Part shown: positions 1 through 64,000 of the stretch, piece after piece
How positions within the stretch are numbered: position 1 is the first letter of the stretch
Layout of the letters: every line of letters starts with the position of its first letter
DNA from: Rubripirellula lacrimiformis
Lineage (GTDB): Bacteria; Planctomycetota; Planctomycetia; Pirellulales; Pirellulaceae
Length of the DNA: 64,000 nucleotides
NCBI RefSeq assembly: GCF_007741535.1
Contig: NZ_CP036525.1
Span: forward strand, 7,006,001 to 7,070,000
Reading direction: 5' to 3'
The notes under the pieces: generated by a model
What the model was told of the DNA's origin: nothing
The model's input: the letters and a program-made list of their open reading frames with translations, nothing else
Databases searched by the model: none
Translations under genes and position numbers: made by a program

Positions 1-446
1 AACAGGATCGATCGACCGTACAATCGATATCCATACAGGTCGTTGTACTGGTACAGAGAGTGCGACAGCAGCAGGCTTGAAACCGCATCCTGGGATGCCT
101 GCAGTCGAGCGATCGCGTCGGCGTTCCCATCCTTGCGAATGACCGTTTGCCGAGACCGGTTCTGGCCTAGGCTGGCACCGATCCCAAGATCACTGCTGTG
201 GCTTAGGATCGCACGCCGCTGGCGCATCCATTCTTGCTTTCGCGCCGCCATCGCTTCTTCATGGGTTTTGCGCGACGCAGTCGGCTTGGCGGACGGGGAA
301 GCACCGTCATCCGCGTCGGATTTGGCAGCGGTAGATCCAACCACCACGGCCTGGCCGCTTGGGGGATCACCGGCCGGCGCCCCGGACGCGAAACAGCATC
401 CGATCGCCAGCACAAGGCAACAATCTCTCAGTCGTTTGACCAACAT
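1..446 (-). CDS. Secreted or lipid-anchored protein of unknown function, C-terminus cut by window edge
   Basis: An open minus-strand frame runs from an ATG at 446 off the left end (148 codons). It begins with a basic, then hydrophobic segment (MLVKRLRDCCLVLAIGC) that reads as a signal peptide; LAIGC could be a weak lipobox. The mature part is Ala/Ser/Asp-rich, then basic (HEEAMAARKQEWMRQRRA), and ends in a Leu/Tyr-rich stretch. I recognise no family. It is the last visible gene of the minus-strand ACP/KS/SDR series, 81 bp after the ACP stop. No strong Shine-Dalgarno precedes the ATG, so the start is only likely. Confidence 0.55.
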   Translation of the reverse strand, partial: MLVKRLRDCCLVLAIGCCFASGAPAGDPPSGQAVVVGSTAAKSDADDGASPSAKPTASRKTHEEAMAARKQEWMRQRRAILSHSSDLGIGASLGQNRSRQTVIRKDGNADAIARLQASQDAVSSLLLSHSLYQYNDLYGYRLYGRSIL

Positions 447-527
447 TTGGGATTCGGCTCCGGCTTGTTGAAGTGTCCGCAGTCACCAACGCCAGAGAAG
501 GGGTTCTCCACCGAATCCCTGCTGTGG

Positions 528-788
528 CTAGGACTTCACGATGTCTTTCATCTTCGGTTCCAGATAGGTCACCGTCGAATGCATGCTGGCCAAGTGGCCG
601 TAGTCTTCCTCAGGAATCTGAACGCGATGGCGCTTGCGCAGTTCCATCACGATGTCCAGAAAATCCATGCTGTCGAGTTCAAGCTGGTCGCGAAACGCCT
701 TTTCGTCATCAAGATTTTCGAGGTCGTCGTCAGGCGAAATATCCTCGAGGATATCTAGAATTTCGTCTCTAATTTCAGCAGGCGTCAT
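528..788 (-). CDS. Acyl carrier protein
   Basis: 86-aa acidic helical protein, the normal ACP length. The motif LELDSMDFLDIVMELRK has the conserved DS(M/L) serine that carries 4'-phosphopantetheine. ACPs hold growing acyl chains as thioesters in the cytosol for ketoacyl synthases and reductases. It lies 87 bp downstream of a ketoacyl synthase on the same strand, so it probably serves that enzyme rather than being the general fatty-acid ACP, which normally sits with fabD/fabG/fabF. Family call is firm; the dedicated role is inference. Confidence 0.9.
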   Translation of the reverse strand: MTPAEIRDEILDILEDISPDDDLENLDDEKAFRDQLELDSMDFLDIVMELRKRHRVQIPEEDYGHLASMHSTVTYLEPKMKDIVKS

Positions 789-875
789 CGCTTAGGTGGC
801 TCCCAAAACGTCGTTTTCGACGATGGATATGGATCAGAACTTGGTGACTTAGAAAGCAGGCGGGGCTAGCTCGGT

Positions 876-2150
876 TTAAACGCGTCCGATGATCACGACC
901 GAGTTGATTCCCAACATGCCAAACGAATTATTCAGGATGTAGTCAACCTTGGCGACCTCCTGAGATTCGTTTAGCACTAAACCGGGCAGTTCACAGGAGG
1001 GGTCGAGCTGGTCGACATTGATCGTCGGGTGAACCACTCGATCTTGGAAAGACGATAGGTTACCGGCCAATTCAAGTGAACCCGCCGCCCCCATCGCATG
1101 CCCGATATAGCTTTTGGTGTTATTGATTCGGGTGTTCGTACATTTGCCAAATACATTCCGCAGTGCTAGACACTCCTGCGTATCGCCACTGTTGGTGCCT
1201 GTGGCGTGGGTACTGACGATGTCGATCTGATCAGCCTGCAAACCGGCTCTTTTCAGCGCCATTTCGACGCACTGCGTCTGGCGTTCCGGGTTGGGCAGCA
1301 CGAAATCGGTGGCGTCGGTGTTCATCGCATAGCCGACCAGTTCGCCGATGATCGTCGCACCGCGTGCTTTGGCGTCGCTGAAGCGTTCCAACGTGTACAG
1401 ACAACCGCCTTCAGCAACCACGATGCCGTTTCGATTCATATCGAAGGGGCGTGACGCCTTGGTCGGGTCTTCGTTGGTCGCCAGCGCGTTCTGGCTGTTG
1501 AAACTGGCAAAGATCCCGAACGTGTGGATGCTTTCGCTGGTCCCACCGGCGATCGCCACATCACATTCGTCCAACCGCAGCATCTGGGCACCTTGGATCA
1601 GCCCTGCATTGCCAGCGGCACAGGCGGCGCCGATGGTGTAGTGCGGGCCGGTGATCCCCATGTTCAATGCGATTTCGCCCGCTGGATTGTTGGCGACCGT
1701 TCGCGGGTTGTGGTGGTGTGACCAACAACTGGTGTCGTAGTCAAACCCTTTGATGATGTGGATTTCGTTCTCGGTTTCGACGTTCCCGTGCTCCGTCACA
1801 CCGACATAAATGCCGACGCGTGACTTGTCCACGTTTTCCCAGTCCAATCCGGAATGCTTGACCGCTTCGTTGGCGGTGTAAACACCGACGCTGCCGGCCC
1901 GAGTCCCGCGGCGAATGTCTTTTTTCGACTGATATCGCTTGGCATCGAAATCGCAAATCCCGGCCAATGTTTTGCCGAAGTAGCGAATTTCGTAAGGGCT
2001 GACACCGCTGCGGCCTTCCAAGAGGGCTTCACGATAAGTCTGCCAATCGTTGCCATTCGGAGCCGTCAAACCGATCCCGGTAATGACGATCCGCTGGTTG
2101 TCGGGAAGTTCAGAGGCGCGGCTAGGTGCGATCACGGAATTGATTTTCAC
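876..2150 (-). CDS. Beta-ketoacyl-[ACP] synthase (KAS II/FabF-like)
   Basis: Thiolase-fold condensing enzyme that would extend an acyl chain on ACP. The Cys-His-His triad is visible: Cys in GAACAAGNAG, first His in STHATGTNSGD, second His in SYIGHAMGAAG. The residues after the cysteine (AAGNAG) differ from the usual ATGAHAIG of housekeeping FabF, suggesting a specialised synthase. The frame is open to 2234, but the first part is unlike the family; a GTG at 2150 (VKINSV...) gives 424 aa, near the family length, with the beta-strand RIVITGIGLTAPNG close behind. It sits between an SDR and an ACP on one strand, probably one operon. Confidence 0.85.
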   Translation of the reverse strand: MKINSVIAPSRASELPDNQRIVITGIGLTAPNGNDWQTYREALLEGRSGVSPYEIRYFGKTLAGICDFDAKRYQSKKDIRRGTRAGSVGVYTANEAVKHSGLDWENVDKSRVGIYVGVTEHGNVETENEIHIIKGFDYDTSCWSHHHNPRTVANNPAGEIALNMGITGPHYTIGAACAAGNAGLIQGAQMLRLDECDVAIAGGTSESIHTFGIFASFNSQNALATNEDPTKASRPFDMNRNGIVVAEGGCLYTLERFSDAKARGATIIGELVGYAMNTDATDFVLPNPERQTQCVEMALKRAGLQADQIDIVSTHATGTNSGDTQECLALRNVFGKCTNTRINNTKSYIGHAMGAAGSLELAGNLSSFQDRVVHPTINVDQLDPSCELPGLVLNESQEVAKVDYILNNSFGMLGINSVVIIGRV

Positions 2151-2343
2151 AAGGGCGAAGTCGGGGACCCGTCTTACCGAATCAGACCCGCAGGGATGAA
2201 CCAGAAGGCTACCAATGCACGGCTTTCTAGGCAACGGGCTGGTTTTGGGGAGTCACTCAAACGCTCGCTGCCAAAGCCCCTGCGTTTGATACTTCGACGT
2301 CCAAAGCTCCTGCTGCCAAAGCTCCTGCGTCCGCCCCCCCCCA

Positions 2344-3342
2344 TCACGACCGTCCGGACCAGGCCTGTTCCAGCTGATCCAACCCGTCCTGCATCCCGAT
2401 CCGCACGTGGTACCCCAGACGATCCTTTGCCGACGAAATATCGAAATAGTGGTCGTGAGCCAACTGGGCGGCCACAAATCGCGTCATCGGTGGCTCGTCC
2501 GTCTTGCCAGTCATTCGGTACACGGCTTCCAACACGGCCCCCACCCGATAGGCGGCGGCCGCTGAAATCCGTTTCTGTGGCGGTGCGACACCGCCAAAGC
2601 GACAGACATTGGCGATCCAGTCCCAACAGTTGACCGGTTCGTCTTGAGCGATGAAGTAGGCGCGGCCGGCCGACCGGTCCGGATCTTTTGCCAAAGCGTC
2701 CAGGGCATCCAAATGGGCGGCACCGGCATTGATAACGTGAACAGTATCCACCCGATTGGTCCCGTCGCCCACGATCCGAAGCCGTTTCTTGCGGGCTCGG
2801 TCCAACATCCGCGGCAAAAGATGCGGGTCATCGGGCCCCCAAATCAGGTGAGGCCGCAGTGCCAGGGTCCGCAGGCCGCTTGGATCATCCGCCGCCAAGA
2901 CCGCCTGTTCGGCCAGCGCCTTAGTATGGGGATAGTGACACAACCACCGATCCGGATAGGGCTCGGATTCATCCACCCCCCGCTGATGATCGCCACCGAA
3001 GGTCACGCTGGGGCTGCTGGTGAACACCAGCCGGCCGATTCCCCGATCGCGACAGGCCGCGATCACGTGCTCGGTCGCCACCGTATTGTTCTGATAAAAA
3101 TGCTGCCACGGCCCCCACACGCCGGCCACCGCCGCGGTGTGCACGACCGCGTCCACGTCGGCCACCGAGGAAGCGACAAATTTGCCGTCGGTCAGGTCGC
3201 CGCGGACCGCCACCATGCCTTGGCGGACCAACTCCGGGTACTCGCGACGAGAAATTCCGAAAACTTCGTCGCCCCGATTGAGCAATTGTCGAACAATTTC
3301 GCTGCCTAAGAACCCACCACAGCCAGTTACCAGTACCCTCAT
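2344..3342 (-). CDS. Extended SDR, NAD-dependent epimerase/3-beta-HSD family (OleD-like)
   Basis: 332-aa NAD(P)-dependent oxidoreductase. The Rossmann motif is GCGGFLG near residue 8, and the catalytic Ser/YxxxK motif appears as TSSPS ... YPHTK. The proline-rich region PHLIWGPDDPHLLPRM resembles 3-beta-hydroxysteroid dehydrogenase/OleD proteins, which reduce a 2-alkyl-3-ketoacid in long-chain olefin synthesis. No oleA, oleB or oleC is visible; instead a ketoacyl synthase and an ACP follow on the same strand. It may therefore act as the ketoreductase of that short pathway. The 190-bp spacer to the synthase holds three imperfect copies of a GC(A)GGAGCTTTGG-type repeat (2265-2330). Confidence 0.8.
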   Translation of the reverse strand: MRVLVTGCGGFLGSEIVRQLLNRGDEVFGISRREYPELVRQGMVAVRGDLTDGKFVASSVADVDAVVHTAAVAGVWGPWQHFYQNNTVATEHVIAACRDRGIGRLVFTSSPSVTFGGDHQRGVDESEPYPDRWLCHYPHTKALAEQAVLAADDPSGLRTLALRPHLIWGPDDPHLLPRMLDRARKKRLRIVGDGTNRVDTVHVINAGAAHLDALDALAKDPDRSAGRAYFIAQDEPVNCWDWIANVCRFGGVAPPQKRISAAAAYRVGAVLEAVYRMTGKTDEPPMTRFVAAQLAHDHYFDISSAKDRLGYHVRIGMQDGLDQLEQAWSGRS

Positions 3343-3513
3343 TTGCCGTTATTTCCCGTACATACCTCGCAAAACTCGGCCTTCGGAGGCCATTTTCCAT
3401 CTTCGTGCCTAGCATCCTCGAAGTGAACCTTTCGCAAAACCCGGCCGTCCGCTAATCTGTCCGGACGTCGAGACGAATCGGACTGATTCCGAATCGCTTC
3501 GGCGGACAAATCT

Positions 3514-3587
3514 CGGGGCGTGGCGCAGCCTGGTAGCGCGACTGGTTTGGGACCAGTAGGTCGCAGGTTCGAATCCTGTCGCCCCGA
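3514..3587 (+). tRNA. tRNA-Pro (anticodon TGG)
   Basis: 74-nt cloverleaf. Acceptor arms CGGGGCG (3514-3520) and CGCCCCG (3580-3586) pair, with discriminator A at 3587. The anticodon stem CTGGT/ACCAG encloses TGG. The T-arm contains GGTTCGAATCC. CCA is not encoded. Confidence 0.95.
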
Positions 3588-3597
3588 TTTGAAGACA

Positions 3598-3636
3598 AAA
3601 CAGCCCGTCGCATTCATTTGCGGCGGGCTGTTTTTC
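3598..3636 (+). terminator. Rho-independent terminator after tRNA-Pro
   Basis: Inverted repeat ACAGCCCGTCGC ... GCGGCGGGCTGT followed by a T-run (GTTTTTC). It lies 10 bp beyond the tRNA and probably ends its transcript. Confidence 0.8.
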
Positions 3637-3809
3637 GTTCTACCGTCACCGCCGCACGCAGTCTTCCACGCTTTTCGTGTCGAGCGTGCCCGCGATGTCG
3701 CCGCTGAAATCGGATCGGGCGGCAAGGTAAGCTAGACGAATGGGGCTGAAATTTGCCGATCATGTTGGACGGCAAGCCAGTGACCCCGATTTGCATAGCG
3801 GACACCTCG

Positions 3810-5270
3810 ATGAAGATCCTGAACCTTGTTTTGCTGACCGCCCTGGGCATTCTTTTCGCGGCGTCTGGTGCACGGTCGTCGGTGGCGGCCGAACAAGAAC
3901 CGACGGCCCCAATCGACGGCGGTCGTAAGCCCAACATCATCCTTGTCATGGCGGACGACCAGGGCTGGGGCGATGTCGGGTACAACGGCCATCCGTTTGT
4001 GCAGACGCCGGAACTCGACGCGATGGCAGCGGACGGTTTCGTGTTCGACCGTTTCTATGCCGCGGCGCCCGTGTGCTCACCCACTCGCGCCAGCGTGATG
4101 ACCGGACGCAACCCCATCCGCACCAAAGTGACCAACCATGGTCGATACATGCGGCCCCACGAACAGACCATTGCGGAATCACTGAAAGCGGCAGGATACG
4201 TCACCGGGATCTTTGGCAAAGTCCATTTGGGATCGGGACAACCCGAATCGCCTTGCAATCCAACGGGCATGGGATTTGACGAATGGGTGATCGGCCTGAA
4301 CTTTTTCGACAACGATCCCTACCTCAGCCGCAACGGCAAAATCGAACACCGCCTAGGCAAGGGATCCGTGATCGCGATGGATGACGCGATCACGTTTATC
4401 AACCAACACAAAGATGGGGATCAACCACTGTTCGCCGTTGTCTGGTTCCCATCACCGCACGACCCACACCAAGAAGTTCCGGCCGGCCCGTCGCTTTACG
4501 ATGACGAGAAGCATGCCGGATACTATCGTGAAATCACACTGCTGGACCAACAAGTTGGGCGACTGCGTCGTGAACTGAAACGCGCCCAGATCGCCGACAA
4601 CACAATCCTATGGTATTGCAGCGATAACGGCGGGCTTGTCGAAGCGACTTCCGGCGGTCGCGATCGCAAGGGCAGCATCTACGAGGGAGGTCTGCGGATC
4701 CCAGCGATCATCCAGTGGCCGGCACAGAAAATCAGTGGACGAACGGCTGTGCCGGCATGGACGTGCGACATCTATCCGACGCTGCTGGCGATGGCTGGAA
4801 TCCCATCCAGCGCAACCTACCCGATGGACGGGACAGACATCAGCAACATCATTGTGGGAAAGGCCCACAAGCGAACCAAGCCGATGGGATTTTGGCACAA
4901 ATTTCAAACGGGACAGGCGACCTGGAGCGACCGCATCCAGAAAGCGATCATGGAAAAGCAGCAGGCCGGTGCACCGCTGCCTCATAACCCCGATCGCATT
5001 CGCAAGGACGTCGATGAATTCCCACAGTTCCCCGAAGACACAGCGACCGGGCATGCAGCCTGGAACAGATGGCCGTGGAAACTGCACCGCATCAATGGCA
5101 CGCGGTACGAACTGTACAACCTAGCCGACGACGCAATGGAAACCACGGATCGATCTGACGATCCCGATCAGCAAACGCGATTGGCAGAGATGAAACAGGA
5201 ACTCGATGACTGGATGCGTTCGGTCGTTCGCAGCGTCAACGGCCAAGACTACTCCGCCATCGCTCGCTAG
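3810..5270 (+). CDS. Secreted sulfatase (formylglycine-dependent arylsulfatase family)
   Basis: Hydrolyses sulfate esters, probably of algal polysaccharide, outside the cytoplasm. The ATG at 3810 starts a clean signal peptide ([18 protein letters not shown]); an upstream in-frame ATG at 3753 would spoil it. The mature domain opens [20 protein letters not shown] with the metal-binding [16 protein letters not shown] carries the C-x-P-x-R signature whose Cys becomes formylglycine. GKVHLG and CSDNGG give further active-site and metal ligands. About 486 aa, normal for the family. A CBM9-like/amidohydrolase gene follows 176 bp later on the same strand. Substrate cannot be told from sequence. Confidence 0.9.
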
Positions 5271-5446
5271 CTTCGCAACAAGCCTGGACGACCGCCACCA
5301 TCCAACGGGGGCACGTCGAACGCTTACAATCATGCCAAGCGCCGACTCGGTTCGCGACCGAACAGCATCTGACTTCCCGTGCTCACGCACCATCGAGCCC
5401 ATTCATTTGTCTGCGACCTTCTGCGATCGCAGCATCGGAGACACCC

Positions 5447-7270
5447 ATGACATCCTGGCCCACCTGCATCCAAAGAACCTGTCATCGGTTTTGTTTAGCG
5501 ATGCCTCTGGTCGCGGCTGCCTTGCTGCCGATCGTGCTTCCCACCGCCGCACTGGCGGCGGATCTACCGACGTTGATTGTGCCAAAGTGCGACGACTTTG
5601 ATGTCACTGGCAAAGGCGACGCCCAGGCATGGGAAACCTGCCAATGGGTTCCGCTGAACCGGCGAGGCAACGGGCAACTCGACTACACCGCGCAGTTCAA
5701 AATCATGTATTCGGACAAGGGCATCTATGTCCTATTCGACGGCAGCGACAAGACGCTGACCGCAACCATGCAAGAAGATTTCCTGGACCTGTGGACCGAA
5801 GATGTTTTCGAGTGCTTCTTTTGGACCAACCCCAAAGACCCTGTCTACTTTGAATACGAAATCTCGCCACTCGGTTACGAACTTCCCATCCTTGTCCCAA
5901 ATCTTGATGGACAGTTTCTCGGTTGGCGTCCGTGGCACTACGACGGCGATAAGAGGATTCAAAAGAAGGTGTCAGCCACGGGAGGCAAAAACGAATCGAT
6001 GTCGGGCGTCACCGGGTGGCGCGCGGAAGTGTTCATTCCCTACCTCGTTCTGGAACCGCTGCGAAACGTGCCGCCCAAAGAAGGCACGCAGTGGCGTGCA
6101 AACTTCTACCGTGTGGATCACGACGAGAAAAAAACCACGGGCTGGGATTGGGCGAGGACGGGGCCAAGCTTCCATGATTCGAAAAACTTCGGCACCCTGG
6201 TCTTTGGCAAAGTGGTCGAATCCGAAACGCCCAAGGATGACATCCGCGAATTGAAACTTGCCGACTGGCAGCCGAAGTCCATGCTGAAAACAAAAGTGAC
6301 GCGAGTCAACACGCCCACGTATCCTGTCATTGACGTGCACAATCACCTGGGCGGCGGAGCGAGCGTGCTGACTGTAGAACGCGTCAAAAGGTACTTGCAA
6401 GAAATGGACGACGCCAGCGTCCAGACCGTTGTCAATCTTGATGGTGGCTGGGACGACAAGCTGGCGGAAACCGTCGCTGCACTGGACACGGCTCACCCCG
6501 GCCGGTTCTTGACATTCGCACTGATCAATCTGCGTGACTTTGAAACCGAAGGCTGGTCCCAACGCGAAACGGCGCGTCTTCGCAACAGCTTCGAAGCCGG
6601 TGCGAAAGGGCTGAAGTTTCACAAATCGCTGGGTCTGTCTTATCGCAATCGCGATGGCAACCTGCTAACGATTGATGACGAACGGTTGGATCCGATTTGG
6701 GCCTTGTGTGGCGAGATGCAACGCCCGGTGATGATCCACACCTCCGACCCCGCCGCTTTCTTTACGCCGCTGGATCGATTCAATGAACGCTGGCACGAAC
6801 TGAATGACCACCCCGGCTGGTTATTCCATGGCGACAAGTTTCCGTCTCGCGAAGAGTTGCTTGATCAACGCAATCGAGCGATCGCCAAACATCCGAAGAC
6901 CACATTCATCGGGGCTCACTTTGGCAACAACCCGGAAGACCTGGAAACCGTCGGACAATGGTTGGACAAGTATCCCAATTTCTACGTCGACATCGACGCA
7001 CGGATCTCGGAACTAGGACGGCAACCGTACAGCAGCCGAAAGTTTTTCATCCGCTATCAAGACCGCATCATGTTCGGCACCGATACGACTCCTGATGCCG
7101 AGGCGTACCGGCTTTACTATCGGTTCATGGAAACCGACGACGAATACTTTGACACCGCAGAATCGCACCACCGACAAGGGTTCTGGAACATCTACGGCAT
7201 TTTCCTGCCCGATCCAGTCCTCGAAAAAATCTACCGCGGCAACGCGACCAGAGTGCTGGGACTGGATTGA
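5447..7270 (+). CDS. Secreted CBM9-like + amidohydrolase (TIM-barrel) fusion
   Basis: 607-aa exported protein. After a signal sequence (PLVAAALLPIVLPTAALAAD), residues ~40-255 look like a CBM9-type beta-sandwich (AQFKIMYSDKGIYVLFDGSD, EDVFECFFW, WRAEVFIPYL). Residues ~290-607 form an amidohydrolase-2 barrel: metal motif DVHNHLGGG, a Lys strand GAKGLKFHKS, then MIHTSD, FIGAHFGNN and final MFGTDTTPD. These barrels hydrolyse or decarboxylate small ring or acid substrates. Joining one to a sugar-binding-like module with export suggests a periplasmic or surface role in carbohydrate breakdown next to the sulfatase. The two-part architecture is visible; the substrate is unknown. Confidence 0.75.
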   Translation: MTSWPTCIQRTCHRFCLAMPLVAAALLPIVLPTAALAADLPTLIVPKCDDFDVTGKGDAQAWETCQWVPLNRRGNGQLDYTAQFKIMYSDKGIYVLFDGSDKTLTATMQEDFLDLWTEDVFECFFWTNPKDPVYFEYEISPLGYELPILVPNLDGQFLGWRPWHYDGDKRIQKKVSATGGKNESMSGVTGWRAEVFIPYLVLEPLRNVPPKEGTQWRANFYRVDHDEKKTTGWDWARTGPSFHDSKNFGTLVFGKVVESETPKDDIRELKLADWQPKSMLKTKVTRVNTPTYPVIDVHNHLGGGASVLTVERVKRYLQEMDDASVQTVVNLDGGWDDKLAETVAALDTAHPGRFLTFALINLRDFETEGWSQRETARLRNSFEAGAKGLKFHKSLGLSYRNRDGNLLTIDDERLDPIWALCGEMQRPVMIHTSDPAAFFTPLDRFNERWHELNDHPGWLFHGDKFPSREELLDQRNRAIAKHPKTTFIGAHFGNNPEDLETVGQWLDKYPNFYVDIDARISELGRQPYSSRKFFIRYQDRIMFGTDTTPDAEAYRLYYRFMETDDEYFDTAESHHRQGFWNIYGIFLPDPVLEKIYRGNATRVLGLD

Positions 7271-7380
7271 TCAAGCCAGCGAATTCAACGATGGTATTCT
7301 TCAATACTCCGGTCACCGTTCCCAGCGGTGACGAAATGACGAAGCGATCCTTCCCCCCACGATTACCTTGGATACCGACC

Positions 7381-7707
7381 ATGACACGAAATCTATTCTT
7401 GCTACTGGCGATGGCCCTGCCACTGACGATGGGCTGCGGTGATAGCGGCGAAAACGCGGCATCGCCTGAAGTCCCCGCCGCGACCTTGGCGTCGCTGAAG
7501 CAAGCCGACCTGCTGGACGGCAAAGAAGACCATGTGATCAGCAAGTGCTACGTTTGCAGCCTCGGCATGGACGGCAAGCCAGAGTTTGCTGTTGAACAAT
7601 ATGGCTACACCGCTCACCTGTGCAGCGAAGGATGCAAATCCCATTTCGAAGACTCTGCAGACGAAGTCATCGCATCGACCACGATCCCCGTGCCGGCTGC
7701 TGAATGA
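7381..7707 (+). CDS. Small lipoprotein with YHS/TRASH-like cysteine cluster
   Basis: 108 aa from the ATG at 7381. MTRNLFLLLAMALPLTMGC is a lipoprotein signal with lipobox LTMGC. The mature part has KCYVCSLGMDG ... AHLCSEGCKSHF, a C-x2-C ... C-x3-C pattern with a trailing aromatic, as in YHS/TRASH metal-binding modules. It may bind or sense a soft metal such as copper at the membrane. The frame is open from 7267, but only the ATG at 7381 gives a signal peptide. It converges on the following minus-strand gene. Confidence 0.65.
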   Translation: MTRNLFLLLAMALPLTMGCGDSGENAASPEVPAATLASLKQADLLDGKEDHVISKCYVCSLGMDGKPEFAVEQYGYTAHLCSEGCKSHFEDSADEVIASTTIPVPAAE

Positions 7708-7746
7708 TCGACGGATCCCTTTCGGGATTCCGTTTGCTGGCCACCC

Positions 7747-9399
7747 CTAAACGGCTTCGGGGTCCCGGCTCAGGTACTGATGGACACAGGTAATCGCCAG
7801 TGCGCCATCGCCGACGGCAAAGGCACAGCGTTTCGTTGTGCCACTGCGGACATCGCCCGATGCAAACACTCCGGGCAGCGTTGTCTCGAGTTCGCAGGGC
7901 GGTTTTGCCGACACCCATCTTTCATGATCACCGATCGCCGGACCAGTCAGAACGAAACCGCGCTGGTCCAAGGCCACCGATTCGGGTAGCCATTCGGTGT
8001 GCGGTTTGGCCCCGACAAAGATGAATGCTGCGGAACAGGGCACCCATTCCTGATGGCCGGTTTGACGGTTGTCGATGTGCACTTGGTTCAGGCTCCCGTC
8101 ACCCGACATGCCGCATACTTCGCTGTGATACTGAACTTCGATGTTCGCAGTGTTTTCAATCCGCGTTGCCAGATAGCTGGACATCGATTTGCGCAAGTCA
8201 TCGCCCCGCAGCAGCACACGGACCTGCTGTGCGTGTTGCGACAAGAACATCGCCGCCTGGCCTGCGGAGTTGCCGCCACCGACAACGATGGCCGTCGAAC
8301 CCTGGCACACTCGGGCTTCGACCGACGTTGCCGAATAATAGACTCCGACGCCCTCGTACCGTTCGCATTCATCCAGCGGTAGTCGCCGATAGGATGCGCC
8401 GGTCGCAATCAACACCGATTTTGCACGGACGGATTGGCCGGTGCAAAACTCCAGCACATGATGGCCGTTGTCTGCACGCGACATTGAAACAACGGACACC
8501 GGGGCAGTGAACTCGGCCCCAAACTTCAACGCCTGCAGAAACCCTTGGTTGGCCAAATCGGTTCCTGAAATCCCCGATGGAAACCCCATGTAATTTTCGA
8601 TCCGCGAACTTTGGCCGGCTTGACCACCCGGCCCGACCCGATCCACCACCAAGGTCCGAAGCCCTTCCGAGGCACCGTAGACCGCGGCCGCCAACCCTGA
8701 CGGCCCGGCGCCGATGATCAACACGTCATAAGTCAGGTCGGGAATCTGCCTTGAAATCCCCAAACATTCGGCAACCTTGGCCAGTGTCGGCTGTCGCACG
8801 ACACTCTCACCACAAACCAAGATAGGCGTCTCGGCAACCGTCGCGTCGCACTCAGCCAGCAACGCTTTGCCCGCTTCTGTGTCGGTCTCGAACAACGTGT
8901 GCGGAACCTTGTTCTTGTAAAAGAACTCACGCAAACGCATCGTGTCCTTCGAATTGGCCGAGCCGACCAAACGTATCCCCAGATAGCCCGATTCTTCCAG
9001 TATTTGGCGACGGGCTTGAAACGCAGTCAACAGCTTGTCGCTTAGCGTCGGAATCTCACCCAGCATTCGCCGAATCCGGCAGGCGGTGACTTCAATCACT
9101 CGGCAATCATCACGTGCCCGCGCGGAAACCGTTGCCGGGCGTCCGGTCAGAATGGCTTCGTCTCCGGCAAACCCCTTGGCCGAATGTACCAACAACTCGC
9201 GTGCGTCGCCGCTGGACCGATCGATGATTGCGACATTCCCAGAGACGACCGCAAAGAACGAATAGTCCTTTTGCCCACTTTCGAAAAGCGACTCACCTGT
9301 CGCCAAATCGCGGACCATGCCAATCCGAGCAAGATCATCCATTTCTTGTTCAGTCAACTCTGGAAAAGCGACGCGGTCGGCGGTGGGGTATGACATCAA
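7747..9399 (-). CDS. cNMP-binding domain + thioredoxin-reductase-like FAD/NAD oxidoreductase
   Basis: 550-aa fusion. Residues ~1-130 form a cyclic-nucleotide-binding beta-barrel (FAVVSGNVAIID, GFAGDEAILTGRP). Residues ~145-215 resemble a glutaredoxin/thioredoxin-fold segment (FFYKNKVPHTLFETDTE ... TPILVCGE) but lack CxxC. Residues ~225-550 are a TrxR-type flavoprotein: FAD motif DVLIIGAGPSGLAAAVYG, GGQAGQSSRIENYMGFPSG, NAD motif AIVVGGGNSAGQAA and the final GVFASGDVRSG. The TrxR redox CATC motif is absent, so it probably reduces something other than thioredoxin, or acts as a ligand-gated oxidoreductase. Confidence 0.85.
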   Translation of the reverse strand: MMSYPTADRVAFPELTEQEMDDLARIGMVRDLATGESLFESGQKDYSFFAVVSGNVAIIDRSSGDARELLVHSAKGFAGDEAILTGRPATVSARARDDCRVIEVTACRIRRMLGEIPTLSDKLLTAFQARRQILEESGYLGIRLVGSANSKDTMRLREFFYKNKVPHTLFETDTEAGKALLAECDATVAETPILVCGESVVRQPTLAKVAECLGISRQIPDLTYDVLIIGAGPSGLAAAVYGASEGLRTLVVDRVGPGGQAGQSSRIENYMGFPSGISGTDLANQGFLQALKFGAEFTAPVSVVSMSRADNGHHVLEFCTGQSVRAKSVLIATGASYRRLPLDECERYEGVGVYYSATSVEARVCQGSTAIVVGGGNSAGQAAMFLSQHAQQVRVLLRGDDLRKSMSSYLATRIENTANIEVQYHSEVCGMSGDGSLNQVHIDNRQTGHQEWVPCSAAFIFVGAKPHTEWLPESVALDQRGFVLTGPAIGDHERWVSAKPPCELETTLPGVFASGDVRSGTTKRCAFAVGDGALAITCVHQYLSRDPEAV

Positions 9400-9530
9400 G
9401 TTCCTATCGTTGGGGTACGTCTCAGACGCCTATGGCTAGTCCGCCATCCTAGCATAGCGGAGTGATCGTCCACCAAGACGCAAAGACACATCCAGGGCAA
9501 GCCAGGTAGCCTGGGACACACCCATGAACG

Positions 9531-10050
9531 GCTAGGGCGATCGCCCCGGTTCTTCGGAGACCAAACCGAGGATAACAAGGCCACCACCATTGCCCCCCTC
9601 TCCCCCGGATTGAACACGAGCCCCGCTCGAATTCAATCCGGGGGAGAGGGGACGGGGGTGAGGAGGCCGGCGCACCAACACAAACCGCCCAAAAAAGCCG
9701 GCTGAAGCCGGTACTACAAACGGAAGTAGGCCGGATCAAGGAGCAAAGCGACGCGGATCCGGCAATCCCCCCAAAACCACCTAGCCGATAGCCCCGGTTC
9801 TTCGGTGACCAAACCGAGGCTAACAAGGCCACCACCTCCGATGCCCCCCTCTCCCCCAGATTGAACACGAGCCCCGCTCGAATTCAATCCGGGGGAGAGG
9901 GGACGGGGGTGAGGGGGCCGGCGCACCAACACGAACCGCCCAAAAAAGCCGGCTGAAGCCGGTACTACAAACGGAAGTAGGCCGGATCAAGGAGCGAAGC
10001 GACGCGGATCCGGCAATCCCCCCCACAAACCGCTTAGCCGATAGCCCCGG
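9531..10050. repeat. REP-like palindromic repeat, two tandem ~249-bp copies
   Basis: Two tandem units starting near 9538 and 9786 (both GAT(C/A)GCCCCGGTTCTTCGG), with a third beginning at 10039 that breaks off. Each contains a long hairpin: in copy one, perfect 20-bp arms at 9595-9614 and 9632-9651, with a nested CGAGC/GCTCG in the loop. A second short palindrome, AGCCGGCT, follows near 9697, then a GGCCGGATC...GATCCGGC pair. No coding sequence is supported here. The same hairpin core recurs four times at 20447-21068. Confidence 0.85.
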
Positions 10051-10324
10051 TTGAACGCAGGAACCAATGCGTTTGCCAAACCGCCTAACCAACCGAAAGA
10101 CGCTGCGGTCAGGGCATCACTCTTGCTGCGTGAAAGGCACGCAACGTGCACTGATGCACTTCGGCTGCTGGTCCGATTCCTCTGCAGAGGTCCGAAGATG
10201 CCCTTAAACTACCAACGGGGCATTCCCATCCCCGTACTATCCACCAGTGCGCGGCAAGGTCAGCGGCACGAATCGACACATAGTTTGCCGTTACCAACAG
10301 TCCATCAACGGAATCAGCGATCTT

Positions 10325-11278
10325 ATGAATCCATCTATCGGCACAGCGACGCCTGTGGACGCCTTCCTCCTGGACGTCCAATCGGGGCTATCGAAGTCGC
10401 AAAAGACGCTGTCGTGCAAGTATCTTTACGACCAACGTGGATCGGAACTGTTCGACAAGATTTGCGAAACCGACGAATACTACCCGACGCGGACCGAACT
10501 GCAGATCATGGAACGCAATGCCGATTCGATCGCTGATCAGATCGGATCGCGAGTGATGCTGGTCGAATACGGCAGCGGCAGCAGCATCAAAACACGGGTG
10601 CTGCTAGACGCGCTGGACACACCGGTCGCGTACGTTCCGGTCGACATCTCCGAGGACCATTTGCTGCGAACCGCCAAGGGCCTGCAAACGGCCTATCCCG
10701 AAACCGAGATTCTGCCGGTAGTGGCGGACTTTACCCAACCGTTCTCGCTGCCCCAGTCCAACCAGGACTACAGCCATGTGGCGATCTATTTCCCGGGATC
10801 CACGATCGGGAACTTCACTCCCGAAGCGGCCGGCGAACTGTTGCAGTTCATGTCATCGATACTCGGCCCTCAGGGTGGCCTATTGATCGGCATCGATCTG
10901 CAAAAAGAAGTTTCCGTGATCGAATCGGCCTACAACGACCAGGCTGGCATCACGTCTGACTTCAACTTGAACCTACTCTCACGAATCAACTCGGAACTCG
11001 ATGGCGACTTTCGTCTCGACGAATTCAAGCACCAAGCGGTCTACAACTCGGACCAACACCGCATCGAAATCTCCATCGTCAGCCAGCGTGACCAGCAAGT
11101 CCGGATCGGCGGCACCACGTTCAGCTTTCGCAAAGGCGAAACGATTCGAACCGAGTATTCGCACAAGTACACCATCGACGGGTTCGCCGAGTTCGCGTCC
11201 CAGTACGGTTTCGCATTGCACAAGCATTGGACGGACTCGCGGGACTACTTTGGCGTCCTGCACTTGGTTCTCGATTGA
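10325..11278 (+). CDS. egtD: L-histidine N(alpha)-methyltransferase EgtD
   Basis: First step of ergothioneine synthesis: SAM-dependent trimethylation of histidine to hercynine. The 317-aa protein from ATG 10325 has the family's N-terminal LSCKYLYDQRGSELFDKICETDEYYPTRTE in pieces, SAM motif VEYGSGSS, VPVDIS and FPGSTIGNF, and a C-terminal substrate domain with RIEISIVS and TEYSHKY. Length matches EgtD (~320 aa). egtB follows 84 bp downstream, confirming the pathway. The frame extends to 10247, but the family start is the ATG at 10325. Confidence 0.93.
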   Translation: MNPSIGTATPVDAFLLDVQSGLSKSQKTLSCKYLYDQRGSELFDKICETDEYYPTRTELQIMERNADSIADQIGSRVMLVEYGSGSSIKTRVLLDALDTPVAYVPVDISEDHLLRTAKGLQTAYPETEILPVVADFTQPFSLPQSNQDYSHVAIYFPGSTIGNFTPEAAGELLQFMSSILGPQGGLLIGIDLQKEVSVIESAYNDQAGITSDFNLNLLSRINSELDGDFRLDEFKHQAVYNSDQHRIEISIVSQRDQQVRIGGTTFSFRKGETIRTEYSHKYTIDGFAEFASQYGFALHKHWTDSRDYFGVLHLVLD

Positions 11279-11362
11279 AGGTTTCCCGCACGATCGAAAA
11301 TCTGACAAACCAACCACGCATGCGTCACTGCGACTGGCTAGGCCCAGCCACGGGAAATCAAC

Positions 11363-12622
11363 ATGACTGCCAACTCGATCGCCGATTCATTCCAATCGGT
11401 CCGCCACTTCACCGTGCGACTTGCCCAGCCCCTATCGGCCGAAGACTGCATGGTCCAATCGATGGACGATGCCAGCCCCACTCGCTGGCACCTGGCTCAC
11501 ACCACTTGGTTCTTCGAGACATTCGTTCTAGCCCAAGAATCGGACTACCAGCCGTTCGATCCACAGTTCAAGTTTCTGTTCAATTCCTACTACAACACCG
11601 TTGGCGATCAGTACCCGCGGCAGCGGCGTGGCATGATTTCGCGGCCCGGTTTGGAACAGATCCAAAACTACCGTCGTCATGTGGATCAGCAGATGATCCA
11701 GCGATTGCAAAAACCGGATTTCGCAGCCAAGCATCAACGATTGATCGAAGTTGGAATCCAACACGAACAACAACATCAGGAACTGATCCTGACGGACATC
11801 AAGCACGCTCTGTCGTGCAATCCAACCTGGCCCCAGTACCACGCATTGCCGCTGGACCGTACCGCTGACTCTGCCGCTGACGGCGATTCAACACGATCGA
11901 AAACTCCCATCAACATCGATGAAGGCGTTTACGAAATCGGGCACGATACCAACGGGTTCGCATTCGACAACGAATCACCACGGCACAAGGTGTTCCTGAA
12001 CCAGTGTGCGGTGGATTCGGTGCTGGTCACCTGTGGCGAGTATCTGCAGTTCATGAACGATGGCGGGTACCAACAGCCGCAGCATTGGCTTTCGATGGGC
12101 TGGTCCGCCGTGAACCAGAACGGGTGGCAGGCACCGATGTACTGGATCGATGTTGACGACGTACCGATGTTCTTCACCCTCGCCGGACTTCGGCCTGTCG
12201 ACCTAGACGCCCCGGTGGCTCACGTCAGTTTTTACGAGGCCGATGCATTCGCGCGATGGGCAGGCAAACGACTGCCGACTGAATTCGAATGGGAAATCGC
12301 GGCCGCACAAACCACGATCGACGACGACGCCCCGTTCGTGGACTGGCTTCTGGATCGACAACTGGCCATCCACCCCACCCGATCCCCCCATGGCTTTTGC
12401 GGCAGCGTCTGGCAATGGACGGCCAGCAACTACTTGGGATATCCCGGATACAAGCCACCGGCCGGCGCGGTCGGCGAATACAACGGCAAATTCATGTGTG
12501 ACCAACACGTCCTTCGCGGCGGTAGTGTGGCAACCCACAGCAGCCACATTCGGCCCACCTATCGAAACTTCTTTCCCGCGTCCACGCGCTGGCAGTTCGC
12601 CGGAATACGTCTCGCGGAATAA
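11363..12622 (+). CDS. egtB: Hercynine oxygenase (sulfoxide synthase) EgtB
   Basis: Non-haem iron enzyme joining hercynine to a thiol donor with O2. The 419-aa protein has an N-terminal DinB-type domain with the three iron histidines: WHLAHTTWFFE and EVGIQHEQQHQE (HxxxH pattern). A C-terminal FGE-sulfatase-type domain follows, with VTCGEYLQFM, VAHVSFYEADAFARWAGKR, LPTEFEWE, GSVWQWT and LRGGS. It is paired with egtD. No egtA, egtC or egtE is nearby, so the thiol donor and the C-S lyase step cannot be deduced here. Confidence 0.93.
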   Translation: MTANSIADSFQSVRHFTVRLAQPLSAEDCMVQSMDDASPTRWHLAHTTWFFETFVLAQESDYQPFDPQFKFLFNSYYNTVGDQYPRQRRGMISRPGLEQIQNYRRHVDQQMIQRLQKPDFAAKHQRLIEVGIQHEQQHQELILTDIKHALSCNPTWPQYHALPLDRTADSAADGDSTRSKTPINIDEGVYEIGHDTNGFAFDNESPRHKVFLNQCAVDSVLVTCGEYLQFMNDGGYQQPQHWLSMGWSAVNQNGWQAPMYWIDVDDVPMFFTLAGLRPVDLDAPVAHVSFYEADAFARWAGKRLPTEFEWEIAAAQTTIDDDAPFVDWLLDRQLAIHPTRSPHGFCGSVWQWTASNYLGYPGYKPPAGAVGEYNGKFMCDQHVLRGGSVATHSSHIRPTYRNFFPASTRWQFAGIRLAE

Positions 12623-12723
12623 GACGACTTCGTATCCCATATCCTAGACACCCTGCCTGGGCACCTGACCAGTTCTATCTTGGAAGCCAAGGCGACGTTT
12701 TCCCATCGCCGATTCTCCACCGC

Positions 12724-14118
12724 TCACTTGGTGTGAAGCGATTTCCAATCGGGATAGATCGGTCGATCCTTTGTCTCCCGATCTCCGTGGCCGGCGGGTG
12801 CCGGAGGAGCACTGTCCAGAAGCGATTGCAGTTTGCGGTGAGCTTCCAGCCGCTGTTTGCCGGTCAGTTGTTTAGACAGGTCATCGGATTCATCCAAGTC
12901 ATCGGCCGGTTGGTAGAAACGACCATCGCGGTACAGTTTGAATTGGCCAGTCCGCGCGAACTGTCCGGGCTGTTTGTTCCAATACGGCTGATAGTGGCAC
13001 AGCACCCAATCGCGTGGGTTGCCCGGCTGGCCGCGAAGTTGAGGCAGGAAACTTCGACCGTCGATCGGATCGGATGGCCCCAACCGGATACCGGCTGCAT
13101 CGGCCAACGTCGGATAGATGTCCGTAAAGTCCACCAAGTCATCCAGCACCTGGCCTGTTGCGGTAACCCCTTTTTGGTAAGCCACTAGCGGGACATGAGT
13201 GCCCATATCGGTCATGGTGCCTTTGCCGCCTCGGATCTCGACTCCGTTCCAACGCGAACGAATCGACACGTTCGTACCGTTGTCGGCGGTGAACAGGATC
13301 AACGTGTTTTCAGCGATCCCAAGATCCTCGGTCTTCGCAACGATCCGGCCGACGATCTTGTCCATGTAGTTCACCATGGCCTGAAAGTTCGCCTTGCCAT
13401 TTTTGTTCCGCTTGTTGGCCACCTGAGTTCGCGGAGCGTCGCCGATCGTGTCGGGAGTAGGCACGAATGGGTCGTGGACCAAGACCATCGGGTAATAAGC
13501 AAAGAAAGGCTGCTGGCGGTTCCGTTGCATGAAGTCACACAGAAAATCACAGAACAGATCCGGCCCGTACTTGCCATCGTTTTCTGCGGCAGTCATGAAC
13601 TTGCCGTTCTGCTGGATCGGTGGACTCCAAAACCGTTCGCTCACCTTGTCCTTCACATGCGTCAGCTGCCACAGACTGTATTCGTCGAATCCTGCTTGAT
13701 GAGGGCGCGAAGGATCATCGTGACCGGGCAGCTTGTTGTACAGACCGTTCAACTGCCACTTGCCCGCGATCGCCGTCTTGTACCCGGCATCCTGCAACAA
13801 GTTCGCGAAAGTCTTTTGGTTCGGATCCAGATACCCAAAGTGCGTGTAGTTTCGAAAATTGTATTGCCCGGTCATGATCATCACTCGCGACGGAGTGCAG
13901 ATCGGGGTCGAATAACAATGGCGAAATCGGACACCGCCAGCCGCAAGTGCGTCGATATGCGGCGTCTCGTAGTCCTGGGCACCATAGCTTCCGAAGGCTT
14001 CCCAACTGACGTCGTCGGCCATGATCAGAATGATGTTCGGACGTTCGGCCGCCTCGGTTGCCACCCCGCCGGCAAGCGAACTCAGCAAAACAGCTAGGAC
14101 TGCAATCAGCGACTTCAT
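12724..14118 (-). CDS. Secreted sulfatase (formylglycine type)
   Basis: 464 aa from ATG 14118. The signal peptide MKSLIAVLAVLLSSLAGG is followed by RPNIILIMADDVSWEAFG. The formylglycine motif is CTPSRVMIMTGQYN (C-x-P-S-R, the other accepted form). Metal and active-site motifs AGKWQLNG, HDPF and LFTADNGTN are present. The frame is open to 14322 but the extra N-terminus hides the signal peptide. It is distinct in sequence from the 3810 sulfatase, so not a recent duplicate. Likely acts in the periplasm on sulfated glycans; substrate unknown. Confidence 0.9.
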   Translation of the reverse strand: MKSLIAVLAVLLSSLAGGVATEAAERPNIILIMADDVSWEAFGSYGAQDYETPHIDALAAGGVRFRHCYSTPICTPSRVMIMTGQYNFRNYTHFGYLDPNQKTFANLLQDAGYKTAIAGKWQLNGLYNKLPGHDDPSRPHQAGFDEYSLWQLTHVKDKVSERFWSPPIQQNGKFMTAAENDGKYGPDLFCDFLCDFMQRNRQQPFFAYYPMVLVHDPFVPTPDTIGDAPRTQVANKRNKNGKANFQAMVNYMDKIVGRIVAKTEDLGIAENTLILFTADNGTNVSIRSRWNGVEIRGGKGTMTDMGTHVPLVAYQKGVTATGQVLDDLVDFTDIYPTLADAAGIRLGPSDPIDGRSFLPQLRGQPGNPRDWVLCHYQPYWNKQPGQFARTGQFKLYRDGRFYQPADDLDESDDLSKQLTGKQRLEAHRKLQSLLDSAPPAPAGHGDRETKDRPIYPDWKSLHTK

Positions 14119-14512
14119 CGTTTGTGATTCTCCATCTGCGTAACCGGACAGCTTGCGATCGGCGACCAGCCTGCAATCTGGCAATCCGACGATTTCCCGA
14201 CACACGGCGGGGAAACGCATTCTAACCGCCCCACCGCCACCGGATGGTTTCGTAGACAACACGCAAACGCAGGCCCCGGTGGATTCGCCGGCCAACTGCG
14301 ATCGGAAGTCCAAGACCGGCACTAAAAGCGTCCCTCACTGCGTCACCTTGCTATATTCCATGGGTTCCGTCCAACGCACGGCGTGGGTCGTTCAGGCTGT
14401 CCATTGACCGGCTTAGGCGATTCCATTCCGCTGCAGCAAGGCAGCGCCCGTTGTCGCGACGCTGCGTGTGCTTTTCTGTTCGTCCGCCCCATCCCCACCG
14501 GAGACTTTTACT
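14119..14512. other. Divergent intergenic region
   Basis: Spacer between the minus-strand sulfatase and the plus-strand DUF3500 gene. It must hold both promoters; a TTGCTATATT near 14348 is the only AT-rich promoter-like element I can see. No gene supported. Confidence 0.4.
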
Positions 14513-15688
14513 TTGTCATCCAATCGTACACGTGCATCATTGCTATTAGCGCTGGCTGGTTCGCTGCTGGGGCTGACTCTTTATGCGCAACAGCGCGGAC
14601 GTGGCGACGCAGCCGTCGCCGAACCGTTTCGCGGCGTGGCCGCCGGTGGAAAAATAGAAACCGGCCTGTTTCCAATCCAATCGACCGGGGTCAGCACCCA
14701 GCCCGCGGTCGATGCCGCCAACGCCTTGCTGGCCTCGTTGACCGATCAACAGAAAGCTCGAACCACCTTTCCCGTCGACGACTCGGAATGGCGCAAGTGG
14801 GACAACCGCCATTCATCCAAACGACAAGGCGTCGGCTTCGATGAAATGAGCGAAGCCCAACGCGAAAACGCTTTCGCATTGATGCGAGCCAGCCTCAGCG
14901 CCAAAGGGTTGAAACTGTCCCAAGACATCATGAAGCTCAATGGCACGCTGGCCGAACTGGCCAACAACTTTGACGAATACGGACAATGGCTGTACTGGAT
15001 CACCATCATGGGCGATCCGTCGACGACCGAGCCCTGGGGATGGCAGATCGACGGCCATCACCTGGTCATCAACTACTTTGTGCTAGGCGACCAAGTCGTC
15101 ATGTCGCCGGTCTTTGTTGGTAGCGAACCAGTGCACGCGACCAGCGGCAAATTCAAAGGCACCATCATCTTGCAAGACGAACAGAACGCGGGCCTGCGTT
15201 TTGCACAATCGCTGGATGACCAACAACGCGCCGCCGCTGTCCTGTCATCGGTCAAAGATGGCAACAATGCGTTGGCGCAAGCGTACGAAGACAACCTCGA
15301 CTTGGACTACGCCGGACTGCCGGGATCCAAGTTATCCGACGCCCAACAAACCCAGTTGCTAGACCTGATCCATCACTATGTCGGTAACATGAACGAAGGT
15401 CATGCCAAGATCCGGATGGAAGAAGTAGCCCAGCATCTGGACCGGACCTACTTTGCCTGGGTCGGCGACATGTCCGATGACGGTGTTTTCTATTATCGAA
15501 TCCACAGCCCCGTTGTGCTAATCGAATTCGATCACGAGCGCCGGGTCGCACCATTTCGAACCAGCGCCCCCACGCGAGACCACATTCACGCCGTCATCCG
15601 CACCCCTAACGGAAATGACTACGGCAAAGATCTGCTGCGTCAACACATCGAAGAACATCACGGCCACGATCACAAACACCCGCATTAA
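14513..15688 (+). CDS. DUF3500 family exported protein
   Basis: About 391 aa of the DUF3500 type, with TTFPVDDSEWRKWDN, FDEMSEAQRENAFALM, EPWGWQIDGHHLVINYFV and VMSPVFVGSEP. Function of the family is not established. A TTG at 14513, 9-10 nt after GGAG, starts a good signal segment (ASLLLALAGSLLGLTLYA); a GTG at 14468 is the longer alternative. The C-terminus is His-rich (HIEEHHGHDHKHPH), which could bind metal. Predicted to be secreted or periplasmic. Confidence 0.75.
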   Translation: MSSNRTRASLLLALAGSLLGLTLYAQQRGRGDAAVAEPFRGVAAGGKIETGLFPIQSTGVSTQPAVDAANALLASLTDQQKARTTFPVDDSEWRKWDNRHSSKRQGVGFDEMSEAQRENAFALMRASLSAKGLKLSQDIMKLNGTLAELANNFDEYGQWLYWITIMGDPSTTEPWGWQIDGHHLVINYFVLGDQVVMSPVFVGSEPVHATSGKFKGTIILQDEQNAGLRFAQSLDDQQRAAAVLSSVKDGNNALAQAYEDNLDLDYAGLPGSKLSDAQQTQLLDLIHHYVGNMNEGHAKIRMEEVAQHLDRTYFAWVGDMSDDGVFYYRIHSPVVLIEFDHERRVAPFRTSAPTRDHIHAVIRTPNGNDYGKDLLRQHIEEHHGHDHKHPH

Positions 15689-15698
15689 CGCGGGCGCA

Positions 15699-16580
15699 TC
15701 AGTCGTCGGAGACTGCGATACGAGCGGCCATGGTGTGCGATTCACCTGGCTGCAGCGTCACGCTGGCGTCGCCCACGTTGGCGGTTTCGATGCACACCAT
15801 CGATGGCCATTCATCGTTCCCAAAGTCCGCCATCCGTGCACTCTTGGCGATCCACGGATTCCAAACAACCGTGTTGTCGGAATTCGTCTTGGCGATCTCG
15901 ATGGTTCGCTTCAACACCGGGTCATGCAATTGGCAGGTTGCGGTGGTCCCCAAATACACACGGTCGCACTCTGCATCGAAGCGGATCGCTGCACCGGATG
16001 CCGGCTTGATTTGGCCTCCGTCCACCTTGTCTAGATAGGTCGACGGCTGCAGCCCATCGATGGCAACTTGGTGGATATCACCGATCGCTAGATAGGTGTG
16101 CAGTGCTTCTTCGAAACGGGCTGGCTGGTCCGCGGTGGCAGCCAGCGAAACCGTCAACTCCATCGACAACGTCCGGCCCATCACGATCCGATACGACAAA
16201 TCGTAGGGATCGATCGTCGTGGTCAACACGATCTCGATCCCCTCGGTACCGAGGTCGCTGACCCCTCGGACATCCCATGCCGTTGTCCGAGCCCAACCAT
16301 GGCCGGGGGCATCGGGGTTGCCCGCCAACGGGCCGAACCATGGGAAGCAAATGGGGACGCCGCCGCGGATCGGCTTGTCCGCATCAAAGTCCGATGATTG
16401 GCTGACCCACAACACTGGCGACTGGCCGGTGGGCTGGAAAGCGGTGACATGCGCGCCGTGCAGGAAAACCTCGGCCTGGCAAAGCGACGACTCGACAACG
16501 GCCTTTACCAAACCGCCCTGGCCAGCGACAAAAGTGACGCCAGGCACGTCGTGACGCGAATTCAATGTATCAGGATTCAT
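15699..16580 (-). CDS. Aldose/D-hexose-6-phosphate mutarotase (YeaD-like)
   Basis: 293-aa beta-sandwich epimerase interconverting alpha and beta hexose-6-phosphates. Family motifs: LHGAHVTAFQP, VLWVSQSSDFDADKPIRGGVPICFPWFGP, GHGWARTTAW, FEEALHTYL and VVWNPWIAKSARMADFG. Catalytic His in GHGWAR and Glu in FEEALHTY are present. Cytosolic. It converges with the DUF3500 gene, 10 bp apart. Confidence 0.9.
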   Translation of the reverse strand: MNPDTLNSRHDVPGVTFVAGQGGLVKAVVESSLCQAEVFLHGAHVTAFQPTGQSPVLWVSQSSDFDADKPIRGGVPICFPWFGPLAGNPDAPGHGWARTTAWDVRGVSDLGTEGIEIVLTTTIDPYDLSYRIVMGRTLSMELTVSLAATADQPARFEEALHTYLAIGDIHQVAIDGLQPSTYLDKVDGGQIKPASGAAIRFDAECDRVYLGTTATCQLHDPVLKRTIEIAKTNSDNTVVWNPWIAKSARMADFGNDEWPSMVCIETANVGDASVTLQPGESHTMAARIAVSDD

Positions 16581-16679
16581 TCGAGATCTTGGTAGGAGTG
16601 AAAGTCCGCGATCCTATTCTTTCATGCGGGACTGTCGCACAAACCAACATCATAGGAACCAGCGTTTGGAAATCCGCAT

Positions 16680-17147
16680 CTAGACACCAGCCATCTTCAG
16701 CACCGTGTCGAATTCCTTTTTCTTGACCGGCTGGACACTCAACCGACTGCCCTTCTGCAACAGCGCCATCCCCTTCAAACCGGCTCGATCGCGCATCGCC
16801 TTCAAAGTCACCGGGGTGTCCAGTTTCTGCTGCAACTGGATGTCGACCATGTACCAAGTCGGTTTGTCCGCGCTGCTCTTGGCGTCAAAGTACTTGCTGC
16901 GCCGATCAAACGCATGGCTGTCCGGATACCCCGAACGAACGACCGTCGCTGTCCCCACCACGGCGGGCTCTTTGCAGGCCGAATGATAGAACAGGACTTG
17001 GTCGCCCTCTTGAATATCGTCCCGAAGCAGATTCCTAGCCTGGTAGTTACGCACGCCTTCCCAACACGTCGTCTGGTCGGGAGACGATTCCAGGTCGTCG
17101 ATCGAAAACGTCGTCGGCTCGGTCTTCATCAGCCAGTACTTGGTCAT
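16680..17147 (-). CDS. EVE domain protein
   Basis: 155 aa, the usual length of single-domain EVE proteins (thymocyte nuclear protein 1 type). Motifs: YWLMKTEPTTFSIDDL, WEGVRNYQARN, GDQVLFYHSACKEPAVVGTA, WYMVDI and LLQKGSRLSVQPV. EVE domains share the PUA-like/YTH fold and recognise modified bases in RNA or DNA. Stand-alone cytosolic gene here; target unknown. Confidence 0.9.
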   Translation of the reverse strand: MTKYWLMKTEPTTFSIDDLESSPDQTTCWEGVRNYQARNLLRDDIQEGDQVLFYHSACKEPAVVGTATVVRSGYPDSHAFDRRSKYFDAKSSADKPTWYMVDIQLQQKLDTPVTLKAMRDRAGLKGMALLQKGSRLSVQPVKKKEFDTVLKMAGV

Positions 17148-17420
17148 ATCGTCAAACTCTCTCTCGTGTTTCGCACATCAAAGTGGGGAAGGGCGACCGA
17201 CAGCCCCTGCGTTGTTAAGCGGTGCCGACTGGGCAAACTGTTCCGCCCCGCAGATTTTTTTCTCAGTTTGGTTCATCACCCAACCGATCTATCTATTGTG
17301 CGCCGGGATAGGCGTGCAGTGAAGCGACCATGACTGCGCCCATGAATCGGGATCAGACATGACATGCGGGCCATGGAACGGGCCAAGAACACACCCGTTT
17401 CCTCTTTTCGAAGGCTCGTT

Positions 17421-17510
17421 ATGAACGTTGACGCCATCCACACCGCCCTGGGTTTGACCTTTACCTTTGTTTGGCTGCTGGTCGGTCAAATTCTAGTGGG
17501 GAATCGCTAA
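17421..17510 (+). CDS. Possible 29-aa single-span membrane peptide
   Basis: A short open frame from ATG 17421 to TAA 17508 encodes one hydrophobic helix (LGLTFTFVWLLVGQILVG) with short polar ends. GAAGG lies about 7 nt before the ATG. It fills an otherwise empty 518-bp gap. The sequence alone cannot prove translation. Confidence 0.35.
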   Translation: MNVDAIHTALGLTFTFVWLLVGQILVGNR

Positions 17511-17665
17511 CCCAAACGCAAAGACCTGGCGTGACTGCCAGCGTTTGGCCATCGGCGCCACCAAGTCCCCCCAACGCATCTCACGCTACGGATTCGATCC
17601 GATCACCCAGCGGGTGCCTCGAAAACGTGACCTGGAAAACGTTACTTGGAAGATCGAAACCGAGA

Positions 17666-19366
17666 TTACGCCAGCAGCTTCGAAAAAGTGCGCTGCAAGT
17701 AGTCGATCGGGAAGATACAAAACGGATGTTCGCGGCTAGCCATCAAACGCTGGGCCGCCGCGGAACGTTCCACCTGAACCAATTCGGCCTGCAGTTGGCT
17801 TCGCATCGAAACCAGCTGTTTCGAAAGCTTCGCATTGATGCTCTCGACCTCCCGATGCCACAGCTTCTTGTCCAACGCGACGTCGACCGCCGAAATCAAT
17901 TCGACCTTTCGAGCCAACAGATCCGGGTCCAGATCGACACGATCAGCAAACCGCTCGGGTTGATAGACGATGTCGCGAAGTGATCGACGCAGCCGACGGA
18001 TTTTTTGGTCGTGGTCGTCCGGCACAAAACCGGGCAATTGAACGGTTGCCGAGATCACCATGAAACGCAGCGGTTTCACCCCAAAGAACGCCGTGCAAAT
18101 TTCGTCACCCAATTGATCGTATTTGCCGCCACCGATGCCGTGCAAAAACAGATCGCTTAGCACCATCCGAGCGTACATCGTCGTCACCAACGCACGAGGA
18201 CGCAGCTTGAAGTTCGGCGACACTAGGTTTGCCAACTGTTCGGCAGCCAGCTTGGGATGACGCACATCGATCCGCAGTTCGCGGTCACGAACACCTTCGC
18301 GCCCCATCCGGTCGCTGATGATCAATTGATCCCCCGACAACCGCACCCAAGCCGGGCGCCGCTCGGGCGAATCATTCCCATAGATCCACAGTGGTGCTTC
18401 GAACCACTCGTCGTCCACCGCTAGGTTCGGCACCGGGTGCGCACTGCTGCGGATCCCATGCGCCGACCGATACTGATCGGCCGAATCGTTATAGCAATGA
18501 TGGAACCGTGGCAACTCAGTCAAAATCGACAGCAAGAATTCCGCATAAGCCGTCGTACGACAGACCACGCCCAACGGCAACTCCAACGTCCGCAGCCCCA
18601 ATTCGCCCTCCAACCCATGCCGGGCCTGAGCCAACGCGCAACCGGCCACTCCGCAACGTTCAATCGCAGACTTGGCGTGCTTCCAAAGCTTTCCCACACA
18701 CGGATCATCCACGATCCCTGCAACCGCCTCGGTCACGGCAACGTCGAATCGATCGAAGATGTCACGGCGACGAACCGTCGTCTGTTCATAGGGGACGCCC
18801 CCACCTGCGTCGTCGTAGGGCACGACTTCGTAATGAACTTCGCCCTCCGTGGGCTGGCCAGGCGATTTACGATTGGAATGATTCAGACTGGGCACACGCA
18901 CCGAACTGCCCGATGCCACATCGTTGTCGATCACCAAATTAATGCCGATCCCACCGCAGCGACGGGCCAGATGATCCAAGGCAAAGTTCTTGAACCAAAC
19001 CCCAGGATGAAAGATCGCTGGCTGGTGCCCCGCCATCAAGATGGGGCCCAGCGTGCCTCGGTCCAATGCCTGGCGATCCACCCACGACGTATCGCGATAA
19101 GCCGACGTGTAGCGGATCGCATCGTCGATCAACGACGCACGCGCACGCTGGCGAAGCGAATCCCAGAACGGCCCGTGCGATGCCGACAGCGCAGCGTTGC
19201 ACGTCAACCAATCGTCCACTTCGCCAAGCGGCGGATCGATCAACGCGTCGCCATGGTTCTGTGGCGCACGGTACTGTCGGTATCGGTTCAACGTCGCTTC
19301 GGGCTGGGAATTCGAAATGGATAACGGGTTCGCCACAGGGGCGATCACTTGATCGTCAATGCTCAT
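17666..19366 (-). CDS. Uncharacterised protein distantly resembling BshC
   Basis: 566 aa from ATG 19366 (four residues further upstream are open). GHQPAIFHPGVWFKNFALD and the segment NLVIDNDV recall the GQQ...F.GPLY...K and DHD blocks of BshC, the last enzyme of bacillithiol synthesis. RPRALVTTMYARMVLSDLFL with GIGGGKYDQLGDEI recalls BshC's RP...GPGEIAYY block. The C-terminus (450-540) is helical, perhaps coiled coil, as in BshC. The match is by eye and distant. Start and stop nearly abut the upstream GT2 (2 bp apart), indicating translational coupling. An alternative is a planctomycete-specific family of unknown function. Confidence 0.5.
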   Translation of the reverse strand: MSIDDQVIAPVANPLSISNSQPEATLNRYRQYRAPQNHGDALIDPPLGEVDDWLTCNAALSASHGPFWDSLRQRARASLIDDAIRYTSAYRDTSWVDRQALDRGTLGPILMAGHQPAIFHPGVWFKNFALDHLARRCGGIGINLVIDNDVASGSSVRVPSLNHSNRKSPGQPTEGEVHYEVVPYDDAGGGVPYEQTTVRRRDIFDRFDVAVTEAVAGIVDDPCVGKLWKHAKSAIERCGVAGCALAQARHGLEGELGLRTLELPLGVVCRTTAYAEFLLSILTELPRFHHCYNDSADQYRSAHGIRSSAHPVPNLAVDDEWFEAPLWIYGNDSPERRPAWVRLSGDQLIISDRMGREGVRDRELRIDVRHPKLAAEQLANLVSPNFKLRPRALVTTMYARMVLSDLFLHGIGGGKYDQLGDEICTAFFGVKPLRFMVISATVQLPGFVPDDHDQKIRRLRRSLRDIVYQPERFADRVDLDPDLLARKVELISAVDVALDKKLWHREVESINAKLSKQLVSMRSQLQAELVQVERSAAAQRLMASREHPFCIFPIDYLQRTFSKLLA

Positions 19367-19368
19367 GA

Positions 19369-20184
19369 TCAGACACACAGGGCCGCATCTCGCGCCGGAA
19401 AATCACGACCGGCCGCGGCGGCCGATGCAAAGGCGTCATCGAGCACCTGATGATAATAACGCAGACGGGTTTCAGCATGATCCAGCGAACCGCCAAACGA
19501 ACGTTCCAAATCCAAGTAGATCAGCGGAACGGGAATTTCGACCACTCGCAGATCGGCCGCCGCCGCCTCGACCCACAATTGAAGCGGCATCGCGTAGCCC
19601 GGATCCGTAATCTCGATCCGCCGCAGCGCCGACGTCCGGTACGCCTTGAACCCGCAAAATGCATCCGTCAGCTCGTAGCCTAGTCGCTGATTCAATTCGC
19701 GAGTGATTCGGCGGTTGATAAACATCCTTTCTTCCGGCGGGGCGCTGTCGCCCTCATACACCTTCAGGTATCGGCTGCCCGAAACGATGTCGACGTCCTT
19801 CGCAGCCGCAATGAACTCGGGAATCCGCTTGGGCTGATGCTGGCCGTCACAATCCAGGGTGACGATCCCCTCATACCCCTCGGCGATCGCGTATTCAAAC
19901 GCCGTCATCAGCGCCGCCCCGTAGCCGCGATTGACCGGATGATGGACCACACGAACGTCGCTGCGCCGATCCAAGACCTCCGCGGTCCCGTCGCTCGACC
20001 CATCGTTGACCACCAGCACGTCCGAGGCATACCGAGTCACCTCGTCCAACACCCCGTCGACGTACTGAACTTCGTTATAGACAGGCAGCGCAGCCAACCA
20101 GCCACGATTCACCCCGTCCAATTCGCCGCCACGTGGGCGTGCGTCGTCATGGTCGTTGGGGCTACTGGAACGATTGGTCATCAT
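19369..20184 (-). CDS. Family 2 glycosyltransferase (dolichol-phosphate mannose synthase-like)
   Basis: 271-aa GT-A enzyme transferring a sugar from a nucleotide donor. Motifs: ALPVYNE, VVNDGSSDGT, NRGYGAALMTAFEYA, TLDCDGQHQP (DxD-like metal site) and SGSRYL. FINRRITRELNQRLGYELTDAFCGFKAYR is typical of the DPM1-like subgroup (cited in parts). No C-terminal membrane spans are present. Coupled to the BshC-like gene downstream. Confidence 0.88.
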   Translation of the reverse strand: MMTNRSSSPNDHDDARPRGGELDGVNRGWLAALPVYNEVQYVDGVLDEVTRYASDVLVVNDGSSDGTAEVLDRRSDVRVVHHPVNRGYGAALMTAFEYAIAEGYEGIVTLDCDGQHQPKRIPEFIAAAKDVDIVSGSRYLKVYEGDSAPPEERMFINRRITRELNQRLGYELTDAFCGFKAYRTSALRRIEITDPGYAMPLQLWVEAAAADLRVVEIPVPLIYLDLERSFGGSLDHAETRLRYYHQVLDDAFASAAAAGRDFPARDAALCV

Positions 20185-20446
20185 CTTCCCTCGATCAAAT
20201 TTTCACTAAACAGACATCTCGGCGATCAATCATACGAATGAAGCAATCGCCATGCCGTGATTGGATTCTAGAGACATTTAGATGATGGTCAATATTTCAA
20301 ATCCCCCGCCACCCCTCAATCAGCCAACCAATCCCCCCGCCACCCATCGACATCCCCTCTCCTCCCACGCCCGCCACCTTCCATGCCCCCGCCCATCCGT
20401 CTTCCATGCCCCCCTTCCATGCTGTCTTCCACTGCCCCCTTCCACC

Positions 20447-21068
20447 CACCTCCCATTGCCCCCCTCTCCCCCGGATTGAATACGAGCCCCGCTCGAATTC
20501 AATCCGGGGGAGAGGGGACGGGGGTGAGGGGGCCGGCGCACCACCACAAACCGCCCAAAAAAGCCGGCTGAAGCCGGTACTGCGAACGGTGATCAACTGC
20601 CACCTCCCATTGCCCCCCTCTCCCCCGGATTGAATACGAGCCCCGCTCGAATTCAATCTGGGGGAGAGGGGACGGGGGTGAGGGGGCCGGAGCACCACCA
20701 CAAACCGCCCAAAAAAGCCGGCTGAAGCCGGTACTACAAACGGTGATCAACTGCCACCTACCATTCCCCCCCTCTCCCCCGGATTGAATACGAGCCCCGC
20801 TCGAATTCAATCCGGGGGAGAGGGGACGGGGGTGAGGGGGCCGGCGCACCAACACAAAACGCCCAAAAAAGCCGGCTGAAGCCGGTACTGCGAACGGTGA
20901 TCAACTGCCACCTACCAGCGCCCCCCTCTCCCCCGGATTGAATACGAGCCCGCTCGAATTCAATCTGGGGGAGAGGGGACGGGGGTGAGGGGGCCGGCGC
21001 ACCAACACAAACCGCCCCAAAAAAAGCCGGCTGAAGCCGGTACTACAAACGGTGATCAACTTCCACCT
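20447..21068. repeat. Four tandem 154-bp REP-like palindromic repeats
   Basis: Units begin at 20447, 20601, 20755 and 20909 (each CACCT(C/A)CCA), period 154, with a fifth start at 21064. Each contains the same hairpin core found at 9595-9651 (CTCCCCCGGATTGAA... and its complement), then ACGGGGGTGAGGG, then AAAAAAGCCGGCTGAAGCCGG. Copies differ by a few bases, e.g. CAATCCGG versus CAATCTGG in copies 2 and 4. The 160 bp before the array (20281-20446) are CT-rich low-complexity DNA. No gene supported. Confidence 0.9.
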
Positions 21069-21080
21069 ACCAGCGCCGAT

Positions 21081-21962
21081 CTAGCCGATCGACTGCACCG
21101 GGTCCGACTCACTGCGACTGGCCCACACCGTCACTTCGGCGTGCTCAGCGGCTAACTGCTCTGCCAACCGCTCCATCGCGAAACGCTCGCTCTGGTAATG
21201 CCCCAGCAGGACCAACCCGATCCCGAGCGAACGGGCCTCCAGACAGGTATGAAAGGTCGCTTCGCCGGTCACCAGCGCGTCACAACCGCGCCGCTTGGCA
21301 GCCGCCAGAAAACTGCCGCCACTGCCACATGCAAGCGCAACCTTGGTCACTGCCCGAGCGGGGTCACCGACCAAACGAGTCGATGACGGACCACCTGAAT
21401 CGCTAGAAGCCTGCCCCTGAACCATTTCGGTTGCCTGCCTGGCCAACTGCCCCAGCGTCGTGGCGGCCGCGAACCGGCCAAGCCGACCAGCCCCCAGACT
21501 GCCATCAGATGACTCCGACAATGCAGTGGACGAACCCGCTGCGAGAGAAATCGCCTGACCGGCCTCAGAAACCGACGGCACCAATGGCTCGATCGACTGC
21601 AGCCCTAACCCGGCGGCCCACATCTGGTTGACACCCTGGGCGGCCGAATCAAATGCGGTGTGAGCGCTATAGACCGCGATCCCGGCCCCGATCAATCGCC
21701 ACAGCATTTCGCCGGCGACGGAGTCAGTGGTGATCTTCGCTACCGGCTTGAAGGGCAGCGGGTGATGCGCCACGATCATTCCCGCCCGGTCTTCGATCGC
21801 CTCATCGACCACGTCTGGCGTGACCGTCAGGCAGGTCATGACACGGCCCACCGAAGACTTCCGATCGCCGATCAGCAGACCGACGTTGTCCCAATCCTCG
21901 GCCAATCGCAGCGGAGCGATCTGGGCCAGAGTTTGACAGACATGGTTGATCGTGGTGTTCAT
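21081..21962 (-). CDS. Nif3-like dinuclear metal protein (YbgI/DUF34 family)
   Basis: 293-aa protein of the universally conserved NIF3 family, which forms toroidal hexamers with a two-metal site; its reaction is still unclear. Visible motifs: LAEDWDNVGLLIGD, MIVAHHPLPFKPV (HH metal ligands), YSAHTAFD and a C-terminal GEATFHTCLEA and LLGHYQSERFAME, where the His/Glu complete the site. The middle (residues ~125-195) is a Ser/Gly-rich insert of lower conservation. Confidence 0.88.
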   Translation of the reverse strand: MNTTINHVCQTLAQIAPLRLAEDWDNVGLLIGDRKSSVGRVMTCLTVTPDVVDEAIEDRAGMIVAHHPLPFKPVAKITTDSVAGEMLWRLIGAGIAVYSAHTAFDSAAQGVNQMWAAGLGLQSIEPLVPSVSEAGQAISLAAGSSTALSESSDGSLGAGRLGRFAAATTLGQLARQATEMVQGQASSDSGGPSSTRLVGDPARAVTKVALACGSGGSFLAAAKRRGCDALVTGEATFHTCLEARSLGIGLVLLGHYQSERFAMERLAEQLAAEHAEVTVWASRSESDPVQSIG

Positions 21963-22012
21963 CAGGCAGGGTCATCCAATCCGTGAATACCTAGTCCTGG
22001 ACGCCGACTGCA

Positions 22013-22543
22013 CTATTTAGGTGCAATCATGCAGATCATGCGGCGACCGTGCTGTTGAGGCGAGGTTTCGACCTTGCCGACGGCGCTAAGCGTTTCGATG
22101 ACCATCTCCATGACCTTTCGGCCTTCTTCGATGTGAGCCATCTCGCGACCGCGGAACAGAACACTGACTTGCACTTTGTCTTTGTGCTCGAGGAACTTTT
22201 CGGCTTGCCGAACCTTCGTCCGGATGTCCTCGTTGCCAGTCTTTGGCCGTAGACGAATTTCTTTCGTCTTGGTGTGCGACTGCCCGGTGTTCTTCTTTTT
22301 GTTCTTGTCGTACTTGTACTTGCCGTAATCCATGATTCGGCAAACCGGCGGTCTTTCGCCAGGAGCAACTTCGACAAGATCTAGGCCCGCATCGCGGGCC
22401 CGCTGAAGTGCGTCGTCGGTGGAGATAATCCCCAACTGCTCGCCTTCTTCGCTAACCACTCTAATCGGAGTGATGCGGATGTTGTTGTTGATACGGACAG
22501 TATCGCGATTCTCGGGCTGAGTGTTTTTTCGTGCCAATGCCAC
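22013..22543 (-). CDS. infC: Translation initiation factor IF-3
   Basis: Binds the 30S subunit and checks start-codon pairing. It has the N-domain ([20 protein letters not shown]), a basic linker ([20 protein letters not shown] in part) and the C-domain [10 protein letters not shown] ... [12 protein letters not shown] ... [11 protein letters not shown]. The frame runs to 22615, but a GTG at 22543 gives 176 aa, the normal IF-3 length; infC often uses a rare start for autoregulation. rpmI and rplT, its usual partners, are not beside it. Confidence 0.95.
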
Positions 22544-22988
22544 TAAAAGCTGTCTTCTCCGGCCGGTGGGCGTACCAGCACAAATGGAAATGAATGTAAC
22601 CGTGGATCGAAACAATCCATCGGCAAATCGTCAGCCTCTCGACGACTCATTCGGGTACTTCCCCGAAAAATCGCGAAAACGGTTTCCCGCCTCAGTTGTC
22701 AAGACCAACTCAAAGAGTATCCGGCGGACGGGTGGCGAGCGTCAACAGTGAAATGTCCGAAAACGCAAGATTTAACGATTCCGGCCACATTTTCGGCCGG
22801 ATGACGGGCAAGTGGGGGTCCACGGGAATCGACATCGCGATCGGCGCCACATTTCCTGTGACGGGACCATCTTGACGATTCCGAATTCGCAACGCAAACT
22901 ACGCACGCGATCTTTGAAAGAGAAATCTTCATCGACCGCCCGCGTCCCGCCGATGGAACCTTCTACGGCTCCCCGACGGACCCGAAAA
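22544..22988. other. Intergenic region between infC and tRNA-Val
   Basis: Holds the infC leader (minus strand) and the tRNA promoter. TTTTCGGCC motifs near 22790 and a GC-rich spacer are seen, but no gene or clear terminator. Confidence 0.4.
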
Positions 22989-23062
22989 GGGCGATTAGCT
23001 CAGTTGGTTAGAGCGCCACGTTGACATCGTGGAGGTCACAGATTCGAGTTCTGTATCGCCCA
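22989..23062 (+). tRNA. tRNA-Val (anticodon GAC)
   Basis: Acceptor arms GGGCGAT (22989-22995) and ATCGCCC (23055-23061) pair, with discriminator A. The anticodon stem CCACG/CGTGG encloses GAC. T-loop GATTCGAGTTC is normal. It is the intact copy, with its 3' half serving as the left attachment site of the following integrative element. Confidence 0.95.
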
Positions 23063-23063
23063 T
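23016..23063 (+). repeat. attL (tRNA-Val 3' half)
   Basis: 48 bp from the anticodon stem (CCACGTTGACATCGTGG) to CGCCCAT, identical to 40736-40783. Typical tRNA crossover site for tyrosine integrases. Confidence 0.93.
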
Positions 23064-23085
23064 TTTTTGTTTTTTCCCGTGCTGG

Positions 23086-23163
23086 AACGCTTAAAAGCGT
23101 TACCGCCATTGTTGGCGAGCGGCTCATGTTTGGATCATTTCGGAGTAGGCAACTACTCCGAAA
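23086..23163 (+). promoter_or_regulatory. Two hairpins in the integrase leader
   Basis: AACGCTT-AA-AAGCGTT (23086-23101) is a 7-bp-arm palindrome. TTTCGGAGTA (23138-23147) pairs perfectly with TACTCCGAAA (23154-23163) across a 6-nt loop. The second ends 6 nt before the AGGAG ribosome site of the integrase. They may be operators, arm-type integrase sites or an RNA attenuator; which one cannot be told from sequence. Confidence 0.5.
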
Positions 23164-23181
23164 CCAGCAGGAGTGCCGACA

Positions 23182-24297
23182 ATGGCGAGACCCAGAAGCC
23201 CACAACCGGCTTACCAGTACCACGTCAGCGGCCAGGCCAAAGTCAGGCTAGGCTACGACGATTTCTATCTTGGGAAGCACGGTAGCCCAGAAAGTTACGC
23301 CCGCTATTACGCGTTGCTTTCCGAATACAACGCAAATGGCAAAGTTGCCCCAGTCCGCGGCAAAGACGTGATGCGTCAGGCTGGCGACCAGATTCTCGTG
23401 AAGCACGTCACGGCCGATTTTCGCGCCAACGTCCTGCCCGGCTATGCCGAAAACGGGCAAATGACCAACCGGTACACCAATCTTTGCCTGTTGCTGGAAA
23501 AAAGACTCGGCGAAACCAATGCCGAAGAATTTGGCCCACGATTGCTGGAAAGCCTGCGAGAGGTTTTTCTGACGAAAGGGATCGGGGAAAAGGGGCGAGC
23601 AAATTGCCGTCGGCAATCCAACGAATTGACCCGCAACGTCATCCAAATTTTCCGGCACGGCGTGGCCAGGGAATTGATTGCACCAGAGCGGCTGGTCGCA
23701 CTTTCGGCATTGCCTCCGCTAAAAATCTCCGCCGGCCAAGATAACGACGCCCGCGAAGAGGTCCCACTTGATGACGTTCGTGCCACGATTCCTTTCCTGA
23801 CGGCGACGGCAGCGGCGATGGTCAGGATCCAACTGGCCACCGCCATGCGGCCGAGCGAATTGTTTCGGATGACGCCGGCAATGATCGACCGCAGCGGCAA
23901 AGTTTGGGTCTACAAGCCAACGACCCACAAAACGGCCCACCATGACCGGAAAAAGAAGCGGGAGAAAAAGGTGCCGATTCTGGGCGAGGCATTGAAGGCA
24001 CTAACGCCCTATCTGTTCGGGGACGCCGACGAAGTTTGTTTCCTGACGACGAAGGGCACGCCGTGGAACAAGGACTCTTACCGGATCGCGGTGGGGCGAG
24101 CCGCCAAAGCCGCCAAGGTCAAACACTGGACGCCCTACCAACTTCGTCACGCCGCACTTCAAGCGGTGCGAGATGCGAAGGGCCCCGAAGCTGCGCAAGC
24201 CTTGGCAGGGCACAGCCGGCTCGCAACGACTGAACTGTACGCGTCAGCATCCGAGGCCAAAGCCATCGAAGCGGCCAAGGTTGCCCCGAGGCTGTAA
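23182..24297 (+). CDS. Tyrosine-type site-specific integrase
   Basis: 371 aa from ATG 23182, chosen because AGGAG sits 8 nt upstream (a GTG at 23173 is in frame). The N-terminal SAM-like DNA-binding region spans residues ~15-160. The catalytic domain has Arg in TAMRPSELFRM, Lys in WVYKPTTHKT, YQLRHAALQ (second Arg; the usual first His of HxLRH is Tyr here), and GHSRLATTELYA with the nucleophile Tyr. It catalyses recombination between the tRNA-Val site and the element. Position next to attL is standard. Confidence 0.9.
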   Translation: MARPRSPQPAYQYHVSGQAKVRLGYDDFYLGKHGSPESYARYYALLSEYNANGKVAPVRGKDVMRQAGDQILVKHVTADFRANVLPGYAENGQMTNRYTNLCLLLEKRLGETNAEEFGPRLLESLREVFLTKGIGEKGRANCRRQSNELTRNVIQIFRHGVARELIAPERLVALSALPPLKISAGQDNDAREEVPLDDVRATIPFLTATAAAMVRIQLATAMRPSELFRMTPAMIDRSGKVWVYKPTTHKTAHHDRKKKREKKVPILGEALKALTPYLFGDADEVCFLTTKGTPWNKDSYRIAVGRAAKAAKVKHWTPYQLRHAALQAVRDAKGPEAAQALAGHSRLATTELYASASEAKAIEAAKVAPRL

Positions 24298-24409
24298 AAT
24301 CCAATCTACGTCGTCAGCGGATTGATCCCCGCGCGTCGTTCGTCGTCATCGGTCCCATAGCCGATGGCGACGGACGGCAACGACATCTTTCAACTATGGG
24401 ATTCAATCG

Positions 24410-25039
24410 ATGAAATTTGTGAACCTAACGCACTCTGCCGGCCAGTTTTTCAGCGACCTAAAGCAGATGGCCGATGACGTGGTTCTGTACTGGGACATCC
24501 CTGCCGACGAAGCATCTAGTCCCGGTTGGCTGGAGAGCATGACAAGCAGCATCAAGGAAGTGTTTGATTCTGCTATTCGGTTCAATAGCGACAATCGCTT
24601 TATCGACGAGCAGATGCTACGTGATGCACGCAACAACTGCATGACGCTGGTTCACATCTTGCACCAAAACGCAGGCATGGCCCGCGGCGACTATGGGCGT
24701 GACGTTCCTAACGCAGTGGCAGGTTTGCGTAGATTTTCTGCCGAAGTTGATGCGGTCGCAAACGCTCTCGATGAGGGCAAGCAAGTGCAATCGCCGAAGC
24801 CTGGAAAATTGGGCCGCGAAGCACCCCCGATTATTCCGCCGGAGTATCAACTGCAATTAAGCCAGACCGACGCCGCCAGGAAGTATTACAGGCATCTTGA
24901 ATTGAGCGATCGGCAGAAGCTAAGGAATTTCAGTAAAGAGATCGAAGATGGAAACGTGGCTTGCGAGAAAGTCAGCGACCGCCTGTTCATCTTCGATGCC
25001 CGTCAACTGAATCCGCTAACAGACATAGCGGACAAATAG
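24410..25039 (+). CDS. Element protein of unknown function (209 aa)
   Basis: Acidic, mostly helical protein; no family recognised. HSAGQFFSDLKQMADDVVLYW at the N-terminus and a C-terminal YRHLELSDRQKLRNFSKEIED helix are the most structured parts. It follows the integrase on the same strand with a 112-bp gap. Good coding statistics by eye, with no competing frame. Confidence 0.6.
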   Translation: MKFVNLTHSAGQFFSDLKQMADDVVLYWDIPADEASSPGWLESMTSSIKEVFDSAIRFNSDNRFIDEQMLRDARNNCMTLVHILHQNAGMARGDYGRDVPNAVAGLRRFSAEVDAVANALDEGKQVQSPKPGKLGREAPPIIPPEYQLQLSQTDAARKYYRHLELSDRQKLRNFSKEIEDGNVACEKVSDRLFIFDARQLNPLTDIADK

Positions 25040-25122
25040 CGGACATAGCGGATTCACGCCTGAAAACCCCCTCATAGTTACTCGCGTTGCACAAAAGGCA
25101 CGCTCCAACTATGAGGTTTTTT

Positions 25123-25362
25123 ATGTCCGCGACTGTATCGACAACGTCCCGAATTCTGACCGAGGACGTTCTGACACTCCAAGATGCCCGCCGCGAATTG
25201 GCAAAAGCCACTGGGCGGAGACCAGACAAGAGTACTTGTTATCGTTGGTGCCTCAAAGGCGTAGGCGGAACCAAGCTGGAACACATCCGGCTCGGCGACC
25301 GCATTCTGACCAGCCGTCAAGCGTTGACCCGCTTCATCGAAGCCCGCACCGCCAAATCCTAA
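25123..25362 (+). CDS. DUF1580 protein, probable excisionase/HTH
   Basis: 79 aa from ATG 25123, preceded by GAGG at a 6-nt spacing (frame open from 25087). TLQDARRELAKATGRRPDKS followed by CYRWCLKGVGG and LEHIRLGDRILTSRQALTRF matches the planctomycete DUF1580 pattern. This looks like a winged-helix MerR/excisionase fold: a helix-turn-helix then a beta wing reading 'R.G..I.TS..AL.RF'. Likely controls excision or early transcription of the element. Confidence 0.7.
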   Translation: MSATVSTTSRILTEDVLTLQDARRELAKATGRRPDKSTCYRWCLKGVGGTKLEHIRLGDRILTSRQALTRFIEARTAKS

Positions 25363-25475
25363 ATGACAGAACGCCAGCGCCGGAAATCCGGTGGCTGGCG
25401 TTTTGCGTTTCTCATTTTTCGTGTCGCGAATGACCGGGCAGGTTAGGCGACAACACACAATCAAGGACTACATGG

Positions 25476-25814
25476 ATGGTAACACCAAGCACACCAGCGG
25501 CAAGTCTGAATGCCGCACTTTTCGATCCAGACGACTTACAGCTAGCCGAGACATTGCGACCAGCCAGCAATTCGCGGGAAAGTGCCGGTCGGCAATTTGA
25601 AGAGCTGGCAATGATCGAGCCAAGGTTGCGGAACATCGCCGCCGATGCGTCGTCATCGCGGTGGTCTGTCGCCCGATACGAAGGACTGAAACGCCGCGCC
25701 GCCCGGCTTGTCGGCTGGCACGCGGCCAATCCACTGCTTGCGTCATCGCGATGCTACGAGGTGGTGGTGTGGCACTTGGCCGGACTGCTGCGAAGCCGGA
25801 GGCGGGCCAAATGA
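25476..25814 (+). CDS. Small element protein (112 aa), unknown
   Basis: Begins MVTPSTPAASLNAALFDPDD, then a helical basic part (SRWSVARYEGLKRRAARLVGW) and ends in RSRRRAK. No family recognised. Its stop overlaps the next start by ATGA, placing it at the head of the replication operon. Confidence 0.55.
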   Translation: MVTPSTPAASLNAALFDPDDLQLAETLRPASNSRESAGRQFEELAMIEPRLRNIAADASSSRWSVARYEGLKRRAARLVGWHAANPLLASSRCYEVVVWHLAGLLRSRRRAK

Positions 25815-26203
25815 GGACACCAAAGACGATAGCAGTCGATGCCGACGAAATCCTGCGACGGCGTGACTCGATGGCTGAATTTCTTGCCGAAGAAATGGCG
25901 GTAGATCGAATGATCCGCGGCAAACAACAGCGGGCGCAACTGCGCGAAAGGTTGTCGGTGAGCATGACGCCCAGGGAAACCGATGCCGCGATGAGGGTCC
26001 GGACCAGATGCATGGACTTGCTGCTATTCGCAGTTGCTTACAACAGCCGCGTTTGGGTTGAGGGCGGCCGCGTTGCAATCGCTGGGACCAACTCCGCCAA
26101 GTACCTACGAGCGCTAGAGCCCCTCAACCAGCGATTCAAAGGACAGTCACGAAGCCTCGCGGCGTACTACTTCGACAAGGTTTTTCCAGAGGTGAAACAG
26201 TGA
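25811..26203 (+). CDS. Small element protein (130 aa), unknown
   Basis: ATG at 25811 overlaps the previous stop (ATGA). Helical charged N-terminus (DADEILRRRDSMAEFLAEEM), then RVRTRCMDLLLFAVAYNSRVW and a C-terminal SLAAYYFDKVFPEVKQ. No family recognised. Its TGA overlaps the GTG of the next gene, so all three are coupled. Confidence 0.6.
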   Translation: MRTPKTIAVDADEILRRRDSMAEFLAEEMAVDRMIRGKQQRAQLRERLSVSMTPRETDAAMRVRTRCMDLLLFAVAYNSRVWVEGGRVAIAGTNSAKYLRALEPLNQRFKGQSRSLAAYYFDKVFPEVKQ

Positions 26204-27138
26204 CGGACCACTACCCAAAACGATCGTCACATTGGGCGCACAAACTGACCCGGCTGCTTTTCAAAAGCTGCGCCGCCCAGGACATCGGCCACCATGCCGT
26301 TTGTCTTGTGACCCACATTGCGCACACCGAAGATGCAGCCCGGTATCAGGGGCCAGTGCGATTCTGGAACTCGCAACTGATGGAAGTGCTTGGATTCAAC
26401 AGCCCCAAGCAGTTGACCGCGGCAAGGGACAAAGCCATCCAAGCTGGCTGGCTTGTCTACCATCGCGTCAACGATCGATCGGTTGGCAACTACTGGACCG
26501 AGATGCCAGATTCTGTGTCCCGATTCTCGGATGAGCCAATCGAGGAATCGTGTTCCGATAACGGAACGGGAAAGCATTCCGAAAACGGAAAGCATTCCGA
26601 TTCCGAAAACGGAAAGCATTCCGATTCCGGAAAGGGTATGCATTCCGAATCCGGAACGCATGGCGGAACACATAGCGGAATGCATTGCGGAACACATAGC
26701 GGAATGCATTGCGGAACACATAGCGGAAAGCCTTCTTACCCTACTCCTAACCCTACCCCTAATCCTAAGAATGCGGCGAAAAAGTCGCCGGACTACTCTG
26801 ACGCTTTTGAAGAGTTCTGGAAGGCATACCCCGCCAATTCAAAAGGGCGGAAGCGTGGCAAGTCTGAAACCTTCAAGTTGTGGCGAGCGGTTCCGGTTGA
26901 CGATCATGACTCTTTGCTTGTAGCAGCCAGGAACTACGCCGCGGACGAAGGGGGATCCGAGTACGTCAGGGATCCAGAGCGATTCTTGAAGAAGGATTGG
27001 TGGAGGGATCTGGTCGGACCGCCTGAGCGACAACCGAGCGGTGACGAAGCATCGTTGCCATCGTCGCCGGTTTCGAGCATCGCTGACCGTCGTCGCCAAA
27101 TCGAGGCAGAACGGACGGGGGTGACCAGCCATGCGTGA
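26200..27138 (+). CDS. Winged-helix replication (primosome/O-like) protein with intragenic repeats
   Basis: 312 aa from GTG 26200 (GTGA overlap). Residues ~5-90 form a winged-helix domain (WAHKLTRLLFKSCAAQDIG ... FNSPKQLTAARDKAIQAGWL). Residues ~120-190 are a four-residue repeat of the GTHSGMHC type, then PTPNPTPNP. The C-terminal FEEFWKAYPANSKGRKRGK and YVRDPERFLKKDWWRDL blocks are typical of phage replisome-organiser/helicase-loader proteins. dnaB overlaps immediately downstream. It probably binds the origin and recruits the helicase, like lambda O plus P. Confidence 0.75.
   Translation: MTDHYPKRSSHWAHKLTRLLFKSCAAQDIGHHAVCLVTHIAHTEDAARYQGPVRFWNSQLMEVLGFNSPKQLTAARDKAIQAGWLVYHRVNDRSVGNYWTEMPDSVSRFSDEPIEESCSDNGTGKHSENGKHSDSENGKHSDSGKGMHSESGTHGGTHSGMHCGTHSGMHCGTHSGKPSYPTPNPTPNPKNAAKKSPDYSDAFEEFWKAYPANSKGRKRGKSETFKLWRAVPVDDHDSLLVAARNYAADEGGSEYVRDPERFLKKDWWRDLVGPPERQPSGDEASLPSSPVSSIADRRRQIEAERTGVTSHA
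26569..26736 (+). repeat. Iteron-like array inside the replication gene
   Basis: GGAAAGCATTCC at 26569, 26587 and 26611, GGTATGCATTCC at 26635, a degenerate GGAACGCATGGC at 26653, then alternating GGAACACATAGC / GGAATGCATTGC at 26665, 26677, 26689, 26701 and 26713, and GGAAAGCCTTCT at 26725. All starts are multiples of 6 bp apart (18, 24, 24, 18, then 12). Right after comes pyrimidine-rich CCTACTCCTAACCC-type DNA. This resembles lambda-type origin iterons lying inside an initiator gene. Confidence 0.7.
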
Positions 27139-28507
27139 AATTGACCACATGGATGCCGCCCGTGGCTTGCTGAATGCCATGCTGCTTGACCCGAGATCGA
27201 CTCCGGTTGTGGAAGGCATCGTTTCCTCGCGGGACTTTCCGGCGGACGAAGCATCGTCAACATCGATTACCGGCCGGCTGTTTTCGCTGCTGATCGAAAT
27301 GCATCGATCCGGCGAAAGCATCCGAGACGGAAGGCTTGTGATATCGCGGGTCCGCGCGGCCGGCATGATCGAATCGTTTGGTGGGCAATCGCAATTTGAG
27401 CGTGACTTTCTGGATCCGCTATCAACCGAGAACGCAACGCACTACGCCAGAAGCCTTCGGAATTGTTCCATCCGCAAACGGCTCCAACGGTTAGCGAGGG
27501 ACTTTTCACGCAAGGCGGACTCCGACAACCAGGACTCCGGCGAGCTAGCCGAGTGGATGCGATACGAATTGGCGGCGATCGAGTCGCAGGCGTCAGACAA
27601 ATCACACATCCATCGCATTGGTGACGGATGCAACGAACTGCTTGCGGCAATCGATGAAACCCTAGCCGGCGGACAATCGCCGGGACTGCACACCGGCCTA
27701 TACCACCTCGATGACAACTATGACGGATTGCACCCCGGCCGGTTGTACGTGTTCGCTGGCCGGCCAGGCGGTGGAAAGAGTTCGGCGGCGCAGCAAGTGG
27801 GCGAAAACATTGTTCACGGCGTTGGCGAATCAATCGCAGACCGTCACCGAGGTGCCCTGTTTGTTTCGCTCGAAATGGGAATCGACGAAGTGACGGCCAG
27901 GTTCATCGCTCGCCAATCGGGAATCAATGGCAAGCACATCCTGAGCCATGCGGTCACCGAAGCAGAACGCCGGCAAATGCAAACGGTCGCCGAAAAGTCG
28001 CAATCGGTTCCGTTCTTCGTGAGCGTTCCGACTGGACGCCAAGCGACCGCCGAAGCGATCTGCGCCGAAGCGCGGGTGATGAAGGCTACCGAAGACATCG
28101 CCGTTGTGATCGTTGACTATCTGCAAATCGTTGAGGACAGCACGCCGAACCAACGCGAGATCGACAAGACCACCCGAGCAACGCGAGCGTTCAAGCAACT
28201 GTCGCGAGAGTTAAACATCCCGGTTGTGATCCTGTCGCAACTGAACCGAGCCGGTGAATCCGACAGCAAGAATGAGAAGCCGCGCGAACCCCGATTGAGT
28301 GATCTGCGGTCCAGCGGAAGCATCGAACAGGACGCCGATGCCGTCATATTCTTGCATCACGAAGGCGGCAGGAATGTCCGGATGATTGTCGCCAAGATGC
28401 GTGGCGGCGAGCGATCTGAAAACATGTTTACGTTCGACGGGCCAACGTGTTCGTTTCACAAGCCAGAGCCAGCGCCGCACGAAGAGTTTGCGGAGTGGTC
28501 GCCATGA
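27131..28507 (+). CDS. dnaB: Replicative DNA helicase, DnaB-type
   Basis: 458-aa RecA-fold hexameric helicase. Short N-domain (HMDAARGLLNAMLLDP), linker helices, then Walker A GRPGGGKSS, SLEMGIDEVTARFIA, Walker B VVIVDYLQIVED, VILSQLNRA, and EQDADAVIFLHHEG with C-terminal arginine-finger region. Start overlaps the upstream primosome gene. It gives the element its own fork helicase, consistent with autonomous or theta replication after excision. Confidence 0.93.
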   Translation: MREIDHMDAARGLLNAMLLDPRSTPVVEGIVSSRDFPADEASSTSITGRLFSLLIEMHRSGESIRDGRLVISRVRAAGMIESFGGQSQFERDFLDPLSTENATHYARSLRNCSIRKRLQRLARDFSRKADSDNQDSGELAEWMRYELAAIESQASDKSHIHRIGDGCNELLAAIDETLAGGQSPGLHTGLYHLDDNYDGLHPGRLYVFAGRPGGGKSSAAQQVGENIVHGVGESIADRHRGALFVSLEMGIDEVTARFIARQSGINGKHILSHAVTEAERRQMQTVAEKSQSVPFFVSVPTGRQATAEAICAEARVMKATEDIAVVIVDYLQIVEDSTPNQREIDKTTRATRAFKQLSRELNIPVVILSQLNRAGESDSKNEKPREPRLSDLRSSGSIEQDADAVIFLHHEGGRNVRMIVAKMRGGERSENMFTFDGPTCSFHKPEPAPHEEFAEWSP

Positions 28508-28562
28508 ATTGCCGGCCAATCGCAATAGTCATCGCCGCAAATCGATACGGAAGGATTCCCAA

Positions 28563-28763
28563 ATGACCAGAGACTGGAAGACAGCGCCGATGGTGATCAT
28601 CGAAGCAGCCGCGTGCCCGGTCTGCTTTGCATTGAAGCCGATCATCGTCCGGACCGAACAGGGTGGCGATGGCAGTTCAAGCCGTCGATGCGTTTGCCGA
28701 GAATGTTCGGCGCACTTTCTTTTGGTGATCGAGCCACCGGTTCCAAATTCTGGAAGTGTTTAG
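28563..28763 (+). CDS. Small zinc-ribbon protein (66 aa)
   Basis: ATG 28563 follows GGAAGG by 6-7 nt. Two Cys pairs, CPVC (residues ~19-22) and CVCREC (~45-50), form a probable zinc ribbon. No wider family recognised. It continues the helicase operon and could be a DNA-binding accessory factor. Confidence 0.6.
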   Translation: MTRDWKTAPMVIIEAAACPVCFALKPIIVRTEQGGDGSSSRRCVCRECSAHFLLVIEPPVPNSGSV

Positions 28764-28786
28764 TTTTCGACCACTATGATCCAACG

Positions 28787-29203
28787 ATGTTCAAACTTGC
28801 AAAGGCGAAGGCGATGATTCAAATGATGCGAAAAATGATCTGCGGCGTCGGTCCCGATGTTGTCACCAAGTCGTCAGCGATGGCGGGTGCATCGGCGGAA
28901 TCGCGACCGTCGTTGTACTTGCCTAAGTCCAAGATTCCCGCCAACTCTGATACCGGCGTCGGCGTCGATGGCTCTTGCTGGGCACCGTGGCGCGAAAGCC
29001 GAAACGGCGAAATGTGGTTCCAGCGGATCAGCAACATCGAAGCCGGCCAAACCATGCCCGCGATCAAAGCGTTTGACTCGGACGACGACGCCGTTGATTG
29101 GGATGAGTTCGACCGAGCTTTCGAGCAAAAGAAGCTTTGGGTCAATCGATCGATGAACTACCCAAACATTGACGAAGAATCCGCCGAGGGATGCGACCAA
29201 TGA
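28787..29203 (+). CDS. Element protein of unknown function (138 aa)
   Basis: Starts with a basic helix rich in Met and Lys (MFKLAKAKAMIQMMRKMICG) and ends in acidic segments (FDSDDDAVDWDEFDRAFEQ). Upstream codons are open, but ATG 28787 is the first good start after the zinc-ribbon gene. Overlaps the next gene by ATGA. No family recognised. Confidence 0.5.
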   Translation: MFKLAKAKAMIQMMRKMICGVGPDVVTKSSAMAGASAESRPSLYLPKSKIPANSDTGVGVDGSCWAPWRESRNGEMWFQRISNIEAGQTMPAIKAFDSDDDAVDWDEFDRAFEQKKLWVNRSMNYPNIDEESAEGCDQ

Positions 29204-29937
29204 TCGCGACCAGCCTTTTGGACGATTGCCGACGCTTGGCGTTTACCGTCGCGCCCGAACTAGAAGCGAATCCGCTTTACGTCGTCGATGCCGAAACGCT
29301 GGCCGGTACACCGAACCCGGCGGATTGTCTTGGTTTTGCACGACGTGGTAACTGGATGGACTACGAAACGATTGACCGGATCGGTGACGCATGGACCGGC
29401 CCAGGCCCATTGATCGCATTGGACGGTGAAGTGATCCGAGAATCCCACGGCGAGAACTTTACCGCGGCAGTCACCGGCACCATGGTTCACGAACTGGCAC
29501 ACATACTGCCGGCCATCGAGGCGCGCGAACTAAGCCATCGACAGCCCGGTGACAAGATGGATTGCGATGCGGTCCGACAGAATCAGGCCGTTTCACTTTC
29601 TCGCAGCATCGCGAAGCCCGCAGCCGAACCAGGATCTTGCATCGATCCCCACAACGATCAGTTCATTCGGCGAACGTGTCACGTATACAGCCGGGCCGTT
29701 GCCCATGGTTGGGACGTGTCAATTGATGGGCTATTCGGTGGCTCGCTCTGGTTTGCTTGTCAGCCGGCCCACTGGATCACGTCGCTACTGCCCGAGCTGC
29801 ATTCGATGCGAACAGCCAGCTTTGCCGAGATCGAAACAGCAACGCCACCAGAAGCGTTCACGAAGCTATGGCAGAGCAGTTTGGATCTTTACCGTTCGTT
29901 TCAAGATCCAAGAGGGGACATCGATGAGCAGATTTGA
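29200..29937 (+). CDS. HExxH zinc metallopeptidase-like protein
   Basis: 245 aa from ATG 29200 (ATGA overlap). MVHELAHILP near residues 95-104 is an HExxH zinc site. A later CIDPHNDQFIRRTCHVYSRA block has His followed by xxxF, as in the HGxxF third-ligand block of SprT-like/minigluzincin peptidases. No signal peptide, so it acts in the cytosol or virion. Overlaps the coiled-coil gene downstream. Might process a structural or regulatory protein of the element; target unknown. Confidence 0.65.
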   Translation: MIATSLLDDCRRLAFTVAPELEANPLYVVDAETLAGTPNPADCLGFARRGNWMDYETIDRIGDAWTGPGPLIALDGEVIRESHGENFTAAVTGTMVHELAHILPAIEARELSHRQPGDKMDCDAVRQNQAVSLSRSIAKPAAEPGSCIDPHNDQFIRRTCHVYSRAVAHGWDVSIDGLFGGSLWFACQPAHWITSLLPELHSMRTASFAEIETATPPEAFTKLWQSSLDLYRSFQDPRGDIDEQI

Positions 29938-30289
29938 ATTGTTGGCGGCAATCGAGCAGCTGGATGCCGAGCTAGAAGCAGCCGACGAACATCACGCAAA
30001 GGTCACGGCAGGGTTGCAGTTTGAACTGTTCTGCATTGATCGGCAGCAAGACGAGACGCTTGCCGACCAACGTCACCAAGTCACAACCAAGATCGAAGCC
30101 GCCAACGCCCAGCTTGAAGCGGCGGCCAAGTCGATCAGCCGACAACGGGCGATTGCCGAAAAGCAGATTCAACAACTGAACGCGGACCGCTCGCCATGCG
30201 GCGTTAGAGACGTTTTTCCCCGTCAATCTAACGCCGCTGGCGGGCAACTTCCCACCACCACAGAAAAGGCCTACCAATGTCAAACGTGA
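29924..30289 (+). CDS. Coiled-coil element protein (121 aa)
   Basis: ATG 29924 after AGAGGGG; overlaps the metallopeptidase end by 14 nt. Residues ~1-88 form an almost continuous helical heptad region (IEQLDAELEAADEHHAKV ... KIEAANAQLEAAAKSISRQ). The tail is short and polar. No family recognised. Position ahead of the tape-measure gene recalls tail-assembly chaperones, but no sequence support. Confidence 0.55.
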   Translation: MSRFELLAAIEQLDAELEAADEHHAKVTAGLQFELFCIDRQQDETLADQRHQVTTKIEAANAQLEAAAKSISRQRAIAEKQIQQLNADRSPCGVRDVFPRQSNAAGGQLPTTTEKAYQCQT

Positions 30290-30981
30290 TTGACCAACTC
30301 GCTTCCACACTTCGCGACCGGAAAGAATCGGGCCGGATCAAATACCGTGAATTGGTCCGATCGATTGCGGATGGTGAACAGTCGCCGGATCCCGAAGTCG
30401 TCGAAGCCGTGTTGCGTGATGCCGATAAATCGATCGACGATCTGGCATCCGATGAAAGCCGTTGCCGACGACGCAATCAGCATCGCGCAGCTATCGCCGA
30501 AATCCCCGAGGTACAAAGGCAACTGGCAGAAGCCAACGCAGCCATTGCTGAGGCTGACGCAATTCTCGAAGCCGCTAAGCAAGCGAGACACATCGCGGTG
30601 CTTCCACAAGCCGCGAAGATCAGGGAATGCAATGACGCGCTGATGGTATCAACAGCGGCTAAGTCGGAACTTCGCAATACGATCTGGCCCGAGGACAAGG
30701 CGGAGTTGGAACGGCTCAACAGTCGCTGCGAGAGGGCTCACAGCGCGATGCGTGAAGCATCCGCACACTTGGCAGCGGTCAAGTCGAGAACCACCGTCGA
30801 TCGATCGGCCTTTGTGAAAGACTACGAATGGACCAAGGAATCGGACCAGGCTACCCGAATCAAGACAGCAACGCCCGAGCAACTGCAAGCGGCACAGGAT
30901 CGCTACGACGAAGCCAACGCCGTCTTGACTGATGCGATGGCCGAGCATGACGCATTCCTCGCGGAGGCTCTGGCAAGATGA
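30277..30981 (+). CDS. Coiled-coil element protein (234 aa)
   Basis: Starts 13 nt inside the preceding gene. Long helical segments rich in Ala/Glu/Lys (EVQRQLAEANAAIAEADAIL, RYDEANAVLTDAMAEHDAFL). No catalytic motif. Unknown function; organised with the tape-measure gene, which follows after 174 bp. Confidence 0.6.
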   Translation: MSNVIDQLASTLRDRKESGRIKYRELVRSIADGEQSPDPEVVEAVLRDADKSIDDLASDESRCRRRNQHRAAIAEIPEVQRQLAEANAAIAEADAILEAAKQARHIAVLPQAAKIRECNDALMVSTAAKSELRNTIWPEDKAELERLNSRCERAHSAMREASAHLAAVKSRTTVDRSAFVKDYEWTKESDQATRIKTATPEQLQAAQDRYDEANAVLTDAMAEHDAFLAEALAR

Positions 30982-31155
30982 GGCAGCACACCCCCCTTTG
31001 GGTCCTTCCGGGGTGTTTCGCGGTATCCCCGAGATCAAGCAGCCCGAACACTAGCACACACAGTCCGGCGCTAATTTAAGCCAGCGGGGTAAGGGGGCGG
31101 TGCATACCGACTCGGCCATCCTGATCAAAAACACGAATAGAACCAAGGGATTGAA

Positions 31156-34100
31156 ATGTCACAGTCAAAAGTCAAAGCCGGCGAAGGCTACGTCGAAATC
31201 GGGCTTCGCAACCGCATTGCCCAAGGCGCGGCTGGCGTGCAGGCCGATCTGGAAAAGCTGAGTAAGAACGCTACCGCACTGGGGGCCAAGATCGCTGCCG
31301 GATCCGCTGCATTGCTCGCGTTCCCGATCAAGTCAGCGTCGGAAATGCAAGAAACCGTTGGTAAGTTCGAAGTCGTCTTTGGCGAAGCTGCCGGAAGCGT
31401 TCGCGAATGGTCAGACACCACGGCGAAGGCAATGGGACAATCCAAGCAAAGTATGGCGGATATGCTTGCGAGCATGCAGGATCTGCTGGTTCCGATGGGC
31501 GTGATGCCGCAAACGGCCGCCGGCATGAGCAAGACGCTTTCGGCGCTGGCTGTTGACCTTGGATCGTTCAACAACATGGGCACGGCGCAGGTGTTCGAAA
31601 ACCTGATGTCAGCGATCACTGGCGAAGGCCAGGTGATGAAGAAATACGGCGTGATCCTGACCGAGACCGCGACCAAGCAAGAACTGTTCAACATGGGGCT
31701 TGACCCCGACACCACGGACAACGCCGCAAAGGCTAAAGCGCGTCTGAACATCATCATGCGAGGGACCACCGCGGCCCAAGGTGATGCGATCCGGACGGCA
31801 AGCAGTTTTGAGAACCAGATGAAGGCACTTTGGGCGGCCGTTGTCGATGCGAGTGGTGCGATCGGTGGGGCGTTCCTAGATGACACCGCAGCATTGGTCA
31901 CCATGGCCCGTGACGCTGTTCAGTTGATCGCGGATTTCGTGACAAAGAACCAAGACCTTGTTCGTACCATTGGGTTAGCAACCATTGCAGTTGGTGGGCT
32001 GGGTGTCGGGCTGGTCGCGACCGGGTTTGCCGCAAGCGCGATGGTATCGACTCTTGGCACGGCAATGACTGCGATCAAAGTGGCCGCCGGAGGCGCTACG
32101 ATTGCATGGGCGGGCGTTGGGTTGCTATTTACCGCGGTGACGCTCAAAGCAAGGATCACAGCTGCCGTTGTAACCGCAGGATGGAAGGTCGCCAGTGTCG
32201 CCGTATCGGCGGCGTGGACTGTAGCAATGGGAGTGATCGGCACTGCGTTCAAAGCAGTCACAGCTGCGGCGATGGTGACCGCGGTTGCTACGCCATGGGT
32301 TGCTGGTGCTGCGGCGATTGCCGTTGCGTACTTTGGCTTGGACGTGATCATGAGCGCACTAGCAACGGGCGTTGCTGCGGTTTGGTCAGCAAGTGCCGGA
32401 ACTGTCACGGCTGCTTGGTCGGCATCTGCGGCGTTCTTGATGCCAATTGCTGCTGCGATCAGCGGCGCATGGTCAGCGAGCGCAGCATTCATCGCGACGG
32501 CTTGGGGTGGGCTGAGTGCGGTGTTCGCGGCATCTGGCCTTGCCGCATCCACATCCGCATTGCTTGCCACGGCAGCGTGGTCGGCGTTCGGTGCGATCAG
32601 TGCAATTCTGGCCGTGGAGCAAAGTGCATCCGCGGCAATCGTCGCGATCGCTTGGACAACGGCATCATTTGTTTCATCAACTGCATGGTCTGGGTTTATG
32701 GCTTTGCTGACGGCCGCTCTAACGCCCGCTTCACTGATGGCCGGTGCCGCGCTGCTTGTTTCAGGATCTTGGACGGTTGCCGCTGGGTTGGTGTCGCTCG
32801 CTTGGGGCACCGCATGGGCGGTTATCTCTGGCCCGCTGCTGCCGTTCATCGCCGCGGCCGGTGCTGCAATCGCGGTGGTTGGTACCCTGGCCGCCGGCAT
32901 TGGCGTGCTGGCCGTCAAGTCACTGAACCTTGGCGGGGCATTCGCGAAAGCAAAGGACATGATTTACGGCATCGTTTCGGTGGTCACCGATACTTTCGAT
33001 GCGATCAAAGCAGCAATTTCGAGCGGAGATTATGCCGCGGCCGCACAGGCACTATGGGCAGGCGTTCGGCTTGCGTTTTGGGAGGGCGTTTCCGGCACGA
33101 TGGATGCGTTCAGTTGGCTTTGGAGAGAGGCCAAGCTGACAGCCGCGAGGTTCTTCACAGCACTACTGGTCAACACTCAAAGGGTTATGTCGGCAGTCGT
33201 GACATCGATTACAAGCCCATTCAAAGCAGCCAAAGAGATCCAGTCGGCAATGCTTGCCTTGGGCGCGTCAGCCACATCGTTTGACGTAGATGGCCGGGCT
33301 AACGCAGCTCGCGAAGAGTTGAAGGCCATCCGAGACCGATTGACGGCGGAGAATGAAAGCACCGAGGCCAAAAAGAAATCACAGGCCGAAGCCAAAAAAG
33401 AAGCGGACGCCGCATCCGAATTGTTTGATACCAAAATCAAGGCACTCGAAGCGGAGATTTTGGCACTCGAAAAGGGCGAAACTGCCGCCGACCGCAAACG
33501 TCTGGCTGACGAAGGATTAAACGCCATCCAGATCAAGCAAATCGAAGCCATGAAGGCCAAGAAGAAGGCCCTCGAAGATGAAGAAACCGCCCAGAAGAAG
33601 GCGACCAAGGCGGCCGAAGATGCGGCGAACAAGGCATCTGATAAACGGGCTGATGCGGTGTTCAAGCGAGCCGACCAAATGAGCAAAGACGGCATGAACC
33701 CGGCGGACATCTTCAGGAAGGTCATCGCCCAAATCAATTCCGATGAACAAGCTGGAAGGATCAACGGAGGTGACGCCGCTGATGCAAGGGATCGAGCAAG
33801 AGATAACCTTGACGATCGCACCGAGGCGATTCGTCAGGAAGGTAAGGCGCTGGCCGAATCGCTTCGCACGCCTGCCGAGAATCTTCGTGCAAAGATGGCC
33901 GACATCGAGAAGTTCAAGTCGGCCGGTGTGTTTGGCGACAACATGGCAGATCGAGCGAAGGCAAAGGCGAGAGAAGAGTTTGCCGAAGAGGAAGCCCGCA
34001 ACAGGAAGCGAGCCAAAAAGGTTGAATTGGGTTTCGAGAAAGAGCAAAAGCGAACGGGTCCGTCCGGAGCGTTTTCCGCAGCGGCCGCGGGAGTCATCGG

Positions 34101-34209
34101 CATGGGCCGACAAGAGGACGAGAAGACGAAGCTGACCAGGATCATCGCAGGCAACAGTACCGAGCAAGTCAAACTTGCCAGAAAGAAAAACACCGCGAGG
34201 TTTGGCTGA
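31156..34209 (+). CDS. Phage tail tape measure protein
   Basis: 1017 aa. Residues ~45-210 match the TP901-type tape-measure core: SASEMQETVGKFEVVFGEAA, LSALAVDLGSFNNM, LMSAITGEGQVMKKYGVIL. Residues ~260-600 are very hydrophobic and contain drifting AWSASAAF-type repeats. Residues ~690-1000 are charged coiled coil. In siphophages this protein fixes tail length and helps DNA entry. Here it stands without recognisable tail, capsid or terminase genes. AAGGGA precedes the ATG. Its stop overlaps the next start. Confidence 0.9.
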   Translation: MSQSKVKAGEGYVEIGLRNRIAQGAAGVQADLEKLSKNATALGAKIAAGSAALLAFPIKSASEMQETVGKFEVVFGEAAGSVREWSDTTAKAMGQSKQSMADMLASMQDLLVPMGVMPQTAAGMSKTLSALAVDLGSFNNMGTAQVFENLMSAITGEGQVMKKYGVILTETATKQELFNMGLDPDTTDNAAKAKARLNIIMRGTTAAQGDAIRTASSFENQMKALWAAVVDASGAIGGAFLDDTAALVTMARDAVQLIADFVTKNQDLVRTIGLATIAVGGLGVGLVATGFAASAMVSTLGTAMTAIKVAAGGATIAWAGVGLLFTAVTLKARITAAVVTAGWKVASVAVSAAWTVAMGVIGTAFKAVTAAAMVTAVATPWVAGAAAIAVAYFGLDVIMSALATGVAAVWSASAGTVTAAWSASAAFLMPIAAAISGAWSASAAFIATAWGGLSAVFAASGLAASTSALLATAAWSAFGAISAILAVEQSASAAIVAIAWTTASFVSSTAWSGFMALLTAALTPASLMAGAALLVSGSWTVAAGLVSLAWGTAWAVISGPLLPFIAAAGAAIAVVGTLAAGIGVLAVKSLNLGGAFAKAKDMIYGIVSVVTDTFDAIKAAISSGDYAAAAQALWAGVRLAFWEGVSGTMDAFSWLWREAKLTAARFFTALLVNTQRVMSAVVTSITSPFKAAKEIQSAMLALGASATSFDVDGRANAAREELKAIRDRLTAENESTEAKKKSQAEAKKEADAASELFDTKIKALEAEILALEKGETAADRKRLADEGLNAIQIKQIEAMKAKKKALEDEETAQKKATKAAEDAANKASDKRADAVFKRADQMSKDGMNPADIFRKVIAQINSDEQAGRINGGDAADARDRARDNLDDRTEAIRQEGKALAESLRTPAENLRAKMADIEKFKSAGVFGDNMADRAKAKAREEFAEEEARNRKRAKKVELGFEKEQKRTGPSGAFSAAAAGVIGMGRQEDEKTKLTRIIAGNSTEQVKLARKKNTARFG

Positions 34210-34463
34210 TGGACGACCCAAGTTTGAACGCTGCTTTTTGCTACGAATCGCAGGGTGAATGTTTCAGGATCCAGCGTGATTTGTTCCTTGAGAAGATCGA
34301 TCAGGCAGGCGACCGAGAAGGGTTTACCGAAACCGATTTGCGATACTTTGCGTTGCTGGATGAATGCGCCGACCTGCTAGGGCGGTTGCACCCGGCTTTC
34401 ATGACCCTATCTGCGCTGACACAACTGGCATCTGATGAAGCAGACGACGCAAACGGTGTGTGA
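34209..34463 (+). CDS. Small element protein (84 aa), unknown
   Basis: Start overlaps the tape-measure stop (GCTGATGG). Acidic helical protein (ETDLRYFALLDECADLLGRL). In phages the gene after the tape measure is often a minor tail protein, but no resemblance is visible. Confidence 0.55.
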   Translation: MDDPSLNAAFCYESQGECFRIQRDLFLEKIDQAGDREGFTETDLRYFALLDECADLLGRLHPAFMTLSALTQLASDEADDANGV

Positions 34464-34851
34464 AGCAGGGAACGAACCACCGCGACGGCGATCGGCCAGA
34501 GCCAAAGCACTGATTCAATCCCATGGATGGCCCCAGGATCAAGCGTGTGAGGCGATGGGGCTGGATCCGGCAAAGTATCTGCCCAACGTCGCGGCGTTCA
34601 CCATGCCCGACCACATGCCCACACGGGCCGAAATCGAAGCGATAACTTCGGCGATGCGTTCCGGCGAACTGGTAATCAGCCAGCAGTCGGCGCGACGGTG
34701 GGAAAAGTACCGCGCCGAACAAGAACGCATGGCACAGCCCGAGGCCGAACAGCGGGATGCCTATGAGCTTGCCGGCCGGATCGCAGAGGACGATTGCCCG
34801 GTGCCTTCGTGGTTGTACTCGGCTGGTCCGATCGGTGACGAAGCGGATTAA
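34435..34851 (+). CDS. Element protein of unknown function (138 aa)
   Basis: Overlaps the preceding gene by 29 nt. RRRSARAKALIQSHGWPQDQ and DPAKYLPNVAAFTMPDHMPT suggest a small helical DNA- or protein-binding unit; the 'R..RA..LI...GW...A...MGLDP' pattern resembles a short HTH. No family recognised. Confidence 0.55.
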   Translation: MKQTTQTVCEAGNEPPRRRSARAKALIQSHGWPQDQACEAMGLDPAKYLPNVAAFTMPDHMPTRAEIEAITSAMRSGELVISQQSARRWEKYRAEQERMAQPEAEQRDAYELAGRIAEDDCPVPSWLYSAGPIGDEAD

Positions 34852-35057
34852 TCGTGGTCCAAACTTCGCCTATCGAGAACGACCACTTTCGTCTCATCAT
34901 CGAACGGGATTTTCGTTCTAGATTTGGGTACATCGCCAAGCTTATCGCGGACGACAAGACCAGCTGAATCATCAACCTTCTCGAATGTGCAGTTGCCGAA
35001 GTGGAAACTCTTTCCAATCGGCAGACTCCGAAACGTCATCAGGTTCCTAGTCGTCAT
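34848..35057 (-). CDS. Small protein, SLPIG paralogue B
   Basis: About 69 aa from ATG 35057. TFRSLPIGKSFHFGNCTFEKV is clearly related to its neighbour's EFGSLPIGESF...SFTKVDE. The pattern 'F.SLPIG.SF....F.KVD' looks like a small beta-rich domain. The start lies inside the end of paralogue A (ATGACGACTAG), so the pair is co-translated on the strand opposite to the rest of the element. Function unknown. Confidence 0.55.
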   Translation of the reverse strand: MTTRNLMTFRSLPIGKSFHFGNCTFEKVDDSAGLVVRDKLGDVPKSRTKIPFDDETKVVVLDRRSLDHD

Positions 35058-35229
35058 CGGTCTGGTTCTCCTCATGAGGGGTCACCCTGTCGTCTGCGTA
35101 GAATCGGAATCTTTGTTTTCCGGCTGTACTCGCGAAAGTTTCATCCACTTTGGTGAACGATTCACCATCGCTCGTGAAGCTTTCGCCGATAGGGAGTGAT
35201 CCGAATTCGATGTCGTTTTGCGTATTCAT
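35047..35229 (-). CDS. Small protein, SLPIG paralogue A
   Basis: 60 aa beginning MNTQNDIEFGSLPIGESF with FTKVDETFAS. Tandem duplicate of the adjacent small gene. Minus-strand orientation within a plus-strand element suggests separate control, as for cargo or regulatory genes. Confidence 0.55.
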   Translation of the reverse strand: MNTQNDIEFGSLPIGESFTSDGESFTKVDETFASTAGKQRFRFYADDRVTPHEENQTDDD

Positions 35230-35390
35230 GCTTTATAGCCCTTTGCAGTAGAGGTTTTGCACATGAATACGCAAATTACATTCCAAAGCCCGAGACTGGC
35301 CCAGGTGATTCGCACACCGCCTGCCCGTCCAATATTTTCCCTACCGTTATCCCCTATGCCTTCCCGGCGACAAAGCGGAACAATGACGGC

Positions 35391-35657
35391 ATGAGCCACC
35401 GCGATGATGCCATTGCCCGACTGACGATCCGGATTGCCGAAAGACTTGGGATTGATCAAGACCGGATCCGGTGGGGGCCGTTGCCGTCCGGGCGTGGAAA
35501 ACTCGGCACCAGTGGCGACCATTGGCAAATCTGGTATCGCGCCGAATGGCGGGAGTTGCCGTGGCACTTCGATGGGCCGGACATGGTGACCCGTGAGATG
35601 ATCCGCCGGCACTACGGTGATCCGACTGCGGACGAAGCGAGCGAGCCGCCCAGGTGA
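35391..35657 (+). CDS. Small element protein (88 aa), unknown
   Basis: MSHRDDAIARLTIRIAERLG then WQIWYRAEWRELPWHFDGP: a helix followed by a Trp-rich beta part. The frame is open from 35196, but the ATG at 35391 is the natural start. No family recognised. Confidence 0.45.
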   Translation: MSHRDDAIARLTIRIAERLGIDQDRIRWGPLPSGRGKLGTSGDHWQIWYRAEWRELPWHFDGPDMVTREMIRRHYGDPTADEASEPPR

Positions 35658-35796
35658 CCGGCTGACTTGCACCGCCATCATCACAATTTCAGCGTTGCAG
35701 ATCTAGAGACCATTCACCCCGGCATCGAGTCGATTTGACAGCCTCGCTCAGTCATCTAGGATCTTGCCCAATGGGGGAATTACTAAGGATTTTAGG

Positions 35797-36060
35797 ATGA
35801 TCAAGAAGAGAACTGTTTCGCGTTTCGGTGTTCGGATCGGCTGTAGAGAAGACCGAATTATCGTGGTCCATCAGTGGAAATCGTTCCGCTCTGGTTCACA
35901 TGGCCGGCAGATCGTTTGGGTGTCGGATTCAATCCCAATTCTCGAGAGTTGCGGGCATCGCGTCAGATGGGATGGCGAGACATTTCGTGACCGAATCGGC
36001 CGAGAGATTGGAGTTCACGACCATGATCGGAAACACATTCGCCAGTATTTGCGAGAATAG
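35797..36060 (+). CDS. Possible small element protein (87 aa)
   Basis: Basic, beta-rich open frame (MIKKRTVSRFGVRIGCRED, QIVWVSDSIPILESCGHRVR). Only weak ribosome-site support (TTTAGG). Listed because no better frame occupies the stretch. Confidence 0.35.
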   Translation: MIKKRTVSRFGVRIGCREDRIIVVHQWKSFRSGSHGRQIVWVSDSIPILESCGHRVRWDGETFRDRIGREIGVHDHDRKHIRQYLRE

Positions 36061-36371
36061 TGTTGACCCAATCGGCAACGGCCGTAACAATCCGAGAGAA
36101 GTGATCGGAGCTTAGAACCTCCACATGGTCACACCGGTTTCAGAATCCTTCGATCTGGAACGTCACTACCACTCTCGCATTCAAGGAATTTCTCGGCCTG
36201 GGCGTTGCGGCGGCTACCACTGTTTGAAACTGCCTGTTTGGTGGCGGTTAGGTGATGTAGTACGGGCTGCATTTTGGATTGTAGTGATCCAGAGCGTCAG
36301 TTGTTCTAACCGCAATGTCCAGGCCCGGACGTGCGCCGACGTTTTGAGCGTCGGCGGAAAGTGTTTCCAAA
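36061..36371. other. Element spacer without supported gene
   Basis: 311 bp; contains GGAAAGTGTTTCC at 36355-36367, a half-palindrome like those in the two iteron arrays, just before the next start. No convincing frame. Confidence 0.35.
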
Positions 36372-36824
36372 ATGGAAGCCAGCATCACCACCTATCTAAA
36401 AGCCCAGTCCTACGGGGACCGTGGCTACTACCGCGAAGCCGACGATCCCACACCCGATGAGATCCGGCAGCGTTGCCGCGAAATTCACCGGATGAAGAGC
36501 GCCGAATACAACCGGCAAGATCAGGTTCGCCAATCTCGACAGCGGAAGATTGTTTCGGCGATCCAACGCTCCGGTGCGATCAATGGTCGGGCCGCATCTG
36601 ATCTGATTGGAACCAGCCAGGCAACGGCATCGAAGCTGCTATTTGAGCTCGCAAGCGTGGGCACTCTCGTCCGCATTAGCCGGTCCCGCTACGGACTGCC
36701 GGACACCGAGCCGACTATCGCGACAGGACCAGACTTGGCATCACCGGACGCCATTCTGCGCCGATTCCGCGATCGCGCACGTTCGCCGCGTTTCAATCGC
36801 TTGCCGGCCGATCTGGTCGCGTAG
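36372..36824 (+). CDS. Winged-helix DNA-binding protein (150 aa)
   Basis: The C-terminal half reads QRKIVSAIQRSGAINGRAAS, LIGTSQATASKLLFELASVG and TLVRISRSRYGLPD, a helix-turn-helix with a basic wing ending in Y-G-L. The N-terminal half is Tyr/Arg-rich and helical. Probably a transcription or replication regulator of the element. Confidence 0.6.
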   Translation: MEASITTYLKAQSYGDRGYYREADDPTPDEIRQRCREIHRMKSAEYNRQDQVRQSRQRKIVSAIQRSGAINGRAASDLIGTSQATASKLLFELASVGTLVRISRSRYGLPDTEPTIATGPDLASPDAILRRFRDRARSPRFNRLPADLVA

Positions 36825-36860
36825 CTTCCCCCGATCCAATCCCATTGAGAAAGAGACATT

Positions 36861-37319
36861 GTGATGATTGTGCAACTTCACGATTTGCGAGCCGAACGAC
36901 GAGAACGGCTGAACCAGAACCGGCGGGCCAGAGAAGAGGCAGCAATGCCCAAGACGCCGCTACAAGAAATGATCCGGCTGGTGGCCGAGAAGCAGGCGAC
37001 CAAGGCCAACGTGGGCGTCGAAACGCTCGAACAACTGGACGCGGTTCTAACCTCCACGGAACGAATGGCGCTAGATTGGCCGGCCGATGCCAGTGCCATC
37101 GCTACGGGACTCCTGCGGTCGCTGCTACGGCTCAACTTGGTCAAGGTGACTGGCAAGCCGAACTCGGCACCCGAACATTCACGCGTGGCAATGAAGCTGT
37201 TTCAAAAGAACGTCATCGATAAGCCGACGATGCGACGGATCACGGCATCATTGAAGACCGATAACCCGGTCCACATTCTCGACACTTGCCGCGCGCTGCT
37301 AGTACTGCTGGCGAACTGA
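36861..37319 (+). CDS. Element protein of unknown function (152 aa)
   Basis: Basic N-terminus (LRAERRERLNQNRRAREEAA), then a compact helical part (PADASAIATGLLRSLLRLNL ... DTCRALLVLLAN). No family recognised. Sits between the HTH gene and the second iteron gene. Confidence 0.55.
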   Translation: MMIVQLHDLRAERRERLNQNRRAREEAAMPKTPLQEMIRLVAEKQATKANVGVETLEQLDAVLTSTERMALDWPADASAIATGLLRSLLRLNLVKVTGKPNSAPEHSRVAMKLFQKNVIDKPTMRRITASLKTDNPVHILDTCRALLVLLAN

Positions 37320-37425
37320 TCCGAGAGGCTTTGCCGGTTGGCCGTTGCTTGGAATTGAGACTCCCGAGCGATTGGCCTGCCGGCTTTTCTTTTGTCGCCA
37401 TCGACCCGACCACCGAGCCGAACCA

Positions 37426-38376
37426 ATGAAACAACAAGACCTATTCACCGATCTGCCGCGCGGCGAGCAGCTGGCCGCACTGCGCCGGATCGAGTTTGCC
37501 ACCTATTCGATCGGGAAGAACAAAGTATCCCCCAAGATGCAGAAGGCCGTTCTTCGCGCGATCGATGATCACGAAGGGCAGCGGGAGTGCTTCGCCACCC
37601 AAGAGACGATAGCCGCCGAGATCGGTTGCAGCGTATCGACGGTGGTACGGGCCATCGCCGCGTTGGTCGATCAAGACTTAATCACGAAGGAACGCCCCAA
37701 CGGATTCAGCCCCAACCATCATCGCATTGTGTGGACATCGGTTTTCATGAAAACGAAGCAGGGAACGGCACCCGAGACCCGGAAAGCTTCCAGCGGGAAA
37801 ACTTCCGGGGTGGAACGTATCCAAGTCGAAGATGGAACACTTCCAACTCGGACACGGATCACTTCCAACTCGGACGTGGAAGTCTTCCAACGGAAACGCC
37901 CAATAAACGACCAGTTAACCGACCAACCAACCGCCAAGTGGCAGGCGGTGGCGGCGACGATGAGGCGATGGGGTTTGGCGTCAGCCGTCCAAGCGTGCAA
38001 GGCAGCCCAGGACCGGGGGCTTGCGCTCGAGTATGTGGCCGAACTGTTCCGAGAAGCCGGCGGCGATCGATTGCCCGAGCGATGGGAACCGGGACAGCTG
38101 GCGAACTGGTTGACCGGCCGGACACCGCCACCGTTTGATGAGGCCGAAGCAGACCGCCGCCGCGAAGCGAGGGACCGGGCAAAGGGCATCGAAGCCGACC
38201 GAATCCGGGAGAGCGTCAGGCGGGACGGTGAGAGCCGCGGTGCGCCCGAGTGGGCTATCGCTGGGGTTTCGTTCAAACGGTTGCGAGAGGCTGGGTTGGA
38301 GCGGCTGACTACCGACGCAGAAATTCAGAATGCTCTTCTACTGGACCGGCATGAACGCACTCGAATGCCCGGATAA
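37426..38376 (+). CDS. Second winged-helix replication-type protein with intragenic repeats
   Basis: 316 aa from ATG 37426. Residues ~45-110 are a winged-helix HTH (ATQETIAAEIGCSVSTVVRA, ALVDQDLITKER, NHHRIVWTSV), the layout of plasmid/phage Rep and replisome-organiser N-domains. Residues ~118-155 are encoded by an iteron-like array. The C-terminal half is helical and ends with a conserved-looking SFKRLREAGLERLTTDAEIQ. It has the same plan as the 26200 gene (HTH, repeat segment, helical C-domain), though with little direct identity. Likely an origin-binding protein. Confidence 0.65.
   Translation: MKQQDLFTDLPRGEQLAALRRIEFATYSIGKNKVSPKMQKAVLRAIDDHEGQRECFATQETIAAEIGCSVSTVVRAIAALVDQDLITKERPNGFSPNHHRIVWTSVFMKTKQGTAPETRKASSGKTSGVERIQVEDGTLPTRTRITSNSDVEVFQRKRPINDQLTDQPTAKWQAVAATMRRWGLASAVQACKAAQDRGLALEYVAELFREAGGDRLPERWEPGQLANWLTGRTPPPFDEAEADRRREARDRAKGIEADRIRESVRRDGESRGAPEWAIAGVSFKRLREAGLERLTTDAEIQNALLLDRHERTRMPG
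37781..37888 (+). repeat. Second iteron-like array (GGAA-N3-TTCC)
   Basis: Eleven-bp near-palindromes: GGAAAGCTTCC 37781, GGAAAACTTCC 37796, GGAACGTATCC 37812, GGAACACTTCC 37834, GGATCACTTCC 37856 and GGAAGTCTTCC 37878. The last four are exactly 22 bp apart (two helical turns). Also seen as the direct repeat ACTTCCAACTCGGAC. The core resembles the array at 26569-26736. Confidence 0.7.
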
Positions 38377-38626
38377 AGACATCGCGTGAATTTCACGGCT
38401 CTGTTGCAGTTTTCCCCGTGCACCGTTACTCAGCCCCCCCCCCCGGTTATTGCCGCCCGCGACTAATTGCTGGGAAAATAGCAACGATAGAGCCGGAGAA
38501 ACTACAAAGGCATCAAGGTAGGCGACGCAAGAAGCACTTACCCAAAACTCAGTTAAAGAGGCTGATCGCCGAATTTAAAAAGCAGGGGTGATGTGTCGCT
38601 ACGGGTGAGAAGAACGACAAAGCTCC

Positions 38627-38851
38627 CTATCTGCATTGCAGAAACGCCGTCAGAAATGCCGTCAGAGACTTCCATCCGGTCGACTTCTGTTTCGCTTGCC
38701 TAACGCGAATCGAGTAAGGCTTTGTCTGGACAAGCGCATCGGAAAAAATTCTTATCGTCGAATGAAGATTGTCTGACTCGATTCGGATTTCGCGTTGAGA
38801 AGCCATTTCGCCGGTTTCGCGTTCGTCAATATCGGGGGGTGAGATCGTCAT
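38627..38851 (-). CDS. Small protein (74 aa), related to the gene at 40069
   Basis: Minus-strand frame with NLHSTIRIFSDALVQTKPYS, which aligns with NLTTIRSFSDQLVRTLPASL of the 75-aa protein at 40069-40296. The shared block is the only support that both are real. Function unknown. Confidence 0.4.
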   Translation of the reverse strand: MTISPPDIDERETGEMASQREIRIESDNLHSTIRIFSDALVQTKPYSIRVRQAKQKSTGWKSLTAFLTAFLQCR

Positions 38852-39082
38852 TGTTCTATTATCGGAACGTTTTCAAGTCAACGTAGAGCATAGTCTGGGA
38901 GGCCGCGCAACTCGGCCTATTCGCGCTAGTTTTTCGAAATGGCGTGCATTTTGGCTGGAAACAAGCAGAAGAAATAAATCGCACACATTGTTGCAAGCTA
39001 CAGGACAGTTTATAAAACCGCCAATCGGGGGCTGCCGTCGGCGCAGCTTAGGCAGTTAGGCAGCGCTCATGGGCATTCACAT

Positions 39083-40033
39083 TTGACCAACGCACCAAGT
39101 ACGCTCGCCGAGTACCAAACCTACGCCGCAAACTGTCGATCGAAGTCGCAGCGACTCCAGAATCGCTGGACAATGATCGTCTCAATCGGAAACTCGCTGT
39201 TTGCGGCGGCTGGGGTTATTGCACATCTCTTCCTAACCGACACACAGGGACGAGAATTCTTCCAATTACTTTCTCTGGTGTTAGTGTCCGTGTGTTCACT
39301 TGCAGTGGCCGTCGGTGTGTATGTTCGAACGCAGAAACGCGAGCGTTATGCAAGGGCATTTGAGTTAGTCCATCTTGCGGTTCACGCAATTAGAGACGAG
39401 TTGCAGCGGACACTTCCGGACGGGGACGATGAGGACGCGAGGAACCAATCCATCAAGGATTGCGTAGAAGCTGTCTTGAACTGCTTGTCAATTGGGTTCT
39501 CGATGATCACTGGTGGAAGATGCCGAGCCACGTTAAAAACGTTAGAAGTCGACGTGCCGCAGGAGCTGAAGGGAAAGACGCTGGACGATGGGGATCTCGC
39601 CAAATACGGGAAAGTCGTGACATTCTGTCGTGACCCGATCACAAGCCAGCTGATTGCTGAGAACGACCTGGGGAGCTCAATTGATCTCCAAGAAAACGAT
39701 CGTTTTTTCGATCTGTACAAGTCTTCGCGAACGCGTTTTTGGATCAACAATGACGTAAAATTGGACAATTCGCGAAGAACCAAACCGGAAAAGTACGGTA
39801 GTTGCCTGCCGTACTCATCCCAGATGATTTGGCCTATTCGGCACACCCGAAAGGGAAAAGCAGATGCAAATCATGCGAAAAGAGTTACTCTAAAAGAGCA
39901 AGATCTAATCGGTTTCTTGATTGTCGACTCGCCCGAAAAGAACTGCTTCAACAAGCTTTTTGATTTTGATGTTGGTGCGATAGTTGCTGACGCTCTATAC
40001 ATCTACTTAGACAGTGTGCAACCGAAAAAGTGA
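39083..40033 (+). CDS. Two-span membrane protein with GAF-like C-terminal domain
   Basis: 316 aa from a TTG at 39083. Residues ~30-80 hold two transmembrane helices (TMIVSIGNSLFAAAGVIAHL and LLSLVLVSVCSLAVAVGVYV). The C-terminal half (150-310) has the GAF-like pattern: FFDLYKSSRTRFWINNDV, YGSCLPYSSQMIWPIR, then DLIGFLIVDSPEKNCF and a final helix. It resembles membrane-anchored sensors of unknown signal. Base composition is more AT-rich than the tail operon. Located at the right end, the usual place for cargo or defence genes. Confidence 0.6.
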   Translation: MTNAPSTLAEYQTYAANCRSKSQRLQNRWTMIVSIGNSLFAAAGVIAHLFLTDTQGREFFQLLSLVLVSVCSLAVAVGVYVRTQKRERYARAFELVHLAVHAIRDELQRTLPDGDDEDARNQSIKDCVEAVLNCLSIGFSMITGGRCRATLKTLEVDVPQELKGKTLDDGDLAKYGKVVTFCRDPITSQLIAENDLGSSIDLQENDRFFDLYKSSRTRFWINNDVKLDNSRRTKPEKYGSCLPYSSQMIWPIRHTRKGKADANHAKRVTLKEQDLIGFLIVDSPEKNCFNKLFDFDVGAIVADALYIYLDSVQPKK

Positions 40034-40068
40034 ACGAACCGAAAACAGACATATGAGGTGTTTGAGGA

Positions 40069-40296
40069 ATGTGTTCAAAAAGAAAAGCGGCGAAAGACAG
40101 GAATCGAGAGCGAATTCGCCTGTCTCGTTTAAAAGCTGCTCGAGCCGTTGGTGATGAAACGCATGTGGTCGTTATCCGATCAACAGCCGGGGACGATCAA
40201 TCAGTTGAGAATTTGACGACAATTCGGTCGTTTTCTGACCAACTGGTCCGAACGCTCCCCGCAAGTTTGCGGAGAAGACTGGCGCAGCACGCCTGA
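40069..40296 (+). CDS. Small basic protein (75 aa)
   Basis: Very basic N-terminus (MCSKRKAAKDRNRERIRLSR) and the NLTTIRSFSDQLVRT block shared with the minus-strand protein at 38627-38851. AGG/AGGA motifs precede the ATG. It follows the membrane protein by 36 bp, perhaps as its partner. Confidence 0.45.
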   Translation: MCSKRKAAKDRNRERIRLSRLKAARAVGDETHVVVIRSTAGDDQSVENLTTIRSFSDQLVRTLPASLRRRLAQHA

Positions 40297-40735
40297 CCTG
40301 CAGCGTTTTCAAGTCCACAAGCCTCCTTGGTGTTGCGGCAAAGCAGTAATGCCGAGACCCCAAACGGAAATAGCACGCACGTTCTCGATTGCATTCCAGT
40401 TGCTTTGGGGATGGCTTCGTTCGTTACAGTAGGCGTCCTGCTTTTAGTGCTTGAATGTTTGACGGGTAATGCCGATGTGCATCGGGATTCTGGATTCGGT
40501 CAATCGCGGTCTGACCAGAAACGCGACGGGGTTGACCAATTGGATTGGCGTGAGCGAAGCCGGCGGGCGCTGGCGTGACAGCCCTGTCTCACCTACGCGA
40601 CTACTCCATAACGGCACCTTTTCTTGCATCGCTAGTGGCATTTTGCTAAGCTGTCAGACGACACCAAACATGCAGTTTTCCCCGTAAATCGCGGGAGAAA
40701 ACGAATCAGAGGTAGCGGAAACTCGAACGGCCGGA
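40297..40735. other. Right end of the element, no supported gene
   Basis: 439 bp between the last gene and attR. Short frames overlap in several phases without start signals. Probably arm sites for the integrase. Confidence 0.4.
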
Positions 40736-40783
40736 CCACGTTGACATCGTGGAGGTCACAGATTCGAGTTCTGTATCGCCCAT
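40736..40783 (+). repeat. attR (partial tRNA-Val)
   Basis: Exact 48-bp copy of the tRNA-Val anticodon-stem-to-3'-end segment. The preceding bases (GGCCGGA) do not continue the tRNA, so this copy is not a functional tRNA. Confidence 0.93.
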
Positions 40784-40790
40784 CCGCAAG

Positions 40791-40825
40791 AACCCCGTAA
40801 AACCAAGCGTTTTGCGGGGTTTTTT
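40791..40825 (+). terminator. Original tRNA-Val terminator, displaced by the element
   Basis: AACCCCGTAAAAC / GTTTTGCGGGGTT arms (one mismatch) around CAAGC, then a T-run. It starts 7 bp after attR, so before integration it directly followed the tRNA. Confidence 0.8.
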
Positions 40826-40875
40826 CGTGTCTGCATTCTCCGCGTCACTGGTCGCCAAATGGTCAGGAATGGACC

Positions 40876-41202
40876 CTATTTGACCTGTTTGGACGGGGTT
40901 AGGTGCATCCACAGGTGCATCCGTTCGCGGGGGGTGTTTCCGCTTTCGTTTCCCCTGTTTTTCCGGTTAGGTCGGCTTCCGAAGCGTTCACGCGTTTTCG
41001 GTCCGTCAACCGCGCCGGTCTCATCATCGGCGATCGGCAGTGTTGGTAGCGATTCAACCGCAGTGGCGGTGTCGAGCAATTTGGCGTCGGCGTAGGTATG
41101 CGTCGATGGGTTTGCAGACAGAGCGTTGATAAGGATGCAGAAAAGAACGGCTGCCAGTTCTTGTGCTTTCGTCAAAACCAGACCCGGATGGGACGGCATC
41201 AC
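40876..41202 (-). pseudogene. Probable integrase C-terminal relic
   Basis: Minus-strand frame whose middle reads STHTYADAKLLDTATAVESL. This resembles the catalytic-Tyr helix and tail of planctomycete tyrosine recombinases (H/T-Y-x-x-x-x-LLD-x-A-x-A-x-x-x-LP). The rest of an integrase is absent. It points toward attR from the chromosomal side, as expected of a remnant of another element at the same tRNA. Match is by eye. Confidence 0.4.
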
Positions 41203-41405
41203 CGCCCCGTAGACGCTTCCGACGCGCGATCAGCAGGAGACAACCGACTGCCAGTAGAAGTGCAATCGTCGTGTTTTTCGGAACGCGAGCGTGTGCTAGC
41301 AAGGGACGTTGGCCCTGTCGCTCTTTCATCGGGTGCAGCGTGGGCGTTTGGTGTTCTCACATCCAACCGAGTATCAGTCGGTGGCAAGTCGGTCGCGAAA
41401 ACCTG

Positions 41406-43364
41406 CTACCAAAGCCAGCGAGCACCGATCAATCCACTTTGAAACGCCGTATGTTGATTGAGATTACCTTGGTAAGCCAACGTCAATTGACCGCCGAACA
41501 GAATTGCCCAGTCAAGTTGACCACCGACAGACAACCAGTCTCGACCGGTGTCGGAACTTTGAACACGGAAGTCGCTCGGGGTGATCGACGCATTGAGGCG
41601 ATTCGCAGTGATCCGCGTCGTATCACCAAATTCGTGCAACCATCCTCCCCGAATTTGGGTCGTCGCCATGCCGATGCCGGTCATGTTCGATTTAGAAATC
41701 GAAAGCCCAACCATGCTGCGAATCGAATCCTCGTCCAATCCATTGACGGACAGACTGAACTCAGACGTACCGGTCTCGACCGCGGAATCCGTTTCGACGT
41801 GAATGCCTTGAAGCGAAACAAATGAAAGCAGTACCGAGTCGCCGGCAGTCAAAGCGGTTCCTGCCTCGACGTAGGCAAATTGATCGGTTCCGTCGAACTT
41901 GCTGCCAGCGGATTGGCCTGCCCCGAATTCACTTAAAGAACGCTCGACGGAGTGGTCTTGAAACCCGAACCCGCTTGCACCGACTAGATACATCACTTCG
42001 CCAACGTATTGAACCGAACCGCCAAACCGGTACGAGTCTGTGTCAGCGTCTTGATTGACGTCGCGAAGCTGAGTGTCTGTTGACCCCAGTCTCGCAAAGC
42101 CGTGAACGCCAATACCGGAAGCCCACAGAAGGCCTGTTCCCAAATCGAGCCCGGCAGATTGCTGACGGTATCCCGGTGTCAAACAGTCGTCGGGATCGAC
42201 ACTCATGGTACTGCCGTACGCTCGCGCCCACGGTGTCCAGCGTCCCAACTCATTGAACGAATCGCTGTGTAGAACGATTCGATCACGGAAGCCGTGAATG
42301 TTGTTTTGAACTTGTTGAATCTGGCCATCGACCAGCGAAGTGTAAATGGTTCCTGAGAGCTGATTGACCGCATTATTCACTCTCGACATGATGCCATTCC
42401 GCAGATCAGCGATCGCGCCGAGTTGCCCCGCAGTGGCAGGAGGGCCGAGGCGAAGGCGATCAAGTTCCGCTGCGGCGGCAAGCTGATTGCAACCTTCGAG
42501 CACGCTCGCGAAGGTGACGTCATTGTCCCGAACAGCCAGCTCCACACTGGAAGGCGACATGTTGATCGTGGCTTCCAGAAACGGGTTAAGCGAAAGCTGG
42601 AAAACGTCGGCTGCGTTGGCAAAGGCTGGCGTGACCACTCCAGTCGCCTCGATCACCGAAAATGTGTCGCCGACTGAATAGGCTGAACCGGCGAAGGTCG
42701 GCACCAGCGTGGAATCAGTCACCGTCACATTACCATCCACGTCAATCAAATCATTGCTCGGCACGTCACCAAGAATGTCGACCTGGATGGTTGCGTCAGT
42801 GGCATCAAGATCGCCGGTGATGAACAGTGTGCCCACCGTTCCCACATTGCCGTTTGCTCCCGGCGCAATGGCCCCCGAAGCGGTCACATTGGCAGTAACT
42901 TGATCAAGGTCTCCGATCAAGGTGGTCGAGGGTGAGAGCACGATATCCGGAGACGCATCGCCAGTCAGATTTAGATCTCCCAGATCGATCGTTCCTCCCG
43001 TGGCACTGATCGCACTGTTCCCAACCCGATCAATGACGACCGCAGCGACATTGTCGTTGGCAAAGGTGATGCTATCGGTAATCGTTGGCAGGTCACTTAA
43101 CAGAATGATGGTACCGCCGCCGGGAATATCAAACACGATCCGGTCGCCCGCAGCAGCGGTTCCAATCGCTGCTCTCAAGGAACCGCCCCCTGCATCACTC
43201 AGGTTATCAACGATAACGTCCGCCGAGCGGGCGTCTTGGGCATGCAGGAGGACACAACATGCTACCAACGCCCGACAAAAGGAACGCGTGCCGGTGATTC
43301 GAAAAGGGCTTGAAAGCATCGTCATTAACTTCTCGCTCGTGTCAGCAGAGGCCATTCGATCCAT
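41406..43364 (-). CDS. Autotransporter-type outer-membrane beta-barrel protein
   Basis: 652 aa. Signal segment (FCRALVACCVLLHAQDARSA) after several possible starts; ATG 43325 with GAGAAG upstream is an alternative. The passenger (50-330) is beta-helical and Gly/Asp-rich, with SDAGGGSLRAAIGTAAAGDR, a pattern common at the start of such repeats. The last ~280 residues have alternating amphipathic strands (WARAYGSTMSV, LGTGLLWASGIGVHGFARLG) and end in ARWLW, a C-terminal aromatic as in barrels inserted by BAM. Likely a surface adhesin or structural protein. Confidence 0.8.
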   Translation of the reverse strand: MDRMASADTSEKLMTMLSSPFRITGTRSFCRALVACCVLLHAQDARSADVIVDNLSDAGGGSLRAAIGTAAAGDRIVFDIPGGGTIILLSDLPTITDSITFANDNVAAVVIDRVGNSAISATGGTIDLGDLNLTGDASPDIVLSPSTTLIGDLDQVTANVTASGAIAPGANGNVGTVGTLFITGDLDATDATIQVDILGDVPSNDLIDVDGNVTVTDSTLVPTFAGSAYSVGDTFSVIEATGVVTPAFANAADVFQLSLNPFLEATINMSPSSVELAVRDNDVTFASVLEGCNQLAAAAELDRLRLGPPATAGQLGAIADLRNGIMSRVNNAVNQLSGTIYTSLVDGQIQQVQNNIHGFRDRIVLHSDSFNELGRWTPWARAYGSTMSVDPDDCLTPGYRQQSAGLDLGTGLLWASGIGVHGFARLGSTDTQLRDVNQDADTDSYRFGGSVQYVGEVMYLVGASGFGFQDHSVERSLSEFGAGQSAGSKFDGTDQFAYVEAGTALTAGDSVLLSFVSLQGIHVETDSAVETGTSEFSLSVNGLDEDSIRSMVGLSISKSNMTGIGMATTQIRGGWLHEFGDTTRITANRLNASITPSDFRVQSSDTGRDWLSVGGQLDWAILFGGQLTLAYQGNLNQHTAFQSGLIGARWLW

Positions 43365-44029
43365 TCAAATCGACCTTCGATAGCATCGGCGGCAAACCGT
43401 TACATGCTGAAGCACCGTTGCGTTGATTTCTATTGATGCCATCGCTTGGATCACAACAATCCTCATCACGCATCAATTCCGCGCAACCCGCGAAGCCTGC
43501 TTCACCCGCACAGTTCGCCAAAGAACTTGAGGTGATTTCCATTCGTGTTCCATCCATCCGCTGGAGCCGTCAGGGACGAGGAGTAGGGAACACGAGATCC
43601 TGGCGATGGCACTCTATTGTTTTTTTCGATTTTTTGAAAACACGACTTTGCAGAATAACTAGATATCCGTGACCGGAGCGAGCGGGGTTCCGGGTCAAGA
43701 AACGGAATCGGTTTAGATCGACAGCGTGTCCATTGTCCCACCCTGGGCGGCGTGTGCTCGCTCGCCCTCTAGCGTGCCACCAGCGGCAGGGGCGGGGCGG
43801 TAAATTCCACCACTCGCTTTCATGCACTCTGCGGCAGTGCGTTGTCATCTCTGGGGCCAATGACAATGCTCACTGCCTGCCGTGCGTCACGTTACGTTAC
43901 GTGACGACCTTTGAACTGAATCCTGATTCCGGCTTGCCGATTCGGTCTGAACGATTGCCTTGATCTCGCTCAGTTAGGCACCGGTCAATTCTGACTCCAC
44001 GATTCCAATCAGTTTGCTGTCCAAGTTGC
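43365..44029. other. Intergenic region without supported gene
   Basis: About 660 bp. Contains the autotransporter promoter region, and a GTTACGTTACGTGAC repeat near 43891. No frame with a credible start or family match. Confidence 0.4.
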
Positions 44030-44539
44030 TCACGCTTCGCCTCTACCCGGATATCCGTTTTTGATGATGTACTCGAAGCCAGAGATCAGCTCATCAATGC
44101 TAGGCCTTGTGAAGGGCATCGTTTGTATCGACGCTGCGTACAACTCTCCATCTGGTCGGACCACGAAGAGACCGGGTTCACTGAAGGTGTCCGGCTCGCT
44201 TGGCTTGATCGCCTTTGACACGTAAAGCCCCCACGCCCTGGCTTCTTCGATGGTGAAGTCGTATCCAATCCGAATGTTGTTCAGGCGCCATTCATCTTTG
44301 CTCTTCTTGGCTCGTTCGCGTGAGTCACTGCTGATCGCAACGGCCCCGATGCCCATCGCCTCCAGCTCATCCATCTTGCGCTCGATGCTGCCCAGATAAC
44401 TTCGGCATATCGGGCAGTGATAGCCGCGATAGAAAAAGACGAACGTGAAGTGCTCAGGGGCTTGCTCGCTGAGCTCCCAGTCCGGTCCGTCAACTATTTT
44501 GACCGTCAAAACAGGAACCGTGGATTGTGGCTTAAGCAT
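44030..44539 (-). CDS. AhpC/TSA-type redoxin (peroxiredoxin-like)
   Basis: 169 aa from ATG 44539, chosen for GGAA about 9 nt upstream (the frame continues to 44716). Thioredoxin fold with FFYRGYHCPICRSYLGSIE, where Cys-x-x-Cys takes the place of the peroxidatic site, then VAISSDSRERA, an acidic-to-basic helix and FVVRPDGELY. A cytosolic thiol reductase or peroxidase; single gene, no partner nearby. Confidence 0.8.
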   Translation of the reverse strand: MLKPQSTVPVLTVKIVDGPDWELSEQAPEHFTFVFFYRGYHCPICRSYLGSIERKMDELEAMGIGAVAISSDSRERAKKSKDEWRLNNIRIGYDFTIEEARAWGLYVSKAIKPSEPDTFSEPGLFVVRPDGELYAASIQTMPFTRPSIDELISGFEYIIKNGYPGRGEA

Positions 44540-44795
44540 GCGTAGTATTTCCAATTCTAGTGTTCGCTGTATCATCAAAGTGATCAAAGAACCACCAAAG
44601 GGGTAATGCCCGAATGCCGCGTGGTTAAGCAGTGAATCACTGCATGTAGTCGACTTTGTCATTTGCCTGCACTGCCGGTAGCGATAGCAAATGTCGTACG
44701 GCACTTTTCGAGCCAACTAAATCAACAAACACGACCGAGCCCTGTTCTGATGGACTGAACTTCAAAACCCAGTTCTCCAAAACAAGAGCCCAGTC

Positions 44796-45180
44796 GTGCC
44801 CTCAAAGTCTAACCGATCGTTGGCCACAGTGGCCGCCAGTCTGCAAACCGAATCGGAACAGTCGTTGCTCTTTGAGCGGTTCTTGCCGGCCGCTGGAATC
44901 AACCAAGTCTGTCACGATCTTGACCACTCGTTTCGCGATCGAATCTACAGTCCCGTGGTCACGCTCGGGATGCTCCTCGGGCAGACGCTTTCAAGGGATC
45001 ACTCGTGACGAAATGCTGTGGCCCGCCTGAACGCATGGCGGGTAGAGCATTCAAAACCGAAAGCCGACGCCAATACAACCGCATACTGCGAAGCCCGGCA
45101 GCGTCTGCCTGACGAGGTTGTTGCAGAAATCGCTCGACGCAGTGGGCATCAGTTGGAACGAAAACAAATCCATGTGGTGA
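44796..45180 (+). pseudogene. IS4-type transposase, N-terminal fragment with internal stop
   Basis: One continuous frame, SPVVTLGMLLGQTLSRDHS-TGA-RNAVARLNAWRVEHSKP (stop at 45006-45008), then TTAYCEARQRLPDEVVAEIA. This is the N-terminal part of an IS4-family transposase. It ends abruptly near 45180, where a different relic begins on the other strand. A single nonsense codon and truncation make it dead. Confidence 0.7.
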
Positions 45181-45317
45181 ATCTGCAATGCCTCGTGCAA
45201 AATCCTCTCGGACGCCGCGTAATCCTCATCCTTGTGAAAGACCGTCGCTCACAAGTTGCCGCGATTCAAAGCATGGTAAAGACCGCTTGCTTCATCGGCA
45301 CGTGGCGGTCGAGGCAT
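45170..45317 (-). pseudogene. RAYT (REP-associated Y1 transposase) N-terminal relic
   Basis: The minus strand from ATG 45317 reads MPRPPRADEASGLYHALNRG, then NL-TGA-ATVFHKDEDYAASERIL. This is the conserved opening of TnpA_REP/Y1 transposases (GLYHxxNRGN, FxxDxDxxxFxxIL). The Arg codon CGA appears mutated to TGA. Only ~50 codons remain, without the catalytic Tyr. It sits inside a string of IS relics. RAYTs mobilise REP palindromes, which are abundant elsewhere in this window. Confidence 0.6.
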
Positions 45318-45368
45318 TGCTGCTTCCCGCAGTGTAGAAAACCGAGTGGAACAGGAATCGAAACACCT

Positions 45369-46976
45369 TCAAAGAGGCCTGACCCAATACTGTTCGGCCC
45401 GTTTGCTGCTGTGTCGCGTGGTGAGCAGTACTTTAGCCAGGAGCATGGGTTCGGTGGAGGCGAGTTGCTGAACCGAAGATGGCTGCGATTGACTGACCGC
45501 GCAGCATCGAACCGCCGAAGTTGTTGAGCTTCGGTCGGTGCGCAGTGGTCCTAGAGAGCCTTGGGTTTCAGTTTTTCGATGTGGGCTTCCAGTTCGTCGA
45601 GACTGGCCCAGCCAAGCAGGTAAAAGCAAATCATTTCGTAAGTGCGTTTGTTCGGTTGACCGCCGGTGTAGATCAGGATCAATAGGCACGCGATGATCGC
45701 CAAGTACATCTGAATCTCCACGCCGGCCGGCTTGGTGCTCAGGAGGTGACGACAGCCCAAGAGTTGTTTGATCATCCGGAAAAACAGTTCAATAAGCCAG
45801 CGAAGCCGATACGCTTCGGCAATCAGTTCGGCGGGGACATCCATCAAGTTGGTGACCAAACGCAGGCGACCATCGCAGTTGGAACCTTTGCTGCCAGTGC
45901 GGGTGTGAAGTGGAACTTCGATCTCGATGAAGCGAACCGGATGGTCGCTTGCCACTGTCTTGCTGTTGCTGGTGTGAGCCCCCAAAACGACTTCTCGGTC
46001 GATTCGCACGCCAGCATCGCGATCAACTTGAGTTAGGTCTCGATCGCATAGAATCTTCGGGGTGCTGTTGTCACGGGCCCGGCAAATGTAGCTGCTGCCG
46101 ATGGCATTGATCTGATTGAACAGCTCGAACTTGGCATAGCCACGATCGGTCACATAGCATCGATCAGGTTGGAGCACTGAAGCCAGGACTGACTTCTCGT
46201 CATCCTTTCCCTTTGGTTTGGCCGGTGTCGCATCAATCCGCTCGGGGATACCGCGTAGGATCTCGAAGTGCGTGTGCATACGGTAGCCATCAACGGACTT
46301 TCCCTTGGTGGTTCCGCCAGCTTTGTCAGGCAGCCAAGCGAGTGAGGCCACCGGCACGGCTGTTTTGAATACGCTGCCATCAACGGCGGTGAGTTGATGT
46401 CCGATCGCGTCAAACTTCGATGGATCAGCTGATGGGACTTCGGTCGCAAGCTGCGCTGCGATTCTCTTCAGCGGTTCGGGATCAAAGATGCTGACCGACT
46501 CCGAAAGTGAGCCAAGGGAAGCTCGGTCGACGCCAAATTTCTTCTGAACCTCTTTGAGTGTACTGGCTTATTGAAGTCCACGCAGCGATGTCAGAATCGG
46601 ATTGAACATCCACATAAGAACCAGTACGCCAAACTGGTCCATGTGCAGGTCACGATTGTCGGATTTGTCACGCTGGGTGCCGATATCGTGCAGGGTTTCC
46701 AGCAGCGGCCGGATCTTCCTGAAGAACTTCAGGCCCTGTAGATCACGTGCTCGGACATCCGACGAGTCTTCTGCGACGTTGCATTCATCGCTATCGACAT
46801 CCTTGGGTGTTGGCTTTCGTCGTTTAGGAAGACGGTTGGTCACTGGCTAATCCGCTGTGTGTCAAACTGGCGGACGGTCCGCCGAATTCAATCGCATGCG
46901 CAAACGCCGTGCCGAAAAACAACAAAATCAACTTAGCGACTTTCGTGCCGAACAGTATTGGGCCTGACCCCTTTGA
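45369..46976 (-). mobile_element. IS4-family insertion sequence (~1.6 kb), inactive
   Basis: Imperfect terminal inverted repeats of about 30 bp: left TCAAAGAGGCCTGACCCAAT... from 45369, right ...CAGGCCCAATACTGTTCGGC in complement, ending at 46976. Length 1608 bp fits the family. The enclosed transposase has one in-frame stop. No clear target duplication is visible. Confidence 0.7.
45551..46843 (-). pseudogene. IS4-family transposase with one in-frame stop
   Basis: A 430-codon frame from ATG 46843 to 45551, interrupted only by TAA at 46568-46570 (LRGLQ-stop-ASTLKEVQKKFGVD). DDE motifs: VDGSVFKT (first Asp), VTDRGYAKFELFNQI (second Asp) and YRLRWLIELFFRMIKQLLG (Glu in the Y-x-RW-x-IE-x-F signature). 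Otherwise intact, so inactivation looks recent. Confidence 0.85.
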
Positions 46977-47242
46977 TCTGCCTGCGCTGGAATCTACCAG
47001 ATGCGAGCGATTGGCTATTCCTCGCCAGCCCCGCCGCCGCCATCACAGCTGGATGACATTTTCGCCCCCCCCCAGTCGATCGCTAACCAACCCCGCCCAA
47101 TCCGCTAAAATGCTTGCAAAATGAGCGTGGGGCGTGCGAAAGTGCGTAAACGGATCACGCATGCGGGCGGATTGAGCCGGAGTGCCCCTGAGAAAAGGTT
47201 CATCCATCCCCGCAATTAGGCACAGGCAGGAAGCAAACCATC
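46977..47242. other. Intergenic, no supported gene
   Basis: C-rich stretch (run of 10 C at 47067) with no credible frame. Confidence 0.35.
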
Positions 47243-47293
47243 ATGGCGAAGAAACGAGCGACGAAGAAGGAAGTCACAGAGGTCGCCAAATGA
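47243..47293 (+). other. Mini-ORF leading into the DUF1016 gene
   Basis: ATG 47243 after AGGAAG encodes 16 residues (MAKKRATKKEVTEVAK) and its stop overlaps the DUF1016 start (AAATGAG). It may be a leader peptide or the relic of a larger upstream gene. Confidence 0.3.
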
Positions 47294-47993
47294 GCGAGCT
47301 AACCAACGACAAGGAGTACCGCGACTGGATCGTTTCGATCAAAAGCCGGGTCCAGGCATCCCAAATCAAAGCAGCCGTTGCGGTCAATTACGCGATGCTG
47401 GGACTTTATTGGTATCTGGGCGAGCAGATCATCGAGAGGCAGGAAACGGCCAAGTGGGGCGACGGTTTTTTGCAGCAAATGAGCAAGGATCTTTCCTCCG
47501 AATTCCCTGAAATCAAGGGGTTTTCCTATCGAAATCTGCGATCGATTCGGCAGTGGGTCAGCTTCTGGAATCAGCCCGATTCAATTGGGAAACAAGCTGT
47601 TTCCAAAAGTGATCCAAATTGGAAACAAGTTGTGGCCAAATTGGCCCCGGATGCGAAACAACTTGTTTCGCAGATCCCCTGGGGACACAACATCTTGCTT
47701 CTTCAGAAGCTAGACCGCCCCGCCGATGCCCTGTTCTACGTCCAAAAGACGATCGAAAACAACTGGTCGCGAGCCGTCCTGACATACTAGATTGACTTTG
47801 GACTGCACCGGCGAGAAGGCAAGGCGATCGACAACTTCGAGCCCACGCTGCCGCAGTCGGAGATGATGCGACGCAAGTACAAATCGCGGCGGTTCATCCG
47901 TTGGCCCCGAGTCGGGCCAATGGGATTGCATGAAGTGAAAACTTTCATGCTGCCGACTCGGTCAATGGCGTCGGTCGTTGACGGACGATTTTG
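47290..47993 (+). pseudogene. DUF1016 (YhcG/PDDEXK) nuclease, interrupted and truncated
   Basis: 167 aa up to TAG 47788, with the DUF1016 N-terminal domain: DWIVSIKSRVQASQIKAAVA, LGLYWYLGEQIIERQE, WGDGFLQQMSKDLSSEFPE, GFSYRNLRSIRQW, IPWGHNILLLQKL and NWSRAVLTY. After the stop the same frame continues IDFGLHRREGKAIDNFEPTL, the expected join to the nuclease domain, then diverges. The C-terminal PDDEXK domain is missing. Family members often accompany restriction systems; none is seen here. Confidence 0.75.
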
Positions 47994-48018
47994 ACCTAAC
48001 ACCCATGCGAAACAAACG

Positions 48019-48672
48019 TTGTATCAACGCAAAATTGTCGTCGTTCTTCTTGTCTTGTTTCTCATTGCGGTGGCGTATCCAATTGTTCGCGTGCTGTTCG
48101 CGGTCAACGATGCGAGACAACGCCGCGAGGCGACGCTTGCCGAGCTAACGGACTACGTCTCGGTGTTGCGAAGCAATCAGTGGGACATTGATTCGGTTCT
48201 GACGTTCGAATTCGAGGCTGCAATCGCTCAACTGGAGCAAACGCTTCTTCCCGACTTGGAAACCCCACAATTGTTCTCAGCCTATGTTTCGCCAGCAAAC
48301 ATGGCCAACCATCCTAGCTCGACTCGATCGATCACGGTCTGGTGGTTGGAAGACGGATTTACCGTTGATGGCGTTGCTCTTCACATCGATGGGCAACCCC
48401 ATTCAAAGATCGTTGGCTGGGGCCAGAGCATCACAGACAGCGATGGGAATCCCCCTGAACGATTCGGGAACCGCTATGACCGATACTTGGTCGCGGACGT
48501 TCTGGTTAACGAGAGCGACGAACCAGTTCGCGACGTCGGATTCGTTCTGAACAGCAGCGAATTGCAGCAATCGCTGGAGATAGAATTACTGACATCCAAA
48601 CCGACGGGTGCTAAAATCCCAGTACACGTCGGAGGATTCAGCGATGGGGCTAGAACGAACTCAATCAGGTAA
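48019..48672 (+). CDS. Single-span membrane-anchored protein, unknown
   Basis: 217 aa from a TTG at 48019. N-terminal basic residues then a transmembrane helix (IVVVLLVLFLIAVAYPIVRV), a short helical stalk, and a soluble outer part (VWWLEDGFTVDGVALHIDG). No family recognised. Weak start support; an IS- and relic-rich context leaves open that it is decaying. Confidence 0.5.
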   Translation: MYQRKIVVVLLVLFLIAVAYPIVRVLFAVNDARQRREATLAELTDYVSVLRSNQWDIDSVLTFEFEAAIAQLEQTLLPDLETPQLFSAYVSPANMANHPSSTRSITVWWLEDGFTVDGVALHIDGQPHSKIVGWGQSITDSDGNPPERFGNRYDRYLVADVLVNESDEPVRDVGFVLNSSELQQSLEIELLTSKPTGAKIPVHVGGFSDGARTNSIR

Positions 48673-48799
48673 TCTGGACCACTCCCCACACCGCTTCGCG
48701 TGCGGGCCACCTAACCAAGCCCGTGCCAGAACGCGGCGCATGCTTCTCAATCGCGGGTCTGACCGGTTCACGGTTTGGTACGTAGCCATACGCGGTTGA

Positions 48800-48994
48800 A
48801 GCTTTGCCCACCGGAAAGAAGCTAACCTTCTCTATTTGATACGCATCGACCAGATCGATTACCTGCTGCCGGCCGAGTGGCTATCGGACTTTGAACAGGA
48901 GCTGAAGTCTGGTTCGGACAGCTGGGAATGGCACGTCTTTCGACGAACTAGCCCAACCAACGTCCAACCGGTTGCACCGGAGTCCGCAGGTTAA
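48800..48994 (+). pseudogene. Open fragment without start, unknown
   Basis: 64 open codons after a stop, reading LIRIDQIDYLLPAEWLSDFE and SWEWHVFRRTSP, with no ATG or GTG at a sensible place. Probably the tail of a lost gene. Confidence 0.3.
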
Positions 48995-49037
48995 CGTTTC
49001 CGAATGGACGATTCGCTGGCGCGGGCCCCATTGTACG

Positions 49038-49367
49038 GTATCGTTCTATCGATCCGTTTCGCAATGCACCCAATTCACTTCGAACATTGCTGCTCCAGAC
49101 ATTCGGTGGATGGACTAGACGGTGCAAGCGAAACGCTAGCAGTCGCCAAATGGTTTTCTTTCGGTCAATCACCCCACTCGGTGGTACAATGTTCTTGCAC
49201 CCCAAACAGGCGAACGAAACATTCTTCCGTTGGAAACCCAGACTTGCCCATGAACGAACCTTCTTCACGAACTCCCGAAGGCGTACCACACAAGTGCGAA
49301 ATATGTGGGACCACATTTCAATTAAGCCCTGCTGTTGTTGGCGATGTTTGTTGTCCGAACTGCAACG
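49038..49367 (+). repeat. Segmental duplication, copy A
   Basis: Matches 52809-53139 with scattered substitutions and small indels, covering ~210 bp of upstream DNA plus the first ~39 codons of the zinc-ribbon gene. A second matching block is 49702-49750 with 53148-53205. Confidence 0.75.
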
Positions 49368-49714
49368 GGCTCGCATGGCCGGTTGGCAACGAGGAACTCG
49401 ATACCGAACCACACGCGAGCGATCTTGCGTCTAGCTGCGTGAAGGAGATTCGCTTACGTCCAGCGACCATTGACACGGACTTCGATCAGAAAGCGAAGCG
49501 GGCGATATCGCATTTTCGCAAGCGACGAGACGTGCGCGTGTCTGCACTGTTCCGAAGTCGTCATCCTGAGGCTCAAAGTCAGGCTACGGCACTGCTTGAA
49601 CGTTTCGTCAACTCGCTGGTGCCAAAGCATGCGACAATCAAGTCCTCCGCACAAATCGATGGACGACGGATACGCTGCACCTTGACCTCAGCGCTGCCTC
49701 AGGACGGCGAATAA
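49250..49714 (+). CDS. Zinc-ribbon + IF-3 C-domain-like protein
   Basis: 154 aa from ATG 49250. Residues 16-38 form a zinc ribbon (CEICGTTF ... CCPNC). After a short linker, residues 65-150 read VKEIRLRPATIDTDFDQKAK, then VRVSALFRSRHPEAQ and DGRRIRCTLTSALPQ. Compared with the true infC in this window ([39 protein letters not shown]), the KEIRLRP, V.VS.LFR.R and GRR blocks align in order and spacing. So it is an IF-3 C-terminal-domain paralogue without the N-domain, joined to a zinc ribbon. It may bind the 30S platform or RNA. Function unknown. Confidence 0.7.
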   Translation: MNEPSSRTPEGVPHKCEICGTTFQLSPAVVGDVCCPNCNGLAWPVGNEELDTEPHASDLASSCVKEIRLRPATIDTDFDQKAKRAISHFRKRRDVRVSALFRSRHPEAQSQATALLERFVNSLVPKHATIKSSAQIDGRRIRCTLTSALPQDGE

Positions 49715-50065
49715 CCACGCGACCGACGGGGAACTGCCGAGCCGTGTTTTTTGAGATGGAGGATTGAACGCGGCGCGTCCATCGCACCGGTTCATCCGCT
49801 TGAATCTATCGAACAGCCACCTCCTCCACCAAGGAATTTGAAATGAAGCGGACATGGATGACCATCGGTGACAGATGACGATTTGCGACATGTCCGTGCG
49901 GCAAAGCAAACTGCCGCGGCCGACGATGACCTCCATGCATCTCCAAGAACTCGCATCAACACGACGCGCCAATGCTAGGCCATAGTGACGGCGAACGGGC
50001 ACCCGAGCAGATCGCCGAGACTTACAATGCTTGGACCGTGGTAACGAAACTTGAAAAGGAATCAA
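49715..50065. other. Intergenic, no supported gene
   Basis: About 350 bp between the IF3-like gene and the interrupted secreted-protein gene. AAAAGGA at 50054 is the ribosome site of the latter. Confidence 0.35.
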
Positions 50066-50156
50066 ATGAAGTTTGCAATGCGTTTGGGAGGCTTTCTCTG
50101 TTTCGGTTTTGCACTGACCTATTTCAGTTTTGCAGAGAGCCCGCGAAATAGAGGCG
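50066..50156 (+). pseudogene. 5' part of a secreted-protein gene split by an IS
   Basis: ATG 50066 after AAAAGGA encodes a signal peptide (MRLGGFLCFGFALTYFSFA) and stops being native at 50156, where the IS begins. Removing the IS and one copy of the GCG duplication joins AGA GGC G to AC GAA GCT, in frame with the 3' part at 51858-52585. Confidence 0.75.
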
Positions 50157-50222
50157 CCCTCTGTGCCAACATGCGTGAGACAACTTTGAATTTCATCAGA
50201 GTTGAGGGCATGGAGCATTCGC

Positions 50223-50606
50223 ATGACCGATACCGCCAACAAAAAAATTGAAAAAGATCCCGAGGTGACACAGAAAGCGGCCCGTCGCCGCTTCACCGCC
50301 GACTACAAACGCCGTATCGCCCTGGAGGCCGAAAGCTGTAGCGAGCCCGGAGAAATCGGGGCGTTGCTCAGACGCGAGGGAATTTACTCCTCGGTCCTGG
50401 CAAAATGGCGTCGTCAATTGCGGGAGGAATCATTGTCATCATCGAAAAAGTCTAACGGCAAAACTTCACCAGCCGATCAACTCAAACGTCTTGAACGTGA
50501 GAACGAGCGGCTCAAGGAGAAGCTCCGCCACGCCGAGCTGATCATTGACGTCCAAAAAAAAGTCTCGGAGATGATGCAGATACGATCACACGAGAAGGAC
50601 GACTGA
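50223..50606 (+). CDS. IS3-family OrfA (copy 1)
   Basis: 127 aa from ATG 50223 (GGAG 7 nt upstream; open from 50202). HTH domain (RRFTADYKRRIALEAESCSE ... GEIGALLRREGIYSSVLAKW), then a leucine-zipper coiled coil (LKRLERENERLKEKLRHAEL). An A8 run at 50554-50561 is the likely -1 frameshift site joining OrfA to OrfB. Confidence 0.9.
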   Translation: MTDTANKKIEKDPEVTQKAARRRFTADYKRRIALEAESCSEPGEIGALLRREGIYSSVLAKWRRQLREESLSSSKKSNGKTSPADQLKRLERENERLKEKLRHAELIIDVQKKVSEMMQIRSHEKDD

Positions 50607-50659
50607 CAGCCGCCAAACAACTGAGTGAAACAGTCGGCGTCGCGGCGGCTTGCCGTGCG

Positions 50660-51817
50660 ATGAATGTGTCGCGTGCGACGTTCTATCGTCGCCGCGACCC
50701 CGATCGACAAGCCGCGCCGAGGCCGGCGCCCGCTCGAGCTCTATCACCGCAAGAACGCCAAGAAGTACTTGATCAACTCAACAGCGAGCGTTTCGCTGAT
50801 CATGCACCACGACAGGTCTACGCCAAGTTGCTCGACGAGGGCGACTACCTGTGCAGCGTGCGAACGATGTATCGCATCTTGGCCGACAATCAAAGCACAC
50901 GCGAACGACGAAACCAGCTGAAGCATCCCGAGTATCGCAAACCAGAACTGCTCGCCACCGCGCCCAACGAAGTCTGGTCTTGGGACATCACCAAACTCAA
51001 GGGCCCCGAAACATGGACGTACTACTACCTCTACGTGATTCTGGACATCTACAGCCGCTGCGTCGTTGGCTGGATGCTGGCCGATAGCGAGAGCGCCGAC
51101 TTGGCCAAGCAGCTGATTGAAACCACGATCGACAAGCAGAACATTCCACCCGAACAACTGATCATTCACAGCGACCGGGGACCTTCGATGACATCTCACA
51201 GCGTCGCGCAGCTACTCAGTTCGCTGGGCGTCACCAAATCACACAGCCGACCGCACGTCTCCAACGACAATCCGTTCTCGGAAAGCCAATTCAAAACGAT
51301 GAAGTATCGACCTGAGTTCCCCAAACGCTTTGGCTGTTACGAAGACGGCTTGCAGTTCTGTCGCACGTTTTTCACCTGGTACAACAACGAGCACTATCAC
51401 AGCGGCATCGGGTTGCTAACTCCATCATCGTTGCACTTCGGCCGCGCCGAGGAAGTTACTGCCGCTCGCACGCAGACTCTTCATGGTGCGTGGAAAAAAA
51501 CACCCGAGCGTTTCGTTCACGGAATTCCCAAGCCAGCAAGTGTTCCCAAAGCCGTCTGGATCAACCCTCCCAAACCAATCGATGAACGCAAAAGGGAAGC
51601 CCCCGAGCCAACCTGCCCGGGAGCTTCCGAAGAAACGTCTTTGACGCACCCTCGATCCGATTATCCCTTGGACGGTTGCGTCCCCGCAGAGCCGTCTTCC
51701 GTTTCACCGGACGAATCAACCTTACCACCGAAAACACCTTTGAACACCCGAGCGATGCCTGAAAAAATCCCGGGGGTTCGGGGGCTGGCCCCCAAGTGCG
51801 CTGGCATCAATCACTGA
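50660..51817 (+). CDS. IS3-family OrfB transposase (copy 1)
   Basis: 385 aa from ATG 50660; the frame is open back to the A8 run (ITREGRLTAAKQLSETVGVA), so the product is probably the OrfAB fusion. An HTH_21-like part (QVYAKLLDEGDYLCSVRTMY) precedes the rve core with DDE: WSWDITKL, IIHSDRGPSMTSH and SESQFKTMKY. A ~75-aa Pro/Glu-rich tail extends beyond the usual end. Confidence 0.92.
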   Translation: MNVSRATFYRRRDPDRQAAPRPAPARALSPQERQEVLDQLNSERFADHAPRQVYAKLLDEGDYLCSVRTMYRILADNQSTRERRNQLKHPEYRKPELLATAPNEVWSWDITKLKGPETWTYYYLYVILDIYSRCVVGWMLADSESADLAKQLIETTIDKQNIPPEQLIIHSDRGPSMTSHSVAQLLSSLGVTKSHSRPHVSNDNPFSESQFKTMKYRPEFPKRFGCYEDGLQFCRTFFTWYNNEHYHSGIGLLTPSSLHFGRAEEVTAARTQTLHGAWKKTPERFVHGIPKPASVPKAVWINPPKPIDERKREAPEPTCPGASEETSLTHPRSDYPLDGCVPAEPSSVSPDESTLPPKTPLNTRAMPEKIPGVRGLAPKCAGINH

Positions 51818-51838
51818 ACCGTTTAGAAAGTTGTCTCA

Positions 51839-52585
51839 ATGTCGTTGACACATTCCGGCGACGAAGCTCGAGAAAGACCAAAAGAAGTGCGACGGTTGGC
51901 CGAAGAGATTCGTCGGATTGACGTCGTAGATCTCTTGTCCGCCAGGAGCGATGAGTTTGCACTTCCAGCACGAAACCCAGAAAAGGTGCAGTCGGAGATT
52001 CACATTTTGTTCCAACTTCGCTCGGTACTGATAAGCGAATTGCGAGAGGTCGTTAGGCAAGCAGACGCTGGAACGGTGGACCTCAAGAAAGTTCGTGAAG
52101 GTACAGAGGAGCTAGAGAAATTTCGAAATGCAAGTGTGGAACAGGTAGAAACATTATTGAAAGATCAGTTCTCCGAGACTCAGTTCAACGCTATTGTTGA
52201 TGGCTTCATGCGAGCGTGTCCGCAGAATTACTATCACTGCGAGTTTCTTGCGAAGCAGCTAGATCTAACCGACGAGCAAATCCAGAAGCTTCATGGGCTG
52301 CGACGCGCTGAGATACTGATTATAAATGGCGTTGACCGCAGCGGGGAAAACCCGTTCGCTGCTGTTGCCGCGAGATTGGGGGCACAAAGGGCGAAAGCTG
52401 CAGACGTGCTGACAGAGGAGCAGTTGGAAATCGTTTGGAAAGCACAAAAACTGTGGAAAGAAGGCGAAGATGTTGAGAAGTTTCTTGCCCGATTCAGTGG
52501 CAATCCAGGCGGGAGAAGATTCATTAAGGAATCGAAAGCCTTAACGCAGAAGTGGGACGAAATTTTCCCGAACACCCCATTGTAA
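51839..52585 (+). CDS. 3' part of the IS-split gene; LTxxQ-type helical protein
   Basis: Native codons start at 51858; an ATG inside the IS end (51839) could still give a 248-aa product without the signal peptide. The protein is helical and charged, with LDLTDEQIQKLHGLR and VLTEEQLEIVWKAQ, two LTxxQ motifs of the kind seen in Spy/CpxP-like periplasmic proteins and in many planctomycete secreted proteins. Together with the 5' part the intact protein would be ~272 aa and exported. Confidence 0.6.
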   Translation: MSLTHSGDEARERPKEVRRLAEEIRRIDVVDLLSARSDEFALPARNPEKVQSEIHILFQLRSVLISELREVVRQADAGTVDLKKVREGTEELEKFRNASVEQVETLLKDQFSETQFNAIVDGFMRACPQNYYHCEFLAKQLDLTDEQIQKLHGLRRAEILIINGVDRSGENPFAAVAARLGAQRAKAADVLTEEQLEIVWKAQKLWKEGEDVEKFLARFSGNPGGRRFIKESKALTQKWDEIFPNTPL

Positions 52586-53021
52586 AGCAGCCGTTTCCCT
52601 GGATTTGCGAGAACGGTTGCAGCGGTGGGTTCCCGAGCGTTGTCGCCAACGAACCGATCGAAGACGACGACGCCTTGGATGCGAATTTGAAACCATGACT
52701 TCTTCATTCTGCAATCATCCATGCGGTCCAGGTCAAATGCAAGCCTTCACAACAGAGGCGGGTGCGTGGCAAACGCAACGACTCCGACAACGAGGGCCCC
52801 GCGAAAACGTATTGTTCTGTCGATGAGTTTTGCCATGCATCCAATTTTTCTCAACGATTGCTGGCCCGGCCATTCGGTGGACGGCCTAAACGGTGCCCGC
52901 TGAACGCTAAGCAGTCGCGGGACGGTTTTCTTTCGGTGAAACAACTCACTGTTGCGGTACAATGTTCACGTGTCACAAACAGGCGAACGAAACATTTTTT
53001 CGTTGATCCCCTGACTTGCCC
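52586..53021. other. Intergenic containing duplicated upstream DNA
   Basis: 52809-53021 repeats the region upstream of the zinc-ribbon/IF3-like gene. The rest holds no supported gene. Confidence 0.5.
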
Positions 53022-53162
53022 ATGAACGAACCTTCTTCACGAACTCCCGAAGGGGTACTTCACCGGTGCGAAATATGGGGGACAGCATTTCAACTGAGTC
53101 CTGCTGTCGTTGGCGATGTTTGCTGTCCGAACTGCAACGCGCCGCCCCAAGACGACGAATAA
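53022..53162 (+). pseudogene. Truncated duplicate of the zinc-ribbon/IF3-like gene
   Basis: 46 codons reading MNEPSSRTPEGVLHRCEIWG ... VCCPNCNAPPQDDE. Compared with the 49250 gene, Cys19 is Trp, breaking the zinc ribbon, and the whole IF3-like part is deleted, joining codon ~39 to the final PQD(G/D)E. It retains an open frame, but the lost Cys argues for decay. Confidence 0.65.
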
Positions 53163-53271
53163 CCACACGATCGACATGGAACCGCCGAGCCGCGTTTTCC
53201 CACGTGGATGACCGATTTCCGCCGCTCAGTGATTTCCGACGATAGCCAACAAAAATGAAAACGAACGCACT

Positions 53272-53847
53272 ATGAATCGCACTCTGATCTTTGTCGCATC
53301 GGTCGCTGCCCCGGCTGCTACGCAAGCTGCGGACACTGGAGTGACGTATGCTTTTTCACCGGATCTTGGGATCGAAGGAAATCCCGCAATGGCCGCGATC
53401 GGCTTTCCCGGAATCATTGCGATCAAGTCATTGGTTTCGATCGTGATCGCGTTTATGACCTACTACTGGTGGCGAAATCCAGTTGCACTCAAAGCCCCGG
53501 AGAAACGCGATGACGTGTGGGCCTTCGCATCGCTCAACTATTTTGGATCGGAACTGTCGGGACGGACGTTTGTGCATAGGTTCCTGACGAGGGCGCCGAA
53601 AAACTGGGCGATGGCGATTCAAATGACGGGACTCATGCTTGCAGTGATCGTTGCTGCGGGAAGCCTCCTGGCGATTTTCTCCTGGTTTGCGATCCACCAA
53701 TGGAACCTGACTTGGTATCGGAAGGCATATTTCCGCACTCACTTTGCGTTCCCCTTTCTTTTGCTTGCGCCTATCTACGCAGCCGCCGCCACCCTGTATT
53801 TCAAAGCCGAACACGCTCGACTTCGTGCGACCCTAGCCGGCGAATAA
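53272..53847 (+). CDS. Membrane protein of unknown function (191 aa)
   Basis: Starts with a signal-like segment (TLIFVASVAAPAATQAAD) and contains three or four further spans (IAIKSLVSIVIAFMTYYWW, GLMLAVIVAAGSLLAIFSWF, FAFPFLLLAPIYAAAATLYF). No family recognised; single gene. Confidence 0.6.
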   Translation: MNRTLIFVASVAAPAATQAADTGVTYAFSPDLGIEGNPAMAAIGFPGIIAIKSLVSIVIAFMTYYWWRNPVALKAPEKRDDVWAFASLNYFGSELSGRTFVHRFLTRAPKNWAMAIQMTGLMLAVIVAAGSLLAIFSWFAIHQWNLTWYRKAYFRTHFAFPFLLLAPIYAAAATLYFKAEHARLRATLAGE

Positions 53848-53987
53848 CCTTGCGTTTTGCGAGTGGATGCCCAGAGGATTCGAAACAAACTCGATCCCGT
53901 GGGTGTCCCCATAGAATCTGACGTCGGCTGCGTCGCGGACGCAATGTGACCGCGCAGCCCAGCGGCCCAGCGCAAGATCGCGTTTAA

Positions 53988-54200
53988 GCGATGCGGGTGC
54001 GGTATCGATAGAACCATGCCAATGACGCGATGCCGAGCCAAAGCAGCGCGGTGCCGACAGGTGCCACTCATGACTTGCGTCTTCCGCAAAACCGCCACTA
54101 TCGACACTGCTGTGATGAAGGCGCCGACAAAACATCCATTTTCTCCCGAAGGCGTCGCGAAAACACCTTGCTGGATGCTACTTTCCTTAGAGCTATTCAA
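53988..54200 (-). pseudogene. Possible frameshifted two-span membrane protein
   Basis: On the minus strand one frame gives CFVGAFITAVSIVAVLRKTQ and, in another frame a few bases on, VGTALLWLGIASLAWFYRYR to a stop at 53988. Together they would be two spans of one small protein broken by a frameshift. Weak evidence. Confidence 0.2.
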
Positions 54201-54716
54201 TTAACATGGGGGCATTGTTGATGAAGAACTATTGGGCATACTTTTTAGAACATTCTTTACCGATCTCTCTTTCGCTTGCCACAATGATGACAATGCGAAG
54301 TGCTGATACGCAGCCTGCATTCGGATCAAACCCGGAGTTCCTAGGCACCCATCGTCGCTTCAACCACCCAGTATGGATTGTCATGCCGGACATAAAGCCA
54401 GATCACGTCCCTCTGGACGTTGGAGATGAGCAGGTTTGCAGAGCTCCGAACACCCATCCCATGGCAGCGGCCTACCACTTGCCGGCTAGTTGACGGTTGC
54501 CGTCGACGCCCCCATCGTACCAAAGTCCGATTACCCAACACGCAGGCACGCTGCTCTCGATTGCACTCAATGGCGCAATTGTCTTTGAAAAAAGGCCTTC
54601 GAGCAGGTTGCGGGGAAGCACCTCGCGAGCAGTTCGGATTCGATTGCGATAATGCTGGACAGGAAACACGCTAAGAACCGACCAAAACAAACCTGCCACT
54701 CAACTTCTGTAAAGCA
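54201..54716. other. Intergenic, no supported gene
   Basis: About 500 bp; short frames only. Upstream region of the response regulator. Confidence 0.35.
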
Positions 54717-55865
54717 ATGCAAAACAAACTGTTATTTGTTGACGACGATCCGATCCTCCTTGGTGTTCTTTCGGGTATCGCGAGCAGAGGCCTGGGCCCT
54801 GACTTTGAAATAAACTCGTGTGAAGGCGGCGAAACTGCGATTGAGGCAGCGAACTCGCTGGGACCGTTCTCTGTTGTCGTTGTTGACATGCAAATGCCGA
54901 AGATGAATGGCATTGAAACGATCGGGCACCTTCGCGAAAAAATGCCGAAAGCCGTCTTTGTGATGCTGACTGGCAACAAGGACCAAGAGACTGCAATCCA
55001 AGCGATTAACGCTGGGCAACTCTTCAGGTTTTTGTCCAAGCCGTGCAAGGCGGAAGAACTGACATCGACGATCCTAGCCGCCCAGACGCAGTACAATAAG
55101 CTGACCTCCAGAAATGAACTGCTCAGCAAGACATTGGCAGGCACCTTGGACCTGATGACCGATCTGATTGAGATGCCTAGCGGGCGGAACATTGACACTA
55201 CTCGCATGCTAGAAGCAATCAAAGATCTTGCGAGAAGAATGTCGGTCGAACTGGACTGGGAGGAAGAAATCGCTGCACGTGTGTTCCTAGTGGGGATTGC
55301 GACCCTAAGCCCACGTGAGGCCGAAATTTTCGATTCTCAAGAGCCAACCACGGTCGAACACAGAGAACTTTTCGCGAAAATCTGCAGGACTTCCGCTGGT
55401 CTCCTACGAAAGATGCCAAGGTTTGATTGGATAGTGGAACTGCTGCATGCGGTTCCTTCGGCAGAGAGGTTCCATCGATCAGGTGAACGGATCGACGTGT
55501 CTGCAGTCTTGCTGCGTGTCGTCTTCTACTGGAATTTCTTGACGATGAAAGGCCTGTGCGTAGAGGCAGTGTCTGCAACTATACGAAAAATACTTCCGGA
55601 GGTGAATGACTTACTGATTGACGCGATGGAATGCCTTCATGACAACCGCGACGCACTTTGCCTAACAAGGGTATCCGCTGCCGACCTGAGGCCAGGGATG
55701 ATACCGCACGAAGACATTACTGGACAAAACGGATCCATTTGCATTGCCGGCGGACGTCGGTTGACACAATCGACGATCGAAAACATGTCCGAGAGGCCTG
55801 GGCTAATGAAAAAAGAATATCTGATCGTTTCAAACTCAATCCTGGGTCCGCAATACGCGGGTTAA
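54717..55865 (+). CDS. Response regulator with degenerate HD-type output domain
   Basis: 382 aa. Receiver domain residues 1-120: KLLFVDDDPILL (acidic pair), VVVVDMQMPKMNG (phospho-Asp), VMLTGNKD (Thr) and RFLSKPC (Lys). The second half (150-330) is helical and in the position where RpfG-type regulators have HD-GYP, but HD, HHE and GYP motifs are absent. It ends with a beta-rich segment (ISAADLRPGMIPHEDI-like), common in that family. Probably a signalling protein that lost phosphodiesterase activity. Its sensor kinase is not in view. Confidence 0.75.
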   Translation: MQNKLLFVDDDPILLGVLSGIASRGLGPDFEINSCEGGETAIEAANSLGPFSVVVVDMQMPKMNGIETIGHLREKMPKAVFVMLTGNKDQETAIQAINAGQLFRFLSKPCKAEELTSTILAAQTQYNKLTSRNELLSKTLAGTLDLMTDLIEMPSGRNIDTTRMLEAIKDLARRMSVELDWEEEIAARVFLVGIATLSPREAEIFDSQEPTTVEHRELFAKICRTSAGLLRKMPRFDWIVELLHAVPSAERFHRSGERIDVSAVLLRVVFYWNFLTMKGLCVEAVSATIRKILPEVNDLLIDAMECLHDNRDALCLTRVSAADLRPGMIPHEDITGQNGSICIAGGRRLTQSTIENMSERPGLMKKEYLIVSNSILGPQYAG

Positions 55866-56226
55866 CGAGCAAGATTCTCTGCTTCGGAAACAGTCAGCAG
55901 TTCCCGGTCGCCCCGTGCTACTGGGTGGTGAGCGTGGGGTGAAGGTGCATTTGAAGGTTGGCCGAGTTGCCGTGGCCTACTGCGAAGGCGATTTCGTGCC
56001 TTCGGAACCGACGTCCATCGCTCGTGGGGCGTCCCAAACGACAAATCGGAGGGAGAGCGCGCGGCTGGGCGCGTAGCGCCACCAGTGCTGAGTCCAAAAT
56101 CGACGTTTTAGACCGCTGAGGTTACGCTACTTCTGGCCGATCTTATCCACGAGGCGGCGTGTGCTGCCTCTCTTGAAATTGGAAATCTGCCAATGGTGAG
56201 CTATTTTCACTTGAGGAGATTTCACA
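55866..56226. other. Intergenic, no supported gene
   Basis: About 360 bp before an IS3-type element; part is probably the IS left end, but I could not define inverted repeats. Confidence 0.35.
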
Positions 56227-56541
56227 ATGACACGAAAACGACGCTCTTTCTCGGCTGCTGAAAAGGCTGCCGCCGTCCGCAAGCACCTTGTCGACAAAGT
56301 TCCTGTTTCCCAGATCGCCGACCAGATGCAGGTTCAACCGACGTTGATCCACAACTGGGTCAATGCCGTCATGAGCCAAGCTGAACGGGCTTTTGAAACG
56401 CCCCGCTCGACCAAGGCCGGCAAGGTGAAAACCGATCGCACGGTCATCGAACTGCGTGAGAAACTCATCGCTAAGAACGAGGTGATTTCCGAGTTGATGG
56501 AGGAGAACATCCGCTCAAAAAAAGACAATGGGGAACTCTGA
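56227..56541 (+). CDS. IS3-type OrfA
   Basis: 104 aa: HTH (RRSFSAAEKAAAVRKHLVDK, VSQIADQMQVQPTLIHNWVN) and a C-terminal helix (VIELREKLIAKNEVISELME). An A7 run at 56517-56523 is the likely -1 shift site into OrfB. Confidence 0.85.
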   Translation: MTRKRRSFSAAEKAAAVRKHLVDKVPVSQIADQMQVQPTLIHNWVNAVMSQAERAFETPRSTKAGKVKTDRTVIELREKLIAKNEVISELMEENIRSKKDNGEL

Positions 56542-57518
56542 AAGGTCGATGGGTTCCCCATGACACGCGAGACCAAATCGTCGACTACACCAAGTACTGG
56601 CACGAACGAACTGAGATCGGAATCGGTCAGCTCTTGCGATGGATCGAGCTGCCCACCAGCAAGTATCACAACTGGAAGCGACGTTACGGCAAGGTGAATG
56701 CCCACAACGGCAAAGTTCCCAGGGAATGGTGGCTGGAAGACTGGGAGAAGCAGGCGATCGTCGATTTTCACGACAAAAACCCGCTCGAAGGTTACCGAAG
56801 GCTGACGTTCATGATGCTCGATGAAGACGTGGTGGCGGTCGCTCCGTCGACGGTCTACCGCGTGCTCAAGGCCGCAGGCCGACTGGATCGAAAAAGCAAC
56901 AAGGCATCGCAAAAAGGAAACGGATTCAAGCATCCGCTGAAAGCCCATGCGCACTGGCATGTCGACATTTCCTACATCAATGCTGGCGGGACGTTCTTCT
57001 ACTTGATCACGATTCTCGATGGCTACAGCCGGTACATCGTGCATCATGAACTACGCGAGTCGATGACCGAACTGGACGTGGAAATCGTCTGCCAAGCGGC
57101 TTTGGAAAAACACCCCGGCGTGAAGCCTCGGATCATCAGCGACAACGGTCCTCAATTCGTCGCCGGTGACTTCAAGTCGTTCGTCCGTCACAGCGGGATG
57201 ACGCATGTAAAAACCAGTCCGTACTATCCACAGAGCAACGGCAAGCTCGAGCGGTGGCACAAGTCGCTCAAGGTTGAAAGCATTCGTCCGAACTGTCCAC
57301 GAAATGCCGCCGAAGCGATCAAGCTGATCTCGGAGTATGTCCATCACTACAACGAGGTCAGGCTTCACAGCGCGATCGGCTACGTTACGCCGGCTGACTT
57401 CCTGGCCGGATTGGCACCGGAAATTCACTCCGAACGAGACCGTAAACTCGAAGAAGCTCGGATGCGTCGGCGTTCGACGTCGCGCAGTAGTGACAGCGAA
57501 CTTGCAGTTGCCGGATGA
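56523..57518 (+). CDS. IS3-type OrfB transposase
   Basis: In the -1 frame from the A7 run: RQWGTLKGRWVPHDTRDQIV, continuing through ATG 56634. The rve core has HWHVDISYINAGG (Asp), IISDNGPQF (Asp) and QSNGKLERWHKSLK (Glu). 294 aa from the internal ATG; about 332 with the overlap part. Appears intact. Confidence 0.88.
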   Translation, partial: RQWGTLKGRWVPHDTRDQIVDYTKYWHERTEIGIGQLLRWIELPTSKYHNWKRRYGKVNAHNGKVPREWWLEDWEKQAIVDFHDKNPLEGYRRLTFMMLDEDVVAVAPSTVYRVLKAAGRLDRKSNKASQKGNGFKHPLKAHAHWHVDISYINAGGTFFYLITILDGYSRYIVHHELRESMTELDVEIVCQAALEKHPGVKPRIISDNGPQFVAGDFKSFVRHSGMTHVKTSPYYPQSNGKLERWHKSLKVESIRPNCPRNAAEAIKLISEYVHHYNEVRLHSAIGYVTPADFLAGLAPEIHSERDRKLEEARMRRRSTSRSSDSELAVAG

Positions 57519-57718
57519 TCAGACGAGAATGTCTACGCTTGGTCGGAGGATAGGGCTCTGCAGAGGTGCAACCTGAGCGCCGCATCAAGTGCGTAGACCG
57601 AAAGGCAGGCGGTTGTCGCCAGTCGATGACCGCCACCTTTCCCTTTCGGGATACGCCACAAAGCGAAAAACCTTCCACACTGGAGGCGTGGATCACGAGG
57701 CGGGAGGACGCCATCAAA

Positions 57719-58129
57719 TTACGTTTCAAGCCATCGGTCGATTTCCAATTCCCGCTGAACCAGCACAGGCGGAACACCCATCGCCGATCCACTGAGCATC
57801 GCTTGCCAAAGTTCGGCAAACGACTCAAACACGAAGTGATTCACATGGCTGCGAAGCTTTTCCCACAACGCTCGGCGACTCTTGAACTTCTCCTGCACCG
57901 AGGCAAACAGCGGACAGCATGCTTGCTGTACTTGGTCAACCATGAACGCTAAAAACATCAGCAGCATCAGTACCGTTGATAGGTTTTGCTTTCCATGACC
58001 GTAGTTGTGTTCAAAGTGGTAGCCTTGATTCTTGAGCGTATTAAACGTCTCATTCTCAATCCGCCAGCGACTACGACCTCCCGCGGCGAATTTCGATAGC
58101 AGCGAACGATCTAACGTGACGTTCGTCAA
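57719..58129 (-). pseudogene. Transposase C-terminal fragment
   Basis: 136 codons with RWRIENETFNTLKNQGYHFE (catalytic Glu region, W-x-IE) and HGKQNLSTVLMLLMFLAFMV, the C-terminal end of a DDE transposase of the ISNCY/IS1595-neighbour type. The N-terminal two-thirds are missing upstream of 58129. A relic. Confidence 0.65.
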
Positions 58130-58425
58130 CCCCCGGCTCCAATCAAGGCTTCATCCAATCGCGACACGCTAGCAAATCACCACACCGTATTTTACGGGAT
58201 TTAGCCAACCGCCGGGAACTGCTGGGAAACAGGGGACGTATTTCGTGCATCCCTGCGAGGCCATACCCGCAAAATGATCTGTGAAGTCACGAACGCCGCC
58301 TAGCTGAAGGCAGCCAAGAAGTGCATCCTATTTGCGGAAACCAAGATCGTCGATAACCGCCTTCATGGGATGAAGTTTGCGACACGAACCCCAGGCGGAC
58401 CTCATGAACTGGTTCGGCCTGGCTG
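58130..58425. other. Spacer between transposase relic and fliG stop
   Basis: About 300 bp without a supported gene; likely the worn remains of the transposase. Confidence 0.35.
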
Positions 58426-59445
58426 CTAGGTAAATAACTCTTCCTCTCCCTCACAGGTTCGACGGGAGATCTGGCCAGCATCATCGAGTTGGCGAGCAAT
58501 ATTTATGATTTTCTGCCGTGCTAGCTCTACTTCCTTGAGCCGGACGCTCCCAAGGTACTCTATTTCCTCCTGCAGATTCGCCGCGGCTCCAGAACTCATA
58601 TTGAGCATGATCTTCTCTTTCAGTTGCGTGTCAGCCCCCTTGAGCGACATCGCCCAATCAGACGTGGCAACCTGCTTGAGAAGTGTTTGAATGTCACAAT
58701 CGACGAGCTTTGAGATATCGTCGAACACAAACATCAGTCGTCGGATTTCGTCACGCAGCTCGGGATCTTCTTGGCCAACGGCCTCCAATAGCCTTGATTC
58801 ATTCGACGGCTCGGAGGCCTTTAGAATATTGGCGACCACCTCGACCCCGCCCACCTGAATATGCTGGCCACCCAAGCCGCTAATCTGCAACTCTAGGCCG
58901 TCATTCAGTTCCTTGACCGCTCCTGGGCTAGCCTTCTCCATAGCGGCGAGGCGAGAAACGACGTCCAATCGTTGATCTGGATCCAAGCCCGTGATCACCT
59001 CAGCCGCACAAGGGCCAGACACGTGACACAGCAGAAACGCTATCGCTTGCGGATGTTCGTTTCGAACGTTTTGCAGCACGGTTTGGGCGTCGACATTCCG
59101 AAGAAAACCGAACTGGGGCGACTCGATTGCCTGCTGCAATGCATCGACGAGATCCTGGGCATCGTGCCCAAACGCCTCTACCAGGAGCTCCCCCGCTCGC
59201 TCAAGTCCTCCGAGACCGGCGCTCAGCAAGCTCACCTTGCTGTTCAAGAACTCCGCGAGGACCAATTCTTGGTCTTCGCCGCCGACTGACTCAGTCTTAG
59301 CGATCGTCAGGCCAATCGCTTCGATGTATCGGGGAGATAGCTTGCTCAATACCGTAGCAGCTAAACTGCTAGGCATACTCATCAACAGGATGGACGCCTT
59401 GCGCAGCCCCTCTTCGTCAAGCCCCGGACTGTTCTGCAACGTCAC
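58426..59445 (-). CDS. fliG: Flagellar motor switch protein FliG
   Basis: 339 aa, the usual length. N-domain (GLRKASILLMSMPSSLAATV ... SPRYIEAIGLTIAK), the middle domain EHPQ motif (VRNEHPQAIAFLLCHV), and a C-domain with LMFVFDDISKLVDCDIQTLL and the charged torque helix (KGADTQLKEKIMLNMSSGAA). FliG sits on the rotor at the cytoplasmic face and meets MotA. The gene stands alone between IS relics rather than in a flagellar operon. Confidence 0.92.
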   Translation of the reverse strand: MTLQNSPGLDEEGLRKASILLMSMPSSLAATVLSKLSPRYIEAIGLTIAKTESVGGEDQELVLAEFLNSKVSLLSAGLGGLERAGELLVEAFGHDAQDLVDALQQAIESPQFGFLRNVDAQTVLQNVRNEHPQAIAFLLCHVSGPCAAEVITGLDPDQRLDVVSRLAAMEKASPGAVKELNDGLELQISGLGGQHIQVGGVEVVANILKASEPSNESRLLEAVGQEDPELRDEIRRLMFVFDDISKLVDCDIQTLLKQVATSDWAMSLKGADTQLKEKIMLNMSSGAAANLQEEIEYLGSVRLKEVELARQKIINIARQLDDAGQISRRTCEGEEELFT

Positions 59446-59749
59446 GCTAAGTTCCCTCCGTGCTCGTAATTGCTCACTAGCACCTGCACTTTGTTCACCA
59501 ACAGGTCACTGCACCCTGACCTGCATTGAAACGATTAAATTAACGGACGTTGTCGTTCCAGCTTCAATTCCTAGGGCATCCCACGGTCGACGGCGCACAG
59601 GACCTGAGCCAGCGTCTCGCCAACGTCTCGCCATCGTTGCCTGTGATCCTTTGACTCTTTTCGGTTAGCTAAAATCAACTACCAACGCTCTGTATATCAG
59701 ACACGGGGGCACCCTTACAACAGCGAAGTATTGGTGATTTATCGGCCCA
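59446..59749. other. fliG upstream region
   Basis: About 300 bp up to the IS; no gene. It should hold the fliG promoter, possibly altered by the IS insertion. Confidence 0.35.
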
Positions 59750-59815
59750 CCCTCTGTGCCAACATGCGTGAGACAACTTTGAATTTCATCAGAGTTGAGG
59801 GCATGGAGCATTCGC

Positions 59816-60199
59816 ATGACCGATACCGCCAACAAAAAAATTGAAAAAGATCCCGAGGTGACACAGAAAGCGGCCCGTCGCCGCTTCACCGCCGACTACA
59901 AACGCCGTATCGCCCTGGAGGCCGAAAGCTGTAGCGAGCCCGGAGAAATCGGGGCGTTGCTCAGACGCGAGGGAATTTACTCCTCGGTCCTGGCAAAATG
60001 GCGTCGTCAATTGCGGGAGGAATCATTGTCATCATCGAAAAAGTCTAACGGCAAAACTTCACCAGCCGATCAACTCAAACGTCTTGAACGTGAGAACGAG
60101 CGGCTCAAGGAGAAGCTCCGCCACGCCGAGCTGATCATTGACGTCCAAAAAAAAGTCTCGGAGATGATGCAGATACGATCACACGAGAAGGACGACTGA
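59816..60199 (+). CDS. IS3-family OrfA (copy 2)
   Basis: Identical protein to OrfA of copy 1, with the A8 run at 60147-60154. Confidence 0.9.
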   Translation: MTDTANKKIEKDPEVTQKAARRRFTADYKRRIALEAESCSEPGEIGALLRREGIYSSVLAKWRRQLREESLSSSKKSNGKTSPADQLKRLERENERLKEKLRHAELIIDVQKKVSEMMQIRSHEKDD

Positions 60200-60252
60200 C
60201 AGCCGCCAAACAACTGAGTGAAACAGTCGGCGTCGCGGCTGCTTGCCGTGCG

Positions 60253-61410
60253 ATGAATGTGTCGCGTGCGACGTTCTATCGTCGCCGCGACCCCGATCGA
60301 CAAGCCGCGCCGAGGCCGGCGCCCGCTCGAGCTCTATCACCGCAAGAACGCCAAGAAGTACTTGATCAACTCAACAGCGAGCGTTTCGCTGATCATGCAC
60401 CACGACAGGTCTACGCCAAGTTGCTCGACGAGGGCGACTACCTGTGTAGCGTGCGAACGATGTATCGCATCTTGGCCGACAATCAAAGCACACGCGAACG
60501 ACGAAACCAGCTGAAGCATCCCGAGTATCGCAAACCAGAACTGCTCGCCACCGCGCCCAACGAAGTCTGGTCTTGGGACATCACCAAACTCAAGGGCCCC
60601 GAAACATGGACGTACTACTACCTCTACGTGATTCTGGACATCTACAGCCGCTGCGTCGTTGGCTGGATGCTGGCCGATAGCGAGAGCGCCGACTTGGCCA
60701 AGCAGCTGATTGAAACCACGATCGACAAGCAGAACATTCCACCCGAACAACTGATCATTCACAGCGACCGGGGACCTTCGATGACATCTCACAGCGTAGC
60801 GCAGCTACTCAGTTCGCTGGGCGTCACCAAATCACACAGCCGACCGCACGTCTCCAACGACAATCCGTTCTCGGAAAGCCAATTCAAAACGATGAAGTAT
60901 CGACCTGAGTTCCCCAAACGCTTTGGCTGTTACGAAGACGGCTTGCAGTTCTGTCGCACGTTTTTCACCTGGTACAACAACGAGCACTATCACAGCGGCA
61001 TCGGGTTGCTAACTCCATCATCGTTGCACTTCGGCCGCGCCGAGGAAGTAACTGCCGCTCGCACGCAGACTCTTCATGGTGCGTGGAAAAAAACACCCGA
61101 GCGTTTCGTTCACGGAATTCCCAAGCCAGCAAGTGTTCCCCAAGCCGTCTGGATCAACCCTCCCAAACCAATCGATGAACGCAAAAGGGAAGCCCCCGAG
61201 CCAACCTGCCCGGGAGCTTCCGAAGAAACGTCTTTGACGCACCCTCGATCCGATTATCCCTTGGACGGTTGCGTCCCCGCAGAGCCGCCTTCCGTTTCAC
61301 CGGACGAATCAACCTTACCACCGAAAACACCTTTGAACACCCGAGCGATGCCTGAAAAAATCCCGGGGGTTTGGGGGCTGGCCCCCAAGTGCGCTGGCAT
61401 CAATCACTGA
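60253..61410 (+). CDS. IS3-family OrfB transposase (copy 2)
   Basis: 385 aa, differing from copy 1 at three visible residues (PKAVW/PQAVW, AEPSS/AEPPS, GVRG/GVWG), all in the C-terminal tail. DDE residues intact. Confidence 0.92.
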   Translation: MNVSRATFYRRRDPDRQAAPRPAPARALSPQERQEVLDQLNSERFADHAPRQVYAKLLDEGDYLCSVRTMYRILADNQSTRERRNQLKHPEYRKPELLATAPNEVWSWDITKLKGPETWTYYYLYVILDIYSRCVVGWMLADSESADLAKQLIETTIDKQNIPPEQLIIHSDRGPSMTSHSVAQLLSSLGVTKSHSRPHVSNDNPFSESQFKTMKYRPEFPKRFGCYEDGLQFCRTFFTWYNNEHYHSGIGLLTPSSLHFGRAEEVTAARTQTLHGAWKKTPERFVHGIPKPASVPQAVWINPPKPIDERKREAPEPTCPGASEETSLTHPRSDYPLDGCVPAEPPSVSPDESTLPPKTPLNTRAMPEKIPGVWGLAPKCAGINH

Positions 61411-61489
61411 ACCGTTTAGAAAGTTGTCTCAATGTCGTTGACACATTCCGCCATCCGGGTTTCGCGCGGGTAAAGACCGAGTCCACCGC

Positions 61490-61588
61490 AGCAAAAGCAG
61501 ATCGGGGGCTGGCCCCTGACCAACCTGGTTGCAGCATCGAACGCACATCAAAAAGTTGCCTCACTGCCGTTGACACATTCCAGGATCG
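61490..61588 (+). repeat. Solo right-end relic of a related IS
   Basis: GGGGGCTGGCCCCTGA followed by GTTGCCTCACTGCCGTTGAC and ACATTCC imitates the last ~90 bp of the 1701-bp IS (GGGGGCTGGCCCCCAAG ... GTTGTCTCAATGTCGTTGAC ACATTCC). No matching left end nearby. The rest of 61589-61900 has no supported gene. Confidence 0.6.
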
Positions 61589-61900
61589 CGAACAAGTCGA
61601 GTCAATCAGTGAACTTCTTGCTTGTGCTCACGGCGTCACCTATGATTCGGGACTTTCTCAACGGAGGCACCAATGCCGCTCAGTCTCCGATTAATCAAGA
61701 CGATGCGGCAGGGAATTCGAATTGCCGTTAAAGCGAAGAACTAATTGTTTCCGAATAACCAAATGAAGCGTTTCATTGCCATAGGCAGTTTGTGGCGAGC
61801 GTCGCTTGGCCAGAGAAAATACTCGAAACGAATACTTGAACCGACAACGGGAAGGAAGCGTGCCAGTGCCCAGGAATTTCCCTGAGGTTCCGACCTGAAT

Positions 61901-62869
61901 ATGAGCGATTCACCCATGTCAGATTACATCCCGATATTCATTTCGACGTTAGAACCAAATACAATTCCGGGCGTTGATCTTTTTCAACGCGAGGCAGACG
62001 GAGATCGCTTTGTCTTATACTGCGCTGACGACCACCCAATCGACGAAGGCGGTCTGGCAAGACTTCGAGCGAGAGGCACCAAGCATCTCTATGTTGCCAG
62101 CGGCTCAAGGGACTTGTTTCAGCAATATTTGCGAAGCTTGATCGAAGCCCCATCGCGACCAGGGGAGGTGAGCGTCGCCGCGCGTGCTGGTGCTTTAAGC
62201 GAAGTGGTTCGCGACGTGCTTGACGCTTCTTTTAGCGCTGGCGACTTAGGAAACACTGTCGCCGAAGCGTCGCGATGGGGCGCGTTGACTGCTGGAATAA
62301 TATGCAGCAATTCGTCAGCTGCTGCTGAGCTATTCCGCGTACTTCACCATGACTATGCGACCTTTACTCACTCAGCAAATGTCGCGTTCTATGCCGCTAT
62401 GCTGGCGGCCAAACTCGGTTTTTCGCAACACGATATTGAGCAGATCACCACGGGCGGACTGTTGCATGACCTGGGAAAGCTCTCCATCGACGACAAAATT
62501 CTTTCCAAGCCAGGTCGCTTAACGGAAGGAGAATTCCGGACTGTGAAAATGCACCCGACCTGGGGGTTGAGGCAGCTAGGCTGCCGGAAAGACCTGTCTT
62601 TTGGGCAGCTGATGATGGTCTACCAGCATCACGAGCGTGTGGACGGAGAGGGCTACCCGGTGGGCATTCTTGATGATGAAATCCATGACTGGGCAAAAAT
62701 CTGCGCGGTTGTCGATGTATTTGAGGCGATGACAAGCTTTCGGCCCTACCGTGGCCCGATGCCGAAACAGCTTGCTTTAGAAATCATGGAAAAAGACCGC
62801 AGCAAGGCTTTCGATTCGGAGGTACTAGAATGTTGGGCGAAGCTTACTCGCGAGATTTGCAAGTTTTGA
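61901..62869 (+). CDS. HD-GYP cyclic-di-GMP phosphodiesterase
   Basis: 322 aa. An N-terminal ~130-residue domain (FISTLEPNTIPGVDLFQR, GLARLRARGTKHLYVAS) resembles the DUF3391-type lead of such enzymes. The catalytic HD-GYP domain has HSANVAFYA, GGLLHDLGKLSIDD (HD), MHPTWG, YQHHERVDGEGYP (HHE and GYP) and DVFEAMTSFRPYR. It degrades c-di-GMP, favouring motility. A PilZ-like gene overlaps its end by 40 nt, and fliG and cheY-like genes are close. Confidence 0.9.
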   Translation: MSDSPMSDYIPIFISTLEPNTIPGVDLFQREADGDRFVLYCADDHPIDEGGLARLRARGTKHLYVASGSRDLFQQYLRSLIEAPSRPGEVSVAARAGALSEVVRDVLDASFSAGDLGNTVAEASRWGALTAGIICSNSSAAAELFRVLHHDYATFTHSANVAFYAAMLAAKLGFSQHDIEQITTGGLLHDLGKLSIDDKILSKPGRLTEGEFRTVKMHPTWGLRQLGCRKDLSFGQLMMVYQHHERVDGEGYPVGILDDEIHDWAKICAVVDVFEAMTSFRPYRGPMPKQLALEIMEKDRSKAFDSEVLECWAKLTREICKF

Positions 62870-63279
62870 TCACAAGCTTGCCACAAACGATCAGATTACC
62901 ACCTTCGCATGAGCGTTTTTTTGAACTGAGCGGCCCGTCGACGCCCTACGAGAACAATACACGAAGAGCGGTTCGCACTAATATTCGAGCGCGCGGAGTA
63001 TTAGTGCCGGAACATTCACTTCACGCCGTGCCAAGGAATCCGGTTCCATCAACTATCTTTACTAAAGACTTTTCCAAAGTAGGCTTCGGCTTCATCGCCG
63101 ACCAGCAGTATTATCCTGGCGAAGTCGTCCGAGCGATTCTCGCGACGTTTTGGTTGAGGATTGAGATTACCCAGTGCAGGCGCATTGGCGACCTCTGTTA
63201 CGAATGTGGTGGAACGCTCGTCAGCCAGCACGCGCCCTCCCCTGATGCGTTCAGCTTTCTTTCATCTAGAAATCCTTAG
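62830..63279 (+). CDS. PilZ-like c-di-GMP receptor
   Basis: 149 aa. NTRRAVRTNIRARG supplies an RxxxR-type motif, and DFSKVGFGFIADQQYYPGEV the (D/N)xSxxG motif and following strands. The C-terminal ECGGTLVSQH completes the barrel. It overlaps the HD-GYP gene, so ligand removal and sensing are co-expressed. Confidence 0.75.
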   Translation: MLGEAYSRDLQVLITSLPQTIRLPPSHERFFELSGPSTPYENNTRRAVRTNIRARGVLVPEHSLHAVPRNPVPSTIFTKDFSKVGFGFIADQQYYPGEVVRAILATFWLRIEITQCRRIGDLCYECGGTLVSQHAPSPDAFSFLSSRNP

Positions 63280-63748
63280 CTCGACTAGCTTGCCCCATCC
63301 TTCAACACCAGGAGTCACAAAAGAAGGGCCTGGGTGCCCCCCCTTTGTTTTGGTATGCCCCCACGGCCACCGCACCAAACGACGGACGGAGTACTCGGCA
63401 GAGGGTTAGTTTGCATTGCAGTCCTAGCGATGGCGGCCCACAAGCTGCCAAAACGCAGTGCCTGCGTCCATGGGCACCGCCTATGCGTTACTTTCGAAAC
63501 AGTTTTTCGATCTGCCGGTTGAATGAGCTATTTGTGTCGTAGCGTTTAGGACGCCCAAGTAAACCTTAGCGAAGCATCTTTTTAGCGACTATGTGCTAAT
63601 TCAGTGCTATCGTTTGGCAGAGAATGATCGGAACTGCAACAATCGATGCGAAAAGATCTTAATCGCTAACTGTGGCGTTCGAGGACGTGGGTTCTCGCAA
63701 TCGCGCATGGGTTCAATTTAACTAACGTAAAGAGCTTAGGGGATTTCG
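63280..63748. other. Intergenic, no supported gene
   Basis: About 470 bp; several short overlapping frames but no start signal or family match. TTTAACTAACGTAAAG just before the next gene could be part of its promoter. Confidence 0.35.
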
Positions 63749-64000
63749 ATGGGACCGAAAGTACTACTGGTAGACGATTCAGGTGTGATGCGAAAGATTA
63801 TCATGCGAGCACTAAATGCGATTAACGTTTCCGACATTATTGAGGCAGCGGATGGCGAACTGGCACTTGCCGCCTTCAACGCAGGAGCCTTTGATCTTGT
63901 CTTAACGGATTGGAACATGCCCAACATGAGTGGACTAGATTTACTGAAGGCTATTCGCGCCACGGGTTCAAAGGTTCCCGTGATCCTGATTACGACTGAA
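63749..64000 (+). CDS. CheY-like receiver protein, cut by the window edge
   Basis: 84 codons from ATG 63749 after AGGGG. KVLLVDDSGVMRKIIMRALN (Asp pair), LVLTDWNMPNMSGLDLL (phospho-Asp) and VILITTE (Thr) are all present; the Lys strand lies beyond the edge. Typical of single-domain chemotaxis receivers that bind the flagellar switch, fitting fliG nearby. Confidence 0.88.
   Translation, partial: MGPKVLLVDDSGVMRKIIMRALNAINVSDIIEAADGELALAAFNAGAFDLVLTDWNMPNMSGLDLLKAIRATGSKVPVILITTE

What the first reader, a model, noticed from the sequence alone, without database searches (positions are those of the whole stretch)
23016..40783. tRNA-Val element with its own helicase and a tape measure, but no recognisable capsid, portal or terminase
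The ends are defined by an exact 48-bp tRNA repeat, and the gene set (integrase, DUF1580, two initiator-like proteins, DnaB, HExxH peptidase, 1017-aa tape measure) is coherent and coupled by ATGA overlaps. A complete siphophage would show terminase, portal and capsid genes; only the tape measure is recognisable. It may be a satellite that supplies its own tail-length ruler to a helper, a prophage that lost its structural block, or a class whose structural proteins I cannot recognise.
Basis: partly seen in the sequence, partly recalled or inferred. Interest (0 to 1): 0.75.

Follow-up and report, generated by a model that had tools for sequence, protein, structure and literature searches.

The report
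Phage parasite carrying its own tail ruler
A 17.7-kb stretch of DNA inserted at a tRNA gene in a planctomycete bacterium looks like a parasite of phages: it can integrate and copy itself but its only recognised virion gene is the protein that sets phage tail length, and elements with similar core genes occur in related bacteria.

Summary
The element (23016-40783) is bounded by an exact 48-bp repeat of the tRNA-Val 3' end. It encodes an integrase, a DUF1580/HTH protein, two initiator-like proteins, a DnaB helicase, an HExxH protein and a genuine 1017-aa tape measure protein (TMP). No terminase, portal or capsid was found.

It is not a one-off remnant. The HExxH protein was found in 28 of 396 genomes of the order (this one included), usually next to a ~235-aa coiled-coil protein. 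Eight tRNA-flanked elements with it (9.9-17.8 kb) could be delimited. Five of the 8 carry a TMP, of three sequence groups; four of these five share the order helicase - HExxH - coiled coil - TMP. One of the 8 carries a large terminase subunit. None has a full head module by my searches. In a sister class the core sits inside the portal gene of prophages.

The window TMP is 50% identical over its full length to that of a virus (L136) whose other head and tail genes match a prophage in this same genome.

Best reading: a phage satellite (PICI/PLE-like) that borrows head, terminase and tail tube and supplies its own TMP, as Vibrio cholerae PLEs were shown to do in 2026. Mobilisation, helper and TMP incorporation are inferred.

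The parts
22989..23062 (+). tRNA-Val(GAC), the attachment gene
   Evidence: ARAGORN; infC - tRNA-Val with a 98% identical 48-bp site in 3 of 3 same-genus genomes inspected
23016..23063 (+). att repeat, left copy (inside tRNA-Val)
   Evidence: exact 48/48 repeat
40736..40783 (+). att repeat, right copy
   Evidence: exact 48/48 repeat
23173..24297 (+). tyrosine integrase
   Evidence: PF00589 1.5e-18; 36% over 436 aa to the integrase of the L136 phage
24410..25039 (+). unknown 209-aa protein
   Evidence: best family hit 0.023
25123..25362 (+). DUF1580 / HTH_17-like small protein, excisionase-like by position (inferred)
   Evidence: PF07618 2.3e-13
25811..26203 (+). unknown 130-aa protein, overlaps next gene
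26200..27138 (+). replication initiator-like protein 1
   Evidence: phrog_270 6.5e-16
27131..28507 (+). DnaB-like replicative helicase
   Evidence: PF03796 1.8e-54, phrog_19 2.5e-64
28563..28763 (+). 66-aa Cys-rich, Zn-ribbon-like protein; similar gene beside HExxH in G134
   Evidence: tblastn to G112, 31%, 3e-6; pattern match in window and G134 only
28787..29203 (+). unknown 138-aa protein
   Evidence: gene
29191..29937 (+). HExxH zincin-like protein, marker of the element family
   Evidence: 19-member alignment with invariant H100 E101 H104 H154 and others; no Pfam family significant; AF2 pLDDT 83, best PDB match a zincin-like protease at E 0.1
29924..30289 (+). 121-aa coiled-coil protein, weak match to the core coiled-coil family
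   Evidence: HMM E=4e-6
30277..30981 (+). 234-aa all-helical coiled-coil core protein
   Evidence: 18-member alignment, AF2 all helix, pLDDT 89, pTM 0.50
31156..34209 (+). tape measure protein, 1017 aa
34209..34463 (+). 84-aa protein overlapping the TMP stop codon
   Evidence: no family
34435..34851 (+). unknown small protein
   Evidence: no family at E<0.05
36372..36824 (+). 150-aa winged-helix-like regulator (weak)
   Evidence: HTH_DeoR 0.036
36861..37319 (+). unknown 152-aa protein
   Evidence: no family
37426..38376 (+). replication initiator-like protein 2 (HTH_36)
   Evidence: PF13730 3.9e-9, phrog_270 2.4e-9
39083..40033 (+). 316-aa protein of unknown function, hydrophobic N-terminal stretches by eye; possible cargo
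   Evidence: only weak hits; no PADLOC match at 1e-5

Best explanation
A phage satellite (phage-inducible-island type) integrated at tRNA-Val. It integrates and excises with its own tyrosine recombinase and replicates with its own initiator(s) and DnaB helicase. It has no head, portal or terminase gene that I could recognise and would be packaged in a helper phage's particle. It supplies one recognised virion protein, the tape measure, which would replace the helper's TMP so that chimeric tails are built. The likely helper type is a siphophage-type phage with the tail module of the prophage at 8.2 Mb in the same chromosome and of virus L136. Shown: the ends, the gene content, recurrence of the core without a full head module, and TMP homology. 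Inferred: mobilisation, helper identity, incorporation of the TMP, and the role of the HExxH/coiled-coil pair.
For: (1) tRNA att and complete int/replication set. (2) The HExxH protein recurs in other tRNA-flanked elements: att repeats of 22-57 bp define G112, G134, G234, G165, G175a, G175b, G123. With the window, 5 of 8 carry a TMP (window, G112, G134, G234, G175a); the first four share helicase - HExxH - coiled coil - TMP. (3) PHROGs scans of 11 of 13 called G112 proteins, 8 of 16 of G134 and 4 of G234 gave no structural family but the TMPs. (4) The core is tied to phages: terminase small subunit beside the HExxH gene in G410 (2.5e-18), terminase large subunit in the G175b element (5.2e-24), insertion in a phage portal gene in a sister class. 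(5) The window TMP shares residues 1-38 (68%) and 534-1016 (45%) with the TMP of the co-resident prophage, which has terminase, portal and capsid genes. L136 carries a TMP 50% identical over the whole window TMP inside a module whose portal is 67% and next-gene protein 67% identical to that prophage. (6) Of 59 relatives of this TMP with at least 7 kb upstream, 53 have a recognised structural gene nearby; 55 of the 59 come from a virus collection, so this rate is biased upwards.
Against: No terminase small subunit, capsid gene or packaging signal was recognised in the window. No exact word of 19 or more bases is shared with the resident prophage region; the few 15-18-mers look like chance or TMP homology, so no shared cos site is visible. 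The window's HExxH protein had no match in phage or plasmid records and its own closest group none in viral contigs. TMP is absent from 3 of 8 delimited elements and recognised in only 6 of the 34 places with an HExxH gene (many are on short contigs), so it is not essential to the family. G175a has part of a tail module and a head-protease-like gene, and islands without the HExxH gene (G058, G053, G097) have TMP plus a capsid or protease gene, which could be read as stages of prophage erosion. Tail genes are poorly recognised by the library used.
Confidence: 0.7

Rival explanations
1. The TMP is an anti-phage weapon, not a virion part: it competes with or poisons tail assembly of infecting phages, and the element spreads by other means.
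For: No packaging gene in the window. The TMP keeps both ends of the resident prophage TMP but not its middle, as a competitor might. Some related loci lie next to defence genes. Tail assembly is a known defence target (PMC11364771, passages seen).
Against: In PLEs the satellite TMP is built into virions and its deletion cuts transduction (PMC12987554, passages seen). Related elements carry terminase genes, which point to packaging.
Confidence: 0.15
2. A defective prophage that lost its head and most tail genes by deletion and is decaying.
For: Integrase 36% and TMP 50% identical to those of the phage L136. G175a has a partial tail module. Islands G058, G053 and G097 have partial structural sets. 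G236 shows broken core genes.
Against: All main window genes are open and several are stop/start coupled. The same core is seen with other TMPs in elements of 10-11 kb. L136's record has no HExxH match (a record that may be partial cannot prove absence).
Confidence: 0.12
3. An autonomous phage or element whose capsid proteins are beyond recognition among the small unknown genes.
For: About 5 kb at 34.4-40.3 kb is of unknown function. The conserved HExxH and coiled-coil proteins have no known family.
Against: The 10-kb relatives leave almost no room for a terminase and capsid. No such protein was recognised in scans of 20 window ORFs, 11 of 13 G112 and 8 of 16 G134 called proteins, by a library that did recognise the resident prophage's head genes.
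Confidence: 0.05
4. A tRNA-linked integrative island that only happened to pick up a TMP gene, with no phage lifestyle.
For: TMP is variable cargo: 3 of 8 delimited elements lack it.
Against: TMPs of three sequence groups (window/G112; G234/G175a/G097b; G134) lie downstream of the coiled-coil gene, at most two small genes away. Related cores are linked to TerS, TerL and portal insertion.
Confidence: 0.08

Closest known systems
PLE satellites of Vibrio cholerae (PLE1, PLE4, PLE11), PMC12987554 (passages seen)
   Same: Satellite that encodes its own TMP; PLEs put it into chimeric tails made with helper proteins.
   Different: PLE TMPs come with a tail assembly chaperone and sometimes a hub protein, for a contractile-tailed phage. 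In the window only the TMP is recognised. No PLE sequence was compared.
cf-PICIs with putative tmp genes (Extended Data Fig. 10 of PMC12987554, legend seen)
   Same: Island with integrase and a putative TMP.
   Different: cf-PICIs encode their own capsid (name; packaging genes recalled). The window has none; the G058 island (capsid protein + TMP, no match to the HExxH family) is nearer to this type.
PICIs in general (passage in PMC11364771), and PICMIs (PMC10803314, search listing only)
   Same: Size, integrase, replication module; TerS in one relative. tRNA att and small HTH as recalled for such islands.
   Different: TMP as the only recognised virion gene; HExxH and coiled-coil core; planctomycete hosts.

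Membership tests
PICI-like phage satellites (features recalled, size also from a passage in PMC11364771) | 10-15 kb (to ~18 kb) island integrated at a specific site by its own integrase | tested here: met
   17.7 kb, tRNA-Val, 48-bp repeat, integrase; seven relatives 9.9-16.5 kb
PICI-like phage satellites (features recalled, size also from a passage in PMC11364771) | own replication initiator/primase | tested here: met
   initiator-like proteins and DnaB
PICI-like phage satellites (features recalled, size also from a passage in PMC11364771) | lacks most structural genes | tested here: met
   only TMP found; head genes well covered, tail genes poorly (control); lysis genes not searched for specially
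PICI-like phage satellites (features recalled, size also from a passage in PMC11364771) | packaging redirection gene (TerS or other) | tested here: not met
   none recognised in the window; TerS in relative G410 and TerL in G175b
PICI-like phage satellites (features recalled, size also from a passage in PMC11364771) | induction and transfer by a helper phage | not testable with these tools
   needs culture
PLE chimeric-tail satellites | own TMP, homologous to phage TMPs | tested here: met
PLE chimeric-tail satellites | own tail assembly chaperone next to the TMP | tested here: inconclusive
   none recognised, but PHROGs also missed the small tail genes just before the TMP of the resident prophage
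PLE chimeric-tail satellites | shared PLE gene content | not tested
   no PLE sequence was compared
Complete siphophage prophage | terminase, portal, capsid | tested here: not met
   PHROGs finds all three in the 8.2-Mb prophage

The most novel reading that the evidence does not exclude
The elements are a large, undescribed group of planctomycete phage parasites defined by a replication gene plus a zincin-like protease and a coiled-coil protein. The pair is a helper-virion takeover module. Individual members swap in different virion genes (tape measure, small or large terminase subunit, part of a tail module) to control different helpers, and one branch parasitises phages by inserting into their portal gene, some with defence cargo.
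Probability: 0.3. Interest if true: 0.82.

Novelty: new variant of a known kind. Interest (0 to 1): 0.64.

Why it matters
Satellite-encoded tape measures were shown to work only in 2026, in the PLE family (PMC12987554, passages seen). A separate family without a head module, in another phylum, with three TMP sequence groups downstream of the same core genes, would show that tail takeover is a repeated strategy. It also gives a conserved marker (the HExxH protein) for finding such elements in planctomycetes; a search for papers with both 'planctomycet' and 'phage satellite' found none. The co-resident prophage offers a concrete helper candidate to test.

Tried and rejected
Considered and rejected: that the 1017-aa protein is not a TMP (rejected); that only one element is concerned (rejected); that a shared cos or packaging sequence links the element to the resident prophage (exact 15-mers against 60 kb around it: only chance-like words and the start of the TMP gene). 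G226 (541 aa), G139 (499 aa) and G286z (769 aa), which look TMP-like by eye, had no PHROG match and are NOT counted as TMPs.

Led nowhere: Foldseek of the HExxH model (no match below E 0.1); Pfam for 19 members (nothing significant); window TMP alone in viral contigs (none confirmed, whereas the 6-row alignment found 97, best 80 kept); the window's HExxH protein in phage and plasmid records (none); its three-row group in viral contigs (none). phrog_2 (a terminase family as recalled; the call names no function) matched in 10 of 12 genomes, at no place inside the elements, but it missed the G175b terminase and that of the resident prophage, so it is a weak control.

Limits: gene calls are from my own simple codon-bias caller; starts may be wrong. 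Local HMMs include some of the sequences they detect, so those rows are not independent; the capsid HMM was built on protease-capsid fusions and so also rings at the G175a protease-like gene (2e-20). All 40 HExxH places were fetched; the listings were cut, so two places (G031c in part, G114c) were seen only partly there. 34 of 40 had a called gene matching the HExxH HMM, 29 of these 34 also the coiled-coil HMM, 6 of the 34 a TMP HMM. The other six are fragments, contig ends or doubtful. Many lie on short contigs, so absence of genes there means little. The G179 places hold TerS genes (for G179a) but only partial HExxH matches, so I do not count them as core plus TerS. The organism of the window was not established.
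Full report
WHAT IS THERE. The window lies at 7006001-7070000 of a single 8.54-Mb chromosome. The element is bounded by an exact 48-bp repeat, 23016-23063 and 40736-40783. The left copy is the 3' part of tRNA-Val(GAC). The main genes lie on the plus strand and several overlap by stop/start. In three same-genus genomes inspected (G001, G011, G018) the infC - tRNA-Val neighbourhood is kept, with the 48-bp site at 98% identity. In G018 a second 46-bp copy lies about 6.2 kb away, and in G001 and G018 another gene abuts the tRNA, so the site seems to be used by other insertions; in G011 I saw no second copy within the 8.5 kb taken. None of the 20 same-genus genomes listed has a match to this TMP.

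GENES. Integrase, DUF1580/HTH, two initiator-like proteins, DnaB. The 1017-aa protein matches 366 phage records at E <= 1e-3, none over 80% of its length; 18 of the 20 listed are annotated as tape measure and 2 as hypothetical. PHROGs scans of 20 ORFs found no head, portal or terminase family. Control: the same library recognised terminase, portal and capsid in the resident prophage but none of 7 further proteins.

THE SAME CORE ELSEWHERE. A second TMP in the genome, 39% identical, lies at 8.2 Mb in a prophage with terminase, portal and capsid genes. Of 147 relatives, 10 (the window genome included) have a TMP match; several of these are ordinary prophages or tail gene clusters. In G112 the TMP sits in a 10.5-kb tRNA-Arg element (45-bp repeat) with a helicase, an HExxH protein and a coiled-coil protein in the window's order and no other virion gene recognised. 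A two-row HExxH profile matched in 28 of 396 genomes of the order, 40 places, at E <= 0.01. A 19-row profile matched in 2 of 392 genomes sampled across the phylum, the window genome and one in another family of the class; the first look scored only 7 candidates per genome, so this may undercount.

I fetched all 40 places and read their gene calls (two were cut in the listing). 34 have a called gene matching the HExxH HMM, 29 of these also the coiled-coil HMM, and 6 of the 34 a TMP HMM. Eight elements could be delimited by tRNA repeats: window 17.8 kb, G112 10.5, G134 10.1, G234 11.2, G165 10.0, G175a 16.5, G175b 11.0, G123 9.9. TMP: window, G112 (phrog_28 2.5e-11), G134 (2.5e-21), G234 (8.4e-29) and G175a (40% over 263 aa to the TMP of a G031 tail gene cluster): 5 of 8. 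In the first four the order is helicase or primase - HExxH - coiled coil - TMP. G175a instead has other virion-like genes around the pair: a protein of the family that follows the TMP in phages (4.3e-33), a head-protease-like (3.4e-5) and a neck-like protein (0.0013). G175b has a terminase large subunit (5.2e-24) and its coiled-coil gene is not matched by the HMM. G165 and G123 have neither TMP nor terminase by my HMMs; apart from one G165 protein they were not scanned with PHROGs. Outside the delimited set, G097b has TMP and an HExxH/coiled-coil fusion on a 16.8-kb contig (4.1e-40), and G410 has a terminase small subunit beside the HExxH gene. G058 is a different 16.1-kb tRNA-Arg island with a 932-aa primase-like protein (by eye), a capsid protein (8.6e-51) and a 1085-aa TMP, but no match to the HExxH family.

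THE HExxH AND COILED-COIL PAIR. Nineteen HExxH proteins share H100, E101, H104, H154, R160, H164, R168 and E202. No Pfam family is significant. AlphaFold gives a fairly confident fold (pLDDT 83) whose best PDB neighbours include small zincins, at non-significant E-values. The partner is all helical (pLDDT 89, pTM 0.50). I read them as a protease with a scaffold-like partner; that is inference.

WHY THIS TMP FITS A HELPER. Against the co-resident prophage TMP, window residues 1-38 are 68% and 534-1016 are 45% identical, while the middle has no BLAST match; residues 56-265 are 51% identical to the TMP of G114a and 58-271 are 50% identical to that of G112. In virus L136 (36-kb IMG/VR contig, 19 kb held) a TMP 50% identical over all 1017 residues sits in a module that is otherwise of the resident prophage's kind: terminase 55%, portal 67%, capsid 42%, the protein after the TMP 67%. 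A TMP of the window type therefore occurs in nature inside a tail module of the resident prophage's type. L136's record has no HExxH match; of 7 records tested 1 had a weak match. Of 90 TMP loci fetched have at least 7 kb upstream; 53 of these carry a gene matched by my structural HMMs. Of the 6 others, 5 have by eye the gene order of ordinary phages; L127 (G114a) is an exception. 55 of the 59 come from a virus collection, which favours loci with virus genes, so the rarity of lone TMPs is suggested, not measured.

MECHANISM. On helper infection or induction the element excises, replicates with its initiator and DnaB, and is packaged by the helper. Its own TMP, whose ends resemble those of helper-type TMPs, is built into the tail. 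How packaging is redirected is unknown, as no TerS or cos was found. An alternative use of the TMP as an assembly poison cannot be excluded. All of this paragraph is inference.

LITERATURE. PMC12987554 (passages seen): PLE11 encodes TMP, a putative chaperone and a hub protein; its TMP and hub protein were found in its virions, and deletion of tmp cut transduction by roughly 99.9%; Extended Data Fig. 10 (legend) reports putative tmp genes in PLE-like Vibrio elements and some cf-PICIs. So the idea is known and the window is a new variant. A search for 'planctomycet' with 'phage satellite' found no paper. One for Planctomycetes, prophage and tape measure listed 5 papers, none by title about this; none was opened. 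A search on satellites integrated in a portal gene found none.

A SISTER CLASS. Ten IMG/VR contigs carry the HExxH gene. In all ten the 5' part of a phage portal gene lies upstream, and in eight the terminase. In L220, and in genomes G031 and G057, the other part of the portal gene lies beyond a recombinase gene, so the element is inside the portal gene; in the other nine contigs the second part was not seen. Around the G057 element lie terminase, capsid, TMP and the next tail gene. Among HExxH loci of the window's family, G031c lies next to type I restriction genes, G024 next to Cas3, G063a next to Cas3 and Cas8, and G000d next to LmuA/ThsA-like genes; only G031c of these was seen in a portal gene. 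This supports the reading that the core belongs to parasites of phages.

Noticed in passing
L220 (portal pieces 10-951 and 10845-11321), L083 (G031), L090/L230/L231 (G057, 6551457-6590494), L216-L225: Elements with the HExxH/coiled-coil core, a helicase or primase, variable cargo and (where that end is held) a large serine-recombinase-like gene lie inside the portal gene of prophages; portal 5' part in 10 of 10 IMG/VR contigs, both parts seen in L220, G031 and G057.
   Followed up: partly
L075 (4.88 Mb), L074 (8.13 Mb) of the window genome: Two further HExxH/coiled-coil loci in the same chromosome, no portal of the tested kind within the 56 kb taken around each; one lies next to LmuA/ThsA-like and methyltransferase-like genes.
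   Followed up: partly
L018/L019, G058:C6:553495-569611: A 16.1-kb tRNA-Arg island with capsid protein and TMP but no terminase or portal recognised by my HMMs, nearer to capsid-forming islands.
   Followed up: partly
window 40876-41199 (-): ORF just beyond the right att shares 25-27 residues at 78-80% with the gene that abuts tRNA-Val in G001 and G018, perhaps the end of another integrase, suggesting a used hotspot.
   Followed up: no
window 26553-26734: Short direct repeats (12-nt steps in part) in the middle of initiator-like gene 1, possibly replication iterons.
   Followed up: no
window 39083-40033: 316-aa protein at the right end, with hydrophobic stretches at its N-terminus by eye, could be defence cargo; no PADLOC match at 1e-5.
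   Followed up: no
L095 (G097:C127): An element with the HExxH domain fused to the coiled-coil domain, a TMP and an 846-aa virion structural-like protein.
   Followed up: partly
L099 and L106 (G179): Contigs with a terminase small subunit near partial HExxH-profile matches; similar to G410 but the HExxH gene was not called.
   Followed up: partly
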